Positions 1 to 64,000 of a DNA stretch of 64,000 bases are shown in pieces. Below the pieces are notes generated by a model. The model saw only the letters and a program-made list of their open reading frames with translations, made no database searches and was not told the origin of the DNA. Origin of the DNA: Mariniphaga anaerophila (GTDB taxonomy: Bacteria; Bacteroidota; Bacteroidia; Bacteroidales; Prolixibacteraceae); the NCBI RefSeq assembly GCF_900129025.1, contig NZ_FQUM01000002.1:248001-312000 (forward strand), in the 5' to 3' direction. The position numbers and the translations under genes were made by a program. The number at the start of each line of letters is the position of its first letter. Position 1 is the first letter of the stretch.

Positions 1-2
1 TT

Positions 3-1172
3 TTGGCAATTCTTATACTTGTTATTGTATATATAGCAGGGCTAAAAAGACAAGAGCAACAATTAAAAAGTATCGTTGCTACATCTTTTCCAGAGTTGAA
101 GGATTTGCAACCTCTCAAAACAAATCCATTGTTATATGAAATTAAGAACCATGAACATGAAGTTGACCATTATTTGATTTTTAAAAAAGGGATGGGGTGG
201 GGAGGTCCTTTTATTGTAATGGCAGAACTTGATACTGCAATAAAAATTAATAAAATTGAGGTGTTAGATCATTGCGAAACACCATCTTACATGTTAAAAC
301 TTCAAAAAAACGAATTTTTTAAACAATTTAATTTTTTACCTGCTACGTCAGCATTTACACTGGGGAATGATTTGAGCGCAGTTACAGGCGCAACAATTTC
401 ATCAACTGGTTTTACCAATGCTATCAAAGAAGGTATGCAAGAAGCTGCTTTTTTTGTTTTGGGCAATGAAAAACAAACGAGCACCGCAGCTTTTTCTTTT
501 GGCGCAAAAGAAATTATTCTGTTTTGTATTTTTTTACTTGCATTGATTGGAAGCTATTTGAGGTTTAAAAAATTAAGGTATTTAACTCTTGGAATTAGTT
601 TGATTGCCATTGGGTTTGTTTATAACTTCCCATTTAGTATATCTCATTTTACATCTATATTTCTTGGGTATGTACCTGGTATTTATACAAATGCTGCCTG
701 GTGGGTGGTTGTTGGTGGTGCATTGGCTTTAATTTTTATTACTGGAAAAAATCTTTATTGTTCTTCGATCTGCCCATTTGGAGCGATGCAGGAATTAATT
801 GCCAAGATTAGTGGATTTAAACTTCCTATTCATCCTATGGTTCTAAAATACGGCCCTAAAATTCTTTATCTCTTAACCTTTTTTGCCGTCGTTACAATGG
901 TCTATTTTCGAAATACTTCGAGTGGAAATTATGAACCATTTGCAGCATTATTTAATTTAGATGGTTATGGCTTAATATGGTTCATACTTCCTGTGGTACT
1001 GTTCAGCTCATTCTTTTGGAAACGCTTTTATTGTCGCTTTTTGTGTCCGGCTGGTACAGCACTTAACTTAACAAATCGATTCAGAAACTGGATTAAGCAT
1101 AAAATAAAAAACTCCACTAAAAACAAGTCACAATGCAAAAAGATGAATCAAAAATGTCAATCATTTCATTGA
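3..1172 (+). CDS. NosR-like FMN-binding, 4Fe-4S-type polytopic membrane protein (5' end outside window)
   Basis: The visible part (389 codons from a TTG at the window edge; the true start is probably upstream) has an N-terminal membrane helix, an extracytoplasmic FMN-binding domain (about residues 40-150) and then five or six membrane helices (about 168-350). The motif VTGATISS (127-134) matches the site where FMN is attached covalently to threonine, here T131. Two cysteine motifs, CSSICP (253-258) and CRFLCP (344-349), are those of the NosR/NapH/RnfG-like group, which carries electrons across or at the inner membrane. The two ferredoxin clusters that follow the last helix in full NosR are absent; the tail is basic with only two further cysteines. 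The electron partner cannot be named. A small membrane ORF overlaps its 3' end. Confidence 0.8.
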   Translation: MAILILVIVYIAGLKRQEQQLKSIVATSFPELKDLQPLKTNPLLYEIKNHEHEVDHYLIFKKGMGWGGPFIVMAELDTAIKINKIEVLDHCETPSYMLKLQKNEFFKQFNFLPATSAFTLGNDLSAVTGATISSTGFTNAIKEGMQEAAFFVLGNEKQTSTAAFSFGAKEIILFCIFLLALIGSYLRFKKLRYLTLGISLIAIGFVYNFPFSISHFTSIFLGYVPGIYTNAAWWVVVGGALALIFITGKNLYCSSICPFGAMQELIAKISGFKLPIHPMVLKYGPKILYLLTFFAVVTMVYFRNTSSGNYEPFAALFNLDGYGLIWFILPVVLFSSFFWKRFYCRFLCPAGTALNLTNRFRNWIKHKIKNSTKNKSQCKKMNQKCQSFH

Positions 1173-1237
1173 TTATATATGTGTCAATAGTTATTGTTAT
1201 ACTCATGCACATCGCAAATTTTTGGCTGGAGCGATAA
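1133..1237 (+). CDS. Small single-pass membrane peptide, 34 aa
   Basis: An ATG at 1133 opens a 34-codon frame ending TAA at 1237. It overlaps the end of the NosR-like gene by 40 bases in another frame. The peptide has a charged start (MQKDESK), an uninterrupted hydrophobic stretch of about 19 residues (SIISLIIYVSIVIVILM) and a short charged end (WLER), the shape of a small membrane-complex subunit. The overlap suggests translational coupling and a role with the NosR-like protein. No family is recognised. A chance frame cannot be excluded, but a chance frame would rarely give so clean a membrane segment. Confidence 0.5.
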   Translation: MQKDESKMSIISLIIYVSIVIVILMHIANFWLER

Positions 1238-1259
1238 ATAGGAAGACAAGCTATTTTGT

Positions 1260-2429
1260 TTAAAAACCAATCGCTTTTGCCCAATTGGGTAAACCCGTTT
1301 CGATAGCACCAATGTCGGGAGATTTTCCATGCATCTCATTTTTAATGTAAAAATGCTCGTTTTTGTGAGTGAATTCTGAAATTCCACGATCTATTAACGG
1401 GCTTTTCTCGGATAAACTATAGTCAGTATTCAGCATCGGATTTAAACTTAGTATTGTATTCTCAACCAGGTTACATTCAGAAAAAGGTATTTCGGCAATA
1501 TATACATTTTGGTATGCAACAATCGATTTTTGATTGATTCCTTTCAGTGCGATATGCTGAATATTTGAAATGGAGTTATTCAGCACAATGGAGTTTCCTC
1601 CACCGCAAATTCCATAAGAGCAACTAGCTATTGTATTGTTGTAAATGTAAATACGCTCGGTTAATGGCGCGGCCTCAAAATTCTCTTTTGTGTTGCCGTC
1701 AGACATACAGCCAATTGCCGCCATGCTGATGTTTGCAATAATGTTGTTTTGTATTGTGATTACGCGGGCCGACTCTTCCGGATAGCCAATCAGTTGGATG
1801 CCGTCTTCGCCATTATTAACAATCAGGTTGTGACTGATTTCATAATTCAGCGTATCTCCGGAATAGTGCTGCAAGCGTATTTCAATGCCATCATCTTTAT
1901 TGGTTCTGATAATGTTTCTTTCGATAACAATATCAACATCGTCATCCAAATCGATACCATCATCGCTGTTTAGCTCAAAAATGTTGTTTTGGCACAATCC
2001 GCCGCTGTTACTTTCATAATCCAATCCGTCGCTGCAATGTCTGACAATGTTGTGTGTGAAATTCATTTTTTCCCTCACGGAAACACCATCACTGCCATTT
2101 TCAATAGTAAATCCTGTAATGGTTGTATTTGGTCCGGTAACATTAATAACGTAATCGTTTTTACTGCCATTTATTACTGTATTACGTATGTCTTGCTTGT
2201 TGTTCGAAAAAATATAATTTGAGGTAAGTGTAAGGTCTTTTTGTGCTATTTCAAAATTTTCGTGATAAACACCATTCGCCACCAACACGGTATCTCCTTG
2301 GGTTGCTGCTTTAACTGCTTCTTGTATTGTTTTGTATTGTTCCGGAACTTTTAAAATAGAGGAATACCCCGTTTTAAAAAGTACAATGTTCAGGAAAAGA
2401 ATAATTGTAAATGTTTTAGTGCCAGTCAT
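1260..2429 (-). CDS. Secreted right-handed parallel beta-helix protein
   Basis: 389 aa. A Sec signal peptide (about residues 1-23) is followed by a start typical of NosD/pectin-lyase-like folds (TIQEAVKAATQGDTVLVANG, about 36-55). Repeated strand-turn units follow with NxI...DGI spacing, for example SDDGIDLDD, KDDGIEI and EDGIQLIG. This is the Beta_helix/NosD architecture: periplasmic or surface proteins that bind or modify carbohydrates. No catalytic set of a named lyase or esterase family is evident. Only about 20 bases separate its ATG from the strong hairpin at 2451-2488, so it is expressed either by read-through from the phosphatase gene or from a promoter inside that hairpin. It converges with the + strand genes at 1237. 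Confidence 0.75.
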   Translation of the reverse strand: MTGTKTFTIILFLNIVLFKTGYSSILKVPEQYKTIQEAVKAATQGDTVLVANGVYHENFEIAQKDLTLTSNYIFSNNKQDIRNTVINGSKNDYVINVTGPNTTITGFTIENGSDGVSVREKMNFTHNIVRHCSDGLDYESNSGGLCQNNIFELNSDDGIDLDDDVDIVIERNIIRTNKDDGIEIRLQHYSGDTLNYEISHNLIVNNGEDGIQLIGYPEESARVITIQNNIIANISMAAIGCMSDGNTKENFEAAPLTERIYIYNNTIASCSYGICGGGNSIVLNNSISNIQHIALKGINQKSIVAYQNVYIAEIPFSECNLVENTILSLNPMLNTDYSLSEKSPLIDRGISEFTHKNEHFYIKNEMHGKSPDIGAIETGLPNWAKAIGF

Positions 2430-2450
2430 TATTTGCTTTTTTTATATGTG

Positions 2451-2488
2451 AAAATGAGGCTGCCAAATTGTTGAAGCAGCCTCATTTT
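2451..2488 (-). terminator. Perfect 13-bp hairpin between phosphatase and beta-helix genes
   Basis: Stem arms 2451-2463 and 2476-2488 pair perfectly around a 12-base loop (2464-2475). It starts 12 bases past the phosphatase stop codon. Read on the minus strand it has TTTTC at the base, so it can terminate or attenuate. It also forms the only leader of the beta-helix gene. Confidence 0.8.
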
Positions 2489-2500
2489 TGTTGAATTATT

Positions 2501-4087
2501 TTAGTTGTCTTTTTCTTCGGAAAAAATTACACCTTGCTCATCAATTTTAAGCTCATACTCTTCATCTCCTTTTTCGAGATCGACATCGTAATAAATTGAG
2601 GCGTCTTTTCCTTCCCGGATACTCACTTTATCAATTTTAAAACCCGGGTATTTTTCCAACACCTTCTTTTTGATATCCAACGGAAGCTCGTCAAAATAAG
2701 AAATAGTGTTGTTATGATATCTTGCCGCTATTGCTTCATCTTTGAGGTCGACAAAAGTATTGGGACCTTTTTTATTTTTGATCAAGTTAAAAGCGTCGTA
2801 TAAATCGCCGGTAGCCGTGTACGATTTATAGTGAATGGTATCTTTATTTACGGTTACTACCTGAACCAGTTGAGTGTTTTCTCCATCGCGATTTTGTTCT
2901 GCGCCCCAGTTTTTCCACCCATTTTTGCGCAGCCGATACATTTTTCCTCCACTTACAGAAACTACGTAAACAGTACCTGTCTGGTCGCGTTTATTAACTC
3001 CGGAAGTGAGGTTGTATTCTTTGGGAGAAACACGGCCTCTGGCATACGTGTGGTCGTGTCCTTGCAAAACAAGGTCTACATGATATTTATCGAAAATGGG
3101 CTTCAGCAGCTCTCTCCAGCTCTTGTTGTCACGCCCCTCTGATGCTGAATAAAGAGGGTGGTGGAAAGTAACCACAGTCCATTGATTGGGGTTGTCGGCC
3201 AGTACTTTTTCCAGCCATTCTGCCTGTTCTTCACGATGTTCGCTCGAATTTAATCCGATCATCCGAACTCCTTGAAAGTCCATGTAATAGACTGTCTCCT
3301 TTAACTCATCGATATTGTTTAATCCGTTTTCGGGCAATGTGAATTGCGGCCTCCACTGAATGCTGAGTTTTTCCAGATCATCGTCTTGTCCTTCGTATAG
3401 CGGCTCGTATTCATGATTTCCGGGAACCGGGAAAGAAGCAATCATACCATGAATAAAACTTCCGGCTTTAAACCATTCTTCCCATTGTTGTTCGCTGTGA
3501 GCTGTGCTAACCAGGTCGCCTGCATGAACAATAAAACGGGCGTTTGGTGCCTGTAAAAATCCCTGGCGAATTAAGCGGGACCAAAGTTCCAGAATATAGT
3601 TCTGGGCATCGCCAACATACAAAAAAGAAAATTTGTCGTTTGAGTCGGATGCCGTTTTAAACTGAATCCATTCGCTCCAGTGTTCTCCGTCGCCTACCCG
3701 GTATCCGTAGAGCGTATTTGGTTCGAGATTTTTGAATGTTACCGAGTGATAGTTTGCAACAATGCCGGCGTCTTTTACTTTGCTTCCATCCAGCAATTCT
3801 GTGTTTGCGGCAAAACGTTCGCTGGTGCGCCAAAATTTTGGAGCTGCTGTAGCTTTTGCAATTTCAGCATAAGCGGTTTTTACATCTGCACTCGTTCTCC
3901 AGGTAACACTTGCCGTTGTTCGCGGGTCGGCGCCGTAATTCAGTATTATCCGGTCTGGATGTACAGTTGGTTGCATCCATTCTTTTTCGTATTTGGGCGT
4001 TTTATAAACAATACTTTTGTGCTGTGCCATGCTAACGTTAAAACACAAGCTTAATAGTAGTGACGCCAAAATGCTTTGTAATTTCAT
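2501..4087 (-). CDS. Secreted purple-acid-phosphatase-like metallophosphoesterase
   Basis: 528 aa with a Sec signal peptide (about 1-21). Residues 45-146 look like the fibronectin-III-like N-terminal domain of purple acid phosphatases (SVTWRTS, LEPNTLYGYRVG). The catalytic metallophosphatase domain (about 152-365) keeps the metal ligands: GDAQN (159-163), GDLV (190-193), GNHEYE (223-228), FHHPLY (308-313) and GHDHTY (343-348). A C-terminal stretch (about 455-528, ending in YELKIDEQG) resembles a PepSY-like domain. It would release phosphate from organic esters outside the cytoplasm. It follows a TonB-dependent receptor on the same strand with a 112-base gap, which suggests joint capture and hydrolysis of a phosphorylated substrate; the substrate is not known. 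Confidence 0.85.
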   Translation of the reverse strand: MKLQSILASLLLSLCFNVSMAQHKSIVYKTPKYEKEWMQPTVHPDRIILNYGADPRTTASVTWRTSADVKTAYAEIAKATAAPKFWRTSERFAANTELLDGSKVKDAGIVANYHSVTFKNLEPNTLYGYRVGDGEHWSEWIQFKTASDSNDKFSFLYVGDAQNYILELWSRLIRQGFLQAPNARFIVHAGDLVSTAHSEQQWEEWFKAGSFIHGMIASFPVPGNHEYEPLYEGQDDDLEKLSIQWRPQFTLPENGLNNIDELKETVYYMDFQGVRMIGLNSSEHREEQAEWLEKVLADNPNQWTVVTFHHPLYSASEGRDNKSWRELLKPIFDKYHVDLVLQGHDHTYARGRVSPKEYNLTSGVNKRDQTGTVYVVSVSGGKMYRLRKNGWKNWGAEQNRDGENTQLVQVVTVNKDTIHYKSYTATGDLYDAFNLIKNKKGPNTFVDLKDEAIAARYHNNTISYFDELPLDIKKKVLEKYPGFKIDKVSIREGKDASIYYDVDLEKGDEEYELKIDEQGVIFSEEKDN

Positions 4088-4118
4088 TTTTGTAAAATTT
4101 TAGTTTTTTAAGGAATCG

Positions 4119-4168
4119 GATGGAATTCATACCAATATTTAGCCATCGCTTTTGGTGTGAATTCCATC
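4119..4168 (-). other. Long intercistronic hairpin between receptor and phosphatase genes
   Basis: Arms 4119-4133 and 4154-4168 pair over 15 bp with one G-U, around a 20-base loop. No U-run follows in the minus direction. It is therefore more likely an RNA-processing or partial attenuation element inside the receptor-phosphatase operon than a full terminator. Confidence 0.55.
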
Positions 4169-4199
4169 GTCATGCTTTTTAAAATTGTAGCCGGCCGGG

Positions 4200-7100
4200 C
4201 TAATAAATGTTGAGTTTCAGTCCAACCTGAAAGCGTGCTCCATTTTCCAATGCCGAATATGTATATTGTGGCTTCCACTGGTAAGTACGTTGTATCTCGT
4301 TTAAAAGATTGTTGGCAGAGGCAAAAAGAACAATTTTTTTGCTGATAAATATATCGATGTTTGCATCAAGGTAAGAAACTTTGTCGTAGTAAACATTGGT
4401 GAATTCAGTTGAGCCGTTGCTTGTCAGAAAATCAGAAGTATAATTGTATGAAACCCTTGCGCTGAGTCTCTTATTGTCGTATGCCAGCGATGCATTAATA
4501 ATGTCTTCTGCAGTGCCGGATAACTGGTGTTCTTTATCTTTATTGTCTACCCAGTTGTGCGTGTAGTTGGTATAAACACTGAAGTTACGCAAAAAACCGG
4601 GAAGGAAATCCAGGCGTTTCTGAAAAGCCAGTTCAATACCAATCAGGTTAGCGTCGCCACCGTTTCCGGGAGTAAAACTTTCAAAATCGTGTCCTTCAGC
4701 TTTATTGTACCTTTTAATATAGTCTTCTTTCTGATCTTCGGTTATGTCTGTGCGGGCGCTTATCTGCTCCGGCGAAGGAACATACTGAACAACGTCTTCC
4801 CAGGGAAGAACTTCCATCATTGTTGTTTCAAAGTCTTTGATGTTTTTATAATATAACCCTGCAGATATAAGTCCGGTAGAACCAATATAGTACTCGCCCA
4901 GTAAATCGAAATTATGCGCTAATGTTGGTTTGATGTCCGGATTTCCGAATTCAATTTCGTCATCTTTAATATCACATTTTACATAGGGAACAATGTCCCG
5001 ATAGTTAGGACGACTGATTGTTTTGGTATAGGCCAACCTGAAAACACTCCTTTTTGTTGGCATGTATTTCAAATGCACGCCTGGCAGTAAAGTGGTATAA
5101 TTTTGCGATGCACTTACTTCTTCAAATACTTCAGCCCGTTCAAAATATTCCCATCCATGGTAGTCGATTTTTGTTTGTTCAACACGAAGACCACCCATCA
5201 GGCTTAATTTTTCACCAAACTTTTGGGTTGACATTAAATAGGCTGCATACACATCTTCTGAGGCAGTGTAACCGTCTGCAATTTCTTTGTTGTACCCGTT
5301 ATTTACCATCCAATGGTCGGTTGTGTTGTTAAAGTCGGTAACTTGCGAGCCTACCCACTGTGCCGTAACCGATTGGCCTACATTGTAATTTGAGTTGTTG
5401 AAGTTGGAACTAACATCTTCCATGTTCTGTGCAAATTCGTTCCACATCCAACCCCAGTTAAACGTTTCCGGAGATTCCGGGTCATTTTGAGCAGGTTTCC
5501 ATTTTACACGGCCAAGAAGTTTTTTGCTTTTGCTCATTGTTTTGGCTTTAGCTCCAAACTTGATTTTATTCTCAAATTTCCCATCGATTAACGGCAATTC
5601 AAAATTTGCAGAATAGAGAAACTGATCCACATTCGACCGGCTGTCTTTACCTTTAAAACCGTCCAACTCCCATGTGTCAACCCTGTTTTCGTCAATATCA
5701 GCTGAGGTTCTTCCTGCAATTTCCTGGGCCACGTTGTCTATTCCAAATCCTTTATCCAACCCGAGGTATCTGGGATTGGAGAAATCCATAAGCACAGTTT
5801 TTTCGTTGTAGCTTTGTAACTCAAAATCACGTGAGTCGGGTTGATTTTCGATAGATTTTACATACGCAAAATCCCAATCAAATTTCAGCGCGCCAAATAC
5901 ATGGTCTCCTTCAAATGCCCAGTTAAATATTTTTTTATGCGTTAAATCTCCGCCTTTGTCGTTTCCTCCGGCCAAAACATGCCTTTCCAATTCCGGATGG
6001 AACGACGGATGCAGGGGATCGTAGTCAACATACATGTTTCCGGTGTTGTCGTCAATCCCGTCGTTGTTTTCGTCAAGAACGATGTAGACTTCTCCTGTGC
6101 TGTCGTTTACCCCATCTCCATCGGCATCGATGTCTCCGTCAATTTCATCTGCAAAATCTTCCGGGTCATCAAAAACCTGTTCAAACCATTTTATGCCTGA
6201 ATAGTCGTCTTTCATTTTCCAGTTGCCTTTATATCCGCCGCCAATATCGTCTATACGCAAAGTGTAGGTTTCTCGCCAGTCTTTGTAGTCATTAAAAATT
6301 CCGGTAAAGGCAATGCTGTGTTTTTGGTTGAACTTGAAATCAAGCCCCAGTGTATAGCTCTGGCGCAATCTTTCCATAAGCGTCTGTTCGATATTCAGAT
6401 ATTTGGGAACAAAATACTCATCGGTTCCGACCATGGTAGTTTCCCATGATGAGTTGTGACGGTTAGAACCTAACTTCTGTTCGTATATTGATGCTGACCC
6501 AATTACGCCAAACTTGTTGTTGAAGTAACGATCACCAAAAATAATGTTCCCGTTAAATTGTGGCTTTTGGGTAAGTGCACTATAACCTGTGGCGCCCGAA
6601 ATAGAAAGCCTTTTGCTGTAAGGAGCTTTTCTGGTAACCAGGTTTACTGCACCACCAATTGCATCGCCGTCCATATCAGGTGTAATGGCCTTGCTTACTT
6701 CTATGGCCTGCACCATGTCTGCCGGAATGGCATCTACACCAACGGCACGGTCGTTACCGGTACCCGGCATTGCAGCACCATTAATAGAGATAGTACTTTT
6801 AGACGGATCTGTTCCGCGAATACTTATCAGTTTTGCTTCGCCCTGGTCGTACTGAACATGGATGCCCGGAATACGTTTAAGAGCATCTCCAATGTTAGGG
6901 TCCGGGAAACTCCCCACCTGATCAGAGGAAATTACATTCATAATGCTTGGTGCAGTGAGTTGCTGGTTTAGCGCTTTTAATACGCCACCGGCATTTCCCT
7001 TAACTACAACTTCGTCTAAAATTTCATTTTCAGAAAGTTGAAAATCAAGCGAAACTGAGCCACCATCAGTTACTGTAACGTTTTTTTCAATTTTTTTGTA

Positions 7101-7358
7101 TCCCACATAAGATACCTGAACAAGATATTCTCCGGCGTCGATGCCGACAATAGTATAGTAGCCATCAACATTGGTAACGGTTCCTTTATTTATTGATGAA
7201 ATGTAAACTGTGGCACCAGGTAAAGGAAAGTTTTCGGAGTCGATTATTCGACCAGTGATGATTCCATTTTTCTCTGCATCTTCATCATCTCCCACACAAA
7301 ATCCAATCGTTGGAAAAAGGACGAAAAGTGCAAATAGTAAATAAGTAAGTTTCTTCAT
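4200..7358 (-). CDS. TonB-dependent outer-membrane receptor (non-SusC type) with Asp-rich loop
   Basis: 1052 aa. Signal peptide (about 1-21), carboxypeptidase-regulatory-like domain (about 33-108), TonB-box-like DEVVVKG (about 115-121), plug (about 135-243) and a 22-strand-type barrel ending in aromatic-rich strands. Blocks such as TISRPNYRDIVPY and NPDIKPTLAHNFDLL fit the Xanthomonas/Caulobacter-type TonB receptor family, which usually imports glycans or phosphorylated ligands without a SusD partner; none is encoded beside it. Residues 404-440 form an Asp-rich insert (DIDADGDGVND, LDENNDGIDDNTG) resembling thrombospondin type-3 calcium repeats. It is the first gene of a set with the phosphatase downstream. 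Confidence 0.9.
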   Translation of the reverse strand: MKKLTYLLFALFVLFPTIGFCVGDDEDAEKNGIITGRIIDSENFPLPGATVYISSINKGTVTNVDGYYTIVGIDAGEYLVQVSYVGYKKIEKNVTVTDGGSVSLDFQLSENEILDEVVVKGNAGGVLKALNQQLTAPSIMNVISSDQVGSFPDPNIGDALKRIPGIHVQYDQGEAKLISIRGTDPSKSTISINGAAMPGTGNDRAVGVDAIPADMVQAIEVSKAITPDMDGDAIGGAVNLVTRKAPYSKRLSISGATGYSALTQKPQFNGNIIFGDRYFNNKFGVIGSASIYEQKLGSNRHNSSWETTMVGTDEYFVPKYLNIEQTLMERLRQSYTLGLDFKFNQKHSIAFTGIFNDYKDWRETYTLRIDDIGGGYKGNWKMKDDYSGIKWFEQVFDDPEDFADEIDGDIDADGDGVNDSTGEVYIVLDENNDGIDDNTGNMYVDYDPLHPSFHPELERHVLAGGNDKGGDLTHKKIFNWAFEGDHVFGALKFDWDFAYVKSIENQPDSRDFELQSYNEKTVLMDFSNPRYLGLDKGFGIDNVAQEIAGRTSADIDENRVDTWELDGFKGKDSRSNVDQFLYSANFELPLIDGKFENKIKFGAKAKTMSKSKKLLGRVKWKPAQNDPESPETFNWGWMWNEFAQNMEDVSSNFNNSNYNVGQSVTAQWVGSQVTDFNNTTDHWMVNNGYNKEIADGYTASEDVYAAYLMSTQKFGEKLSLMGGLRVEQTKIDYHGWEYFERAEVFEEVSASQNYTTLLPGVHLKYMPTKRSVFRLAYTKTISRPNYRDIVPYVKCDIKDDEIEFGNPDIKPTLAHNFDLLGEYYIGSTGLISAGLYYKNIKDFETTMMEVLPWEDVVQYVPSPEQISARTDITEDQKEDYIKRYNKAEGHDFESFTPGNGGDANLIGIELAFQKRLDFLPGFLRNFSVYTNYTHNWVDNKDKEHQLSGTAEDIINASLAYDNKRLSARVSYNYTSDFLTSNGSTEFTNVYYDKVSYLDANIDIFISKKIVLFASANNLLNEIQRTYQWKPQYTYSALENGARFQVGLKLNIY

Positions 7359-8490
7359 TTGTAATTTGTTTTTGATTTAAAAATAAATGAGCGTTAGTTT
7401 GTTATTGTTAAAATAAAAGTGTCGTACCTGAATCTTGCTGATGTCATATCATTCTCAAATTCAATTTGTTTAAGCCGATTAATTCCTTTTTGTGTTTTGC
7501 GGAAAACAACCGGTTTATTTTTAGGGGATGGTTGAAATAAATCATCGTTGGCAGGGCTGTTGGCAGAACCCCGGTTCCGGAAAAGGTTGCAATGCCCGGC
7601 GTTACTGTGCATGTTGTTTGCTCCGTTCATGGCATTTGTTAGGTTTCCGGAACGCCATCTCTGGTACCGGGAAATAACGCGTTAAAACTGATTTTTTGTG
7701 GATTTGCTCAAGGCTTAGCGCATCCGTTGTGTTTCTGATTTTTAATAAAGTCTGTGCAGAAAACGGGTTCTTTTGTTTTATTCCATCCCAACCCCGATGT
7801 GTCTGGTATTTTAGTTGGGGCAAAAGATAGCTGTCGTGGAATAAACAAACTTTTTTAGAGTAGTGTTTTTTCCCGATTTTTACAAAAATGTTCTGTGCAA
7901 TGTTTCCTGCATCAGCCTGACCGGTGTGTAGGCAAGCCGTAACCAATAAACTTTGACTATGCACGCCAAAGCTTTGATTTAAGTCTTTTTTGTGTTTTAA
8001 TATTGCTGGAATACTCTCCAAATTTTCATTTTTTTGAGAGCTCAATATTAGATGGATTGGGTTACGCTACAGTGAACAATCGATTAAAAAAAAATTACTT
8101 TTCGTTTCTGTGTTTTTCGTTGTTTTTTATGATCTGGTGTCTTTTTTTCAAGCCTGAGATTGGTTTTTTTTGCACCTTATTTTAGTGCTTGACGGCATTT
8201 TTGCTGGTATGTTTTTTATCCTTCTTTTTCAACAGAAACCTGTTGGGCTATAATATTATCAGATGTGTTGCTGCCCTTTTGGCGAGAGGTTTTGTAGTTG
8301 TATAAATTCGTTCGGGCAGTGTTTGAACCATCAATTTTTATCACCATCAGCAAGTACCCGAAAGCAGTTTAAAACTTCCACAGCGGGTATTCCAGTTTCA
8401 GGAAAACTTCCCGGTGCCAGCCTTTAACCTCTATGCGCTATTTCCTGCTAATTTTGTAATGATTGTGAACCCAATTTCGGAGCAGTTTTT
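7359..8490. other. 1.1-kb region without a convincing gene
   Basis: It lies between the receptor at 7358 and the end of the reductase gene at 8491. Minus-strand frames at 7394-7630 (78 aa) and 7602-8045 (147 aa) overlap each other, lack signal, hydrophobic or domain features, and have low-complexity ends. Just below the reductase stop, a minus-strand frame (about 8373-8433) reads like the last barrel strand of an outer-membrane protein (GWHREVFLKLEYPLWKF then stop). Together this suggests decayed coding sequence, plus the receptor's promoter region. No tRNA or structured RNA was recognised. Confidence 0.4.
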
Positions 8491-11259
8491 CTAATAAGTA
8501 TCCTCGTGATAGCGTTGCTGTTCTATAAGTTCGTGGAATGTTATGGTTGAAGCAGAATGATTATTAAGTACTTTTTCGATTGCCGTTTTTGTGCCTTCGG
8601 CCATGTTGATGCTACCACACACAAATACGTGCGCACCCTTGTTCATCCATCTTATAAAATCCGATTCGTTTTGTTCCACCAGATGTTGAACATAAACTTT
8701 TGGGTTGCCGTCCCTTGAAAACGCTGTATCCAGTTTAGTTAAGCTGTTTTTTTCTTTAAAATCAAGGAGCTCTTTTTCATACAAAAAATCGTTTTCTCTG
8801 TTTTTGTCTCCCCATATTAACCAGATTTCCCGATTGGAATTGTCGAATTCGTTCTGCTGCAGAAATGCTCTGAACGGCGCAATGCCGGTACCAATGCCAA
8901 TTAGTATTAGCGGGGCATTTGTGTTTTCCGGCAGTCGAAATTCCAGGTTTGGATAATGCCTGAATCGAATGGTATCGCCGGCAACTAGGTTGTTGGTCAG
9001 CTCAATCGAGCCTGCACCTTCGTGCTTTCGCGATTGAAAAGTATACCGAATTGTTTTTACGGTTAAATGTATTTCGTTGGGGAAATATGCCGTGCTCGAA
9101 GCAGCCGAATATAACCGTCCTTTTTTCCCGGGTACTGTTTCCTTTAGCTGCTTTTCGGTTATTGCCGCAGGAAAATCAACAATCAGATCATGAAAATTTG
9201 CTTTTGCCAGGTATTTTCTCAGCGAGGCGCCATCGTTTAAAAGCCGGGTAAGATTTCGGTTCTCTGCAAAGTAGTTGTACTTTTCAATGGTTGTTTTATT
9301 GAGCGTAGTAATTTCACATTCATTCAACAACCAGTCCCTTACTTTTTTGTTCGACGGTAATTGCAGCGCATTAAGTATGTTGGTTACCAGCCACTCCGGG
9401 TTTTGCGGAAATATTTCAATGGAATCGCCCGGCTTTATGGAACTCAGGTTTTCATCGGATTGAAGAACAATATGATAGCATGGCTTCTGCAAATTTCCGT
9501 TGCTGAGTTTGGCGATTTCTTTTACTTGTAATTGCCTGAATTCTTTTTTTGTTATTTCGACGTTGGTTTTTAACTCTTTAGTAAGCTCAATTTTTTCGTT
9601 TAGTAAAACGGCCCTGATGCTTTGGTTGATCCATTTTGTTGAGGGCTCCGAAAAATCAGCATCGCAGTCCACGCGTTGAATAATAGAGTTTGCTCCTTTA
9701 TTTCGAAGATATTTATCCAGATTTTTTCCGGCTTGGCAAAATGCGTCATAGGCCGAATCGCCCAATGCACAAACCGAATAATTTAAACTATTCAGCAGAT
9801 AATCGGAGTTTTTGAGTTCTGTAAAAATATTTTTTGCTGATGGCGGAGGAATTCCGTTGCCGTCGGTGCTGATGGCAATAAACAAATATTTAATGCTTTT
9901 TAGCTGTGCTGAGGTAAGTGTTGAAATATTTCGGGTTTTTACAGGTAGTCCCAGCCGTTTGAATTGCGCCTGTAAAGTTGTGGCTATCATTTTTGCATTG
10001 CCCGAGCGGGTGGCGTACACAATCAGCCAGTTGTCTGTATTCATTTCAGCAGCATCGGGTATGCTAATTGGCCGGGTGCCGGTTTTTCGCTTGAACTTTA
10101 ACCGGGCGCGTTTTCGTTTAGCCCACAATATGGTGCCCGTAACGGGAAGTGAAGTACCGGTTAAACTCACAATAAAATAGAGAATTAAGCTGGGCCATCC
10201 CAATATTTCTCCGGTGTGAAGCGGTAACGATAAAGCCACAAATTTTTGATCGGGAGTTTTATTTTCGAATAGTTTTTTTGCTGTTATTTGGCCTTGCTTG
10301 TTAAACTCAAGTTCGTCAAAAACAATGGCTCTCACCCAGTTGTTTCGATTTATTTTCCGAACTTTTATCCACGAATTCTCGGCTGTGGGCAGGTTTATGG
10401 TTGTGATACCCGGGTAAGGCAATTCGTTATTTGTAATTGAAACAACGCTGTCTAAAGAAGCCATTTTTCCAGAATTAACTTCTTCTGATTTACTTGCCAG
10501 TTGCTTTTTTAGAAGGTTGGAGAACGAACTTGCCAGCTCTGCTTTTATTTTGGCTTCTTGTTTTTCCGAAGCTTTTGATAACACCGGGTTGCCGCCAAAC
10601 GATACGATTAGCGCGCTTTTTACCCACGGATACGAAATGTACAACCCCATTACGGCAATGACGAATAACAGTGCGAGCGAATAAAATCCCGGAATTTTAT
10701 GTAGATCGATTAATTTTACTGATTTCCGGTTGAAATGCAGTGCAGATAAAAACTCCCTCATTTTTCGGGGAAGCCACAGCACAAAGCCGGAAAAGAGCAT
10801 GAAAACGAAAATTAGCACAGACGCTCCAACCACTTGTTTGCCGGTGTTGCTGAGCAATAAGTTTTTGTGGAGCGCAAGGATAAACTCAAAGGCCGGACTG
10901 AGTGTCGTGTTCCTTTTTCCCAGTATTTTGCCAGAATACGGATTTACGTAGAACGTTCCCGCATCGGAGCCGTCGGTTGCTGTGAAACCGATTTCGTGGC
11001 TTCTGTTTGGCTTTCCGTAAATAGTTATGGTGTTTATTGTAAACCCCTGTAACGCCAGCCTGTTTTGGATACTGTCGAGTAAAACAAACGGCTTTTTTTC
11101 GTCTTCAACAAAAACCGTTTTATAATTGATGCTGTTTTCTATTGGCGCACGAAAAACGTATAAACTTCCGGTCAGGCATACAATAAAAATTACTGTTCCC
11201 GAGAGTAATCCTGCCCATAAGTGAAGCAATCGGACACTTTTTTTAAACCAACCTGTCAT
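8491..11259 (-). CDS. PepSY membrane reductase fused to flavodoxin and FNR-type modules (XusC-like)
   Basis: 922 aa. Residues 1-385 are a PepSY-associated membrane unit with four main helices (about 14-36, 143-165, 190-212, 355-380) and conserved histidines H13, H131, H187 and H348, as in iron-regulated PiuB/XusC proteins. Residues 412-555 are a flavodoxin domain (YATRSGNAK, STDGNG, ALGDSAYDAF). Residues 575-922 are a sulfite-reductase/P450-reductase-type FAD and NADPH module: RLYSAAS (715-721), GIGTGIAPFRAF (788-799), CGS (881-883) and a C-terminal DTY as in CysJ. The design moves electrons from NADPH through FAD and FMN to the membrane part, fitting reduction of ferric siderophores in the periplasm. 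It is the last gene of the iron operon, 13 bases after the esterase. Confidence 0.85.
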   Translation of the reverse strand: MTGWFKKSVRLLHLWAGLLSGTVIFIVCLTGSLYVFRAPIENSINYKTVFVEDEKKPFVLLDSIQNRLALQGFTINTITIYGKPNRSHEIGFTATDGSDAGTFYVNPYSGKILGKRNTTLSPAFEFILALHKNLLLSNTGKQVVGASVLIFVFMLFSGFVLWLPRKMREFLSALHFNRKSVKLIDLHKIPGFYSLALLFVIAVMGLYISYPWVKSALIVSFGGNPVLSKASEKQEAKIKAELASSFSNLLKKQLASKSEEVNSGKMASLDSVVSITNNELPYPGITTINLPTAENSWIKVRKINRNNWVRAIVFDELEFNKQGQITAKKLFENKTPDQKFVALSLPLHTGEILGWPSLILYFIVSLTGTSLPVTGTILWAKRKRARLKFKRKTGTRPISIPDAAEMNTDNWLIVYATRSGNAKMIATTLQAQFKRLGLPVKTRNISTLTSAQLKSIKYLFIAISTDGNGIPPPSAKNIFTELKNSDYLLNSLNYSVCALGDSAYDAFCQAGKNLDKYLRNKGANSIIQRVDCDADFSEPSTKWINQSIRAVLLNEKIELTKELKTNVEITKKEFRQLQVKEIAKLSNGNLQKPCYHIVLQSDENLSSIKPGDSIEIFPQNPEWLVTNILNALQLPSNKKVRDWLLNECEITTLNKTTIEKYNYFAENRNLTRLLNDGASLRKYLAKANFHDLIVDFPAAITEKQLKETVPGKKGRLYSAASSTAYFPNEIHLTVKTIRYTFQSRKHEGAGSIELTNNLVAGDTIRFRHYPNLEFRLPENTNAPLILIGIGTGIAPFRAFLQQNEFDNSNREIWLIWGDKNRENDFLYEKELLDFKEKNSLTKLDTAFSRDGNPKVYVQHLVEQNESDFIRWMNKGAHVFVCGSINMAEGTKTAIEKVLNNHSASTITFHELIEQQRYHEDTY

Positions 11260-11272
11260 TTTTTTTTACTGT

Positions 11273-12145
11273 TTATTGAGGAATAGAATAGGGGCGCTCT
11301 TTTTTTAGTTTAAAGTTTTTCCGTTTGTAATCGTTGTACAACCACTCCATCCCGTGTATAAAAGCAATCAAAAAAATGGAATGATGGTTTTCGTCGGTAA
11401 ACACCTCTCTTTTGTAATTATCGATTGGCGTTTTATCCAGCGTCTCGCCAAATGATTTTACCTGCTGGAAATGAAAATCAGGATTTTGTTGATACGCCAG
11501 AAACACCGATAATTTGTTTTTTGAAATGCCATTCTGTAGTTGTTTTGTAGCTTCCCCTTCGGCATACCAAACGCTGGGATCGTACAGCTGAACGGCTTGA
11601 AATGAGTGTGGTAGCGAAAGCATGTAAGACGCAAAATAGCCTGAAAGCGAATGCCCGCACAAAATATTGAACCCCGTTGTGGCATACGCAGAATCGACGA
11701 AAGGAATCAGTTCTTTGTTCAGAAAATCCAGAAACCGATACCCTCCGCCGCAATTTTGTCGGTTAAAAAACGGTGGCAGAATTTTGTCGCCGTAGGGGTT
11801 TACTTTCGATAAACTGAATGTCAGGTCTTTAATGCGTTCTTTCTCTTTGTTTACATGCGGTATTCCAACCACAATGTGTTCAGGAATTTTTTTGCTGTTC
11901 GATAAACTGTTTTCCAATCCCTGAATCAGCTTAAAATGTGTTTCGGCATCTAAAACATACAATACCGGATAGGATTTGCGGCTGTCGTATTTCTCGGGCA
12001 GTGATACCCATATTTGGCGATTCTGACCAAGAAACGTAGACTGAATTATTGGCGTTACCACCTGGTTACATTGACCAGTGGCCATTGCAGGTAATAATGC
12101 AACAGCCACAGTCAACATAAAATATACTTGTTTAAACCTAATCAA
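11273..12145 (-). CDS. Exported alpha/beta-hydrolase esterase (IroE/Fes-like, putative siderophore esterase)
   Basis: An esterase of the PF00756 type. The nucleophile motif is GHSLSG and the likely acid/base region is DENHHS; the early LPEKYD and YPVLYVLDA blocks are typical of the IroE/Fes/antigen-85 group. I place the start at the TTG at 12145, two bases past the preceding stop and after an AAAGGGAAA stretch. That gives a signal peptide beginning MIRFKQVYFML and ending about ATGQ. A longer ATG-started frame begins at 12184, inside the upstream gene, but adds a hydrophilic extension before the signal peptide. Between a siderophore-type receptor locus and a ferric reductase, it could cut ester-linked siderophores such as enterobactin. 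That substrate is inference. Confidence 0.75.
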   Translation of the reverse strand: MIRFKQVYFMLTVAVALLPAMATGQCNQVVTPIIQSTFLGQNRQIWVSLPEKYDSRKSYPVLYVLDAETHFKLIQGLENSLSNSKKIPEHIVVGIPHVNKEKERIKDLTFSLSKVNPYGDKILPPFFNRQNCGGGYRFLDFLNKELIPFVDSAYATTGFNILCGHSLSGYFASYMLSLPHSFQAVQLYDPSVWYAEGEATKQLQNGISKNKLSVFLAYQQNPDFHFQQVKSFGETLDKTPIDNYKREVFTDENHHSIFLIAFIHGMEWLYNDYKRKNFKLKKERPYSIPQ

Positions 12146-12146
12146 T

Positions 12147-12767
12147 TTATTTCCCTTTTCCGTGTTCCCCTTTAAAGCGTACATCCTTTGTTATCTCAAG
12201 GAATTTTTGGTATTCCTCTTCACTGAATGCCTCTTTTAAAGCAGCATTCCGGTTGTTGTTAAATTCAGTCCAATAGGATTTTGCTGCTTCGGCATTTCCG
12301 TGGTAATTATCGTGTGCTCCCGAGTAAGCCTCTATAAATGCTTCGTTTACTGCATCAACAATGGCGGCTTTATCGTCTGTAAGGTTGAGGTTGGTTTTTA
12401 TCTTTTCGATAAGTTCTGGCGACCAACCTATTCGTCCCGGAATGTTGTGTTCAATCCATTCGGTGTACACTGCAAACTGCTCATCGTTTAACAGCGGTTT
12501 TACTTCTGCTGCCTGTTTTTCAAAAAGATTCCTCATTTTGGCAAGCATTGCTTCCCGGTTCATTTTTCCGCCGGCTCTTGCAGCGGCAAATTCTTCAGCC
12601 CTGATTTTGTTGTACCGAAGCGTGATTTCATCGAATTGTTTTTCCTGTTTCGACGTGAGGCTTAACTCCGGTTTCAGGTTTTCGTACGGAGGGCCGTTGT
12701 GCTTTTGCTGCTCTGAGCAGGCTGCGGCCAAAACTGTAACAAAAAATAGCAATAATAATTGTCTCAT
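12147..12767 (-). CDS. Small helical lipoprotein, Spy/LTxxQ-like, in the iron operon
   Basis: 206 aa. Lipoprotein signal with lipobox LAAAC (C17). The mature part is helical and charged, with two units that each begin LxLT (LSLTSKQEKQFDEI near 35 and LNLTDDKAAIVDAV near 131) and end in an acidic FxxE/Y motif (LNDEQFAVY, FSEEEYQKF). This resembles the LTxxQ repeats of Spy/CpxP periplasmic chaperones and metal-sensing proteins, although the exact motif is degenerate. Its stop lies two bases before the esterase start, so the two are translationally linked. A role in the iron system is inferred from position only. Confidence 0.65.
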   Translation of the reverse strand: MRQLLLLFFVTVLAAACSEQQKHNGPPYENLKPELSLTSKQEKQFDEITLRYNKIRAEEFAAARAGGKMNREAMLAKMRNLFEKQAAEVKPLLNDEQFAVYTEWIEHNIPGRIGWSPELIEKIKTNLNLTDDKAAIVDAVNEAFIEAYSGAHDNYHGNAEAAKSYWTEFNNNRNAALKEAFSEEEYQKFLEITKDVRFKGEHGKGK

Positions 12768-12785
12768 TTCTTTTTAGTTAGAAGA

Positions 12786-12807
12786 GCCTCCGGTGGTTGC
12801 CGGAGGC
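12786..12807 (-). terminator. GC-rich hairpin between DUF4374 and LTxxQ-like genes
   Basis: Perfect arms GCCTCCGG (12786-12793) and CCGGAGGC (12800-12807) with a six-base loop. It lies in the 70-base gap after the DUF4374 gene. No strong U-run follows, so partial termination or 3'-end stabilisation of the receptor/lipoprotein mRNA is more likely than a full stop. Confidence 0.6.
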
Positions 12808-12837
12808 CTGTGATAAAGGAATTTGTTCATTTGTATA

Positions 12838-14127
12838 TTAATACACGCCCTCAACGATTACGTTTCCGCCATCGAGCTTTAATCCCCGGGTAAAACCGGT
12901 GGCGCCGGCCGACTCGGGGGCAAATTCGTAAACATAAGATTCGCCGCCAATTGGACTAATGGCCATGTAGAATTTGCCATCGGCAACTATCCCGTTTTCG
13001 TAGCTGAACAATCCGGACAGTGGTAAGTCCAGTTTAACTGCTGTTTTGTTGTAGATGTCGATTTTGGCAACTGTCCAGGTATTTGCACCGCTGTATGCAC
13101 CTTCGTCCTCCAGGTAAATGGGCATGTATCCAATTCCGTTTCCAACATAAAACCATCCGTTTGCTCCGATGTTGGTATCCAGGCCCAATGTTTCCGAAAT
13201 GTTGAACAGATAGGAAGCATCGTAAGTCCCGTTTTTTAGGCGGGTGATAACGGTTTTGTCGCCACTGGACAGGTCAAATGAATTGCCGGAAATGAACCAG
13301 TTTACCTGGTAAACATCGCCTTTTTCGTCGACATGCATTGATGGTGCGCGATAACCACCTGTGTGGCCTGCTGCTGCGTCCGATTCGATAATGGTGCCGT
13401 TTTCAAACGAAGGATAATCAAATACCAGCGTTTCCAAACCGGTTTGTTTGGGCTTGCGGAACGGGGGAGGAGTGGTTGGGTCGGACATGTCGAGATGCAT
13501 GAGCCCGAAATAAACTTTGTTGCCTGCAATAACGGGCCCGTCAACCCGCATAGGATGATAACCGATGGTGGCGCCTTGTTTGGCATTTTCGGTTTGCGGA
13601 ATTACAAATTCGGTCAGACTCGAGATTGTGAGCGAAGGAATACTAACAGAGGTCAGGCGCAGTGTACAAACATTATCAACAATGTCGGTGTTCGTTTCGT
13701 TATAAACAGGTTCAACCACAACATTGTACACCATAATTGTATTTTCGTCGGCCAGTTTATAGCGGGGGCGGTTTGTACCTACCGACAGACCGGCGTTAAT
13801 TTCATTTACCGCATCGTAACCGCCGGAGCTGTTTGCTTCGAGCTGTGTTAACAGTCCGGTGCCATAATCCAGCGAATAGAGGTAGTCTCCGGCTGAAATT
13901 ATGCGAGCCGCCTGGTCGGCGTCGAGCTGAGTTCCGTTGTTTACAAAACTTAGCGTTCCTTCGCTTAAACTTTCTGCCTGTGCCAGGTAATACGCATTGT
14001 CGATTACTCCCAATACAGAGTAGTTACTGGTTTTTTCGGGAGTTGGAGTCGGGTCATCGTTTTTTGAACAAGAAGAGAAAAGAATTACAAGTGCAAGGGC
14101 CAATAGCCCGGAATAATGGGTTTTCAT
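12838..14127 (-). CDS. DUF4374 surface lipoprotein, XusB-like siderophore-binding protein
   Basis: 429 aa. Lipoprotein signal with lipobox FSSC (C20), then a Ser/Asp/Pro/Thr linker. The rest reads as a beta-propeller with repeated units (GDYLYSLDYGTG, ENTIMVYNVV, GNKVYFGLMHLD, MHVDEKGDVYQVNW, DGKFYMAISP). This is the DUF4374 pattern. In Bacteroides thetaiotaomicron the DUF4374 lipoprotein XusB works with the receptor XusA and PepSY protein XusC to capture enterobactin-type xenosiderophores. Here it sits in the same order, 31 bases after a TonB receptor and upstream of a PepSY reductase. Family assignment is firm; ligand identity is not. Confidence 0.8.
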   Translation of the reverse strand: MKTHYSGLLALALVILFSSCSKNDDPTPTPEKTSNYSVLGVIDNAYYLAQAESLSEGTLSFVNNGTQLDADQAARIISAGDYLYSLDYGTGLLTQLEANSSGGYDAVNEINAGLSVGTNRPRYKLADENTIMVYNVVVEPVYNETNTDIVDNVCTLRLTSVSIPSLTISSLTEFVIPQTENAKQGATIGYHPMRVDGPVIAGNKVYFGLMHLDMSDPTTPPPFRKPKQTGLETLVFDYPSFENGTIIESDAAAGHTGGYRAPSMHVDEKGDVYQVNWFISGNSFDLSSGDKTVITRLKNGTYDASYLFNISETLGLDTNIGANGWFYVGNGIGYMPIYLEDEGAYSGANTWTVAKIDIYNKTAVKLDLPLSGLFSYENGIVADGKFYMAISPIGGESYVYEFAPESAGATGFTRGLKLDGGNVIVEGVY

Positions 14128-14158
14128 AACTATTTCACTTTTAAATTAATATTCATTT

Positions 14159-16537
14159 TTAGAAAATTTTGTATGTCAGTTTTAAGTAAAAAGCCCTTCC
14201 CGGTTTCTGCACCGCATAATTATCGAAAGCCTGGGCGTTGAATAAATTATTGATTGCTCCGCTGGCGGTGAGGTTAGTTTTAGGAAACGTGTATCCGGTG
14301 CCAACGCTGTGAATGTTTTGTGCCGGAATGTGATCCTTGTTTTCGCTCCCGTATTTTTCTGAATGCCGGTAAAAAGAACCAACATGACCGTATCGCCAAT
14401 AGACAAAAACAGCGGGTTTGTTCTGCAACAAGTTTCCAAAATTTAAACGCGCTTCTGAATTGGCCTGGAAAAACGGAGTGTTGGGCATGCGCGTATTATC
14501 CAGTCCATTGTTGTTGCCAAATTCATCGCTGTCTGTTTTTATAACAGGGTGCAGAAATGCCAATGACTGAAAAATGCTGAGGAACTCTTTATAGTAATAT
14601 TGAATTCGTCCGTCGATGCCGGACATTTGAACTTTATCGAAATTTACCACCTGCAACAGAGCCGGGTCGCTGGCCGTTACCAATTTCATTTTCTGTTTTA
14701 CATCTCGGAAAAATACGTTGCCGTTTATTCGCACACGGGAATTGCGCTGTTCGGACAGGCTCACATCAATCCCAAGGTTTGTATTCAGACTCGATTCTGC
14801 CTTTAGATTGGGGTTTGCCAAAACATTTAATCCATCGCCTAAAATCTCATTGGCTTCGGGCAAGCGGCTGGCCTGTTCCACCGAAAAGCTCAGGGTTATT
14901 TTCTTCGCCGGCGTGTACGAAATGGCAAATCCCAATCCGTTACTTTTTTCTTTGGCCGAAACTGTTTCGTAGTTTGTTTCTCCGGCAACGGTTTCTGCCA
15001 GTTTAATTGCTGCCGAGTAGTTGTAACGCTTGTAAAACAGTGTCGTTTGCAATTTGTGCTGAAACCACAAATTCTCCCATGAAACTCCCAGAACACTTTT
15101 GTTAAAAAACTGTGGCGCGTAATATCCTTCGGTTTTTTGAGTAACCAGCGGGTCGCTGTCGGTTCTGGTAAGGTCGGTGTAAACGTGGTTAACAACCAGT
15201 TTGTGCATCGAAGAAAATGTGTAATTCAGATTTACCCGGTTCATCCACACTTCTTCTTTTAACTTGTTCAGCGTTCTTTTTTGCTCGCCTCCAAGTACGC
15301 GCTGCACCGGTTCAATTTCGCCCAGCCAGTTGTAAATGTTTTTTGAAGTATCTACCCGGGCGCGGTTTAATCCCGAATAGGAGGTAAACAGTTTTACCTT
15401 CAGCTTTTGTTTTAACAGTTGCCGGTTTGAATAGTCGAGATACGGCATTAGCAAGTTCTGACTGTAAGTGGCTTCACCAAACGGGACAATCATTGTTGCG
15501 CCGTGCTGAATTTCTTTGTCCATAGAAGACGTTAGCAACCCCACAAAAAAATGATCTGCCCACGTTTTGTTGGTTACCCCAAAATCGGTCTTTATTGCTT
15601 TTGATTGGTATGCATCGTGGAAGCGTTCTGCTGTAATTCCCCGCATTACTTCAAACGTTTCGGGGTTGGTAACCGAAATATCGCTGCCCCAGACTTTGTA
15701 GTTATTGTCTGAATAATTGTAAAATGCAGAAACCTTTGCCGTAAGGCCGTTGTTGGCGCGTCCGTAGCCGGAGGCCGAAACTTTGTGGGTATTAAAAGAG
15801 CCGTAGGTGTAATCAATTTCGAGCGTGTTTTTTAAATTTTTTTTGGTAACCAGGTTAATGGCGCCGCCCAAAGCATCGCTTCCCAGTTCTACCGGAACCA
15901 CGCCCTTGAATATGTCGATTCGGTTAATTTGCGAAACAGGAATGGTGCTAACCGAGTAAGAAGAACCAAAATAATCCAGCGGAATGCCATCCAGAAAAAA
16001 TCGGACAGCACTTCCTTCCAGTCCGTTAATGCTGTAGTTAACCCGCGAGCCCAATCCTCCCTGCTCCCGAACCACAATTCCGGCACTTTGGTTAAGTACC
16101 TGGTTGAGTTCCACAGATTGGCTTTGCAATTCTTTTATCGGAATAGAAGTGGCAACAAACCCTTGCTGTTCAATTTTTGTTGCAACGCTTTTCCCGCCCA
16201 CAAGTACTTCGTTTAAGTGATGTTCTTTGGGCTTAAGTTGAAAAACAAGATTGCGCGCGTTTGAAAAATCTTCAATGGTAACCTCTTTGGTGGTATATCC
16301 CAGGTAAGAAATAAGCAGCACCGCTTTATTTGGGGAGTTGGTTTTCAACATGAATTCGCCCTGCTCATTGCTGGTGGTTCCGTTTGATGTATTTTTTTCA
16401 GAAATATTTGAAAAAGGCAATGCATTTCCATTGCTGTCCAGAACAGTGCCGCTAATTGTTTTTTGGTTGCTTTGTGCCACTGATTTACCCACGAAGCACA
16501 AACACAATGCAATAACTATAATGATAATTTTTTCCAC
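14159..16537 (-). CDS. TonB-dependent siderophore-type receptor (XusA-like)
   Basis: 792 aa. Signal peptide (about 1-21), carboxypeptidase-regulatory-like domain (27-105), TonB-box-like LNEVLV (108-113), plug (about 120-235, with SVELNQVLNQSAGIVVRE and DALGGAINLVTKK) and a beta-barrel ending YLKLTYKIF with a C-terminal phenylalanine. Length and plug motifs match siderophore/cobalamin-size receptors rather than SusC (about 1000-1100 aa). The start is GTG at 16537; an in-frame stop lies five codons upstream, so no earlier start exists. It leads an operon with DUF4374, esterase and PepSY reductase genes, which points to ferric xenosiderophore import. Confidence 0.88.
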   Translation of the reverse strand: MEKIIIIVIALCLCFVGKSVAQSNQKTISGTVLDSNGNALPFSNISEKNTSNGTTSNEQGEFMLKTNSPNKAVLLISYLGYTTKEVTIEDFSNARNLVFQLKPKEHHLNEVLVGGKSVATKIEQQGFVATSIPIKELQSQSVELNQVLNQSAGIVVREQGGLGSRVNYSINGLEGSAVRFFLDGIPLDYFGSSYSVSTIPVSQINRIDIFKGVVPVELGSDALGGAINLVTKKNLKNTLEIDYTYGSFNTHKVSASGYGRANNGLTAKVSAFYNYSDNNYKVWGSDISVTNPETFEVMRGITAERFHDAYQSKAIKTDFGVTNKTWADHFFVGLLTSSMDKEIQHGATMIVPFGEATYSQNLLMPYLDYSNRQLLKQKLKVKLFTSYSGLNRARVDTSKNIYNWLGEIEPVQRVLGGEQKRTLNKLKEEVWMNRVNLNYTFSSMHKLVVNHVYTDLTRTDSDPLVTQKTEGYYAPQFFNKSVLGVSWENLWFQHKLQTTLFYKRYNYSAAIKLAETVAGETNYETVSAKEKSNGLGFAISYTPAKKITLSFSVEQASRLPEANEILGDGLNVLANPNLKAESSLNTNLGIDVSLSEQRNSRVRINGNVFFRDVKQKMKLVTASDPALLQVVNFDKVQMSGIDGRIQYYYKEFLSIFQSLAFLHPVIKTDSDEFGNNNGLDNTRMPNTPFFQANSEARLNFGNLLQNKPAVFVYWRYGHVGSFYRHSEKYGSENKDHIPAQNIHSVGTGYTFPKTNLTASGAINNLFNAQAFDNYAVQKPGRAFYLKLTYKIF

Positions 16538-16555
16538 CCTGCCTTTGTCTTATTT

Positions 16556-16572
16556 TTATTTAAACTAAATAA
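16556..16572. promoter_or_regulatory. Perfect palindrome overlapping the predicted start of the iron-operon transcript
   Basis: Sequence TTATTTAAACTAAATAA has perfect 7-bp arms and a 3-base spacer. It lies 19-35 bases upstream of the receptor GTG and over the transcription start predicted from the -7 box at 16577-16584. It is a good place for a repressor; a Fur-family regulator is the obvious candidate given the operon. Confidence 0.5.
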
Positions 16573-16576
16573 GTTG

Positions 16577-16584
16577 CAAAATTA
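16577..16584 (-). promoter_or_regulatory. Bacteroidota-type -7 box for the iron operon
   Basis: Minus-strand TAATTTTG matches the Bacteroidota consensus TAnnTTTG exactly, 40 bases upstream of the GTG start. A clear -33 TTTG is not seen (only a TTG near 16603). Transcription would start around 16570. Confidence 0.45.
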
Positions 16585-16965
16585 AATGTGCTGCAAGGAG
16601 TGACAATCCCTATATGTTGGGATTTTGGCAAAGTGGCCCGGCACAAAAGGAACTGCCTGCTGAAGGCGCGACTCACCCGGAGGACTCAGATGAGCTTTTT
16701 GGGGAAAGTGCAGTTGCTGTTTAATTTGATTGCCTTTTGGTGTCAGTGAGGCTTTTGAAGGCTTTTTTTGTCTGACCACAGGGTGTTCTCAGTTCGTGTT
16801 GAAATTTGAAATGTAATCCCAACGGGGTATGCCACAGTAAAATAAGTGGTGAATCTTATTCGGCTTTTTTGCCCTGTACTTATTTTTTTTAATTATTTTT
16901 AAATCATAGTAATCCGTAACATATACAAATGACAACGGTTTTTAATTTTTAAAACTCACATCCAA
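16585..16965. other. Intergenic region between divergent iron and YHS genes
   Basis: No gene is supported. Apart from the palindrome and -7 box at its left edge, it holds AT-rich sequence near 16880-16930 that may carry the promoter of the YHS gene; no clear consensus is visible. Confidence 0.4.
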
Positions 16966-16989
16966 ATGCCAAAAATGTCGTGCAAATAC

Positions 16990-17475
16990 ATGAGAAAAAC
17001 ATCATTCTTAATCATTGTTTCGGTCTTTTTTTCGATAAGCGTTTTTGCACAGCCCAATGAAGGCTTTACAGAAAAACAACGAGTTGCACAGTATAACATA
17101 GGGCGCGATGGGTTAGCGATAGACGGTTATGACCCTGTTTGTTATTTTACTCAGAATAAGGCGGTAAAAGGGAAGCTTGCAATTTATTATAAATACAAAG
17201 GCGTGCTCTACAACTTTGCCAATCAGGAAAACAGAGAAAAGTTTGTGGCTTCTCCCGAAAAATGGGAACCCCAATATGGGGGTTGGTGTGCATACGCTCT
17301 CGGGGACAGCGGCGAGAAAGTAAAAATTAATCCCGAAACATTTAAAATCGTTAATGGTAAACTCTACCTCTTCTATGACTTTCTTTTTAATAATACTAAA
17401 ACCAAATGGGATAAAGATGAACAAAACCTGTTAAGGCAGGCAAATGTCAATTGGGACAAAATAATTGAAAACTAA
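16990..17475 (+). CDS. Exported YHS-domain protein
   Basis: About 161 aa from the ATG at 16990, which starts directly at the signal peptide (MRKTSFLIIVSVFFSISVFA). Longer starts at 16966 and 16975 are possible. The mature protein carries a YHS domain: IDGYDPVCYF, then KGVLYNFANQENREKFVASPEKW and YGGWCAYAL. YHS proteins bind metals or sit in copper- and sulfur-handling systems, often as small periplasmic proteins. Two cysteines are retained, in DPVCYF and GGWCAY. It heads a + strand set with a rhodanese-thioredoxin protein and a DoxX-like protein. Confidence 0.8.
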   Translation: MRKTSFLIIVSVFFSISVFAQPNEGFTEKQRVAQYNIGRDGLAIDGYDPVCYFTQNKAVKGKLAIYYKYKGVLYNFANQENREKFVASPEKWEPQYGGWCAYALGDSGEKVKINPETFKIVNGKLYLFYDFLFNNTKTKWDKDEQNLLRQANVNWDKIIEN

Positions 17476-17717
17476 TACTATGTTGAAAGCTATACGATTT
17501 TCCGGACTGCCAGTCGATTTTATAATGCAATACACAAAAAGTTGAGCATGAAAGAAACTTTGCAAATCGGTCGGGAATTTGAAATGGCTCCCGGTTTTGA
17601 AATTTGGGGATGGAAATATTTTCATTTGAAAAAAATTGCGGGCTTAACGTAATATCTGAATCTAATCAGCCTTTAAGAGGAGTTAACCAGTGTTAAGGAA
17701 GATAATAAAGAACAAGG

Positions 17718-18488
17718 ATGAAATTAGCTCTAAATAGCAATAATGTAATTACTGAGGCCATCACAAAATGGATTTTAAAACAATTGTTTCTAATATTATT
17801 TTTTGTGGGAATAGTTTTTTCTGTTGATGCGCAAGAATTTAAGAATGTAGGCTCCAAAACATTTTCACAGTTAATAAAAACGGATGCCGGAATAATTTTG
17901 GATGTAAGAACGCCCGATGAATTTTCGAGGGGACATATTGAAGGGGCTACAAATATGGATAGTGAAAGTAGAGAACTCAAAAAAAAGCTTCTGCTACTGT
18001 CCAAAGAAGTACCCATTTATATTTATTGTCTTTCGGGAGATCGAAGCCGTGATGTCGCTCGTGTACTAACCCAAAATGGTTATGCCAAAGTTTACAACTT
18101 AAGGCGTGGAACAATTGAATGGAGGCTGTTAGGTTACCCGCTCATAAAAGAAAAAAATGCAAAAAAAATAACGGACATAATTTATTCGACCGACGATTTT
18201 GATAAAATTCTTAAAGAACATAATATCGTTTTTGTCGATTTTTTTGCACCGTGGTGTGCTCCCTGCAAGAAAATGATGCCGGATATCGAAAAACTGGAAA
18301 AGGAATATGCCGGAAAAGTAAAAATAGTAAAGGCTAATTTAGAAGCCAATAATGCTTTGGCACACAGGTATCATGTTGAGTCTGTTCCTACTCTTATGTT
18401 ATTCAGTAGTGGAGTGAATGTTTTTAAGAAAGAGGGAATTATGGCGTATGGTAAAATAAAAGAACTCCTGGATGAAAGTATTCAGTAA
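17718..18488 (+). CDS. Membrane-anchored or exported rhodanese-thioredoxin fusion
   Basis: 256 aa. An N-terminal hydrophobic segment (about 18-38, ending VDAQ) is followed by a rhodanese domain (about 43-140; LDVRTPDEFSRGHIEGA, active-site loop CLSGDRS with C104) and a thioredoxin domain (about 155-256; DFFAPWCAPCKKM with C180/C183, cis-proline in ESVPTL). The fusion would pair sulfane-sulfur transfer with thiol reduction on one polypeptide outside the cytoplasm. All catalytic cysteines are present. A reductant such as DsbD would be needed in the periplasm; none is visible here. The 242-base gap before it has only short frames (for example 34 codons at 17548-17652), which I do not call. Confidence 0.88.
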   Translation: MKLALNSNNVITEAITKWILKQLFLILFFVGIVFSVDAQEFKNVGSKTFSQLIKTDAGIILDVRTPDEFSRGHIEGATNMDSESRELKKKLLLLSKEVPIYIYCLSGDRSRDVARVLTQNGYAKVYNLRRGTIEWRLLGYPLIKEKNAKKITDIIYSTDDFDKILKEHNIVFVDFFAPWCAPCKKMMPDIEKLEKEYAGKVKIVKANLEANNALAHRYHVESVPTLMLFSSGVNVFKKEGIMAYGKIKELLDESIQ

Positions 18489-18588
18489 CACTTGAGTTTT
18501 TCAAAAAGCCATTGCCTGTTTGTGGTAAAAAAAGCAAATACCGATTGGAAAAAATAACTAAACTAAAGTTTAATTAAAATAGAGAACC

Positions 18589-18999
18589 ATGAAGTACATC
18601 AGTTTTATTTTACGTTTAGCCATTGCCGTTATTTTAGTGCAAACCCTGTATTTTAAGTTTACCGGTCATGCAGAAGCGGTGCATATTTTTACCGTTTTGG
18701 GAGCTGAGCCCGTTGGCCGGATTTTCGTTGGTATCATGGAACTTGTAACAGCCGTTTTATTGCTTTTGCCACGCACCTCGCTGCACGGTGCATTGTTAAC
18801 CATCGGACTAATGATTGGAGCAATCGGGTCGCATCTGTTCACTCCGCTGGGCATAGTTGTTCAGTGGGGTGGTAACAGCGATGGCGGATTGCTGTTTACT
18901 CTGGCATTAAGTTCATTTCTAATGGCTGTTGTTTATGTTATTTTGTTTCATAGAAATACAAGTAAAATTATCCCTACTCTTCTATTTAAAAAGCAATGA
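18589..18999 (+). CDS. DoxX-like four-helix membrane protein
   Basis: 136 aa with four hydrophobic helices (about 4-22, 44-62, 66-86, 104-124). Start MKYISFILRLAIAVILVQTL and the internal G..MELVTAVLLLLP pattern match the DoxX/MauE-like family, which is linked to thiol and sulfur redox chemistry at the membrane. It sits 100 bases after the rhodanese-thioredoxin gene, supporting a shared redox role. Its stop codon overlaps a short ORF start (ATGA). Confidence 0.7.
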   Translation: MKYISFILRLAIAVILVQTLYFKFTGHAEAVHIFTVLGAEPVGRIFVGIMELVTAVLLLLPRTSLHGALLTIGLMIGAIGSHLFTPLGIVVQWGGNSDGGLLFTLALSSFLMAVVYVILFHRNTSKIIPTLLFKKQ

Positions 19000-19106
19000 A
19001 CATTTTTGCCAATTTTCCGAAACAGGCAGATGAGCTTGCAAATAAACACAATCTTGATTTTGTTGTGATTATGAAATTGAACCACAATACAATGGAAGAA
19101 CAATAG
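18996..19106 (+). CDS. Short ORF (36 aa) coupled to the DoxX-like gene
   Basis: ATG at 18996 overlaps the DoxX-like stop (ATGA), and the frame ends TAG at 19106. The peptide is soluble and mixed in charge (NIFANFPKQADELANKHNLD). The four-base overlap is typical of coupled translation, but the product has no recognisable family and could be the remnant of a longer gene. Confidence 0.35.
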   Translation: MNIFANFPKQADELANKHNLDFVVIMKLNHNTMEEQ

Positions 19107-19135
19107 TTCGAAAGGAAAACACTAAATAAAGTTTT

Positions 19136-19660
19136 GTGGATAGGGAAGTAGAAAATACATACCAATGTAATTGTAGCCGCGACGCCTTCTGCTCCTATGT
19201 TATGGGGCGTGAGGATATAGCTGCATCAGAAAAAGACAGGCTGGCACAACTGGTTTTAAACAATCATCTGGCATTTTCTCTTTACGTGTGTGTGTCGCTT
19301 ACGTTCTGGAGCATTTTTGTTTTTTGGATAGATCTTATTGCAATGCCGGGGCTTACAATTTATGTTGGTTACGTTACAAATAGTTTAAAAATAGCGGCGC
19401 TTATTCCGGTTTTATTTTTCGTATTAAACTTTATCGCGAAATTTGTTTATATCTATTGTCGGCTAAATCGGCTAATCCCTTTGTGGGCAATTACGGCTGC
19501 TGCATTGCCTTATGTCGGGTTTGTTTTTATCCTCAGAGAACAATTCCGAAAAGACCCCGAATTAAAATCAATAGTTATTGATTATCTGAAATTCAAAAAA
19601 GAAATTAAAACCAGAGAACTGAAACAATATGTAGCAAGGTTTATTGGAAGGAAGAGTTAA
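19136..19660 (+). CDS. Unknown inner-membrane protein, 174 aa
   Basis: GTG start at 19136. An N-terminal soluble part with clustered cysteines (YQCNCSRDAFCSYV, residues 9-22) precedes three hydrophobic helices (about 47-68, 80-105, 115-135) and a basic C-terminal tail. The Cys-x-Cys...Cys cluster could bind metal or form disulfides. Not recognised. It lies between a DoxX-like gene and an ATP-grasp gene, all on the + strand with short gaps (26 bases to the next). Confidence 0.6.
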   Translation: MDREVENTYQCNCSRDAFCSYVMGREDIAASEKDRLAQLVLNNHLAFSLYVCVSLTFWSIFVFWIDLIAMPGLTIYVGYVTNSLKIAALIPVLFFVLNFIAKFVYIYCRLNRLIPLWAITAAALPYVGFVFILREQFRKDPELKSIVIDYLKFKKEIKTRELKQYVARFIGRKS

Positions 19661-19686
19661 AGAATGGATGTCATTTTAATTAGATT

Positions 19687-20718
19687 ATGAATAAAAAGCG
19701 ACTGAAAGCAATCAGCGAATTTGAGTTTTGGCCGATGTGGCTATTCTATTTGCCTGCTGTACTATATAGTTTTATACTGGTTATTAGATCGGGGTTCCGA
19801 ATTGTCTATTTTTCAGCAACTAACCCCGGAATGAAATTCGGAGGAGCTTTCCACCTTTCCAAACACAGCTATTCAGATTTTATTCCCGAAAAATACAGGC
19901 CTCAAACTTTTTTTGTTGATTCCGGCTTATCTCCCGAAAAAGCATTAAAAAGCATTGACCAGTGCAGGTTTCCTCTGCCTTTTATTGTGAAACCCGATGT
20001 GGGCGAGCGCGGAATCGGGGTAGAGCTTATTCGCTCAAAAAAAGAGTTGGTTGAATATATTTATACTCATCAACACTCCCCGTTGCTTATTCAGGAGTAC
20101 ATCGATTACCCTCTGGAATACGGTGTGTTTTATTACCGGATGCCTGGAACCGAAAACCCTGTTATTTCCTCAATAACTTCCAAAGAGTTTTTTTATGCAG
20201 AGGGTGATGGTCGGCAAACGTTGGCCGAGTTACTGAGTAATAATCGCCGTATAAATCATCGAAAAGACTATTTGCAACAACGCTTTGCCGATAAATGGAA
20301 TAGTGTGTTACCTAAAGGAGAAAAGCTTTTAATCGAGCCGGTGGGAAATCACAACAGGGGTACAATCTTCAGGAATAGTAATTACCTGGTTTGTGATGAA
20401 ATTGCAAATACATTCGACCAAATTGCCCGCTCATATCCCGGGTTTTATTATGGCCGATTCGATGTTAAGGTGCATACTCCCAGTGATTTGAAGAGTGGTA
20501 ACAATATGAAAATTATAGAGATAAACGGCGTTAATTCTGAACCGACCCATATTTACGACCCCGAATACAATTTGCGACAAGCCTATCGGGATGTGTTTAG
20601 GCACATGAACATTATTTTTGAAATAAGCCGGAGAAACAGAAGAAACGGTGCAAAAACCGATTCTGCGTGGCGGTTTGCTATTGCCGGTTTAAAACACACA
20701 CGCAGTCGACAGCACTAA
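19687..20718 (+). CDS. Membrane-anchored ATP-grasp ligase-like protein
   Basis: 343 aa. One N-terminal membrane helix (about 17-40) precedes an ATP-grasp fold: FIVKPDVGERGIGVELI (about 99-115) is the ATP-binding strand-loop, IQEYIDYPLEYGVFYYR the next strand, and GRFDVKV...IIEINGVNSEPTHIYDP the Mg-binding end. This resembles D-Ala-D-Ala ligase/carboxylate-amine ligases that join an acid and an amine using ATP. The substrate is not apparent. Membrane anchoring is unusual and suggests a lipid or cell-wall-associated substrate. Confidence 0.78.
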   Translation: MNKKRLKAISEFEFWPMWLFYLPAVLYSFILVIRSGFRIVYFSATNPGMKFGGAFHLSKHSYSDFIPEKYRPQTFFVDSGLSPEKALKSIDQCRFPLPFIVKPDVGERGIGVELIRSKKELVEYIYTHQHSPLLIQEYIDYPLEYGVFYYRMPGTENPVISSITSKEFFYAEGDGRQTLAELLSNNRRINHRKDYLQQRFADKWNSVLPKGEKLLIEPVGNHNRGTIFRNSNYLVCDEIANTFDQIARSYPGFYYGRFDVKVHTPSDLKSGNNMKIIEINGVNSEPTHIYDPEYNLRQAYRDVFRHMNIIFEISRRNRRNGAKTDSAWRFAIAGLKHTRSRQH

Positions 20719-20772
20719 ATTTTATTAGAACTCAGAAAAAGTGTTTTATAGGAACTTTAAATGACATATATT

Positions 20773-21261
20773 ATGAATTTCCAATCGATTATTGAAAATT
20801 TCGCTGATTTAAAAGCTGTGGCAGAGCAACTGTCGGATAAAGATTATGCGCAACCGGTTCCTAATTTGGGTGGCGCTACAATTGGTCAGCATATGCGGCA
20901 CATTATCGAACTTTACGAGTGTTTGCTCAAAGGTTATAACAGTGGTACTGTTAATTACGACGATCGGCCTCGGGATTTGTCAATTGAAGAACATGTTGAA
21001 CAAGCCGTTAAACATCTGGATATTTTAATAGGCTCTGTTCAGGAGGAAGATAAACTGCTGGTGTTGAAACATACCATTTCGGGTGAAGTAACCATGTTGC
21101 AAAGCAGTTATTTTCGTGAGTTGTTGTACAACCTGGAACACTCCATTCATCACCAGGCGCTAATAAGAGTTGCATTGTACAGCTTTCCGTTTGTTAAGTA
21201 CAACAGCAGGTTTGGAGTTGCCCCTGCTACCATCGAATACCGGAAAAAATGTGCACAGTAA
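20773..21261 (+). CDS. DinB-family four-helix protein
   Basis: 162 aa from the ATG at 20773 (an alternative ATG is at 20761). A four-helix bundle of the DinB/YfiT type, with histidines in the expected places for a metal site (GQHMRHIIELYE and LEHSIHHQALIRV). Members often act as metal-dependent thiol transferases or have no known role. The reading frame overlaps the next gene by 13 bases, so the two are co-translated. Confidence 0.75.
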   Translation: MNFQSIIENFADLKAVAEQLSDKDYAQPVPNLGGATIGQHMRHIIELYECLLKGYNSGTVNYDDRPRDLSIEEHVEQAVKHLDILIGSVQEEDKLLVLKHTISGEVTMLQSSYFRELLYNLEHSIHHQALIRVALYSFPFVKYNSRFGVAPATIEYRKKCAQ

Positions 21262-21959
21262 GTTATATAAATACGGGCGGGCAGGTAATTATTACATCAA
21301 ACCGCGACGAAACACAGTTGCGTTCCAAAGCCCTTTTACCCATGCCTTATACTATTAACGGAAAAGAAGTGTTTTTTCCGAAAGATTCGCATGCGGGTGG
21401 CACATGGTTCGCTTACCGTAAAACAGGGCAGATGGTAGTTTTGCTAAACGGTGCAAAGGTAAAGCATCAGGTAAAGCCATTTTACCGGCGTAGTCGCGGG
21501 CTGATAGTTCTCGACATTATTAGCAGCGATAATTGCATTAACACATGGGAGGAACTTGATTTAGCCGATATTCAACCCTTTACTCTTGTTGTTTTTAATC
21601 GTGGAGAACTATACGAGTTAATTTGGGACGGATTGCAAAAATCAACAAACAAACTCAATGCTCTGGGTAACTATATTTGGTCGTCGGTAACGCTTTATCC
21701 CGAAATTATTCGTCAATACAAAAAGGAGGCTTTTCATAAGTTTATTGATAAGTACAAAAAGCCAGGTGCCGCTGATGTAATTGATTTTCATGCCAGCCAT
21801 AAAATTGATGATCTGGATGTCGCTTATATAGAAGAATACCAGCGGGATATTATCACCCAAAGCATTAGTCAGCTAAGCGTGAATCCTTCGGGGAAAGCCG
21901 CCGTAATACACCTTGATTTAGTCGAAAACAAAAAATATAGCTGCGAGTTTACTATTTAA
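21249..21959 (+). CDS. NRDE-family (TANGO2-like) protein
   Basis: 236 aa. Starts MCTVSY with the conserved cysteine at position 2, then the family signature SNRDE (17-21) and GGTWFAY. These mark the NRDE/TANGO2 family (Ntn-hydrolase-like fold), linked in other organisms to acyl-CoA or heme handling. It overlaps the DinB-family gene by 13 bases and converges on tenA 56 bases away. No terminator hairpin is evident between them. Confidence 0.85.
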   Translation: MCTVSYINTGGQVIITSNRDETQLRSKALLPMPYTINGKEVFFPKDSHAGGTWFAYRKTGQMVVLLNGAKVKHQVKPFYRRSRGLIVLDIISSDNCINTWEELDLADIQPFTLVVFNRGELYELIWDGLQKSTNKLNALGNYIWSSVTLYPEIIRQYKKEAFHKFIDKYKKPGAADVIDFHASHKIDDLDVAYIEEYQRDIITQSISQLSVNPSGKAAVIHLDLVENKKYSCEFTI

Positions 21960-22015
21960 TTTGCAGGTTGCATCTGTTCCGAACAAAGTGAAAGTAGTTG
22001 CCGTTTGTTTTGCAT

Positions 22016-22684
22016 TCAGAGGGGCACATTCGCCGCTTCCTCAAAAACCATGAATTCATACTCGGAGCTTTTGAGAAAAGCTTCTTTCATGTCCTGTTTT
22101 ACCGAGGCAGATTCTTGCTGTCCGTATTTTTCAATGAGTTGAATAAACCGAACCGTAACATTATCGTAGGTATCTCCGGCGTAGGTATCAATAAACATCT
22201 GGTACGGATTATCAGGCGTCTGATGTTTTATGACGTGCTGTCCAACTTCGCCGTAAAGCCAGAAACATGGCAACAGCGCAGCTAAAGCAACAGGGTAGGG
22301 GGAGTGTTGCGCCGAAGCAAGTACAAAACGCCCGTATCCGTCAAATACCGGCGACTGTTTTTCGGCTTCCCGAATGTTAAAATGTACCAGATATTCGTTT
22401 TGCATAGCCTGTTCCACTGCAATTCCATCTATAGCCAACTGCCGGAAAAAGTCCTTTTCAGTTTCGTTGGGTGCCCGTTGTGATAAAAGCTTCAGCGCTT
22501 CATTATCCTGTCGCAAATAAAGCACATCCTGCGACAGGTAATGAGCAAAACATTTTAGCGGAAGGGTGGCCCCGGCCAGCTCCGTAATAAACCGGCTGTT
22601 TATAATTTGTTGGAAAACAGGAACCGTGGCTTTCCATAATTCCTGTGTGAATTTGCCCTGTGCCGTAACCCGCATTATTTCCAA
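22016..22684 (-). CDS. tenA: Aminopyrimidine aminohydrolase / thiaminase II
   Basis: 222 aa TenA-family all-helical protein. The catalytic-cysteine helix LAALLPCFWLYGEVG (C about 146) and FAHYLSQDVLYL are family signatures. It salvages base-degraded thiamin by converting aminopyrimidines to HMP, which ThiD then phosphorylates. It overlaps thiD by 10 bases and is the last gene of the riboswitch-controlled operon. Confidence 0.92.
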   Translation of the reverse strand: MEIMRVTAQGKFTQELWKATVPVFQQIINSRFITELAGATLPLKCFAHYLSQDVLYLRQDNEALKLLSQRAPNETEKDFFRQLAIDGIAVEQAMQNEYLVHFNIREAEKQSPVFDGYGRFVLASAQHSPYPVALAALLPCFWLYGEVGQHVIKHQTPDNPYQMFIDTYAGDTYDNVTVRFIQLIEKYGQQESASVKQDMKEAFLKSSEYEFMVFEEAANVPL

Positions 22685-23481
22685 AATTGATAAAAATGAT
22701 GAACGGGACCGTGCCCTTTTCCTATTTCATAGCCCGAACCTTCAACAATAGCCCGGTTGATGTAGTTTTTGGCGCTGCGTACAGCATCGTTCAGCGGCAA
22801 CTGTTTGGCCAGAAATGATGCCACTGCCGAAGAAAATGTACAACCTGTTCCGTGCGTGTTTTTAGTTGTTACTCGGTTTGAACGCAGCTCAATAGTTTCA
22901 TCTGTTTCGGCGTTGTAAAAAATATCTGTCAGCTCGTCTTCCGTTAAATGGCCGGCCTTAAGCAATACCGAAACAGTTCCGTTGCACGACAAATCTTTTA
23001 CAACCGCCGGAAGGTCTGCCTGGCAGGAGATTTTTTTCCCGGAAAGTATTTCTGCTTCGGGAATGTTGGGCGTAATTACACGTGTTATGGGAATCAGCTC
23101 ATTTTTGAGCGTTTCAATGGCTTCGTCCTGCAGAAGCTTATCGCCCGAGGTTGCCACCATTACCGGGTCAAAAACAATATTTCGGATTCCGTAGGGTTGC
23201 AATGCATTTTTTACTGCCCGAATCAACTCCGAAGAGTGCAACATGCCTATTTTTACTGCATCGGCGCCAATATCGTCGAGCACCGATTTGATTTGTCCTT
23301 TTACAAAATCGATGGGAATTGGATGTACTCCGAAAACCCCAACAGTATTTTCGTCAACAACAGCAGTAATGGCAGTTGCGGCGTAGCAACCGCATGCTGA
23401 TATGGCTTTTAAATCGGCCTGAATACCGGCGCCTCCGCTGGGGTCGCTTCCGGCAATGCTTAAAACACGATTGTAGTTCAT
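22675..23481 (-). CDS. thiD: Hydroxymethylpyrimidine/phosphomethylpyrimidine kinase
   Basis: 268 aa. Starts with the ribokinase-like signature VLSIAGSDPSGGAGIQADLK (5-24) and keeps the C-terminal anion-hole motif NTHGTGCTFSSAVASFLA. It makes HMP-PP for thiamin phosphate synthesis. It overlaps tenA by 10 bases and lies 9 bases after thiL. Length is typical. Confidence 0.95.
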   Translation of the reverse strand: MNYNRVLSIAGSDPSGGAGIQADLKAISACGCYAATAITAVVDENTVGVFGVHPIPIDFVKGQIKSVLDDIGADAVKIGMLHSSELIRAVKNALQPYGIRNIVFDPVMVATSGDKLLQDEAIETLKNELIPITRVITPNIPEAEILSGKKISCQADLPAVVKDLSCNGTVSVLLKAGHLTEDELTDIFYNAETDETIELRSNRVTTKNTHGTGCTFSSAVASFLAKQLPLNDAVRSAKNYINRAIVEGSGYEIGKGHGPVHHFYQFWK

Positions 23482-23490
23482 TCTTATTTT

Positions 23491-24495
23491 TTATTCTTGA
23501 AAATGATTGAATCCGGCTTTTGAAAAAGCCACTTTTTGTCCGTTTTTGTACCACTGAATTACCGGCTCTCCGTTTTCTATTTCGCCGATAACATAAAAAG
23601 GTTTACCAACCCGGCTGCTAAATGCCTTTTGCAGATCATTTAATTGTTCAGGAGCCAGCGTGAAAAGCAGTTCATAATCTTCGCCTCCTCCCGAAGCCAG
23701 CTCTTCCGGGCTCCAGTTTTGCAATTCGCAAACCCGCTTAAGAGGATCGGATAAAGGCAATTTTTCCAAATTAATGTGTGCCGATTTTTTTGAGGCTTTC
23801 AGAATATGCACCAGATCCGAAGCAATGCCGTCGGAAATGTCCAGCATGGCATGAACACCGGAAAAACCAAGCAGGGTTTGCCCCGCTTTCATTTGCGGTT
23901 CGGGCAGATGGTGCCGTTGCAGCAAATACTCAATATCTTCGGAAGTTTTCAGTTGACTTAGCATGGATTGCAAACCGCCCGCAGAATCGCCCAGGTTTCC
24001 GGTCACACAAATTAAATCGCCTGTTTTGGCATTCCGGCGCAACCGGGCTTCTCCCTTTGGGCATTTCCCGATTGCGCACACATTAATTGCCAGGTGTTTT
24101 ACAGACCGGGTGGTGTCGCCCCCGTAAAGCGGGGTTTCATAGTTATCGGAAATTGCATGGTACCCGTTCATAAATTCGTCGAGATATTCCACCGAAATGC
24201 CCGGCGGAATAGCAATGGATAAGAAAGTTCCCAGCGGCGTTCCACCCATTGCGGCAATGTCGCTCAGGTTTACTGCCACAGATTTATAGCCCAGTTGCCA
24301 CGGCGTAATTTTATCGCGCAGAAAATGAATCTCCTCAATCAGCATGTCGGTTGTTACCAGCAAATCAGAATTTTCATTCATGGGTAAAATGGCACAATCG
24401 TCGCCAATGCCCATCACATTTTTAGATAACAGCGTTTTAAATTCAGGAGCAAAACGTTCGATAAAACCAAACTCGCCTATTTCCTTTAATTCCAT
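23491..24495 (-). CDS. thiL: Thiamin-monophosphate kinase
   Basis: 334 aa, PurM-like fold. Motifs include GIGDDCAILP (31-40), VTTDMLIEEIHF, YGGDTTRS and SGGGEDYELLFTL. It converts thiamin phosphate to thiamin diphosphate, the ligand of the riboswitch at the head of the operon. A 118-base gap to thiE holds no visible promoter or hairpin. Confidence 0.95.
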   Translation of the reverse strand: MELKEIGEFGFIERFAPEFKTLLSKNVMGIGDDCAILPMNENSDLLVTTDMLIEEIHFLRDKITPWQLGYKSVAVNLSDIAAMGGTPLGTFLSIAIPPGISVEYLDEFMNGYHAISDNYETPLYGGDTTRSVKHLAINVCAIGKCPKGEARLRRNAKTGDLICVTGNLGDSAGGLQSMLSQLKTSEDIEYLLQRHHLPEPQMKAGQTLLGFSGVHAMLDISDGIASDLVHILKASKKSAHINLEKLPLSDPLKRVCELQNWSPEELASGGGEDYELLFTLAPEQLNDLQKAFSSRVGKPFYVIGEIENGEPVIQWYKNGQKVAFSKAGFNHFQE

Positions 24496-24613
24496 TTTTT
24501 TTCGATTTAACTTACAAAGAAAACAAATTGGCGGCGTTTATACCAGCCATTTTCCCAATCCTCGTTTTGTGAAGAAGGCAGTGGACAAAACTGTGCCGCT
24601 AATTTTTGTGGTG

Positions 24614-25240
24614 TTATCCGGTCACTTCGTTTTTTAATGCTTCTGCTGCAAGCCGCGGGTTTTCGGCAGAAGAGATAGCCGAAACCACGGCAATTCCGTT
24701 TGCTCCCTGAGCCATAACCTGCGCTGCATTATTCATATTAATACCGCCAATTGCAACATTGGGATGGCGGGCAATAGAACTAACTGCTTTTACCCCCTCC
24801 AACCCAAAAGGTTGAAAAGTATCGGTTTTAGTTGGCGTGGCAAAAACCGGAGAAATGCCGATGTAATCGATGTCCAGCTTATTGGATTCCTCGGCCTGTT
24901 CCATCGTTTCTACTGACAGCCCTAATATTTTGTCTTTTCCCAACAGCCGGCGGGCAACTTCCCAGGGCAAGTCGCTTTGTCCGATGTGCAGTCCGTCGGC
25001 ATCAACTGCCAGGGCAATATCAAGCCGGTCGTTAATAATAAGCGGAACAGCGTAGGGTTTAAGTAGCTTTTTCAACCGGATTCCCAGTTGGTAAAACTCC
25101 AGCGAGCTGCATGCTTTTTCGCGTAATTGCACCATGGTAACGCCGCCTTTTACTGCTTCTTCCACAATAAACTCCAGCGGGCGGCCAAGCGACAAGTCAC
25201 GGTCTGTTACCAGGTACAAGCCTAAATCAAATGATTTCAT
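24614..25240 (-). CDS. thiE: Thiamin-phosphate synthase
   Basis: 208 aa TIM-barrel. YLVTDRDL, VQLREKACS, HIGQSDLPWEVAR and DYIGISPVFATPTK are the substrate-binding signatures. It joins HMP-PP with thiazole phosphate. Twelve bases after thiM in the operon. Confidence 0.95.
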   Translation of the reverse strand: MKSFDLGLYLVTDRDLSLGRPLEFIVEEAVKGGVTMVQLREKACSSLEFYQLGIRLKKLLKPYAVPLIINDRLDIALAVDADGLHIGQSDLPWEVARRLLGKDKILGLSVETMEQAEESNKLDIDYIGISPVFATPTKTDTFQPFGLEGVKAVSSIARHPNVAIGGINMNNAAQVMAQGANGIAVVSAISSAENPRLAAEALKNEVTG

Positions 25241-25252
25241 TGTTCCTTCTTT

Positions 25253-26047
25253 TTAAGCAATAAACAGATCAGCAATATCTTTATCGGAAAGATTGTACAA
25301 CGTGTCGATAAAGTGCATTTGTAAGCTTCCCGGACCTGCCGATTTTTTTGCGGCAATTTCTCCACAAATGCTCATTACTGCCATCCCGTGGGCTGCTGCC
25401 AGCAACGTGTTTTTGTTGATTGCTGCAAAAGCTCCCAATACAGCCGATGCAGTACATCCCATGCCGGTAACTTTGGGCATTAGCGGCGAACCATTTTTAA
25501 TGGTAAGAACCTGTTTTCCGTCGGTAATGAAGTCTTCTGCACCACTGATTACAACAACAGCTCCAGTTTCAACGGCCAGATTTTTTGCGGCATCTAAAGC
25601 GGCATTGGCCGATACGGTGCTGTCTACACCTTTGGTAGCCACATTTTCTTTGGCCAGCGCCATTATTTCAGAAGCGTTTCCGCGAATTAGCGTGGGCTTG
25701 CATTTTTCAATAATTTGGGTGGCAACTTCGTTTCGGTAGGGCGTTGCTCCAACTCCCACCGGATCGAAAATTACAGGAATCCCTTTTGCCGTTGCCGCTA
25801 TTCCGGCTTTTATCATTCCTTCTACCCACAAAGGATTTAAGGTGCCAATATTGATAACCAGTGCAGATGCGATGCCGGCCATGTCGGCCACCTCTTCAAC
25901 AGCATGCGCCATTACCGGCGATGCTCCAATGGCCAGCAATGCGTTTGCCGTGTTATTCATTACCACAAAATTGGTAATGTTGTGCACCAACGGACTGTTG
26001 GCTCTCAATGCAGCTAAATCTGTCGAAATTGATTTTGCGTTTATCAT
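25253..26047 (-). CDS. thiM: Hydroxyethylthiazole kinase
   Basis: 264 aa. LVHNITNFVVMNNTANALLA (20-39) and the catalytic-cysteine motif KVTGMGCTASAVLGAF mark ThiM. It phosphorylates salvaged thiazole, complementing the absence of thiG/thiH/thiF/thiS from this operon. It follows the methyltransferase gene by 26 bases. Confidence 0.95.
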   Translation of the reverse strand: MINAKSISTDLAALRANSPLVHNITNFVVMNNTANALLAIGASPVMAHAVEEVADMAGIASALVINIGTLNPLWVEGMIKAGIAATAKGIPVIFDPVGVGATPYRNEVATQIIEKCKPTLIRGNASEIMALAKENVATKGVDSTVSANAALDAAKNLAVETGAVVVISGAEDFITDGKQVLTIKNGSPLMPKVTGMGCTASAVLGAFAAINKNTLLAAAHGMAVMSICGEIAAKKSAGPGSLQMHFIDTLYNLSDKDIADLFIA

Positions 26048-26073
26048 TGTATTCGTTTTTTATCGTTCTGAAT

Positions 26074-26784
26074 TTATTTCCGGGCGCAAATGGCTACGTA
26101 ATCTCCGCGGTCGTACCCTTCGGTGGGTTCCTCTGCCGTGTTATTGGAATAAATGGGGTGCCGTGTTAGTGTTTGCGCAAATTCTAAATTGTGAAATCCT
26201 GAATTTTTTAGCATCTCCACTTTTTCTGCGGTGGTTCTCCAATTGGCTATTTTTACAAATTCAATGGGATAAGGGTCTTCCGGATGAACCCCTTCGAGTA
26301 ATGGATGCTCCCAGGTGCCAACTGCTTTTGCGAGATTGTACAACAGTGCGTACGAACTTTCTTTAGGAACGTCAATTACTACAACTTTACCTCCCGGGCG
26401 GAGTGCTGCAAAAGCTTTGTTGAATGCAGCCTGCAAGTCGGTAATATAACTGGGGGTGCCGTTAAACAGCACGGTGTCGTATTTGTCGATGCCCAGGTCA
26501 GCTTGTTCTACAGGATTTATATCCACTGTCATTCCGCGTTTGCAGGCGATATTTGCCATTCCGGCTGACGGCTCCAGACCATTTTTTATGGAGATGCCAA
26601 AATCTTTTTCCAGAATCATTTCGAAAAGACCACTGCCGCAACCCACCGAAAAAACATCCTTCGAATTTTTAAGAAAATGCGCAACCAGCTTTACTTCGGA
26701 ATACAACACATTTGTGTTTTTCATGAACCATGCATCGTATTCTGATGCATGTTCGTCGAACCCACTTTTCATACTTGTACTCAT
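26074..26784 (-). CDS. Class I SAM-dependent methyltransferase heading the thiamin operon
   Basis: 236 aa with the Rossmann-type SAM site VFSVGCGSGLFEMIL (motif I), then ASAGMANIA-like helix, TVLFNGTPSYI (motif IV) and LRPGGKVVVIDVP. The C-terminal part ends GDYVAICARK. The substrate cannot be read from the sequence. It is the first gene after the TPP riboswitch and terminator, so its expression should rise when thiamin diphosphate is scarce. Methyltransferases are not part of the standard salvage path, which makes this placement worth noting. Confidence 0.8.
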   Translation of the reverse strand: MSTSMKSGFDEHASEYDAWFMKNTNVLYSEVKLVAHFLKNSKDVFSVGCGSGLFEMILEKDFGISIKNGLEPSAGMANIACKRGMTVDINPVEQADLGIDKYDTVLFNGTPSYITDLQAAFNKAFAALRPGGKVVVIDVPKESSYALLYNLAKAVGTWEHPLLEGVHPEDPYPIEFVKIANWRTTAEKVEMLKNSGFHNLEFAQTLTRHPIYSNNTAEEPTEGYDRGDYVAICARK

Positions 26785-26806
26785 AATTTAATTTGCTTTA
26801 ACAAAA

Positions 26807-26836
26807 AAGCCGCTTCGCAGTATAGCGAAACGGCTT
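26807..26836 (-). terminator. Riboswitch-controlled intrinsic terminator
   Basis: On the minus strand, arms 26831-26836/26807-26812 (AAGCCG with CGGCTT) and 26825-26829/26814-26818 pair with one internal C/A mismatch around a six-base loop. A run of six U residues follows (26803-26808). It lies between the TPP aptamer and the methyltransferase start, as expected for transcriptional control. Confidence 0.85.
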
Positions 26837-26871
26837 GTATCCTAATTTATTATAAAATTCAAATGCACTCT

Positions 26872-26953
26872 TCGTTTCCCTCCGCTGTCATTATACATAT
26901 CAGGTTTCAGGGTATAATCTCAGCCTGCTTTTTGCAACAGACACCCCTAACGA
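26872..26953 (-). ncRNA. TPP (THI-box) riboswitch aptamer
   Basis: Minus-strand sequence carries the THI-box landmarks in order: GGGGTGTCTG, GGCTGAGATTATACCC, a GAAACCTGAT segment, then ATAATGACAGCGGAGGGAAACG. These are the conserved P2/P3/P4/P5 elements that bind thiamin diphosphate. A terminator hairpin follows 36 bases downstream. Genes below it are a methyltransferase and five thiamin salvage genes. Confidence 0.95.
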
Positions 26954-26960
26954 GAAGGTG

Positions 26961-26994
26961 TAAAAGTATTATTTTTTTGCGAAAGAAGAACAAA
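26961..26994 (-). promoter_or_regulatory. Possible promoter of the thiamin riboswitch operon
   Basis: Minus-strand TACTTTTA (26961-26968) matches TAnnTTTG except the last base, with a TTTG (26991-26994) 22 bases upstream in the -33 position. It sits just before the aptamer. Spacing is slightly long, so this is a weak call. Confidence 0.3.
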
Positions 26995-27051
26995 ACCTCA
27001 GCAAAGAGGCCGGCGCATGTAAAGAATTTACGGTGTTGTATTCACAAAAAA

Positions 27052-27075
27052 GGAGTTCCCCGAAAAGAGAACTCC
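27052..27075 (-). terminator. Terminator after the OmpA-family lipoprotein gene
   Basis: Arms GGAGTTC (27052-27058) and GAACTCC (27069-27075) pair perfectly around a ten-base loop, followed on the minus strand by TTTTTTG. It lies about 90 bases after the stop of the gene at 27165. Confidence 0.85.
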
Positions 27076-27164
27076 ACCTTTTAATTGTATGAGATTTATT
27101 TGTTAACTACCTGATTTTTCAGGAGTAGTTAAGCTTCTCTATTGGAACGTAAATTCGAAAAAAA

Positions 27165-27851
27165 CTAGTTTTCGCCTGCTTCTTGTTTTGCGGCATTAAT
27201 CATGTCTTCGTTGGCAGTAATGGTGAATTCTACCCTGCGATTTTGCGCTTTTCCTTCTTTTGTATCGTTTGAAACCCGTGGTTCAGATTCGCCCATCCCC
27301 ACAGAATTTAACCGTGCGTCTGCAATTCCGTTTGATGTTAAGAAGCGAACAACAGATGCCGCTCTTTTTTCTGACAATGTCTGGTTGTATGCTTCGCTGC
27401 CATCGCTGTCGGTATGTCCGCTGATCATTATGTCGGTATCGGCGTATCTGCTGAGTATTTCCACTAATTTATTGAGGTTGGTCTGGGCTTCGCTTGTTAA
27501 GTCAGAGCTGTCAAATTCGAAGCGGACATCGGCGTTTTCATCCAAAATCAACTGTATTCCTTCTTCGCTGCGTATTACTTCTGCTCCCGGCATAACCGTT
27601 TCAATTTCTTCGGCCTGCTTGTCCATTTTGTGCCCAATAATTGCACCTGCTCCACCACCAACAGCAGCGCCAACCAATGCTCCTGCGGCTCTGTTGTCTT
27701 TTCCGCCTATTAAATATCCCAATGCGGCTCCGGCAGCAGCGCCAATGCCGGTTCCTTTTTGTGAACTGTTTGCATTCTGAATGGATGTGCAACTATTTAA
27801 AAACAGGCTGGAAATGAACAGCCCAAGTACTAAAATTGTAATGTGTTTCAT
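27165..27851 (-). CDS. OmpA-family lipoprotein with glycine-zipper segment (YiaD-like)
   Basis: 228 aa. Lipoprotein signal with lipobox LNSC (C21); glycine-zipper repeats (about 33-73; GIGAAAGAALGYLIGG, GAAVGGGAGAIIGHKM); OmpA peptidoglycan-binding domain (about 105-210; FEFDSSDLTSEAQTNL, ISGHTDSDGSEAYNQ, NRRVEF). It would tether the outer membrane to peptidoglycan. A 19-base palindrome lies just upstream of its start, and a clear terminator follows. Confidence 0.9.
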   Translation of the reverse strand: MKHITILVLGLFISSLFLNSCTSIQNANSSQKGTGIGAAAGAALGYLIGGKDNRAAGALVGAAVGGGAGAIIGHKMDKQAEEIETVMPGAEVIRSEEGIQLILDENADVRFEFDSSDLTSEAQTNLNKLVEILSRYADTDIMISGHTDSDGSEAYNQTLSEKRAASVVRFLTSNGIADARLNSVGMGESEPRVSNDTKEGKAQNRRVEFTITANEDMINAAKQEAGEN

Positions 27852-27865
27852 CTGTTTTAATTTTT

Positions 27866-27884
27866 AATGATAATTGCTATCATT
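27866..27884. promoter_or_regulatory. 19-base palindrome upstream of the OmpA-family gene
   Basis: AATGATAATTGCTATCATT has perfect 7-bp arms and a 5-base spacer, 15 bases upstream of the ATG at 27851. Size and AT-rich arms resemble Fur-type boxes. No U-run follows on the minus strand, so it is more likely an operator than a terminator of the preceding lipocalin-like gene. Confidence 0.4.
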
Positions 27885-27917
27885 TTTGTGTGATTTTTTT
27901 TCGTTTCGCTTCGTGAG

Positions 27918-28394
27918 TTATTCCTGATTTTTTACAAACTGATAATAAATAGTAATGGTACTGCCTTCTAATATGGCGTTCTGTGCCAAAAAGAATTCAG
28001 ACTCCGATTCAGAAATCAGCTTTAATTCGTAGCCGGCTTTTACATCTTTGGCCTTCATTCCTTCCGGAATAAATTTCCATAGGAAGGAAATTTCGTCGCC
28101 ATTGTCTTTCATAAACCATTTGATGGAATGAGTTGAGTCGTCGCAACTACCATTGTTAAAACGGTATGTCCCCGAATTGTTGTTGCTCACGAAGTTCCAA
28201 CTGCTGTTTTCAAAACAACTTGGAGATGCCTGGTTAAACAAGGTTTTGATGGAAACAGTATTTCCACGGTCTGTTGAAACCGAGGAAAGAGTCCAACTTC
28301 CTTTGAGCCCTCTTTGTGAGGTTCGCACTTGTTTTGTTGTACTGCATGCCGCAAACATTAAGAACAGCGACAGAAGAATTAAGTTAATTTTCAT
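27918..28394 (-). CDS. Lipocalin-like lipoprotein
   Basis: 158 aa. Lipobox FAAC (C17). The mature protein starts with a GSWTLSSVS block and continues as beta-rich segments (SSWNFVSNNNSGTYRFNNG, SIKWFMKDNGDEISFLWKF, YYQFVKN), the pattern of Bacteroidota lipocalin-like domain lipoproteins. Ligand unknown. It may be co-transcribed with the OmpA-family gene 66 bases downstream. Confidence 0.7.
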   Translation of the reverse strand: MKINLILLSLFLMFAACSTTKQVRTSQRGLKGSWTLSSVSTDRGNTVSIKTLFNQASPSCFENSSWNFVSNNNSGTYRFNNGSCDDSTHSIKWFMKDNGDEISFLWKFIPEGMKAKDVKAGYELKLISESESEFFLAQNAILEGSTITIYYQFVKNQE

Positions 28395-28795
28395 TTTTAA
28401 TTGTTTTAATTGTTTTTGTTTCTTGCTTTGTTTCCTTCTTATATAACAACGAACATCGTGCTCTGGTATTGAGCCGTCAGTAAATTGTTCAAACGCTTTT
28501 TTCTAGAAAATAGAGGTTAAATCAGAAAAGGGTCAATAAGTGTTTTGCCGGCAAATATACTGGATTTTCCCGGATACAACAATATAACTCAGCGGCATTA
28601 GGACGGGGAGTTCTTGTCTTGTTTTAATGTGTTTATATATAGAATGTTATAATTTTATCGGTTTGTTACGCCATTGTGAAAAATTATTTCTTTTAGCACC
28701 AGTCTGTGCTTAGCAGATTCAAATTACTCAACGCATGTTTGAAGAACCCAAGGCAACCCCGCTTTTATTGGAATTGCTTGGCGATTCTATAAAAG
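28395..28795. other. Intergenic region, no gene seen
   Basis: About 400 bases between the terminator of the flavoprotein/sulfatase cluster and the lipocalin-like gene. It probably carries the promoter of the latter, but no clear -7 box was found. A short direct repeat (TTTTAATTG twice, near 28393-28415) lies beside the start. Confidence 0.35.
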
Positions 28796-28835
28796 TAAGA
28801 AGCCGTTTCAAATTGTACTTCGAAACGGCTTCTTA
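28796..28835 (-). terminator. Strong terminator closing the flavoprotein/sulfatase cluster
   Basis: Perfect 14-bp stem (28796-28809 with 28822-28835) and a 12-base loop, 23 bases after the last stop codon of the cluster, with a short CTTTTAT tract beyond it on the minus strand. Confidence 0.85.
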
Positions 28836-28858
28836 TTAAAAGTTCCGGCAATTGTATT

Positions 28859-31800
28859 TTACAATTCTACATCTACTTCTTTTTGGCCCGAAAACATTTG
28901 CAGAACACCGCTTGCATGGCGGTAATAGTGGCCGCGCAGGTCTTTTGAATATTCATTCAGAATCTGATTTCCAACGCCGTTAAAGTCGCCACATTTGTAT
29001 AACGCCCGTCCCAGAATCAGCTCCCGCAACGAGTTGTTTCGGGTTGAAACATCGTTTTTATGAGCAGGAGTTAATCGTTTTGCTGTTTTTATATCGGGCA
29101 TGGAATGCCCGCGAACGCCCGGCATTTCGAGAATTCTGAAAATTGGTTCAGCACCTCTGTGGTCGCCAATGGTTTCCAACGCAATGGCCACTGCCCTGAA
29201 ATGAGAGAAGTGGCTTTCTGGCGTTAGTTTTTCCATCAGGCGGATCACAGCGGGCAATACCTCTTTTCGTTTTGTCCTTCCTGCTGCAATAATCAGGCTG
29301 TCGAGGTAACTGATGCTGCGCCCGAACTGTCCCATTCCGGTGTAATTCCATCCTTCGTCCCAGTCGTCGTATTCATTCAGTGCGTCAATTAGTTCCTGCC
29401 ATCCCGTTGGTTCGCCCAACATTCCTAAAATACGCGCATAAACCAGTTTCTCCGCTTTGTTTTGTGTGAGGTGGAACTGGTCATTCAGCGCCGAAATTCC
29501 CCGTTCTTTATCCCAGAGTATGGTTTCCAGCCCGTCCAGATCGTTTACCACTGATTTTGCTGCCTGTTGAATTTTTTCGTACGAAGGCGGGTAATTGTCC
29601 ACATCGGTTAGCACATGCTCGGGCAGACTGCCGATTTTCACCAGCTCTTTCTGGAGCGCTTTAATATCGACGTAACGTATTTTTTTGTTATCCAGTTTTG
29701 CCCAGGCTGCGGCAATTCCCACTGCGTAACCCTGATTTTGCAGGCAGGGTTGCATGCGGATAACCGGCATGGCATCGCGGTGAGCGCTGGCACCCAGTCC
29801 GGTAACTGCTATTCCTTCGAGCCCTTTGGGAAGCAGCGACCTGAACGGAACAAAAGCCAGAACATCTACTCCGCTGTGAGCCGGAGGTTTTAGTGAGAAG
29901 AACGGGTCTTCGGTAAAACCGTGTGTGTCGAAAGAACTCAAGTGGGCAGAAATGGTGTCAGGATAAGTACGGCCGTTGTACACGTCGAGCACTCCCACCG
30001 TAAAATCGCCAATCATGCGACGGCGTTCGCGGGTTTGTGGTATTTTTCCAATATCGTATTGGTCTTTGAACTTGTCTTTTGCAACAACAAAAGCGCGCCA
30101 CACGTCCAGCAGGTCAGAATCGTCAATAAAGGTCCAGTCTGTGTTGTTGTAAAAGTCGTCCGGATTTTTGAACGGCAGCCCGGAACCCTGCATGGCAACA
30201 GAAAGCCCGTCGGCATAATGATATTGAGCACCTGCCGCAATGGCGATGTCTGCGCTTCCTGTGGAATCGATTACCGTGTGAGCCAGCACCACGCCTTTTC
30301 CTTCGGGAGTGGCTACTACCACGCCTTTAACCCGGCCGTTTTCGACATACGCGCCACTACCCAGTACACCAAACCAGATGTTTCCTCCGGCATTACGGAT
30401 TTCTTTTCTGAAGTATTCTGTTTTCCAGTCGAATACCCATGCTGCCAGCGACTCTTTTTTCCGCGGATTATCGGGCCCCATGTTTTTAACTCCGAGGTCA
30501 ACAATGTTGGTGTATCCTTCGCGGTATCCGTGGTAATATCGTCCAATCATTCCTAGGGTGCCCATACCACCCATGCCGTGCATGTAATCGAGCACCAGCG
30601 TTTTTGCACCCTGCTGTGCTGCTCCCACGGCAGCTGGTGCACCGGCAGTTCCGCCACCCATTACAACCACGTCGTATGTTCCCAGAACCGGCAGACTGGT
30701 TTCTTCTGCAACAACTTCTCCAATATTCATAGAAGGGCGCAATCCGTCCAGAATTTCACCAACATCTCCGGCAACGAGTTCGCCGCCGCTGATTCCTTTT
30801 ATTTTTGCGTTTTTTGGTATTTCAAGGGTATTTGCCAGCGTGGCAATTTCTTTTCCTATTCGTTCTCCAATCCTAATCATTTTTCCCGGCTGAAGCAGAG
30901 TTTCTGCCGCTTCGTTGCTTAGGTTGGCGCTTCCGCCCAACACAAACAGGTTATCCAGTTTACGGGGCAGGAAAACTTTCAGATTGATATTTTCAGCATC
31001 AACATTTTCGTTGTTCCATCTTTTCTGGCCTACGAGTTTGTCAGGCGGATTTTGGAAAAGCAAGTCGGCCGATTCTACCTGGTCGGCATCCCAGGTTAAA
31101 TCGCGCGCCACCTGTTCTGCCTCAGCAAAAGAGTCCCAGCTTCCGTCTTTCATATCTATCAGAATGGAATATTCGATGGCCTTGTAGCGGATGTCCGACT
31201 CGGAAAAACCACTTCCCTGCGTGGACCCGGTGGATGCAAATTTAATCTGAACCGGAGTTTTGTGAATCATTCCTGAGAGGCCGGGAGCTTCTTTCAGTTT
31301 ATTCCCGACTACCGTAAATTTAAAGTCCTGTTTCCCTGAAGGATAATTGCCAAACTGGGCGCCGGTCATCCGGGCAACCATAGCCCGCGGTGTGGCATCA
31401 ATAATTGTTTTGGCAATAACAGCCTGCCTGCCCGAACGGTTGGATATCACTACTCCGGCGGGCTGTCCGTTTTTGTCGCTTAGTACATCGGTTACATAGC
31501 TGGAGTACAGAAAATCGATATCGTTGTCGATTAGCGCATTGTCGAGTGTACGTTTTACGTGCATAGGCGTGGGAAGCCCGTTGCCGAATATCTCTTTGCC
31601 GAGTTTTGTATTGTAAATGCTCGTGTCGTCAGTCCACAGCCTGAACGTACCGCAAACATCTTCGCCCAAGTAGGGCTCCTGTGCTGCCAGGAATACTTTT
31701 GCACCGGCTTTTTTTGCTTCAACGGCAGCAGCCACCGCAGCCAATGAGCCGCCAATTACTACTACATCGACATTGTATGCTACCGGAATTTTTCGTTCTG

Positions 31801-31915
31801 ATTGGTAGCAGAATTTATTCCGCTCGTTCATGGATTTTCCAAAGGCAAATGCCCCGGGAGTCATAAAAAGGGCAGACCCGGCTGCCGTGGTTTTTATAAA
31901 ATTACGTCGTTTCAT
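28859..31915 (-). CDS. Tat-exported tandem FAD_oxidored flavoprotein with helical-repeat tail
   Basis: About 1018 aa from the ATG at 31915, which opens on a twin-arginine signal (MKRRNFIKTTAAGSALF); a longer start at 31945 adds ten residues. Positions here are from the longer form. The first FAD domain (about 57-380) has VVVIGGSLAAVAAAVEA and the second (about 424-780) VVVMGGGTAGAPAAVGAAQQ, each followed by a GG-rich loop. The last 240 residues are helical and HEAT-like (LVYARILGMLGE, RAVAIALETIGDHRGAEPIF). Both dinucleotide motifs are intact, so two FADs may bind. It closes the cluster and has a paralogue at 38580-41519. Substrate unknown; periplasmic oxidation or reduction of a sugar-like compound is inferred. 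Confidence 0.8.
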   Translation of the reverse strand: MKRRNFIKTTAAGSALFMTPGAFAFGKSMNERNKFCYQSERKIPVAYNVDVVVIGGSLAAVAAAVEAKKAGAKVFLAAQEPYLGEDVCGTFRLWTDDTSIYNTKLGKEIFGNGLPTPMHVKRTLDNALIDNDIDFLYSSYVTDVLSDKNGQPAGVVISNRSGRQAVIAKTIIDATPRAMVARMTGAQFGNYPSGKQDFKFTVVGNKLKEAPGLSGMIHKTPVQIKFASTGSTQGSGFSESDIRYKAIEYSILIDMKDGSWDSFAEAEQVARDLTWDADQVESADLLFQNPPDKLVGQKRWNNENVDAENINLKVFLPRKLDNLFVLGGSANLSNEAAETLLQPGKMIRIGERIGKEIATLANTLEIPKNAKIKGISGGELVAGDVGEILDGLRPSMNIGEVVAEETSLPVLGTYDVVVMGGGTAGAPAAVGAAQQGAKTLVLDYMHGMGGMGTLGMIGRYYHGYREGYTNIVDLGVKNMGPDNPRKKESLAAWVFDWKTEYFRKEIRNAGGNIWFGVLGSGAYVENGRVKGVVVATPEGKGVVLAHTVIDSTGSADIAIAAGAQYHYADGLSVAMQGSGLPFKNPDDFYNNTDWTFIDDSDLLDVWRAFVVAKDKFKDQYDIGKIPQTRERRRMIGDFTVGVLDVYNGRTYPDTISAHLSSFDTHGFTEDPFFSLKPPAHSGVDVLAFVPFRSLLPKGLEGIAVTGLGASAHRDAMPVIRMQPCLQNQGYAVGIAAAWAKLDNKKIRYVDIKALQKELVKIGSLPEHVLTDVDNYPPSYEKIQQAAKSVVNDLDGLETILWDKERGISALNDQFHLTQNKAEKLVYARILGMLGEPTGWQELIDALNEYDDWDEGWNYTGMGQFGRSISYLDSLIIAAGRTKRKEVLPAVIRLMEKLTPESHFSHFRAVAIALETIGDHRGAEPIFRILEMPGVRGHSMPDIKTAKRLTPAHKNDVSTRNNSLRELILGRALYKCGDFNGVGNQILNEYSKDLRGHYYRHASGVLQMFSGQKEVDVEL

Positions 31916-32020
31916 TTTATTGGTATTTTGTTTTCTACAATTCAATCATCGGGTGAGATGAGGGGAAAACAACACATTTATGGTAGTTCTTTTTTGCTGC
32001 TTCTGTCGTGGTAAATGCTA

Positions 32021-33712
32021 TTATTTTATGGCGTCTGCCATTGTGAGAACCTGCCCTTTTTCGAGCAGCAGTTTTTTCAGTTTTTCATATTCTACGTCCT
32101 GCACGGCAATTTTTTCGTCGATGGCCATGCAGGCGGCAACAGCAGCCGATTGTCCTAAAATCATAAACACGGGTTCCATGCGGATGGAGCCAAAAGCAAT
32201 GTGGCTGGCCGATGCACAGACAGGGACGAGCAGGTTTTTGCACTCCACTTTTTTGGGCACCAAAGATCCGTAAGCAATTTCGTACGGGCCGGGCAACCCA
32301 ACTCCGATATCGCCTTCGTTGTGCACGTGCCCTTCTTTAGTAACGTATCGTTGCACATTGTGCGAATCGATGGTGTACGAACCCATCCCAACTGATTCGG
32401 GGGTCGGGGTGCGTTTCAGTAATTCATTTTCGGTCATAATAAATTTGCCCTTCATCCTTCGGGCTTCGCGAATGTACAGTTGGTGCGGCCAGTGTCCGTT
32501 ATCAATGAACTCATCTTTTGGAAGACCCCATTTTTGCATTTCGGTTTGAATTTCTTCCGGCACCCGGGGATCGTTGGCCACAAACCACAGAAGTCCTTTT
32601 TGGTAGGTTTCATGTTCGTTGATGATCTCTTTCCGGCGTTCGTAGCTGGCTTCCGGGTAATCGTAGTTCATCCCGATGTTATCGCTACTAAACGGCCCGT
32701 GGTTGTTGGTATCGGTTTTCCGGTTGGGAATGATGTCGAATTTTTGGAACCACTCACGCCACCCGGCATCAAAAATGCGTACCAGCAACTCGTATTGAGT
32801 TGAATCGTACTTTTCGGGTTTTGGAAAAGGGATGCGGTTGTCGGGATGGTTGGTCATGCACACCCTGAAACAATAGGCCTGCACCCGGTGGTCTCCTTTT
32901 CCTTTTTCTCCCGGAGGATCGGGGCTGATGCGCGGAAGGAGTCCGCTGGAAGCATCTCCCGGAATCTTATACGGATCAACCGGTTTATCGAGCACCATAA
33001 AATGATGCCGGTGGTGATAAACTCCGGTCTGGATACCGTTCCATTCTTCGCCGTAAACGTCTGTCCCTTCGCGCCCTACGTGGTAACTAACACCGGCAGA
33101 TGCCATTAAATCGCCTTCGTAAGTGGCATCCATAAAAACTTTCCCCTCAAATTTTTTTCCTGAAAGGGTAGCAAAAGCAGTGATTCTTCCTTCGGATTTT
33201 TCCACGCCTGCTTCACGGTCGAGCCATTCATCCCGGAACAAACGAATGTTGTTTTCCCTCACCAGTTCTTCAAAAACCTGCTCGGCAATGTGCGGTTCAA
33301 ATATCCACATGGTGCGCATGTTGCCGTCTATCGCCGGAGTTCCCTGCCCGGTATTGCCATATTCTTCTTTTTTCATCCATTTCCATGCCTCTTGCTGCTG
33401 GTAATGGTTGTACACGCGGTGGTAAAAATTCCGGGCCAGTCCGCCAATGGTCTCTTTTTTTCCGGTGTCTGTCCAGCCCAATCCTCCGGCCGTGAGCCCG
33501 CCCAGGTGCGCGTCGGGAGAAACCATAATTACAGATTTGCCCGACTGTGCTACTTCCACGGCTGCAATAACAGCGGCAGAGGTGCCTCCGTAAATAACCA
33601 CGTCGGCTTTGTAAACATTAGGTTGTTTTTTGCACCCCGCAAACAGCACTGCCGAAAGAACAGCAGCGAAAATAGCGGTGTACAAATATCGGGTAATAGG
33701 TTTTGTTTTCAT
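32021..33712 (-). CDS. FAD_oxidored-family lipoprotein
   Basis: 563 aa. Lipoprotein signal with lipobox LFAGC (C27). The FAD-binding start is [19 protein letters not shown], followed by HLGGLTAGGLGWTDTG, the hallmark of PF12831 flavoproteins. Late motifs include [15 protein letters not shown]-like sequence and a C-terminal [20 protein letters not shown]. Membrane-tethered in the periplasm or on the cell surface. It is clearly paralogous to the next gene (33744-35453), sharing nearly all these blocks. Reaction unknown. Confidence 0.82.
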   Translation of the reverse strand: MKTKPITRYLYTAIFAAVLSAVLFAGCKKQPNVYKADVVIYGGTSAAVIAAVEVAQSGKSVIMVSPDAHLGGLTAGGLGWTDTGKKETIGGLARNFYHRVYNHYQQQEAWKWMKKEEYGNTGQGTPAIDGNMRTMWIFEPHIAEQVFEELVRENNIRLFRDEWLDREAGVEKSEGRITAFATLSGKKFEGKVFMDATYEGDLMASAGVSYHVGREGTDVYGEEWNGIQTGVYHHRHHFMVLDKPVDPYKIPGDASSGLLPRISPDPPGEKGKGDHRVQAYCFRVCMTNHPDNRIPFPKPEKYDSTQYELLVRIFDAGWREWFQKFDIIPNRKTDTNNHGPFSSDNIGMNYDYPEASYERRKEIINEHETYQKGLLWFVANDPRVPEEIQTEMQKWGLPKDEFIDNGHWPHQLYIREARRMKGKFIMTENELLKRTPTPESVGMGSYTIDSHNVQRYVTKEGHVHNEGDIGVGLPGPYEIAYGSLVPKKVECKNLLVPVCASASHIAFGSIRMEPVFMILGQSAAVAACMAIDEKIAVQDVEYEKLKKLLLEKGQVLTMADAIK

Positions 33713-33743
33713 TTTATTGGATTTGATAGTTGCTAAAATAGAT

Positions 33744-35453
33744 TTACGGATTGTGGGTGAGTATCTGTTTGTCTTTCAGTAATCTTTCTTTAAGTGAATT
33801 GTAATTTAAGGAATGCACGTCTGTTTTGTTTTCGATGGCCAAAACTGCGGCAGTTGCAGCCGATTGTCCTAAAATCATAAACACGGGTTCCATACGGATG
33901 GATCCAAACGCAATGTGAGTTGAACTTACACAAACCGGAATCAGCAGATTGTTGCACTCATCCTTTTTCGGAACGATTGACCGGTAGCTGATAGGGTAGG
34001 GCGAAAATCCATGTGCTTCTACATTGCCTTCGTTCTGAACAAAACCGTTGGCATCTACATACCGCTGCACCTGGTGCGAGTCCATTCCGTAGGCAGCCAG
34101 ACTTATGGGGTCGTCAACTACTTCAAGTCCCTCGCAGTTTTTTTGGGTCATCACATAATCGCTTATCATTCGCCTGGCTTCCCTGATGTAAAGCTGCTGT
34201 TGCCAGCCGTCTTTCCGTTCGTATTCGTCTTTACATGTTCCCCACTGCGAAACCACGTCTCTTACTTTTTCCGGAATACGCGGATGGTACGCAAGTGTCC
34301 ACATTAATCCCTGCTGATAACTGCGGTGGCGCTCTATAATTTCTTCCCGCTCGTCGTACCCGGCTTCCGGATAATCGTAATTTTGCCCGATGAAGTCGGT
34401 TGAAAAGCCTTTTTGGTTGTTGGTGTCCGTTTTTCGGTTAGGCATTTGTGAATTGATCCACGGCACAAGCGGATCGCCGTAACTGTACATCTCTTCAATC
34501 GGTCCGTCGGCAGCTTCGTAATTTCTGAAAAGGAGTTCGTACTCCAGCTCGTTGTAATTGGCCGGCTTTTTAAACGGGATGCGATTTTCGGGATGGTCAG
34601 TCAGCGTCATGCGAAAACAGTAGGCCTGAATTCCTTTATCGGCGTGCCCGTCAATTCCGGGGCCGCCCTCAACAATAAACGGAAGTAATCCGCTGGACGG
34701 GTCGCCTTTAACAATGTACGGATCAACGCCATCAATAAAATTGTGATGAACGCTGTTCATGGAAACGGTTCTTTTTAAGGTAATTCCGATGTCGTTTGCC
34801 TGAACGCCGTTCAGCGTTTCGCCGTATTCTTTGTTCGACTCGCGGCCGTATGTGTAAGTCACGCCCGAAGTTGCCATTAAATCACCTTCGTAAGTGGCAT
34901 CGATGAACATTTTTCCGCGGTATTTTTCTCCGCTTTCCATTTCAATTTCAACAATTTTTTGCCCTTGCTTTTTTACACCGGTTTTCCGGTTTAACCGTTG
35001 TTTGTATTCTACGTCAATTTCCTCGGCAGCCATCATCTGTTCGTAGACTTTCATTGCAGCCGACGGTTCAAATGTCCACATGGCATCTTCTTCTTTTCGG
35101 TTTCTGCTTTGCCGATACTCGTCCGGTTTTTGCCATTTCCAGTTCTCCGGATTTTCGTAATATTTTTTGATGTTTTGGTAGAACTCCCGGCTAATGCCGC
35201 CGATGGCCTGTTTGTTGCCAATGTCGGTTGCACCAAGGCCACCGGTTGTTAGCCCTCCTATACGCGAAGTTGGCTCAATTACCACTACCGATTTGCCCAT
35301 GCGCGAACTTTGGATAGCGGCGGCAATCCCGGCTGATGTTCCTCCGTAAATTACAATGTCGTATTCCTTTGTTTGCCCCTGGGCATCAAGCTGAAATACT
35401 GATGATGCAATGAATGCAAGAATAATAGTCAGGAAATTTTTAGTAGAAAACAT
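33744..35453 (-). CDS. Sec-exported FAD_oxidored-family flavoprotein
   Basis: 569 aa. Sec signal peptide (about 1-26) and the same architecture as 32021-33712: [15 protein letters not shown] (37-51), [33 protein letters not shown], and [20 protein letters not shown] near the C-terminus. The pair differs in anchoring (soluble here, lipidated there), which suggests different sites or partners rather than simple redundancy. 31 bases separate the two genes. It lies 16 bases after cstA. Confidence 0.82.
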
Positions 35454-35469
35454 AGCAATATTTTATTCG

Positions 35470-36906
35470 TTAATAATGGTCTTTTCTTTTTTCGTTTCTG
35501 AAATAAATAATGAAAAGCAGGAGTGAAATAAGAGTTATTCCGAACCCGACGGTGTACGAAATTGCTTTTGAAAGATGAAATCCTTCTGGAGCAAGGAACA
35601 GGTAGGTTGAAATAACCGATGTCATGAATAACGCAGGGAGGAGCGTGATCCAAAAGTTTTTCCGGTATTTTACCAGGAAGACGGTGATTGTCCAAAGGAC
35701 CACGGTTGCCAGTGTTTGGTTCGACCAGGCGAAATAACGCCAGATAACATCGAAGTTTATTTGCGTGAGGAAAAAACCAATGGCAAACAACGGAATACTA
35801 ATGAAAAGCCGGTTTTTTAGCGGCCCCTGTTTCAGGTTGAGAAAGTCGGCCACAATTAGCCTTGCGCTGCGAAAAGCCGTGTCGCCCGAAGTAATGGGGG
35901 CAGCTACCACACCAAGAATAGCCAGAAAAGCCCCGAATTTACCCAGTAAAACGTTGGCTGTTTCGTTAACAACCCAGGCTGCATTTCCCTGGTGTTCGTT
36001 CATTACATCGTTCAACTCGCGTATTCCACCAAAAAAACTCATGCTAATGGTTGCCCAAATCATCGCTACCACAGCTTCGGTAATCATTGCGCCGTAAAAC
36101 ACCCGCCGTCCCAGTTTTTCGTTTTTTATGCACCGGGCCATCAGCGGCGACTGTGTTGCATGAAATCCGGAAATGGCACCACAGGCAATTGTGATAAACA
36201 GCATGGGAAAAATGGGAAACTCATCGGCGCTGCTGTGGAAGTTTTTTAAACTGTCGGTTGTGAGTTCAGGAACAGGATATCCTTTTACAAACAGTGCAAT
36301 TATTAATCCTACGGCCATAAATAAAAGTGCAAACCCAAAAACCGGGTAGATGCGTCCGATTACTTTATTAATAGGAAGCAGTGTGGAAAGCACGTAATAC
36401 GCAAAAACTATCCAAACCCAAAAAGTCATGCTGGCAAAATCGGGCGTTAGTCCAGCCAGAATTTTAGCCGGTCCCATAATAAATACCGCGCCAACAATAA
36501 CCATAAGCAGCACAGTAAAACCGCGCATAATTTGTTTGGTAGCACTTCCCAGATAAATACCTGTGATTTCTGTAATGCTGAGTCCGTTGTGTTTAATGGA
36601 AAGCATTCCGGAAAAATAGTCGTGGACCGCACCGGCAAACACCGATCCCAGGATAATCCACAGGTATGCAACCGGCCCCCACATGGCTCCGGCCACCGCT
36701 CCGAAAATGGGTCCGAGCCCGGCGATGTTTAAAAACTGGATAAGGAAAATTTTCCACCATGGCATGGGAATATAGTCCACACCGTCAGTCATGGTAACTG
36801 CCGGCGTTGCCCGGCTTGCATCGGCACCAAAAACGCGTTCGATGTATTTGGAATAGACAAGGTATCCAACTACTAAAATGAATAAAGAGATGATTAAAGT
36901 ATACAT
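35470..36906 (-). CDS. cstA: CstA-family membrane transporter
   Basis: About 478 aa from the ATG at 36906 (MYTLIISLFILVVGYL); a start ten codons upstream is less likely. Twelve or more hydrophobic helices. MPWWKIFLIQFLNIAGLGPI and FAGAVHDYFSGMLSIKHNG are CstA signatures. The C-terminal region (VIWRYFAWSNQTLATV) is also typical. CstA-type proteins carry peptides or pyruvate in other bacteria. Placed between flavoprotein and sulfatase genes, it probably imports a product of the cluster; which one is unknown. Confidence 0.88.
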   Translation of the reverse strand: MYTLIISLFILVVGYLVYSKYIERVFGADASRATPAVTMTDGVDYIPMPWWKIFLIQFLNIAGLGPIFGAVAGAMWGPVAYLWIILGSVFAGAVHDYFSGMLSIKHNGLSITEITGIYLGSATKQIMRGFTVLLMVIVGAVFIMGPAKILAGLTPDFASMTFWVWIVFAYYVLSTLLPINKVIGRIYPVFGFALLFMAVGLIIALFVKGYPVPELTTDSLKNFHSSADEFPIFPMLFITIACGAISGFHATQSPLMARCIKNEKLGRRVFYGAMITEAVVAMIWATISMSFFGGIRELNDVMNEHQGNAAWVVNETANVLLGKFGAFLAILGVVAAPITSGDTAFRSARLIVADFLNLKQGPLKNRLFISIPLFAIGFFLTQINFDVIWRYFAWSNQTLATVVLWTITVFLVKYRKNFWITLLPALFMTSVISTYLFLAPEGFHLSKAISYTVGFGITLISLLLFIIYFRNEKRKDHY

Positions 36907-37011
36907 GTTTTTAAGAAAATTATTGTTTAAAATCAATGGTTTTCTAAACTACGATTTTCTGTTGAAAACGATACTCTTTCTTTTGATGAAATGTTTAGCA
37001 TAAGTTCTTTA

Positions 37012-38451
37012 TCAGTTTTTGATTTTCCCTGGTTCTCTTCTGTTTCTGCCTGGAAATCCGGTTAATTCGTCGCCGAGATCCTCGCGTGCATTTTCGGCAA
37101 GCTTTTTTAATTCTTCTACTATTTTGGGATATGTTTTGCTTACATCGTAGCGTTCTCCCGGGTCTCTGCGCAGATCGTACAATCCTCCCTCAAACTGATG
37201 ATTTCCATCTACCTTTCCCGGCGCACCATCGTTTCCCGGCTGAAAATTTTCATACGTTCTCCCTGGATGTGGAAATACCAACTTCCATGTGTTATTCCTC
37301 ACGGCTTCCAGGGCGTTTTTCCGATAGTAGTAATAAAACTCCTGACGAGGGTTGGCTTCAAAGTCACCTTTGAGAAGAGGCAAAAGACTTATCCCGTCAA
37401 TTTTATTGTCAGGTAGTGGGGCGTCAGCAATTTCAGCAAGCGTTGGAAGAATATCAATTCCTGCAGCAAGGTTATTACAGATAGTCGCCTCGGGAATTAC
37501 TCCTTTCCACATCATCAGGCAGGGAACACGCTGCCCTCCTTCAAAAGAGGTTCCTTTCCCTTCCCTTAGTCCGCCAGTGCTTCCTGCGTGGTTTCCGTAG
37601 TTGAGCCAGGGGCCGTTGTCTGATGTGAAAATAACAAGTGTATTTTCTATCAATCCGGTTTCTTCGAGTGTTTTTATGATTTGTCCTACACCCCAATCAA
37701 TTTCCATTAAAACATCTCCGTATAGGCCCTGCTCTGATTTTCCTTTGAATTTATCTGAAACATACAACGGAACATGTGGCATTGGCTGAGGAAGATAGAC
37801 GAAGAACGGACTGTTTTTATTTCGTTTGATGAAATCAATGGCACGTGAAGTAAATAATGTCGTGAATTGCGATTGGTCTTCCGGAGTTATTGCCGGGTTA
37901 GCTATATTTTCGTTTTCGAAAAGCGGCAACTCCGGATATGTTCCTGTGGGATGGAGAGGCCACATGTCGTTGGAATACGGAATACCACAAAATTCATCGA
38001 ACCCGTGATTGGTAGGAAGAAATTGCTCTTGAAATCCGAGGTGCCATTTTCCGTATATTGCCGTTTTGTATCCTTTTTGTTTAAGTACACCGGCGATGGT
38101 TTTTTCGTCGCTTGAAATTCCGATTTCCGATTTGTGGCTTAACGCACCGGTTATTCCTATTCTATTCGGGTAGCAACCGGTAAGAAGCCCTGCTCTGGAT
38201 GCAGAGCAAACCGCCTGGGGGGAGTAGAAGTGAGTAAAGAACATTCCGTTATTGGCTATTTTATCGATATTGGGCGTTTTGTACCCAGTTGATCCTGTAA
38301 GCGATAAATCTCCATATCCCATGTCGTCTAAGTATATTAATACAACATTGGGTGGATTGCTCTCCTGAGTATTTTTTTCCATTTTGCAGGAACCCAATAT
38401 AAAAGTGATTCCAAGAAAAATTAAAGCCGGTAGTTTAGTTCTCATTTTCAT
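37012..38451 (-). CDS. Sulfatase lipoprotein (S1 family, CxAxR type)
   Basis: Start placed at the ATG at 38451 ahead of MKMRTKLPALIFLGITFILG; the frame extends to 38475. Lipobox LGSC (C30 of the longer form). The catalytic site is VCSASRAGLLTG with C90 in a C-x-A-x-R formylglycine motif; metal ligands DD (50-51), the GKWHLG block and TSDNGPW are present. It would remove sulfate from a glycan outside the cytoplasm. The cysteine must be converted to formylglycine by an anSME or FGE enzyme, not encoded here. It is followed by cstA. Confidence 0.88.
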   Translation of the reverse strand: MKMRTKLPALIFLGITFILGSCKMEKNTQESNPPNVVLIYLDDMGYGDLSLTGSTGYKTPNIDKIANNGMFFTHFYSPQAVCSASRAGLLTGCYPNRIGITGALSHKSEIGISSDEKTIAGVLKQKGYKTAIYGKWHLGFQEQFLPTNHGFDEFCGIPYSNDMWPLHPTGTYPELPLFENENIANPAITPEDQSQFTTLFTSRAIDFIKRNKNSPFFVYLPQPMPHVPLYVSDKFKGKSEQGLYGDVLMEIDWGVGQIIKTLEETGLIENTLVIFTSDNGPWLNYGNHAGSTGGLREGKGTSFEGGQRVPCLMMWKGVIPEATICNNLAAGIDILPTLAEIADAPLPDNKIDGISLLPLLKGDFEANPRQEFYYYYRKNALEAVRNNTWKLVFPHPGRTYENFQPGNDGAPGKVDGNHQFEGGLYDLRRDPGERYDVSKTYPKIVEELKKLAENAREDLGDELTGFPGRNRREPGKIKN

Positions 38452-38579
38452 CTCATTAAAATTGTACGTTTTCAAATGTATTTATCTCAAAAGTGCTCGA
38501 TAGAGTTCGCAAGCTCATTTCGATGGAACTCCCATGATTTTAATTATGCTTGTTTGTGAACCAAAGCTACATGGTTGTT

Positions 38580-41519
38580 TCATAATTCATCAGTTAAAAT
38601 TTTATTTGCATGCCGGATAAACAAACCTCTCAAATCTTTTTGATAGTTTTTCAGTATGCTTTCTCCAAGTCCGTTATAATCTCCGCATTCGTACAAAACC
38701 CGGGCTAATATAATTTCCCGTAAAGCTCTTGTCCGCTTTTCGTAGGATGAGTTTTTTACGGGATTTGGTCCTTTCCCGTCGTTGTCGAGTTCGGTAAGGG
38801 CATTGTCCAGGGACAGCATAGCGTGCCCTTGCATTCCCGGTTTCTTCAGTAATTTGGCGAGATGTACTGCAGCAGATTTATCTCCCATTTTTTCCAAAGC
38901 CAAAGCAATGGAGCGGTGGTGAGACAATGTAACGCTTGAGTCCAGCTTATCTGTTAAATCAAGAAGTTTCGGCAGTCCCGACTTGTCACCACTGTATCCG
39001 ATGGCAAGAATTATTGCGTCAATGGGAGTCGGCAGGTGGGCATAATCTGCCATGGAGCCCTGGTAAATTTTTTCATCCCAGCCTGAGAAGTTTTCCAACT
39101 CTGCCAGAAGGGTGGGAACCGCTTCCTTTTCGCCACAAATGCCCAGAAAAAGTGCATAGCGAAGTTTGCTCCGGCCTGATGTGTTTTTATATTCTTTTTT
39201 CACCATTGGCAATGCTGTGTTTTTATGTGAAAGCATTATTGCCAGCGGTTTTCCTGCGGTTGTAGGGTTTGTCGCGTTTCCGTAAGCTTTTACCGCTTCT
39301 TTTATTTTTTCTGTTGGAAGAGGAAAGGAATCCTCAAGGGTTAGCACAGAGTCAGGCAGATTCCCTTTCTTTATCAGTATTTTTTGTAATTCTTTGATGT
39401 TAATGTTTCTGGGCTGAACTTCATTTGTAATTGCCAGCATCGCTGCAACTCCCGCTGCATAGCCCTGATTGGCCAAATCGAGCTGCATTCGAATCATTGC
39501 AGTGGCATCTCGTTCCATACTAATTCCAAGTCCGGTAACTATAATGCCATCAAAATTTTTGGGTAGTAAACATCGATATGGAGTAAAGCAAGTTCCCCCC
39601 GGAGCAGGCTGATTCATCTTTCTTGAAATACTGTCGTGCGGAAGCAGCGCAAAATAGGGCGAACTTGGGTATCCATGCGAATCGTAAGTACTGCTGGATA
39701 TAACGATAACATCAGGGAATGTCCGTTCGGCAACCTGATCGAGATAGCTGATGATGTAATCGCCGACTATTCTTTTGCGTTCCCTGCTTTGGATGATGGG
39801 GACGGCATCGTAAATATTTTCGGAAGCCTTGATATTTTGCACGCTTACCAGCGAACGCCAAATATCTACCACGTCGGTTTCGTCGACCAAAAGGTAATCG
39901 CTGTTGTAGTAATTTCCTTCCAATGGTCTTGATGACATTCCGGTTCCCTGCAAGGCAATATGATTGGTTTCGATATCTCCAAACATATAATCTGCCCCTG
40001 CTGCAATAGCAACTTCTGCGCTTCCTGTGGCATCAATAACTACTTTTGCCCTGACAATTCCCCGTCCTTCGGGAGTACAAACCACCGCGCCTTTTACGGT
40101 GTTCCCTTCTGTGTATGCTCCGGAGCCTATTGCTCCAAGCCAAATATCACCACCTACTTTTTCTATTTGCGAGCGATACCACTCCATTTTGGGCTCTGCA
40201 TTCCCGTCGGGAAAAGGAACCTCGGCAGCAAAACCGATGTTGTATCCGTGCCAGGGCTTGCCAATTAATCCAAGAGTTCCGATTCCTCCAAGCCCTTCCA
40301 GATACTCAACTACGAGCACTTTCATTCCCCACCATCCGGCAGCTATTGCCGCAGGTGCTCCGGTTGTTCCTCCACCGATAACAACTACATCGTAATCTGC
40401 CAGAACAGGGACGTCTGTGGCGTGACTTACTATTGTATTTGCCGGTTTATCAACAGGCCTTAACCCTTGTAATAATTCTTTTACATCGCCGGCTGATTTT
40501 TGAACCGGAGGTGTGCTTTTTATGGAAAGGGTTGACAGCGTGTTACTTTTTTGTTTTGCTTTTTCGGCTGCTTCTATACCAATTTCCTCTGCTATTTGAG
40601 CCATTGCTGCCGGTTTAAGAAGCGAATCGGCAACAGCACGGGGAATGTCGGCACAACCACTTAAAACGAAAAAGGTTTCCATTTTTTTGGGTTGGAAGTG
40701 GCGAAGGTCATTTCTTGCTTTTTCTTTCCATTTTTTTGCATCTTTTTCACAAATAATCGGATCAGGAGGAATGCAGAAAAGCGATTCAGAAGCCCTGAGC
40801 TGCCCCGAAGTATATGTGTTTTTTCGGGCGATTTGTTCTGCTCGGGCAAAAGAGGAAAAATGAAGGTTGGGCATAGGAATATTCAGTTTGTGCGTGACGT
40901 ATTGGGGGGTGTTCTTTTCTTTGCCGGGCATAACAACGGTGCGTTGGAACTCAATTTCCTTTCCACTCCATTCATACGCCTCGGCCCCGGCCATCCTCGC
41001 TACCCAGGCCCGGTCTGTCGCATCAATCAAAACTTTTCCGGCAATTGCCTGCCGGCCTGCGCGGTTAGCAACGATAACCCCGGAAGGGTTGTTTTGTCCG
41101 TCTCGTAGAACATCTGTAACATAAGAGCTAAAAATGAAATCTACATTGGCGTCTACCAGCGCCTGATTCAAAATTGACTTTACTTTTAGAGGAGTAACTT
41201 CACTGGTATCTCCAAACAACTTCTTTTCAAGCGAGGAGTTAAGCTTCCTGTTTTTTTCTGTTTTGAGTTGGAGTGTGGCGCACATATCTTCGCCAAGGTA
41301 TGGGCGGGGAGCAACTAGAAATACATCGGCTCCTTTTTTAGAAGCAGAAACAGCTGCGGCAACAGCAGATACTGTACCTCCAATGATTATAACATCAACA
41401 GACTTAACAACCTTTATTTCTCGTTGCGACTGCCAGACAAACTGCCGGTTGTTGGCAGAGGCATTTGTGATTAGCTGATTGATAAGAAGAAATACTGTTA
41501 GAATTATTTTTCCGCGCAT
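38580..41519 (-). CDS. Sec-exported tandem FAD_oxidored flavoprotein with helical-repeat tail
   Basis: 979 aa. Sec signal (about 1-22, NASAN). First FAD domain opens VDVIIIGGTVSAVAAAVSAS (41-60); the second (about residue 380 on) opens VVVIGGGTTGAPAAIAAGWW. The C-terminal 200 residues are HEAT-like helices (LRYALFLGICGEKEAVPTLL, RSIALALEKMGDKSAAVHLA). It parallels the Tat-exported 28859-31915 protein over its whole length, including the closing LRGxxxRHA block. Its neighbour upstream is a single-domain flavoprotein, 21 bases away. The reaction is not known. Confidence 0.8.
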   Translation of the reverse strand: MRGKIILTVFLLINQLITNASANNRQFVWQSQREIKVVKSVDVIIIGGTVSAVAAAVSASKKGADVFLVAPRPYLGEDMCATLQLKTEKNRKLNSSLEKKLFGDTSEVTPLKVKSILNQALVDANVDFIFSSYVTDVLRDGQNNPSGVIVANRAGRQAIAGKVLIDATDRAWVARMAGAEAYEWSGKEIEFQRTVVMPGKEKNTPQYVTHKLNIPMPNLHFSSFARAEQIARKNTYTSGQLRASESLFCIPPDPIICEKDAKKWKEKARNDLRHFQPKKMETFFVLSGCADIPRAVADSLLKPAAMAQIAEEIGIEAAEKAKQKSNTLSTLSIKSTPPVQKSAGDVKELLQGLRPVDKPANTIVSHATDVPVLADYDVVVIGGGTTGAPAAIAAGWWGMKVLVVEYLEGLGGIGTLGLIGKPWHGYNIGFAAEVPFPDGNAEPKMEWYRSQIEKVGGDIWLGAIGSGAYTEGNTVKGAVVCTPEGRGIVRAKVVIDATGSAEVAIAAGADYMFGDIETNHIALQGTGMSSRPLEGNYYNSDYLLVDETDVVDIWRSLVSVQNIKASENIYDAVPIIQSRERKRIVGDYIISYLDQVAERTFPDVIVISSSTYDSHGYPSSPYFALLPHDSISRKMNQPAPGGTCFTPYRCLLPKNFDGIIVTGLGISMERDATAMIRMQLDLANQGYAAGVAAMLAITNEVQPRNINIKELQKILIKKGNLPDSVLTLEDSFPLPTEKIKEAVKAYGNATNPTTAGKPLAIMLSHKNTALPMVKKEYKNTSGRSKLRYALFLGICGEKEAVPTLLAELENFSGWDEKIYQGSMADYAHLPTPIDAIILAIGYSGDKSGLPKLLDLTDKLDSSVTLSHHRSIALALEKMGDKSAAVHLAKLLKKPGMQGHAMLSLDNALTELDNDGKGPNPVKNSSYEKRTRALREIILARVLYECGDYNGLGESILKNYQKDLRGLFIRHANKILTDEL

Positions 41520-41540
41520 ATATTTTATCTGATTATTTTG

Positions 41541-43046
41541 TTAGATTCTCGTCATTTTTTTAGAAAGCCTTTTCTGAGGTAATATGGCACCTTCGTTTCT
41601 CAATGTTAAAACCAGAGTTTCGGTATTCAAATCGTTTGCCGGTTGCCCCGTTTTTATTGATTGTACAGCAGCTGTGCCGGCTGCCTGTCCCATCATTGAT
41701 GCAGCCGGTTGTACCCTGATGGAGCCGTGGACTTTTATGTCGCTTGAGTTACAACATCCTGCAACCCATAAATTCGACCATCCTTTAGGAATTAAGATGG
41801 AGTAGGGTATGCCGAAGTGTTCGCCTTGTTTTAGCCGCCCTGTATTGTGATATTCTTCTTTAAAGCGGTTGAATTCTTCCAGCGAATCATTGTATGCATG
41901 TATATCTACAGATTTGTTGAAAATGCCGATTTGATCCGGGAATTCGCGCTTGGATATGTAGTCTTCAAAATTCAGTTCATACTCCCCAGTTATTCTTCTT
42001 GATTCGCGAATACCCATTACCGATGCTGTGGTTGCGTGTTCTGCATTTTCGAATCCCGGTACATATTTTTTGTAGAAAGACAGGTATTCTTTTGCAATTT
42101 TTCTTCCGAGCATCATCCCGTTTGTTAAGCTGTCGCATCTGAGCGCATTCAGGTTAAACACATGTCCGCCGTTTAGGTATCCGATTGTGTCACCAACCCG
42201 CGACAGCCCAGGCAAATGTCTGTCGGTTTGCGTAAAATGTCCGTCTTCAATAGCCTTCAGTAAAATCGGATGCTCAGTTCCAACCCTGATGCTATTTTCG
42301 AAGTCGATGTTGCAAAAATATGAGCAAAGCGTTGCCGGCATTATATTTTGAGTATCTCTGCCAGCTTCCCTGCAATCGGCACCACATAAATTTGCCATGA
42401 TTGCATCTCCTGTACAATCAATAAAAGTTTTAGAAGGAATGAATTCGTATCCCTCGACGTTATTGATAATAACACCTTTTACTTTACCACTTTCTTTGTC
42501 GGCTTCAGCGTCGATTACTTTCGTGAAAAACCTTACTTCAACGCCCGCGTCAACCGCTTTTTCGTCGAGGAGAAGTTTGTATCCTTCAGCGTTGAAAGGT
42601 GTCCAGTGGTGATAAGCCTTGGTGAATATTTCAGGCTTTTCCTGAGGGCCGAGATAGCCATGTTTGTGCATGTCGAGAAGTATCTCTTTCATAAATCCAC
42701 CAACCAAAAGATGTTCTCCGTTGGCCATTGGATCAAATGCTGTAACTAGCCCTGAAGTCCCCATTCCTCCCAAACATCCTGTTGCTTCAATTAACAGTAC
42801 TTTAGCCCCGAGTCTGGCGCCGCAAATTGCGGCAGCAACACCAGCAGGGCCACCTCCGGCAACTACAATATCATATTTTTGGGAAACAGGTATTTCACGT
42901 TTTAGCGAGTATGTCTCTTTTGATTCTGAGAGTTCAGCCCCCCCCGATGTTTTAGCCATGTTGGTAAAAAGAGCAGAACCTGCCGCAGCAATTACTGTTT
43001 TCTCGATTGCTTTTCTTCTTGATATTTTCATTTTCTTTTTGTCCAT
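41541..43046 (-). CDS. Tat-exported single-domain FAD_oxidored flavoprotein
   Basis: 501 aa (an ATG at 43031 is an alternative start). A twin-arginine signal SRRKAIEKTVIAAAG (9-23) is followed by an FAD site IVVAGGGPAGVAAAICGARL (60-79) and CLGGMGTSGLVTAFDP. Later blocks include FIDCTGDAIMANLCGADCRE and the C-terminal HGSIRVQPAASMMGQAAGTAA. It resembles the second FAD domain of the tandem proteins more than the 32021/33744 pair. Periplasmic after folding with FAD in the cytoplasm. It lies 38 bases downstream of a sulfatase. Confidence 0.82.
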   Translation of the reverse strand: MDKKKMKISRRKAIEKTVIAAAGSALFTNMAKTSGGAELSESKETYSLKREIPVSQKYDIVVAGGGPAGVAAAICGARLGAKVLLIEATGCLGGMGTSGLVTAFDPMANGEHLLVGGFMKEILLDMHKHGYLGPQEKPEIFTKAYHHWTPFNAEGYKLLLDEKAVDAGVEVRFFTKVIDAEADKESGKVKGVIINNVEGYEFIPSKTFIDCTGDAIMANLCGADCREAGRDTQNIMPATLCSYFCNIDFENSIRVGTEHPILLKAIEDGHFTQTDRHLPGLSRVGDTIGYLNGGHVFNLNALRCDSLTNGMMLGRKIAKEYLSFYKKYVPGFENAEHATTASVMGIRESRRITGEYELNFEDYISKREFPDQIGIFNKSVDIHAYNDSLEEFNRFKEEYHNTGRLKQGEHFGIPYSILIPKGWSNLWVAGCCNSSDIKVHGSIRVQPAASMMGQAAGTAAVQSIKTGQPANDLNTETLVLTLRNEGAILPQKRLSKKMTRI

Positions 43047-43084
43047 ATTGAATTAGCGTCAGTTTCTTTTTAAATGATATATCC

Positions 43085-44884
43085 TTAATCAATTCGGGTA
43101 AGTAACATCAGGCGAAAATCCATCACCTGGGAGCCGGGTATCTCCAGCGCTTTTAATATCAGGGTTCCTCTCCCTTTTGAGAGTTCGATATTGCCGAGCG
43201 TTGTTTGTTTGAAATCTTTTACATATGATTCTATTCGCGGAAAACGGTCGTACTCCATTCCTGTTAATGGCGGGTCGTGTGCTTCTACTATTTTGGCAGT
43301 AAGTCTATTGTCGTTAAAACTTAACTCAATGGTTGACCCCACGTCGGCCGTCGGGCAGGTATAAAACAATTCTACTTTATAAGTTCCGGTTTTGCCAATT
43401 TCGCAGTTCCATGTAATAGAGTCGTCAATACTCGTCCAATTATTGAAAAACGAGTCGTTGGGATAATGGTTGGACCGTTTTATATTCCCGTGTTCAAATC
43501 CGTCGCGGGCAGGTATTTGCGTGTGTTTTGCGTCGGGATGCCCAATAACGAACGGCCGTTTATCAAATTTTTTTCCGAATTTTTCGAGCATGTTTTTTCT
43601 GAAATCATCAGCAGTTTTCTGTAAGGTTTTAGTGAGCTCCGGTTTCAGGTTATTTATTGCTTTGGTTTGTCCCGGGTCATTATTCATATCATAGAGGTTG
43701 CCCGAATAATCCAGTCGATATTGCTGTGTTCGCACAGAAAGACGATTGTTCCAGTGTTGCACCAGTATTCGATCTTCCCAAATGTCATCATTTTCATACA
43801 GTAGGGGTGTCAGGCTAATTCCATCTAAAGGTTTGTTGTTGGCAATTTTAATTCCTGCCATGTCGGCCAAAGTGGGCATTAAATCCATTGCAGAACATAT
43901 TTGCGGAATTTTAGTACCCGCTTCAATACCTGCTGGCCAACAGATAAACAATGGAGAACGTACACCCCCTTCATCGGTTGAGCCTTTTATTCCACGCATT
44001 CCACCGTTCCATCGATTGCCATTTGGACCATTGTCACTAAAATACACTACGATTGTATTATTCGCCAGTTTAAGTTCATCAAGTTTAGCGAGTAGACGCC
44101 CCACATTCCAGTCAATATTTTCGCACATAGCAAGTGCTGCACGCGTGTGGTTATCATCATTTCCTTTCGGGATTTTTACTTCCTCAAACTTATTCCACCA
44201 ACGATCAGGAACCTGCATGGGTGAGTGTGGAGTGTTGAAAGGCAAGTAAATAAAGAAAGGTTCATGTTTGTGTTTTTCAATATAATTAAGGGCTTGTTCT
44301 GTAAAGTCGTCGATAATAAACCCATTGCCCTGGGTTATCTGCCCGTTGTGTTCGAGCATAGGACTGAAGTAGTTTCCCCAGTGCCCCGAACAAAATCCGT
44401 AAAATTCGTCAAACCCGCGGGCGTTAGGATGATACGGGTATTGCATGCCACTGTGCCATTTTCCGAATGCTGCTGTTCTGTATCCGGCACGTTTGAAAAC
44501 TTCGGAAATCAATTTTTCATCAGCGTTAATACGTTCTCCTCCGGCAGACGTGCTGTACACTCCGCAGCGGAGGTGATGCCGTCCGGTCAGAAATTCAGCC
44601 CGCGTTGGAGAGCACACCGGACTTACAAAAAAGCGGTTAAAACTAACGCCACTACGCGCCAGGTTGTCGATGTTGGGCGTGTGCAATGCTGTATTTCCAT
44701 TAATACTGAGATCGCCCCAGCCCTGATCATCAGCCAAAATAACGATGATATTCGGACGGTCGGTCGTCTTTCCTGCCAGAGTTGTTGACGCAAAAGAACT
44801 CTTCATAATGGCCACTTCCAACAGGCATATAATCGAAATTAATAGTCTTTTCACGCTGATTCCCTTCTTTTGTAGTTTAGACAA
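43085..44884 (-). CDS. Sulfatase (S1 family, CxPxR type) with C-terminal beta-sandwich
   Basis: 599 aa. An N-terminal hydrophobic segment (about 12-33) is a signal peptide. The catalytic domain runs to about 460, with NIIVILADDQGWGD (metal ligands), VCSPTRAEFLTGR (C91 in C-x-P-x-R), GKWHSG, and FSDNGPNGNRW. The last 140 residues (SITWNCEIGKTGTYKVELFY, GSTIELSFNDN) form a separate beta-sandwich like the DUF5077/CBM-type modules of Bacteroidota enzymes and may bind glycan. First gene after the hairpin that follows susD. Confidence 0.88.
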   Translation of the reverse strand: MSKLQKKGISVKRLLISIICLLEVAIMKSSFASTTLAGKTTDRPNIIVILADDQGWGDLSINGNTALHTPNIDNLARSGVSFNRFFVSPVCSPTRAEFLTGRHHLRCGVYSTSAGGERINADEKLISEVFKRAGYRTAAFGKWHSGMQYPYHPNARGFDEFYGFCSGHWGNYFSPMLEHNGQITQGNGFIIDDFTEQALNYIEKHKHEPFFIYLPFNTPHSPMQVPDRWWNKFEEVKIPKGNDDNHTRAALAMCENIDWNVGRLLAKLDELKLANNTIVVYFSDNGPNGNRWNGGMRGIKGSTDEGGVRSPLFICWPAGIEAGTKIPQICSAMDLMPTLADMAGIKIANNKPLDGISLTPLLYENDDIWEDRILVQHWNNRLSVRTQQYRLDYSGNLYDMNNDPGQTKAINNLKPELTKTLQKTADDFRKNMLEKFGKKFDKRPFVIGHPDAKHTQIPARDGFEHGNIKRSNHYPNDSFFNNWTSIDDSITWNCEIGKTGTYKVELFYTCPTADVGSTIELSFNDNRLTAKIVEAHDPPLTGMEYDRFPRIESYVKDFKQTTLGNIELSKGRGTLILKALEIPGSQVMDFRLMLLTRID

Positions 44885-45188
44885 ACTTTTTGCTCCCGTT
44901 ATTCAGGCTAGTGTTGGAGTATCGCCTGAAAAAACATGGCCGAGTTCAACCAATAATGGATTACTTTACGAAATTTGTTATCAGAATTATTAAGAACTCA
45001 GTAAGCTTGCTTCTCCTTTTTGTCTCTTGTAATTTGCAGAGAATTAGGATTATACGAATCGCCTTGTGGTATCGTTTTAGATTTTTAAGCTCAAAATAAA
45101 ATAGTTTACAAAAACAACTGATTTTGTCTTTTCCGCTGAAAATGGTATCAGCTACAATTTGATACTACCTGATTTTGTTATTAAGAAA
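44885..45188. other. Gap between susD terminator and sulfatase gene
   Basis: No gene supported. It contains an inverted repeat GTATCA (45145-45150) with TGATAC (45160-45165), spaced by nine bases, and AT-rich sequence that may hold a second promoter for the enzyme genes; no exact -7 box was found. Confidence 0.35.
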
Positions 45189-45222
45189 AGAATCCCAGTG
45201 TAATATATACGACCGGGATTCT
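45189..45222 (-). terminator. Hairpin after susD
   Basis: Arms AGAATCCC (45189-45196) and GGGATTCT (45215-45222) pair perfectly; TTTTCTT follows on the minus strand. It lies 17 bases after the susD stop and would lower expression of the enzyme genes relative to susCD, a common pattern in these loci. Confidence 0.75.
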
Positions 45223-45238
45223 ATCTAACTACACTAAA

Positions 45239-46690
45239 CTAATAACCTGGATTTTGATCTGCCTGGTTTATGGCAGGATTGTTATTAATTTCGTTTTCAG
45301 GAATAGGCCACAACAAGCGTTCGTTAAGAACATTTCTGCCTGCTTTGGCATATATTTCCTGTACTTTTCCAATTCGTTTAACATCAAACCATCTTCTTCT
45401 TTCAATCATAAATTCATATGCTCTTTCCTGAATTACAGCATCTCTGAATTCAATTTGACTCATACCTGATTGATAATCAACAGGAGACGGTGATGTAGGG
45501 TCATATCCGTAAGCTCTTCTTTTTATCATGTTCAGCCTTTCCAAAGCCAGGTCAGAAGGACTTCCTTCTGCCATACATGAAGCTTCTGCGTAAAAGAGGA
45601 ATGCTTCTGTGAACCGGTAAATTGGCACAGTAAATACTCTAAGCCCGTCGGTATTTGTGATAAATTTTTTGAATAGCACCGGCGCAGTAGAAGGCAATGA
45701 AATCCATTCTCCTTCGTCATTCTGATACTCTGTATAAAGGTTAAAACTTTTCCTGAAGTCGTTGTCGTCCCATGCCTTGCCAATCCAGGTCGTTGTGTCC
45801 GGAACCCATCCGAAGTAACCGCTTGTGCTATAGTTCCACGGCGGATTATTAGCCCTGTGAAGATACGTTGGAATGCTAGAACTCCTTGTGTCTGAATGAT
45901 GATTTGAGAAGATGTCTTCAGAACTGGTTTCAGTAGCAAAAATTTTGTAAAAATCATTGGGCTCATCTACGGTTACTAAAGCAAAGGGGCCGCTGTTTAT
46001 AACTTCATTCGCTTTACTTGCAGCCTTTTCCCATTCGCCGATTGTTAGATAAACGTGGGAGAGCAACATTTTAGCAGCCCATTTAGATGCTCGTCCGGTT
46101 TGTGCTCCTACTTCTCCCAGCCCGCTTTCTGCAGTTGTACAATCTGCGATTATCAAATCGTATACATCGCTTTCTGAAGCTCTGGGTGCTTCAACAGTAT
46201 TTAAATCAATTGTTTCAGTCAATTTAATAGGAACAGGTCCCCATCCTCGCACCAGTTCGAAATAGCACAGGGCTCTAAGAAAATGCGCTTCTGCAATGAT
46301 TTTGCTTTGAGTATCCGGATTAATATCCTCTATTTGAGGAACGTTATCCAGCACCGCATTTGCCCTGTTAATTGCACTATATAAAGTAGACCAGTTGGAA
46401 GCGCACCTGCCAATATTTGTTTGATCTAAAACCTGATTCCAAATAGTAATTGGCGCTTGTGACCCCCTGCCATTTAAAAAATCGCCATGTAATTCTACCA
46501 TCAGGTAATAAGTAATGCCAAAGAAATCTGTTTGCAGCCCGCTATATGCTCCTGCTATTGCTCCTTCGGCATCAGACTCGTTTTGGTAATAATTGGTTTT
46601 TGAAACAAAACTTTTGGGGACCTCATCCAGCATGTTTTCACATGCAGATAAGAATATGATTGTTAAAAGAAATAGTGTTGTCTTTTTCAT
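45239..46690 (-). CDS. SusD-family surface glycan-binding lipoprotein
   Basis: 483 aa. Lipobox LSAC (C16). Tetratricopeptide-like helical start (SDAEGAIAGAYSGLQTDFFG), middle HFLRALCYFELVRGWGPVPI and the C-terminal block ERAYEFMIERRRWFDVKRI, NERLLWPIPENEINNNP are RagB/SusD signatures. It works as the lid of the SusC channel and binds the incoming substrate. It lies 18 bases after susC and is followed by a terminator hairpin. Confidence 0.95.
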   Translation of the reverse strand: MKKTTLFLLTIIFLSACENMLDEVPKSFVSKTNYYQNESDAEGAIAGAYSGLQTDFFGITYYLMVELHGDFLNGRGSQAPITIWNQVLDQTNIGRCASNWSTLYSAINRANAVLDNVPQIEDINPDTQSKIIAEAHFLRALCYFELVRGWGPVPIKLTETIDLNTVEAPRASESDVYDLIIADCTTAESGLGEVGAQTGRASKWAAKMLLSHVYLTIGEWEKAASKANEVINSGPFALVTVDEPNDFYKIFATETSSEDIFSNHHSDTRSSSIPTYLHRANNPPWNYSTSGYFGWVPDTTTWIGKAWDDNDFRKSFNLYTEYQNDEGEWISLPSTAPVLFKKFITNTDGLRVFTVPIYRFTEAFLFYAEASCMAEGSPSDLALERLNMIKRRAYGYDPTSPSPVDYQSGMSQIEFRDAVIQERAYEFMIERRRWFDVKRIGKVQEIYAKAGRNVLNERLLWPIPENEINNNPAINQADQNPGY

Positions 46691-46708
46691 AATTGTTTTT
46701 CTTTAGGG

Positions 46709-49700
46709 TTAGAAACTAAGTTTTAAACCAATGGCATATACTTTTGCATTGGGATAACCATTCTGGTCAATTCCCATCCATAAACGGTTTGCTACATTAC
46801 CACTGTCAGAACCCCTGGTGTTTACCTCAGGGTCAAGTCCCGAGTATTTAGTGATAGTAAAAAGGTTTGTTCCCGATACGTACAGTTGTGCAGCGTCGAA
46901 AAATCCCATTCCCATAGCAGTAACCGGGAGGTTATAAGCGAATCTGAGTGATTTCAATCTCAGGTAGCTTCCGTCTTCAATAAAGCGTTCAGACGCAGTG
47001 ACCTGTGTTGCAGCACTGATTTTTGGATATTTGGCATTCGGGTCAGGATTCTCTTCTGTCCAGTAGTTGCCGATAATATCTTTAAACTGGTTATTCCCGC
47101 GTTGGAATGAATTCAGGTTTGTACCTTTTGTTGCATTGAAAATTTGGTTTCCGTAAACTCCTTCCAGAATAATGTTTAGTTCGAGATTTTTATACTTGAA
47201 ATCTGAAGTGAAACCGTAGATGAAATCAGGATAATAACTTCCGAGAATAACCCTGTCTAACGCGTTGATAACACCGTCCGGTTCTCCGTCAGGCCCGCTA
47301 ATGTCCTGATATTTGATGAAACCGTTTTCATCTAAGCCATCTTCAAGTAGTCCGTAAAAAGCACCCAACGGTTCACCAACGCGGGCAATATTTGTGCTCG
47401 GCCAGGCAGCTCCCTGTTCGGCACCAAAAATGTCGCTGTCTCCGGCAATTTTAATAACCTTGTTTCTGTTGGCAGATATTTGAGCTGAGGCAATCCATTT
47501 AAATTCTCGTTGAAGTACGTCAGCATTCACACTAAACTCGATTCCCTGGTTTTGAATTTCTCCCAGATTTTGCAGAATTGAACCAAATCCAACCGATGGA
47601 GGCAGCGGAACTGATGCCAGAAGATCTTTGGTGTTTTTCTTATAATAATCGAAAACAAATCGTAATCTGTTATTTACGATGTTCAGGTCAAATCCAACAT
47701 CTAACTGCCCGGTGGACTCCCATTTTAGATTGCTGTTGGAAATACCTGTTGGAACAAAACCAATTACGTCGGCCTGGTTTGCATAAATGTATTTAACAGA
47801 AGATAACCGGTTTAACGATTGGTAAGCACTCAGTGCTGTATTTCCGGTAACACCGTAGCTAAATCTCAGTTTCAAACTGTTTATTGCAGTAACATCCTGC
47901 ATAAAAGATTCTTCTGAAATACGCCAGGCGAGTGCCGCCGAAGGAAAGTATCCCCACTTGTGGTCGGCTCCAAAGCGTGATGATCCGTCCGCCCTGATGC
48001 TCGCAGTTACCATGTATTTATCCCTGTATGAGTAATTGGCCCTTCCGAGAAACGATGCCAGAGTCCATTCTGAAAAACTGGAACCGGGGTTCCCGATATT
48101 TTCAGCAGCACTAAGATCATAATTTTCTGTAGTATTGTTGGCGAAACCATTAACACTTATAGATGAGCTGCGATACATACTAGTCTGGTATGTGTATCCC
48201 CCGACTACATTCAGGTTATGAATATCATTGAATTTTTTTATGTAGCTCAGTGTATTTTCGTTAAGAAATGAGTTGGAGTACGAATTGCTTACGGAAGCAG
48301 AGCCTCTATCGCTGGAGTAAATTATTGGGGTGAAGTTATCTCCCAGACCATAAGAATACTGGACACCCAACAGCGTTCTGAACGATAGCTCAGGGGTGAA
48401 TTTGATATTAAACGTTCCATTTCCCAAAACACTGTTAGAGAAGCTACGGCTTTTATTGGCTGCATATACCATTGGGTTTCTCATATCGGCAGAGCCAAAG
48501 TTGTATTCCTGTTCAATCTGATATGGTAATCCATCTTCGTCATAAACAGGTAAAGTTGGAGGAGCTGATGCTGCTGACGATAATAAACCCTGCCCACGAT
48601 ATCCGTTATCTGAATATACAGAGAATCTTTCACGTCTGGATAATTGCATGTTAACTCCCATGGTTAGCCAGTTGTTCATTTCGTGGTCGAGGTTGATTCT
48701 TGCAGAGCCTCTTTTTACGCCTGAATTTAGCAAAATTCCCTCCTGGTCGTAATAGTTCCCCGAGACAGAATATTGTGTTTTCTCTGAACTTCCTGTAAAA
48801 GTTATTGTATGGTTGTGAAGCGGAGCAGTTCTGAATACCACGTCCTGCCAGTCGGTGCCCGGGTTTTGTACCTGGTCTACATTGAAGTACTGTTCTAATC
48901 CCTGATTTTTAAGCCATTCGTTGGCAATTACAGCGTATTCTTTTGCGTTCAAAACATCGAACCTGTTAACTTCCTGTTGCATTCCGAGAAAGCTGTTCAC
49001 CTCTATTTTGCTTTTTTGCCCTTGTCTGCCTCTTTTTGAGGTGATAATTACAACTCCGTTGGCACCTCTTGAACCGTAAATTGCAGTAGCAGAAGCATCT
49101 TTTAGTATGTCAACAGATTCTATGTCGGACGGATTTAGAAAGTCAATACCTCCTGTAACGGGAAATCCGTCGACTACATAAAGTGGTTGGTTGTCGCCAA
49201 TCATGGAGTTTCCCCCCCGAATTCTTACTTCAATTCTTCCTCCCGGGATCCCTGAGTTTTGGGTGACCCGTATTCCTGCAGCACCTACTTTCAGTGCTTG
49301 TTCCATGTTGTACACAGGAACAGATTCCAGGGTTTCTGATTTTACCTGGGCAACAGAGCCGGTTAGGTCAGATTTTTTCATCGTACCGTATCCAACAGCA
49401 ACAACTTCTTCAATTCCAATCACATCTTGCTGCATAACAACATTAATCGTTGAATTGCCGTTAACACTAACTTCCTGTGTGTGCATACCAATGAATGAGA
49501 AAACCAGAATCGCATTGTCGGGAATACTGGATAAGCTGTATTCTCCGTCCATGTTGGTTACTGTTCCTGTTGATGTCCCTTTGATAATTACCGTTACTCC
49601 CGGCAGAGGATTATTGTCGAGATCTGTTGCTTTTCCTTGCACCGAATTTGATTGCTGGCTTTCTGCCGGAATGATTACAATGAGGTTGTTCTCTGCAATT

Positions 49701-50026
49701 TTGTATGAAACCTTAGAGGTATCGAAAAGGCGATCCATAATCTCGAAAATTGTTTCGTTTTCGATATCAAATCCGACTTTTCGTTTCATATCCACAAAGT
49801 CTTCGTTGTAAAAAAAACGAAATTCGCTTTGGTTTTCAATGTCCCAAAGAACCTCTTTAACTGATTTATTCCGTGAATCAATAGACAGGCGCGTTTGTGA
49901 ATACGCGCTGGCAAATGATTGTAACACCAGGAACACAGATAGAAATAATGTTAGTTTAGTCATAAGCAAGATCTTTTTAACGTCTCGTTTACAAGGAAGA
50001 GACAATCCCTTCAAATTTTTTTTCAT
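46709..50026 (-). CDS. SusC-family TonB-dependent receptor with STN signalling domain
   Basis: 1105 aa. Signal region to about residue 44, then an STN/Secretin-TonB domain (about 48-118; LSIDSRNKSVKEVLWDIE), carboxypeptidase-regulatory domain (about 130-205), SusC signature block (VAVGYGTMKKSDLTGSVAQV), plug with SVDILKDASATAIYGSRGAN, and a barrel ending AKVYAIGLKLSF. The STN domain marks a transducer that passes substrate occupancy to the FecR anti-sigma factor encoded just upstream. Together with SusD it imports the target oligosaccharide or glycoside. Confidence 0.95.
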   Translation of the reverse strand: MKKNLKGLSLPCKRDVKKILLMTKLTLFLSVFLVLQSFASAYSQTRLSIDSRNKSVKEVLWDIENQSEFRFFYNEDFVDMKRKVGFDIENETIFEIMDRLFDTSKVSYKIAENNLIVIIPAESQQSNSVQGKATDLDNNPLPGVTVIIKGTSTGTVTNMDGEYSLSSIPDNAILVFSFIGMHTQEVSVNGNSTINVVMQQDVIGIEEVVAVGYGTMKKSDLTGSVAQVKSETLESVPVYNMEQALKVGAAGIRVTQNSGIPGGRIEVRIRGGNSMIGDNQPLYVVDGFPVTGGIDFLNPSDIESVDILKDASATAIYGSRGANGVVIITSKRGRQGQKSKIEVNSFLGMQQEVNRFDVLNAKEYAVIANEWLKNQGLEQYFNVDQVQNPGTDWQDVVFRTAPLHNHTITFTGSSEKTQYSVSGNYYDQEGILLNSGVKRGSARINLDHEMNNWLTMGVNMQLSRRERFSVYSDNGYRGQGLLSSAASAPPTLPVYDEDGLPYQIEQEYNFGSADMRNPMVYAANKSRSFSNSVLGNGTFNIKFTPELSFRTLLGVQYSYGLGDNFTPIIYSSDRGSASVSNSYSNSFLNENTLSYIKKFNDIHNLNVVGGYTYQTSMYRSSSISVNGFANNTTENYDLSAAENIGNPGSSFSEWTLASFLGRANYSYRDKYMVTASIRADGSSRFGADHKWGYFPSAALAWRISEESFMQDVTAINSLKLRFSYGVTGNTALSAYQSLNRLSSVKYIYANQADVIGFVPTGISNSNLKWESTGQLDVGFDLNIVNNRLRFVFDYYKKNTKDLLASVPLPPSVGFGSILQNLGEIQNQGIEFSVNADVLQREFKWIASAQISANRNKVIKIAGDSDIFGAEQGAAWPSTNIARVGEPLGAFYGLLEDGLDENGFIKYQDISGPDGEPDGVINALDRVILGSYYPDFIYGFTSDFKYKNLELNIILEGVYGNQIFNATKGTNLNSFQRGNNQFKDIIGNYWTEENPDPNAKYPKISAATQVTASERFIEDGSYLRLKSLRFAYNLPVTAMGMGFFDAAQLYVSGTNLFTITKYSGLDPEVNTRGSDSGNVANRLWMGIDQNGYPNAKVYAIGLKLSF

Positions 50027-50053
50027 ACTTTTGAATCGTTAAGGTTGAAAATG

Positions 50054-50083
50054 TGTTGCATATACTGCCAATATGATGCAACA
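50054..50083. promoter_or_regulatory. Inverted repeat upstream of susC
   Basis: TGTTGCAT (50054-50061) and ATGCAACA (50076-50083) are perfect 8-bp arms with a 14-base spacer, about 28-57 bases before the susC ATG. The position fits an operator or a site overlapping an ECF promoter. Confidence 0.4.
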
Positions 50084-50145
50084 TGAATTAACACGAGATT
50101 TTTGGGAGGTCTTTCTGGATCTCCCATTTTTTTGGTTTGATGTTT

Positions 50146-51261
50146 TTATTTCATAAGCAAGTGATTAAATTTCTCCATTTTTTGTTTGTCAGGCATTATA
50201 TAAACTGTTTTTCCCTCAATTATATAGTTTATGGGAGAACTGGCTCGAATCGCATTCAGAACCTGTTCAAGCGTTTCATCCTCAAGTGTGCCACCAAATG
50301 AATAGTCTTTTAACAGTTCGTTGTCAAAAATGAAATTTACTGCATATCTGCGTTCCAGTTTTTTTGAAAGTGCTCCCAGCTTTTCATTGTTAATTATCCA
50401 TCTTTCATCTTTCCACGAGATAATTGGAGAGGGATCAATTGACGTGACAATTTTAAATTCAGACTTGAGTTTCTGAGTAGTAGCACTTGCCATTGCCGAT
50501 TTCTTATTCGTGTCAATTAGATCTATATCTTGATCGTGTTTCGTATATACTGCTTTTTCTTGTGCGGTAAGAATCACATCTTCTTTTAGTTTGAACGTAT
50601 TCCCTTCCAGCTTTACCGAGCCTTCAACTAATGTTGTTTCAATGGTTTTTTCTTCGGCATAAGCTTTTACGTTAAATTGGGTGCCAAGTGCGGTAATATT
50701 AATGTCGCTTGTTTTTACAGTAAACGGAATATCGGGATTTTTCGCAATCTCGAAAAAAGCTTCTCCGGAAAGGTTAACTTCCCGGTTCTCTTCCCCAAAA
50801 TTATTTTCATAAGCCAGCGTTGTTCCTGCATTCAGCCATATTTTGCTTCCATCAGGCATTTTTACGAATGAACGCGACCCCAGTGGCGCAACGTATTCAA
50901 CAAGAAGAGGAGATTTTGTTGGTTCCGGCTTATTGTTAAAAAAGTAGTGCCCGGTGCCTCCTAAAAGAAAAGCCAGAATGAAAATGGCTGCCATTTTTAT
51001 CCATTCGGGGAATACTATTCTTTTGGTGGTGGTGTCGACGGATTTTGATTGCAATTTTTGCTGTAATCTTCGCCACGCATCATTTGTAGCGTCAGAAGAT
51101 GCCTGTGAGGACTGGTTGTCAGATATATACTTTTTGAATGAACAAAGATTTTTTTCTGACGAATTTATCCAGTCAATCAATATCGATTCCTGATCTTCTG
51201 TTAGTTTCCCATGAAGATACAGATGAAACAACTGTTGTTTATCAAGTTCGTCGTAGTTCAT
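50146..51261 (-). CDS. FecR-family anti-sigma factor
   Basis: About 371 aa from the ATG at 51261 (MNYDELDKQQLFHLYLHGKL); a longer frame starts at 51288. A cytoplasmic N-terminal part precedes one membrane helix (about 98-116 of the longer form; MAAIFILAFLLGGTGHYFF), then the FecR domain (VEYVAPLGSRSFVKMPDGSKIWLNAGT, VNLSGEAFFEIAKNPDIPFTV) and a C-terminal STN-like segment (YSFGGTLEDETLEQVLNAI) that meets the SusC STN domain. It holds the ECF sigma factor until SusC signals substrate. Immediately downstream of the sigma gene. Confidence 0.93.
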   Translation of the reverse strand: MNYDELDKQQLFHLYLHGKLTEDQESILIDWINSSEKNLCSFKKYISDNQSSQASSDATNDAWRRLQQKLQSKSVDTTTKRIVFPEWIKMAAIFILAFLLGGTGHYFFNNKPEPTKSPLLVEYVAPLGSRSFVKMPDGSKIWLNAGTTLAYENNFGEENREVNLSGEAFFEIAKNPDIPFTVKTSDINITALGTQFNVKAYAEEKTIETTLVEGSVKLEGNTFKLKEDVILTAQEKAVYTKHDQDIDLIDTNKKSAMASATTQKLKSEFKIVTSIDPSPIISWKDERWIINNEKLGALSKKLERRYAVNFIFDNELLKDYSFGGTLEDETLEQVLNAIRASSPINYIIEGKTVYIMPDKQKMEKFNHLLMK

Positions 51262-51324
51262 ATTATTGGTTTCTGTATAGTAATACAATTGAGGGTGAAA
51301 ATACCGCCCCCCTTTATTAAAAAA

Positions 51325-51933
51325 TTAGAGTCCTTTCATCAGTGAGAATAAAGTAACAACCAGAAGATATGCAGAAGCAAAGTGTGTTTTGAATTGCCGT
51401 AATGCTTTTGTATTGTGCTTTTCGACTGTTCTTAAAGTGATATTTAGTTTTTCTGCAATCTCTTTGTTTTTTAATCCATCGAAACGCGAGAGTTGAAAAA
51501 CTTTTCTGGTTTGTTCCGGCAATTGATTCATAACCGTTTCAATCTCTTTCTGAATTTCATTGTAGATTGTCAGCGAATGAGGATCATCAAAAAAGTCTGC
51601 GTAGTAAAGCATTTCTCCTTTAGTCGTTTTCCATGTTTCAATGCTGTGCCCGTTTACTATTTTTTGATGTTTAATGTGGTTAATGCAGGAATTACGGACA
51701 AGAGTAAATAAATAGGATTGAAAAGTGTCTGCTTTTATTTCGTTCCGCTTTTCCCAGATTTTCAGAAATGCTTCCTGAATAATATCTTCCACTTCAGTTT
51801 TGTCTGCTATAAATTTACCGGCAAAAGCCATCAGACGAGGAAAATATGCTTTGAAAACAAATTCAAACATTTTTTCATCGTCAAATAATAATTTATTTTC
51901 GATATATCTCCTATCTACAACTTTTGTCATCAA
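51325..51933 (-). CDS. ECF-type RNA polymerase sigma factor of a SusCD locus
   Basis: 202 aa. Sigma region 2 (FEFVFKAYFPRLMAFAGKFI, EVEDIIQEAFLKIWEKR) and region 4 (QLPEQTRKVFQLSRFDGLKNKEIAEKLNI...VEKHNTKALRQFK) with a C-terminal hydrophobic end. It is paired with the FecR protein and would direct transcription of susC onward. It is transcribed divergently from fucI. Confidence 0.94.
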   Translation of the reverse strand: MMTKVVDRRYIENKLLFDDEKMFEFVFKAYFPRLMAFAGKFIADKTEVEDIIQEAFLKIWEKRNEIKADTFQSYLFTLVRNSCINHIKHQKIVNGHSIETWKTTKGEMLYYADFFDDPHSLTIYNEIQKEIETVMNQLPEQTRKVFQLSRFDGLKNKEIAEKLNITLRTVEKHNTKALRQFKTHFASAYLLVVTLFSLMKGL

Positions 51934-52146
51934 GTATGATCAATAGATCGTTTCAAAAGTACTTTTTTTTTCAAAAAAACGAAATCTGGTGTTTTTAGAT
52001 AAGAGATTGCGGCTCATCTTCTTTAGTCCTGAATACAGTAGAAAATATGTACCGGAGACGATTTGTCGTGTCTCTCGTTGCATGTTCTGTAAACACTGAT
52101 TTATGCTCAACAACATTTTTTGCAATGGAAACTAATTTCTAAATTG

Positions 52147-52165
52147 CAGCACAGTTCAGCACAGT
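52147..52165 (+). promoter_or_regulatory. Direct repeat upstream of fucI, one helical turn apart
   Basis: CAGCACAGT occurs at 52147-52155 and again at 52157-52165, a 10-base period. It lies 53-71 bases before the fucI ATG in the divergent region with the sigma gene. Tandem sites in this phase suit a regulator binding one face of the helix; the GntR/FucR-like protein at 55386 is the obvious candidate. Confidence 0.4.
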
Positions 52166-52217
52166 CTTTCTGATGCATGTTCTAAAACTTTATACAAATA
52201 TTAAATTCAATAAACAA

Positions 52218-53999
52218 ATGGCTAACAGATTGATAGGGAGGCTCCCGAAAGTTGGAATTCGTCCGGTAATTGACGGAAGGGAAAGAGGCATACGCGAATC
52301 GCTCGAAGTACAAACCATGAACATGGCAAAAGCAGCTGCCAGTTTGATTGAAGAAAACCTGCGTTTTCCCGGAGGAGAAAAGGTTGAATGTGTGATTTCT
52401 GATACAACCATCGGCGGAGTTGCCGAAGCGGCAATGTGTGCCGATCAGTTTGAACGCGAAGGTGTAGCAGTTTCGTTAACCGTAACTCCGTGTTGGTGCT
52501 ACGGTACAGAAGTGATGGATTCCAATCCGTCGATTCCAAAAGCTGTTTGGGGATTTAACGGCACGGAGCGCCCCGGAGCCGTCTATCTTGCTGCTGCGTT
52601 GGCAGGATATGCACAGAAAGGGTTGCCTGCATTCGGAATTTATGGCCGCAATGTGCAGGACGCCGGTGACGAAACCATCCCTGAAGATGTACAGGAAAAA
52701 ATTATCCGCTTTGTAAAAGCTGCTTTGGCCGCTGCGCAAATGAAAGGCAAATCGTACCTTTCCATCGGATACACTTCAATGGGAATAGCAGGCTCAATGG
52801 TAAATCCCGACTTTTTTCAGGATTACCTGGGAATGCGTACTGAGTTTGTTGATATGGTTGAAGTGAAACGCCGTATCGATCAGGAAATTTACGACAAGGA
52901 AGAATATGAAAAGGCTTTGGCCTGGACTCGTGAGAATTGCGTGGAAGGAGAAGACCACAATGCTCCGGAAATGCAGAGCGACAGAGCTCGCAAAGACTGG
53001 GAATGGGAAACTGTGGTGAAAATGACCCTGATTTTCCGTGATTTGATGATTGGAAATCCAAAATTGAAAGAGGCCGGCTTTGGAGAAGAAGCATTAGGCA
53101 GAAATGCAATCGCCGGAGGTTTCCAGGGGCAGCGTCAGTGGACCGACTACTATCCCAACGGAGATTTTTCGGAAGTGTTTATGAATACGTCGTTCGATTG
53201 GAACGGGATTCGCGAAGCATTTGTTTTTGCAACTGAAAACGACAGTTTAAATGCTGTACCAATGCTGTTTGGGCATTTGCTTTCGAATACCGCCCAAATA
53301 TTTTCAGATGTGCGAACCTTTTGGAGCGCGGAGGCAGTAAAACGTGTTACCGGAAAAGAGTTGACTGGCATCGCTAAAGATGGCATTATTCACCTGATAA
53401 ATTCCGGAGCAACAACTCTCGACGCTACTGGGCAACACCTCGATAAAGACGGAAATTCTGTAATGAAACCCTTCTGGGAAATTGACGATGAAGATGTGAA
53501 ACGCTGTTTGGATAATACGCGCTTTTGCCCCGGAAGTAAAGGCTATTTTAGAGGAGGCGGTTATTCAAGTCAGTTTAAAACTGCCGGACAAATGCCGGTA
53601 ACCATGTCACGCCTTAATTTGGTAAAAGGGCAGGGGCCTGTGCTTCAGATTGCCGAAGGATACACCGCAGATATTGAAGATGCTGTTCATAAAGTACTGG
53701 ACAAACGTACCGATCCAACCTGGCCAACTACCTGGTTTGTTCCCCGTTTGACAGGAAAAGGCGCTTTCAAAGACGTATATTCGGTTATGGCAAATTGGGG
53801 TGCCAACCACGGGGCAATCAGTTACGGGCATATTGGGGCCGACCTGATAACACTGGCTTCTATTCTTCGTATTCCCGTTTGCATGCATAATGTTGACGAA
53901 GACAAGATTTTCAGACCGAGTGTCTGGAATGCATTTGGCGAAGACAAAGAAGGAGCAGACTACCGTGCCTGCCAAAACTTTGGGCCGATGTATAAATAA
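52218..53999 (+). CDS. fucI: L-fucose isomerase
   Basis: 593 aa from the ATG at 52218 ([20 protein letters not shown]), which matches the family start; an in-frame ATG at 52173 adds 15 unusual residues. FucI signatures run throughout: [73 protein letters not shown]. It converts L-fucose to L-fuculose (and D-arabinose to D-ribulose). It is divergent from the sigma gene of the flavoprotein/sulfatase locus and followed by its own terminator. fucK and fucA are not in the window. Confidence 0.95.
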
Positions 54000-54017
54000 C
54001 AGAATATATTAAATATT

Positions 54018-54051
54018 AAGCCATACTTTTCCTGAAAACAAAGTATGGCTT
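54018..54051 (+). terminator. Terminator of fucI
   Basis: Arms 54018-54029 and 54040-54051 pair perfectly over 12 bp with a ten-base loop, followed by eight T residues (54050-54057). fucI is therefore probably transcribed alone. Confidence 0.95.
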
Positions 54052-54117
54052 TTTTTTCTGGGGTAATACATGTATTTTCGTCATCCTAAATTTTTTAAGC
54101 TTAGTAAGCCAGTTAAA

Positions 54118-55386
54118 ATGAAAAATATAATCATTTTCATTTTTGCCAGTTTGGTTTTGGGATGTTCGAACATAAACAGGCAGAAAAATACAGATGGGGA
54201 AATTCAGCAGGAAGTAATTGAAATTGAAGCCCCAAAAGAAGAATCGTTGGAGAAGTATGAAAAAGGTACTTACGGATACGATGTTAATTTTCTTAAGAAA
54301 TACCCTGCTACAGTCGAATTGAAAAACGGAAATTCAAAGTTGATTCTTTCCCTGAAATACCAGGGAAGGGTGATGACAAGTTCTTCTGACGGTTATGGAG
54401 GAAGAAGTTACGGATGGATTAATCACGATTTGATCTCCTCAGAAAAAACACTTTCCCAGTTTAATCCGGTAGGAGGAGAAGAACGTTTCTGGCTGGGGCC
54501 TGAAAGTGGTCAGTACTCTTTGTTTTTTGAACCCGGAAGCTCATTCGATTTTGAAAACTGGTCTACTCCTGCCTGCATTGACACTGACCCTTTTGAGGTT
54601 TTTTTGGCAACCGATTCGGTAGCTGTTTTTCTTAAATCGATGACCGTGAAGAACTACAGTAATTTTGAATTTAATTTCGATCTTACCCGTAAAGTGGAAC
54701 TGATGGGCAAAGATCAGATTGCTGAAAAACTTGATATCTCGGTTCCGGAAAACATAAAATGGGTAGGATACGAAACAACCAACATGGTAAAAAATACCGG
54801 ACAGGAGCCTTGGAAAAAGGAAACAGGGCTGGTTTCCATCTGGTTGCTTGGCATGTTTAACCCGTCGCCGTCGGTAACAATGATTATTCCATATAAAACA
54901 GGAGTAAATGGCCCGGTTGTAAAAGATGATTATTTCGGAAAGATTCCGGATGATCGGCTGAAAATAAGTGATGGCCTTATTTATTTTAAGGGCGATGGAA
55001 AACAGCGCGGCAAGTTGGGGATTCCTCCCCATCGGGCAATGCCTTTTATGGGAAGCTACGATTCAAAAAATAGAGTCTTTACGCTTGTGAAATGTGATGT
55101 GCCCCAGGGGGCTACAGATTATGTCAACTCGGCGTGGGAACACCAAAAATATCCTTACAAAGGAGATGCTGTAAATGCATACAACGACGGACCATTGGCT
55201 GATGGCGGACAGTTGGGGCCTTTTTACGAGCTGGAGTCTTCTTCGCCGGCATTGGCATTGGCTCCCGATTCTACCGGGCAGTACATTCAGTCAACGTATC
55301 ATTTCGAAGGAACAGAAGAACAGCTTAATTCAATTTGCCAACAGATTTTTGATGTTTCGCTGGAGGAAGTAAAAAACGTTTTTTAG
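54118..55386 (+). CDS. DUF6786-family lipoprotein
   Basis: About 422 aa from the ATG at 54118, the first residue of a lipoprotein signal (MKNIIIFIFASLVLGC); a longer frame from 54070 adds a hydrophilic leader. Blocks TYGYDVNFLKKY, YQGRVMTSSSDG, SYGWINHDLI, GGEERFWLGPESGQYSLFF and PACIDTDPFEV fit the DUF6786 family, probably a galactose-mutarotase-like beta-sandwich, of unknown function. Its stop overlaps the next gene's GTG by one base. Proximity to fucI suggests a sugar-binding or epimerase-like role; this is inference. Confidence 0.72.
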   Translation: MKNIIIFIFASLVLGCSNINRQKNTDGEIQQEVIEIEAPKEESLEKYEKGTYGYDVNFLKKYPATVELKNGNSKLILSLKYQGRVMTSSSDGYGGRSYGWINHDLISSEKTLSQFNPVGGEERFWLGPESGQYSLFFEPGSSFDFENWSTPACIDTDPFEVFLATDSVAVFLKSMTVKNYSNFEFNFDLTRKVELMGKDQIAEKLDISVPENIKWVGYETTNMVKNTGQEPWKKETGLVSIWLLGMFNPSPSVTMIIPYKTGVNGPVVKDDYFGKIPDDRLKISDGLIYFKGDGKQRGKLGIPPHRAMPFMGSYDSKNRVFTLVKCDVPQGATDYVNSAWEHQKYPYKGDAVNAYNDGPLADGGQLGPFYELESSSPALALAPDSTGQYIQSTYHFEGTEEQLNSICQQIFDVSLEEVKNVF

Positions 55387-56384
55387 TGCCAAAAATTCCG
55401 TTAAAAAAAACAGACCAGTCAGGGCAAACAAAAATACAGCAACTGGTTTTTTCCATTACCGAAGCGATTGGTAATGGCACACTAAAAGACGGAGATTCTC
55501 TTCCTTCTGTAAACCAGTTGAGCCACGAAAGTGGTTTTTCGCGCGATACTGTTTTCAAAGCTTACCGGATATTAAAAAAGAGAGATATCATTGAATCGGC
55601 ACCAACCCGGGGGTATTTTGTGAAAGGCAGCTTCTTCCGGATTTTTGTGTTGCTCGACGATTTTAGCGCTTTTAAAGAACAGTTGTATAAGTCTTTCCGG
55701 GAAAACCTTCCGCAGAATTTCACTGTCGATTTGCTGTTTCATCATTACAACCCCGATGTTTTTAATCAGCTTGTACAGAACAGTCTGGGACGATACAGCG
55801 CTTATGTTGTAATGAATATCAATCATGGCGGAACGGAGCCAGTGCTGGAGAAAATTGATCCCAAAAAACTGTTTATTCTGGATATGGGCCATCCTGCGTC
55901 TGACGAGGTGAGCTACGTAATTCAGGATTTTGACTTTGCCGTGGAAAAATGCCTGGAAGAAGGTGTGGAAAAACTTCAAAAATATGAAGAATTTATTTTG
56001 GTCTACGATGAATTGGAAACACCTCACCCTTCAGATACTGTTGCTGCAGTAAAAAGGTTTTGTAAGAAAACAAAGTTGCATTTCAGAAACGTAACAAATG
56101 TCTCCGGAGCACTACTTCAAAAAGGTCAGGTTTGGTTCACCATTCGCGATTCCGACCTGGTTGAAGTGATAAAACTCAGTCGCGACCGCGGGTTTATTCT
56201 CGGGAAAGATGTTGGCGTGCTTTCCTACAACGACACGCCCATGAAACAAATTGTTGGCAACGGAATTTCGGTGATAACCACCGACTTCTCGGAGATGGGG
56301 AGCCTGGCTGCTTCTTTTGCAAAAAACAGACAAAAAATAGCGAAGGTTTTGCCAACTTCTTTAATTTTGAGGGAATCGGTTTAA
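55386..56384 (+). CDS. GntR-family regulator with sugar-binding-like domain (FucR-like)
   Basis: 332 aa, GTG start overlapping the DUF6786 stop. N-terminal GntR winged helix (about 10-85; LKDGDSLPSVNQLSHESGFSRD, VFKAYRILKKRDIIESAPTRGYFV). The rest resembles a LacI/periplasmic-binding-protein-type effector domain (FILVYDELETPHPSD, GFILGKDVGVLSYNDTPMKQI, ISVITTDFSEMG). This is the architecture of Bacteroides FucR, which responds to L-fucose. With fucI nearby, control of fucose genes is likely. Confidence 0.85.
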   Translation: MPKIPLKKTDQSGQTKIQQLVFSITEAIGNGTLKDGDSLPSVNQLSHESGFSRDTVFKAYRILKKRDIIESAPTRGYFVKGSFFRIFVLLDDFSAFKEQLYKSFRENLPQNFTVDLLFHHYNPDVFNQLVQNSLGRYSAYVVMNINHGGTEPVLEKIDPKKLFILDMGHPASDEVSYVIQDFDFAVEKCLEEGVEKLQKYEEFILVYDELETPHPSDTVAAVKRFCKKTKLHFRNVTNVSGALLQKGQVWFTIRDSDLVEVIKLSRDRGFILGKDVGVLSYNDTPMKQIVGNGISVITTDFSEMGSLAASFAKNRQKIAKVLPTSLILRESV

Positions 56385-56448
56385 ATCGTTTACAGGCATT
56401 TGTAATTATTGCTGAAGTAGACGAAACAAACCAATAAAACTATTCGCT

Positions 56449-57939
56449 ATGAAGAAATATTGGTTTTTTGCAGCACTTTTCATTTTAATAAATGGCTCAA
56501 TGCAGGCGCAACAAATGTTTCAAAACTATTCTGGTGTCGATGTGGGAAATCCGAAGCTGACCGGTAATTTTCAGTTTGATAAAAAGAATCAGCAGTTTAT
56601 TTTGGAAGGAGCCGGATACAATACCTGGTTCGAGCGGGATGAATTTTATTTTGTTTCGCAGGAAGCAGAAGGTGATTTTATCCTTTCAGCTAATCTGAAA
56701 TTTTTGGGAGAAGGAGCTGATCCTCACCGAAAAATAGGGTTGATGATTCGCAACTCGAAGAACGAAGACGCTGTTTATATGGATGGTGCAATTCATGGCG
56801 ACGGGCTTGCTTCATTGCAATACCGGACGACTAAGGGCGGAGAAACCCGGGAGATTGCCTCTGCAATAGAAGCACCGCAGTTTGTGCAGGTAGAAAGGGC
56901 AGGGAACGAGTTTATTTTCAGAGTTTCGAACAATGGCCGGCCTCTGGTGGAGGTTGGAAGAGTAACGCTGGAAATGGCATCTTCGGTTTTTGCCGGAATG
57001 TTTATCTGTTCTCACAACGAAGACGTGATTGAAAAAGCAATGTTTTGGAATGTGCGCATTGAAAAACCAGCCCAAAAGGATGTCGATGGTTACCAGTCGC
57101 CTTCTCCCAGCCGCCTCGAAATACTTAATATTGAAACCGGTAATCGCAACGTGGTTTTCGAAACAAATCAACACATTGAAGCCCCCAATTGGTCGCGCAA
57201 TGGAAATTTTCTGGTTTACAATTCGGATGGGAAATTGTACCATTTTGATTTGAAGAAGAGAGTGCCCAAAGAGATAGACACGGATTTTGCCTCTTCCAAC
57301 AATAACGACCATGGCATTTCTTTCGACGGGAAAACGATGGCGATTAGTCACCACACAGAAGAAAACGGACGCCGGCAGTCGATTATTTACACCGTTCCTC
57401 TTGAAGGAGGAATTCCCCGGCGGATTACCCCGAACGGGCCTTCTTATTGGCACGGCTGGTCGCCCGATGATAAATGGCTGGTTTATTGTGCCGAGCGAAA
57501 TGGAAATTACGATGTATACAAAATTTCGGCAGGAGGCGGAGAAGAGATTCGGCTGACCACAGCAGACGGATTGGACGATGGTCCGGAGTACTCACCTGAC
57601 GGAAAGTACATTTATTTCAATTCGGTAAGAAGCGGCAAAATGGAGATTTGGCGAATGAACCCTGACGGAACAGGGCAGGAGCAGGTGACCAATGATGCGT
57701 TTCAGAATTGGTTTGCCCACCCGTCGCCCGACGGTAAGTGGTTGATTATGATTTCCTATCTGCCGGAAGTTCCTGCGGGGTCGCATCCACACAACCAGCG
57801 CGTAATGCTTCGGTTGATGCCTGCACGCGGTGGGGATATAAAAACTGTTGCATTTCTATACGGAGGGCAGGGCACCATTAATGTGCCTTCGTGGAGTCCC
57901 GATTCCAAAAAAGTGGCGTTTGTGAGTTACACTTATTGA
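56449..57939 (+). CDS. Secreted TolB-like beta-propeller with N-terminal lectin-like domain
   Basis: 496 aa. Sec signal (about 1-20, MQAQQ). Residues 25-200 form a concanavalin-like DUF1349-type domain (GDFILSANLKFLGEGADPHRKIGLMIR). From about 220 on are WD40-like PD40 repeats of the TolB type: APNWSRNGNFLVYNSDGKLY, SWSPDDKWLVYCAERNG, EYSPDGKYIYFNSVRSG, SWSPDSKKVAFVSYTY. No catalytic residues are recognised. It may bind or recognise a glycan. It stands 64 bases after the regulator gene. Confidence 0.8.
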   Translation: MKKYWFFAALFILINGSMQAQQMFQNYSGVDVGNPKLTGNFQFDKKNQQFILEGAGYNTWFERDEFYFVSQEAEGDFILSANLKFLGEGADPHRKIGLMIRNSKNEDAVYMDGAIHGDGLASLQYRTTKGGETREIASAIEAPQFVQVERAGNEFIFRVSNNGRPLVEVGRVTLEMASSVFAGMFICSHNEDVIEKAMFWNVRIEKPAQKDVDGYQSPSPSRLEILNIETGNRNVVFETNQHIEAPNWSRNGNFLVYNSDGKLYHFDLKKRVPKEIDTDFASSNNNDHGISFDGKTMAISHHTEENGRRQSIIYTVPLEGGIPRRITPNGPSYWHGWSPDDKWLVYCAERNGNYDVYKISAGGGEEIRLTTADGLDDGPEYSPDGKYIYFNSVRSGKMEIWRMNPDGTGQEQVTNDAFQNWFAHPSPDGKWLIMISYLPEVPAGSHPHNQRVMLRLMPARGGDIKTVAFLYGGQGTINVPSWSPDSKKVAFVSYTY

Positions 57940-57966
57940 AAGTTGTGGCTATTGAAAAATTGAATC

Positions 57967-58611
57967 ATGAAGTACAATTGTGTTATTTTTGATAACGATG
58001 GCGTGCTGATAGACAGTGAAATCATTTCCAATAAAGTGATGGTTGAAATGGCAAAGGATTTGGGAGTTCTCATTGACCTGGATTATGCCATGGAACATTT
58101 TTCGGGAGAGTCGTTGAAAAGCATCATGGAATACATCGAAAAACAGGGCAGGTGTAATTTGCCCGAAGATTTTGAGAGGCATTTTCGCCAAAAAACATAT
58201 AAAGCTTTTGAAACTGATTTGGCTCCGGTTAAAGGAGTCAAAGAAATATTAGAACGACTGACTGTTCCGTTTTGTGTGGCTTCAAGTGGTCCCAGGGAGA
58301 AGATTGAGCTGAGTTTAACAGCTACCAGGCTTATTGGCTTTTTTTCCGGTCGGATTTTTAGCTCGTACGATATTGGCAGCTGGAAACCCGACCCTGAAAT
58401 CTTTTTGTATGCGGCACGTGAGATGGGTTTTAAACCGCACGAATGTGTGGTAATAGAAGATAGCATTGCCGGGGTAAAAGCAGCCAAAAATGGCGGATTC
58501 AATGTTTTCGCCTTTGCAAAAGAAAACAACCGGCGCGAGTTTGAAAAGTTGGAAGCAACAACATTTTTCAGCATGGAAAAACTTGCCATGCTGCTGCATT
58601 TGAATTCCTAA
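57967..58611 (+). CDS. HAD-family sugar-phosphatase / phosphoglucomutase-like protein
   Basis: 214 aa. Motif I FDNDGVLIDSE with D9 and D11, motif II VASSGPREK, motif III lysine in GSWKPDPEIFLYAAREMG, motif IV VIEDSIAGVKAAKNGGF. These place it among beta-phosphoglucomutase-like sugar phosphatases. A role on phosphorylated sugars from the neighbouring fucose set is plausible. It converges with the gene at 58613 with a single base between stops. Confidence 0.85.
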   Translation: MKYNCVIFDNDGVLIDSEIISNKVMVEMAKDLGVLIDLDYAMEHFSGESLKSIMEYIEKQGRCNLPEDFERHFRQKTYKAFETDLAPVKGVKEILERLTVPFCVASSGPREKIELSLTATRLIGFFSGRIFSSYDIGSWKPDPEIFLYAAREMGFKPHECVVIEDSIAGVKAAKNGGFNVFAFAKENNRREFEKLEATTFFSMEKLAMLLHLNS

Positions 58612-58612
58612 A

Positions 58613-59257
58613 TTACTGTTTTTTCTTCTTCTTTGCTTTGCTAAATCCAATGGCTATTAAAATGTAAAAAATACCATTGATTAGTGTAAAGAAACTGATT
58701 GTTCGAATAGAAAACTCCCGCGAAAATCCTAAAATCACATTGTAAAGAATATAGAAGAAAAAGTTGCTGGAATAATTAATAAGTATGGCCGAATTTAGCC
58801 ACACCACAGGTTCTTCATGGAGTTTCTTTATTTTTCCTTCCACCATTATTTTTGAGAACAGCAGTACCGAAAACGTAACCAGCAGCGTTGCTACAAAAGC
58901 TCCCGAAATACTTGGAAACGAGTGTGGACTTTGTAAAAAAAGAAAATTGAGAATAACTATGCTTTCGACAAAAACAATGAGCCCGATAGTTATTCCTTTT
59001 TTTATGAAAGTACCCAGTTCATACAGGTAAAATAAGCCCGTAAACAGGCAGGCGCCTGCAATGTATATATGTCCCACCGGCATTGTGTTTTTAATATCGA
59101 AAAAGTAAATGCCTACTTTTGAAGCTACTTCTGTGAGGGTTCCGAAAACTACAAAGAGGAAAAAAACCTTTAGCGACTTGTCAAATTTTCGATAATATAA
59201 ACTGCCAATAAGAAGCGGAACAAAATTAACCAGCCAGATGTGTTTAATCAGAAACAT
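58613..59257 (-). CDS. Unknown polytopic membrane protein
   Basis: 214 aa from the ATG at 59257, which overlaps the end of the upstream gene and begins MFLIKHIWLVNFVPLL; an earlier start at 59320 lies deep in that gene and adds a soluble leader. Six to seven hydrophobic helices. The C-terminus is lysine-rich (SKAKKKKKQ). Not recognised. Confidence 0.6.
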   Translation of the reverse strand: MFLIKHIWLVNFVPLLIGSLYYRKFDKSLKVFFLFVVFGTLTEVASKVGIYFFDIKNTMPVGHIYIAGACLFTGLFYLYELGTFIKKGITIGLIVFVESIVILNFLFLQSPHSFPSISGAFVATLLVTFSVLLFSKIMVEGKIKKLHEEPVVWLNSAILINYSSNFFFYILYNVILGFSREFSIRTISFFTLINGIFYILIAIGFSKAKKKKKQ

Positions 59258-59903
59258 TTTTTTCGGAACTGTAAATGCTTGATTCGTCACAAATAGGTGG
59301 GCACGGAGCGCTAAAATCAAAAACCATAGTTTGTTGGTTAGCAGCTCGTTCTTCCTCTACGGTGGGGTAAACCATTGCATTCATTGTTTTGGAAATGCCG
59401 AAACTAATTTGCGCTTCCTCTTTATTCTGCATGGTAAAAATTTCGTGCAGTTCGTATTTACTGAGCAGGTAAGCTTTGGGATAGATAAATTTTCTGAATC
59501 TGGCCCATTCATTTTGTTCGTCAAGCTCCCCTGAACGCCATTTTTGGTAACGTTTTATATTGTCAATAACAGTTTTTGTTTCAACGGATTTATTCTGATT
59601 TTCTTTTTGAAGTTTGAAAACCGGATTTTCATAATCTCTGAATACTTCTCCGCTGCCCATCAAAAAAGCTGAAACCGCGTATGCACATAAAACAAATTTA
59701 CTGCCTTCTTTTTCCGGTTCGAGACCAAGGTAAACTCTGATTCTGTTTTCGTTTTCCCCGGTAAGAATTTTATAGGTTTCTTTCTGCAGCACAATCGGCG
59801 GAACCATCAGGTTAAAGGTGAGTTTTTCTTCTTCACCCATGTTTAAAACCCAGTTTTCTGCTTGCACCGGGGGAATCTGGTCTCGTTTTAAGTTTGAATT
59901 CAT
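59244..59903 (-). CDS. Unknown soluble protein, about 219 aa
   Basis: The ATG at 59903 gives 219 aa (MNSNLKRDQIPPV); a longer frame starts at 59945. No signal or membrane segment. It has a conserved-looking core (RVYLGLEPEKEGSKFVLCAY, RYQKWRSGELDEQNEWARFR) and a cysteine-containing end (FSAPCPPICDESS). No family is recognised. It overlaps the membrane-protein gene by 14 bases, so the two are likely co-expressed. Confidence 0.55.
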   Translation of the reverse strand: MNSNLKRDQIPPVQAENWVLNMGEEEKLTFNLMVPPIVLQKETYKILTGENENRIRVYLGLEPEKEGSKFVLCAYAVSAFLMGSGEVFRDYENPVFKLQKENQNKSVETKTVIDNIKRYQKWRSGELDEQNEWARFRKFIYPKAYLLSKYELHEIFTMQNKEEAQISFGISKTMNAMVYPTVEEERAANQQTMVFDFSAPCPPICDESSIYSSEKNVSD

Positions 59904-59945
59904 GCTTGTAATATATGTATCGTTTGGAATTATAAAAATAAGCAA

Positions 59946-60350
59946 ATTTGGCTTAACGTAGCTAGTTTCAGGCTTTTTATTTTTTGCAGCCTGCCTTCAC
60001 CTTCGGATCGGTTGTCTGCTTTCATCTTTTTTATTCGTTATAATATCGAATTCTGTTGTGCACAAAAAAATCAGTGCGGTATTAAAACATGCGTGTTAAA
60101 TGTTTTGAATTCGGCACGGCAATAATACTTGTGAAATTTGTGCGGGTATGAAAGATAATAAATTGTTAGATGTCGATTTCATTTGTTTAAATATTAGATA
60201 TATAGCTTCTATTTTATCGTTTTTTCTGAACACCAAACTGCTGTCTTCAAAATTGTAAAGTGTTTGCCAAGTCGAGGAAGTGCGAAGGTTGCTTGTAAAA
60301 ATAGACTGACTATCAATCGGTTTAATTTTTTATTTTTCATTATTTCTCTA
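59946..60350. other. Intergenic region between divergent units
   Basis: About 400 AT-rich bases without a supported gene, between a minus-strand pair and ruvX. It must hold promoters for both sides; only the ruvX-side -7 box at 60351-60358 is clear. No structured RNA was recognised. Confidence 0.4.
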
Positions 60351-60358
60351 TAATTTTG
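60351..60358 (+). promoter_or_regulatory. Bacteroidota-type -7 box for ruvX
   Basis: TAATTTTG matches TAnnTTTG exactly, 21 bases before the ruvX GTG. No TTTG -33 element is seen at the usual distance; T-rich sequence lies there instead. Confidence 0.5.
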
Positions 60359-60378
60359 CCCCCCGAAAGAAATTTAGC

Positions 60379-60801
60379 GTGGGAAGAATTTTAGCGATTG
60401 ATTATGGACGAAAGCGAGTAGGATTGGCAGTTTCTGATCCTCAGCAGATTATTGCCAATAAGCTGGCAACTGTTGCAACGCACACAATTTGGGATTTTCT
60501 TCAGACTTATTTTAAAAACGAAAAGGTAGATGAAGTGGTGATAGGTTATCCGTTGCAAATGAACAACACTGCCTCGGAAGCTGTTGTCTACATCAATCCG
60601 TTTATCAAAAAGTTTAAACAAAAATATCCTGAAATTCCGCTCGAAATGGCAGACGAAAGGTTTACTTCGAAACTGGCATTTCAGACTATGATTGATGGAG
60701 GTGTAAAAAAAGCGGGGCGAAGGAACAAAGCAATGGTGGATGCCATTAGTGCAACCATTATTTTGCAAAGTTATATGGAACAAAAACGCAACAGAATGTA
60801 G
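60379..60801 (+). CDS. ruvX: Putative pre-16S rRNA nuclease / Holliday-junction resolvase-like protein
   Basis: 140 aa, GTG start. YqgF/RuvX fold with ILAIDYGRKRVGLAVSDP (4-21), VVIGYPLQMNN and MADERFTSKLA. RuvX acts in 16S rRNA maturation; a resolvase role is proposed. It is followed by def 54 bases downstream. Confidence 0.92.
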   Translation: MGRILAIDYGRKRVGLAVSDPQQIIANKLATVATHTIWDFLQTYFKNEKVDEVVIGYPLQMNNTASEAVVYINPFIKKFKQKYPEIPLEMADERFTSKLAFQTMIDGGVKKAGRRNKAMVDAISATIILQSYMEQKRNRM

Positions 60802-60855
60802 AAGCTGTTTAATTGTATTTTTGTTTTTGGGCGAATAAAAGAATAGATAATAGAT

Positions 60856-61413
60856 ATGAAATATCCGGTGACTGTGTACGGCGATCCGTTGTTGCGGAAA
60901 AAAGCCAAATCAATAGATAAAGACCATGAGGGCCTGAGTGAGATTATTGAAAATATGTGGGAAACCATGTACTATTCAGATGGGGTTGGACTTGCAGCCC
61001 CGCAAGTCGGAATGTCCATCAGACTTTTCGTTGTTGATGCTTCTTCTGGCGCCGACGAAGAACCTGAATTAAAAGACTTTAAAAAGGTTTTTATTAACCC
61101 CGAAATAATTGAAACCTTTGGCGAAGAGTGGGAAATGAACGAAGGTTGTCTTAGCCTCCCGGATATAAGAGAAAATGTAAGCCGTGCAGATGTTGTGAGA
61201 ATAAAATACCAGGACGAAAACTTTGAACATCACGAAGAGGAATTCAAAGGCTATGCCGGGCGTATTATTCAGCACGAATATGATCATTTGGAAGGTGTGC
61301 TTTTTATTGATTATTTGTCGCCGCTAAGAAAAAGATTATTAAAAAGTAAGCTTCGGAATATCGCAACCGGAAAAGTAAAAACACATTACCGTATCAACGT
61401 TCCCGTAAAATAG
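60856..61413 (+). CDS. def: Peptide deformylase
   Basis: 185 aa. All three active-site motifs are present: GVGLAAPQVG, EGCLSLP (metal cysteine) and QHEYDHLEG (two metal histidines and the catalytic glutamate). Removes the formyl group from nascent proteins. Length is typical. Confidence 0.97.
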   Translation: MKYPVTVYGDPLLRKKAKSIDKDHEGLSEIIENMWETMYYSDGVGLAAPQVGMSIRLFVVDASSGADEEPELKDFKKVFINPEIIETFGEEWEMNEGCLSLPDIRENVSRADVVRIKYQDENFEHHEEEFKGYAGRIIQHEYDHLEGVLFIDYLSPLRKRLLKSKLRNIATGKVKTHYRINVPVK

Positions 61414-61456
61414 GTGTAACCTTTCATCTGCTTTTCCGTTCATACAAGTCTAACCG

Positions 61457-61479
61457 GGCGTAAATAAGCGTTTTACGCC
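61457..61479 (+). other. Hairpin in the def-comEC gap
   Basis: GGCGTAAA (61457-61464) pairs with TTTACGCC (61472-61479) around a seven-base loop. It is 18 bases upstream of the comEC-like start and has no U-run, so it may shape translation or mRNA ends rather than terminate. Confidence 0.4.
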
Positions 61480-61497
61480 TCCAAAGCACGGGAAAGT

Positions 61498-63522
61498 TTG
61501 ACGAAAATAGTTCAGAAAATACCCTTTTTGAGGCTGGTAACAGCTTTGTCTCTGGGGATTGTTTTGGGGAAATTTCTCCCGGAAATGCCTGTTGTTTTAA
61601 TTATATTATTGATTATTCTGACAACAGTTGCATTTCTGGTTAATCGTAAAATCAGTTTTCGGGTCAATTCTTTTTTTGGGATGTTGATCCATTTGATTTT
61701 TGTTGGTATCGGCATAACGGTTTTTACGGTGTATAACCAAAAACCTGTTTTTTATAACCGGGGAGTTTTTTATGCTGAAATACTGGAAATTCTCCAAGAA
61801 AAACCAAACTCTTACCAATCGGTACTCAGTGTTCGTGCGGTAAAGAATGGCAAGTCAGTAGTTGAAACCGACGAAAAGGTGATGGCGTATTTCGGGAAAA
61901 ACGAAAACGCGCAAAAGCTGGAGCCTGGTGAAACGATTCTCTTTCGTAAAATTCCTCAGTTAATAAAAAACAGAGGCAATCCTTTTGAGTTTGATTACCA
62001 GGGTTATTTAGCCGGAAGGAAAATTTACCGCCAGGTTTATCTTCCCGATGAAAGTTGGGAAAAGACAGACCGTAGAGCAAAATTTGCTTTTTCTGTTTTG
62101 GCAGAAAGAACGCGTTTGTACTTTCTGAGAGTATATGAGAAATATGATTTTGGAGAGGATGAGTTGCATGTTCTTTCGGCGCTGACGTTGGGATACAAGC
62201 GGGGCTTGGATCCTGAAATAAAGCGAATTTTTTCATCGGCCGGGGCAATGCATGTTTTGGCTGTGTCTGGCTTGCATGTAGGGATTGTATTTTTGGTTCT
62301 TTCGTTTTTACTTCGTTTCCTGACATTACACAAAACCGGACGTGTAATTTATGTTTTTATTGTTATTCTGGCGCTTTGGTGTTTTGCGTTTATCACCGGG
62401 TTATCACCTTCGGTACAGCGGGCGGCTACCATGTTTTCTTTTGTTGTTGTGGGCGAAAATATCAAGCGGCAATCGAGTATTTACAATACGCTCGCTTCTT
62501 CGGCTTTCTTTCTGTTGTTGCTGAACCCGAATAATTTGTTCGAAGCAGGGTTTCAACTCTCTTATGCTGCGGTTTTCGGAATTGTTTTTTTGCAGCCAAA
62601 GTTGGTTCAGCTATTTCATTTTAAAGAGAAAGTTTTTCAATATGGTTGGGAATTGCTTACTGTTTCTGTTGCTGCCCAGGTAGCCACGTTTCCGCTAACT
62701 GCGTTTTATTTTGGGCAGTTCCCGTCTTACTTTTGGTTGACAAATTTAGTGGTAATTCCTGCGGTTATGTTTCTTATTCCGTTGGGTCTGACATTACTCA
62801 TTTTTCATTGGGTGCCTGTGCTTTCTGAACTTTTGGCAGGTGTGGCCGGTTGCACAGTAAATACTGTTATTCGGTTTTTACGCCTTGTTGAAGAAATGCC
62901 ATGGTCGGTTGCTGAATTTTCGATGTCTGTTTCGGGCGTGGTGATTTTAACTGCAGCGTTGTTTGCCCTTTCCTTTTTTATGGAAACGAAGCTGAAAAAA
63001 TATTTTAAATTAACACTTCTGATCTTCGCTGTGTTTGCAGCCTTTTCATTCATCGCCGGGGTAACCGGTTTTACCCGAAAAGAAATAATCGTTTACAACC
63101 AGCCAGACTTTGCGTTGGCTCATTTTATTAATGGTAAAAAAAATTATGTTGTTTCTGACCGGGAATTAAATGAAGCGACATTTGCTCTGAATTTAATACA
63201 GAATACAGTACAAAAAATGAGGCTGGAAGAACCTGTATTTTTGGTTTCAATAGATAATTTTCACGACAGTTTTTTCTATCTGAAAAACGGGAGGATAGTG
63301 TTTAACGGAAAGGTTATTGCATTTAAGGTTGCACCTGGCAGTTTCCCTGAAACGGCTTCGCCTGAAATCGCAATAGATTCTGATTTTAACGGGGTCGCAG
63401 GACGCCGGGGAAAAGCGGCAGGAGTAATAGTTTCGTCGGAACGTTATTCTGAAAACCACATGGCCGAAGATTTCAATGTTTTTTATCTTAACAAAGAAGG
63501 CGCATTTCGTAAAAAATGGTAA
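61498..63522 (+). CDS. comEC: ComEC/Rec2-family membrane protein
   Basis: 674 aa, TTG start. An N-terminal DUF4131-like part with two to three helices is followed by an OB-like segment, then the Competence domain (about 220-500; LGYKRGLDPEIKRIFSSAGAMHVLAVSGLHVG split over residues 233-265, FITGLSPSVQRAATMFSFV). ComEC forms the DNA channel in natural transformation. The metallo-beta-lactamase domain of some relatives is absent; the C-terminal 150 residues are a small soluble domain. Bacteroidota often carry this short form. Confidence 0.9.
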   Translation: MTKIVQKIPFLRLVTALSLGIVLGKFLPEMPVVLIILLIILTTVAFLVNRKISFRVNSFFGMLIHLIFVGIGITVFTVYNQKPVFYNRGVFYAEILEILQEKPNSYQSVLSVRAVKNGKSVVETDEKVMAYFGKNENAQKLEPGETILFRKIPQLIKNRGNPFEFDYQGYLAGRKIYRQVYLPDESWEKTDRRAKFAFSVLAERTRLYFLRVYEKYDFGEDELHVLSALTLGYKRGLDPEIKRIFSSAGAMHVLAVSGLHVGIVFLVLSFLLRFLTLHKTGRVIYVFIVILALWCFAFITGLSPSVQRAATMFSFVVVGENIKRQSSIYNTLASSAFFLLLLNPNNLFEAGFQLSYAAVFGIVFLQPKLVQLFHFKEKVFQYGWELLTVSVAAQVATFPLTAFYFGQFPSYFWLTNLVVIPAVMFLIPLGLTLLIFHWVPVLSELLAGVAGCTVNTVIRFLRLVEEMPWSVAEFSMSVSGVVILTAALFALSFFMETKLKKYFKLTLLIFAVFAAFSFIAGVTGFTRKEIIVYNQPDFALAHFINGKKNYVVSDRELNEATFALNLIQNTVQKMRLEEPVFLVSIDNFHDSFFYLKNGRIVFNGKVIAFKVAPGSFPETASPEIAIDSDFNGVAGRRGKAAGVIVSSERYSENHMAEDFNVFYLNKEGAFRKKW

Positions 63523-63639
63523 TTTTAGTTAATCGGAATTTTAGAAACGTTCCAATTTGGATGAAAATGGATGATTAGTGCTGGAAATCGGGTTGGAATA
63601 CCTTACTTTGCACACGTTTTAAAAATTAATTGGAGAGAA

Positions 63640-64000
63640 ATGAAAGTTGTAATCGCCGGGGCAGGAGAAGTTGGAACCCATTTGGCTCGTATGTTGAGTA
63701 GTGAGAACCATGATATAGTGCTACTTGACGATTCACCTGAAAAACTCGCAAAAATTAGTGGAGAGGTAGATTTGCTGACGGTTACCGGTTCTGCTCATTC
63801 TTTTCAGGATTTGAAAAAAACCGGACTGGCAAAAGCGGATCTGTTTATTGCTGTTACTCCATTCGAAGAAAGAAATGTTCTGGCGTGTGCCATGGCTTCT
63901 TATTTGGGGGTAGGACGCACAATCGCCCGTATTAATAATTCAGAGTACCTGCAACCAAGCTATCGGGCAAAATTGAATAACATGGGAATCCATGAGCTTA
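63640..64000 (+). CDS. trkA: Trk potassium transporter NAD-binding protein, 3' end outside window
   Basis: The first 120 codons from the ATG at 63640, preceded by GGAGAGAA. It opens MKVVIAGAGEVGTHLARML, a GxGxxG NAD-binding fold, and continues DDSPEKLAKIS, TVTGSAHSFQDL and FIAVTPFEERNVLACAMAS, all TrkA N-domain signatures. TrkA gates TrkH potassium uptake. Truncated only by the window edge. Confidence 0.93.
   Translation, partial: MKVVIAGAGEVGTHLARMLSSENHDIVLLDDSPEKLAKISGEVDLLTVTGSAHSFQDLKKTGLAKADLFIAVTPFEERNVLACAMASYLGVGRTIARINNSEYLQPSYRAKLNNMGIHEL

Follow-up and report, generated by a model that had tools for sequence, protein, structure and literature searches.

Gene content of the operon

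Within the window, that is, the whole stretch of 64,000 nucleotides analysed, twelve genes on the minus strand between positions 28859 and 51933 form one operon, and each lies where the initial annotation had placed it. Intergenic gaps range from 16 to 119 bp, apart from the one that separates SusD from sulfatase A, which measures 354 bp. A sigma factor, a FecR protein, SusC and SusD, two sulfatases, five FAD_oxidored proteins and a CstA transporter had been read on this single strand, and all were confirmed with Pfam or NCBIfam models. The features are as follows, all leaders being read by eye:

51325..51933, minus strand: ECF-type sigma factor (PF08281, PF04542)
50146..51288, minus strand: FecR anti-sigma factor (PF04773, PF16344)
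46709..50026, minus strand: SusC/RagA TonB-dependent importer (TIGR04056, E 1.7e-265)
45239..46690, minus strand: SusD lipoprotein (PF07980, PF14322)
43085..44884, minus strand: sulfatase A, accessory (PF00884, motif CSPTR)
41541..43046, minus strand: F501, FAD_oxidored flavoprotein (PF12831, E 2e-87; twin-arginine-like leader)
38580..41519, minus strand: FF979, FF1028 paralogue with tandem FAD_oxidored domains (PF12831; Sec-like leader)
37012..38475, minus strand: sulfatase B, accessory (PF00884, PF14707, motif CSASR; lipoprotein-like leader)
35470..36936, minus strand: CstA-family carrier (PF02554, E 2.1e-63, 215.4 bits, cut-off 27)
33744..35453, minus strand: F569, FAD_oxidored flavoprotein, core (PF12831, E 2.1e-115; AF2 mean pLDDT 85.4, searched with Foldseek; Sec-like leader)
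32021..33712, minus strand: F563, FAD_oxidored flavoprotein, core (PF12831, E 8.7e-111; lipoprotein-like leader)
28859..31945, minus strand: FF1028, two FAD-type domains, core (PF12831; AF2 mean pLDDT 87.5; twin-arginine-like leader)
28796..28835, minus strand: terminator-like hairpin of 17 pairs at the operon end, directly 3' of the FF1028 stop
52173..53999, plus strand: L-fucose isomerase, divergent neighbour, circumstantial (PF07881, PF07882, PF02952)
54070..55386, plus strand: DUF6786 protein adjoining the fucose isomerase (PF20583)

Terminator-like sites numbered 31, against a mean of 21.2 in shuffled sequences, and among them the long 17-pair hairpin alone is persuasive. The DUF6786 protein has a 47% identical relative within another SusCD locus, of the F569 type (L103).

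The operon resembles the SusCD PULs of Bacteroidota in its SusC, its SusD, its sigma/FecR control and its export-type leaders, and the SusC and SusD genes are adjacent, as expected of a PUL. It differs from them in that no GH, PL or CE family was detected by Pfam in the ten proteins from SusC to FF1028 (E<=0.001), so that the CAZyme also expected of a PUL was not found; recurrent PF12831 flavoproteins and CstA are present instead.

The flavoproteins

All five flavoproteins matched PF12831 strongly (E 1.1e-60 to 2.1e-115; 206.6 to 386.8 bits for a cut-off of 27). F563 and F569 share 47% identity, and FF979 matches FF1028 across residues 258-1015 at 41% identity. The two domains of FF1028 are homologous (hhalign probability 99.1), and its C-terminus is helical and HEAT-like. 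The second domain has a canonical FAD motif, and F569 and F563 have a GGT variant. In the first domain of FF1028-type proteins, the third glycine of the motif is replaced by S or T in 56/56 aligned rows (FF979 included), and where the second domain has E or D (56/56 rows), at least 55 of 56 first domains carry A, G, S, C or T. Judging from this alignment, the first domain may bind FAD abnormally. The count of seven FAD domains proposed initially therefore stands as a count of domains, two of which have altered motifs (in FF979, presumably).

The five proteins had also been described as exported. Leaders of export type were read by eye on all five, and the core proteins F569, F563 and FF1028 are most likely exported. 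A loose twin-arginine pattern was found in 52 of the 56 aligned FF1028-type N-termini, which would be fitting for export of a folded cofactor enzyme.

Search for a hidden hydrolase or lyase fold

Among the solved chains listed as matches to F569, FF1028 and the F569/F563 profile, none extended beyond the nucleotide-binding region of the flavoprotein part. For the structural models, no hidden glycoside hydrolase or lyase fold was found: the best 50 of 970 Foldseek matches for F569, and the best 50 of 817 for FF1028, were all flavoproteins (E<=0.001). Together with the Pfam search, this bears out, for the ten proteins and the two models, the proposal that the locus has no recognisable glycoside hydrolase or lyase.

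Flavocytochrome c3, fumarate reductases and urocanate reductase are among the Foldseek neighbours of the two models. A rival reading would make the flavoproteins respiratory reductases of the periplasm, with imported organic compounds serving as electron acceptors. However, the matches are partial, since the TM-score by query length is at most 0.30 for F569 and 0.20 for FF1028 in the best 50 of each. Moreover, secreted flavin reductases of the urocanate reductase type have a heme- or FMN-carrying electron-entry domain, whereas no FMN_bind, heme or iron-sulfur Pfam match was obtained in the twelve operon proteins. We consider a respiratory role very improbable.

Other FAD enzymes were also compared. 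GMC-type glycoside 3-oxidases and pyranose 2-oxidases are described as FAD enzymes oxidising glycosides (PMC10646112). A bacterial pyranose 2-oxidase structure, 7qva, ranks 48 among the FF1028 matches, but full-length similarity to either type is absent among the Foldseek matches listed, and none of the ten proteins from SusC to FF1028 has a GMC Pfam match (E<=0.001).

Conservation of the flavoprotein core

A search for FF1028 relatives gave 77 loci, of which 56 were scored and 21 dropped because they spanned less than 11 kb or lacked a strong FF hit; the window itself and the loci from the FF1028/FF979 paralogue search are outside this set. An operon was defined here by a common strand and gaps below 400 bp, and F-type genes by a match to the F569/F563 profile at E<=1e-40, a class that may include more distant relatives. 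Two of the loci (L010 and L017) are copies in a single genome, Mariniphaga sediminis, and are counted twice.

F-type genes were present in 29 of the 56 operons, SusC in 26, CstA in 15 and a sulfatase in 2. F-type and SusC genes occurred together in 23, so that the flavoproteins are linked to SusCD operons, as had been supposed. Of the 15 operons with CstA, 14 belong to the 30 close relatives; CstA is recurrent in the close clade. A search for the same gene set in other genomes had been suggested as a check: its core parts do recur, and SusC, SusD, F-type, CstA and FF1028 are all found together in 7/56 (L011, L012, L016, L018, L031, L036, L047). In L012, L016, L018 and L031, the genes from SusC to the last one encode SusCD, flavoproteins and CstA only. 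Since the core parts recur across many genomes, the gene content of the operon is not due to chance. FF1028 is nevertheless not bound to one single system, because 27/56 relatives have no F-type partner in the operon and 30/56 no SusC, some stretches being cut by contig ends. Elsewhere, a CstA-F563 pair is adjacent with no SusC or SusD beside it (L112). F501, FF979 and the two sulfatases look like lineage-specific additions.

Sulfatases are accessory

S1 sulfatases are characterised by the formylglycine motif C-x-P/A-x-R, and both sulfatases of the operon have it (CSPTR in A, CSASR in B). In a PDB sequence search, the top-scoring solved chains for sulfatase A include proteins named iota-carrageenan, S1_19 and S1_16 sulfatases, and those for sulfatase B are arylsulfatase A and N-acetylgalactosamine-6-sulfatase.

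Desulfation had been proposed as half of the chemistry of the locus, and this was not supported. As stated above, related operons seldom carry a sulfatase, and even anywhere on the fetched stretch one was found for only 5/56. The operon of the nearest SusCD relative, L011 (SusC 67%, SusD 68%), is free of them. The idea that sulfatases define the chemistry is thus rejected, and we regard those of the window as accessory. In L048, a sulfatase-like gene (40%) directly follows the FF1028 relative, beyond the 400-bp operon limit.

It could still be argued that this is an ordinary sulfated-glycan locus, with backbone hydrolases encoded elsewhere and flavoproteins that merely trim or modify side groups. 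The genome has 48 sulfatase-domain matches, several top solved relatives of sulfatase A are carrageenan sulfatases by name, and relatives of the flavoproteins cluster with GH106, GH78 and GH2 genes (see below). The four operons that keep the flavoprotein core with neither sulfatase nor hydrolase argue against it, and we find this explanation unlikely.

Neighbours of the flavoprotein relatives

F563 relatives were found between GH2 and GH106 (L101), and in a same-strand run with a Gfo/Idh gene and one for a HEAT/3-keto-disaccharide-hydrolase protein, PF06439 (L100). F-type genes are clustered with GH2 (L113) and GH78 (L117), and FF1028 relatives adjoin a GH141-type protein (L019) and GH36 (L030). 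The carbohydrate-linked loci, and the neighbours scanned singly, were chosen by us. Because of the clusters with GH106, GH78, GH2 and GH141-type genes, these flavoproteins are probably carbohydrate-active and capable of acting alongside hydrolases. The system had been called non-hydrolytic; this reading is weakened by the surroundings of the relatives, and for the window operon hydrolases could be encoded elsewhere in the genome.

In the scans of neighbours, many unrelated families appeared with one or two members apiece. They covered 141 unassigned operon neighbours (gaps below 250 bp), of which 109 were aligned and 104 scanned in two sets (54 + 50, with 75 and 73 families, the 25 most frequent of each being listed), and 42 neighbours of F-type genes, of which 36 were aligned and scanned (25 of 59 families listed). 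The large gene adjoining F569-type genes in L102 and L103 has no Pfam match.

One observation does not fit a sugar substrate: a tryptophanase-type (beta-eliminating) lyase is encoded two genes ahead of the FF relatives in L061 and L064. The substrate might then be an amino-acid, peptide or aromatic conjugate oxidised by the flavoproteins, with CstA importing pyruvate- or peptide-like products. A peptide role is known in the CstA family, and an NCBIfam equivalog model of this family is named pyruvate/proton symporter. The window CstA is not that equivalog, as it scores 109.3 bits where the model demands 1188, and several Pfam-named neighbours of the flavoproteins, among the families listed and in loci that we chose, are carbohydrate enzymes. 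A non-carbohydrate substrate seems improbable to us.

The 3-keto-glycoside pathway involves a Gfo/Idh dehydrogenase, a PF06439 3-keto-disaccharide hydrolase and AP_endonuc_2 proteins. In the genome of the window, 29 PF06439 domain matches exceed the cut-off, and one operon of this genome (L087) reads SusC, SusD, tandem PF06439, Gfo/Idh, AP_endonuc_2 and FAD_oxidored, SusC and SusD being assigned by leader and gene order and the rest by Pfam. L100 is a further likeness. In contrast, Pfam detected none of these three components in the window operon, and no clear genome-wide proximity was seen: for 40 FAD clusters in seven related genomes, PF06439 lay within 5, 10 and 15 kb of PF12831 in 3, 3 and 4 cases, for 1.49, 2.78 and 4.03 expected by chance (second tandem PF06439 domains and half-matches of tandem flavoproteins being left out). 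Physical linkage of the two families was thus not confirmed as a general pattern.

A possible oxidative route for sugar conjugates

Our preferred reading, advanced tentatively and at somewhat less than even probability, is that the operon serves for SusCD uptake and that the PF12831 flavoproteins F569, F563 and FF1028, as its catalytic core, would oxidise a sugar conjugate outside the cytosol, with CstA as the carrier. Sigma factor and FecR would turn the operon on via SusC. Through SusCD a small conjugate of a sugar, or an oligosaccharide, would enter; in this strain it is probably sulfated and may contain fucose, and sulfatases A and B would strip the sulfate. The adjoining L-fucose isomerase gene is circumstantial evidence for this reading. 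F569 and F563 would then oxidise sugar hydroxyl groups, so that a bond becomes labile or a sugar acid or keto sugar results. FF1028 would work on the intermediate that follows, and CstA would carry the product, a small acid, across to the cytosol.

A bolder variant, which we consider distinctly unlikely, is redox-neutral cleavage of glycosides by the core flavoproteins, which would form a novel class of exported FAD enzymes: a hydride would pass from the sugar to the flavin, elimination would break the bond and the hydride would go back from that flavin, with no need of an outside electron acceptor. It would account for the absence of a recognisable electron carrier in the operon and, if true, would make the operon a complete non-hydrolytic utilisation system. 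The flavin lyase BbuA offers a chemical precedent for redox-neutral, flavin-dependent elimination but is acyl-CoA dehydrogenase-like and acts on a CoA thioester (PMC8364193).

Because its core parts recur in many related bacteria, the flavoprotein core of the preferred reading may mark an oxidative dismantling route for sugar conjugates. Such operons could reveal a route in Bacteroidota that is missed by hydrolase-based predictions. Full-text searches of open-licence PMC articles listed no work describing flavoproteins of this kind within SusCD loci, and the recurrent SusCD-flavoprotein-CstA operon provides a testable context for these orphan proteins. The host genome is that of a marine-type Bacteroidota, and the operon enzymes are mostly uncharacterised flavoproteins.

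Operon layout and domain structure of the flavoproteins

The locus is a SusCD-type variant whose core of uncharacterised flavoproteins recurs in other genomes. All twelve genes listed in the initial annotation were present in one operon of this 5.05 Mb genome:

51933 down to 28859, minus strand: sigma, FecR, SusC, SusD, sulfatase A, F501, FF979, sulfatase B, CstA, F569, F563, FF1028

F501, F569 and F563 are single FAD_oxidored (PF12831) flavoproteins, FF979 and FF1028 are tandem two-domain ones, and CstA is a PF02554 carrier. Intergenic spacing was 16–119 bp, with a single exception of 354 bp after SusD, and a terminator-like hairpin of 17 pairs lies directly after FF1028. The claimed absence of a recognisable glycoside hydrolase or lyase held in a Pfam scan covering the ten gene products between SusC and FF1028, both included, whose matches (E≤0.001) contained no GH, PL or CE family.

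AlphaFold2 models of F569 and FF1028 had mean pLDDT values of 85.4 and 87.5. The 50 Foldseek matches listed for each were flavoproteins throughout; among these, TM-scores normalised by query length did not exceed 0.30 (F569) and 0.20 (FF1028). When F569, FF1028 and an F569/F563 profile were compared with PDB sequences, the nucleotide-binding part was matched, and matches elsewhere were weak or due to chance. The first PDB match of FF1028 was an artificial helical-repeat protein (residues 842–939, E 7.1e-05); its C-terminal end is a HEAT-like region, helical in the model too.

Seven FAD domains had been annotated. There are seven FAD-type domains, but two, the first domains of the tandem proteins, have altered motifs. 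An hhalign comparison shows domains 1 and 2 of FF1028 to be homologous, with a probability of 99.1 over 305 columns. Domain 2 kept G-G/A-G and E or D in 56/56 aligned FF1028-type rows; in domain 1 the third glycine was replaced by S or T in all 56, and the acid position of domain 2 held A, G, S, C or T in 55 (one row was not printed). Judged by these motifs, both first domains may not bind FAD in the usual way. The changes are not decisive, since F569 and F563 also deviate (GGT where GGG is expected and, among the rows listed, no acid in F563).

Conservation of the flavoprotein core

FF1028 was scanned against 84,980 species genomes (the collection's own description). This gave 77 loci with FF1028 relatives, 72 with Bacteroidota-type names and five in MAGs named Clostridia-type or Limnochordia; ORFs were called and compared with the window. 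Scoring covered 56 loci whose fetched stretch was 11 kb or longer, 30 close (FF1028 relative at least 58% identical) and 26 more distant. In the operon (same strand, gaps under 400 bp), close loci had SusC in 11 cases, SusD in 13, F569/F563-type flavoproteins (F-type, profile E≤1e-40) in 16, CstA in 14 and a sulfatase in 1; for distant loci the counts were 15, 15, 13, 1 and 1. Anywhere on the fetched stretch, a sulfatase was found in 3 of the 30 and 2 of the 26.

Seven of the 56 loci (L011, L012, L016, L018, L031, L036, L047) combine FF1028, SusC, SusD, F-type and CstA. From SusC to the last operon gene, all ORFs of at least 100 aa in L012, L016, L018 and L031 were, by best window match, of SusCD, flavoprotein or CstA kinds; L016 has sigma and FecR upstream in addition, and the region upstream of SusC in L012 lies beyond the fetched stretch. 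L036 also encodes a 945-aa protein, two small proteins and a 154-aa protein; a Pfam scan of the first three gave no match. Downstream in L047 are an AP_endonuc_2 protein, a sulfatase and an AXE1 esterase. The SusCD pair nearest to that of the window is in L011 (67 and 68%), where the FF979 relative is 62% identical and a 362-aa protein had no Pfam match; comparison of its called ORFs with the window gave no sulfatase in the operon.

The flavoprotein core thus recurs with SusCD and CstA in other genomes, but the sulfatases are mostly missing. Because they are rare in FF1028-type operons and absent from that of L011, the window sulfatases are, from gene content, best seen as additions, perhaps serving a sulfated form of the substrate.

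Of the order, 295 genomes were covered, with that of the window counted in; 25 gave a strong match of F569/F563 type (E≤1e-120) and 7 an FF1028 match (E≤1e-60). Two Mariniphaga sediminis contigs (L010, L017) share an identical map, sigma-FecR-SusC-SusD-F569-F563-FF1028. In L112 (G072:C36:17500-37000), CstA adjoins an F563 relative with neither SusC nor SusD beside the pair, although a SusC fragment lies at the opposite end of the fetched region; as the pair stands without them, the two may act together as one working unit.

Possible mode of action

SusCD would take up a sugar conjugate, the flavoproteins, probably exported, would oxidise it, and a small product would enter via CstA. A loose twin-arginine pattern was found in 52/56 aligned FF1028-type N-termini, which fits export together with the cofactor; the four others include FF979 and its L011 relative. 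Pfam matches of the window operon included no cytochrome, quinone or iron-sulfur partner, so that either an external electron acceptor or a redox-neutral cycle would be required. BbuA is a flavin enzyme that cleaves bonds without net redox change (PMC8364193), and flavin glycoside 3-oxidases prepare a bond for cleavage (PMC10646112); both belong to families other than those of the window flavoproteins. The original observation, a SusCD-flavoprotein-sulfatase operon without a recognisable hydrolase or lyase, is confirmed. Its interpretation, desulfation plus flavin redox chemistry, has partial support; the sulfatases look like additions, and a non-hydrolytic system, although possible, is unproven.

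Carbohydrate-related neighbours

L-fucose isomerase and a DUF6786 gene are divergent neighbours of the window operon:

52173–58611, plus strand: L-fucose isomerase, DUF6786, GntR-type regulator, PD40 protein, HAD hydrolase

None of the five genes was recognised by Pfam as coding for a fucose kinase, aldolase or permease. A DUF6786 relative is present in an F569-type SusCD locus (L103). In hand-picked cases, which are not a census, F-type relatives lie near GH2 and GH106 (L101), a SASA esterase (L102), GH2 and a heparinase-type protein (L113), GH78 (L117), or Gfo/Idh, a HEAT and PF06439 (3-keto-disaccharide hydrolase) protein and a GDSL esterase (L100); FF1028 relatives adjoin a GH141-type protein (L019) and GH36 (L030). 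Wider neighbour scans gave numerous families with one or two members in each. A conjugate of fucose or rhamnose is a reasonable guess at the substrate, but only a guess.

The PF06439 protein of L100 (10885–14298, minus strand, 1137 aa, HEAT repeats and two such domains) shares a same-strand run with Gfo/Idh and the F563 relative. In L061 (6766–8256, plus strand) and L064 (6752–8242, plus strand) a beta-eliminating lyase of tryptophanase type is followed by an alpha-galactosidase-type gene and the FF1028 relative; L053 also carries a gene from this lyase cluster. A DUF4434 protein lies near FAD_oxidored proteins in L062 (15056–16162) and L090 (9460–10512), assigned by single Pfam scans, and in L081 (15066–16166), assigned by member count and similarity.

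In the window's genome, 29 domain matches to PF06439 exceed the cut-off, and one of its loci appears from its genes to be of 3-keto-glycoside type with a flavoprotein:

L087 (G000:C25:174000-192000), 378–13546: SusC-like, SusD-like, tandem PF06439, Gfo/Idh, AP_endonuc_2, FAD_oxidored and a carrier-like gene in a row

In L092, of the same genome, Gfo/Idh, AP_endonuc_2 and a FAD_oxidored protein lie near sulfatases. These two gene sets suggested a role of PF12831 enzymes in keto-sugar chemistry. For 40 FAD clusters in seven genomes, PF06439 was observed within 5 kb in 3 cases versus 1.5 expected, within 10 kb in 3 versus 2.8, and within 15 kb in 4 versus 4.0. These counts do not support a general linkage; the lead may apply to single loci only.

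Near the L092 cluster, one sulfatase gene (G000:C44:284977-285959, minus strand; L092:6645-8050) lies in two overlapping reading frames, possibly a frameshift.
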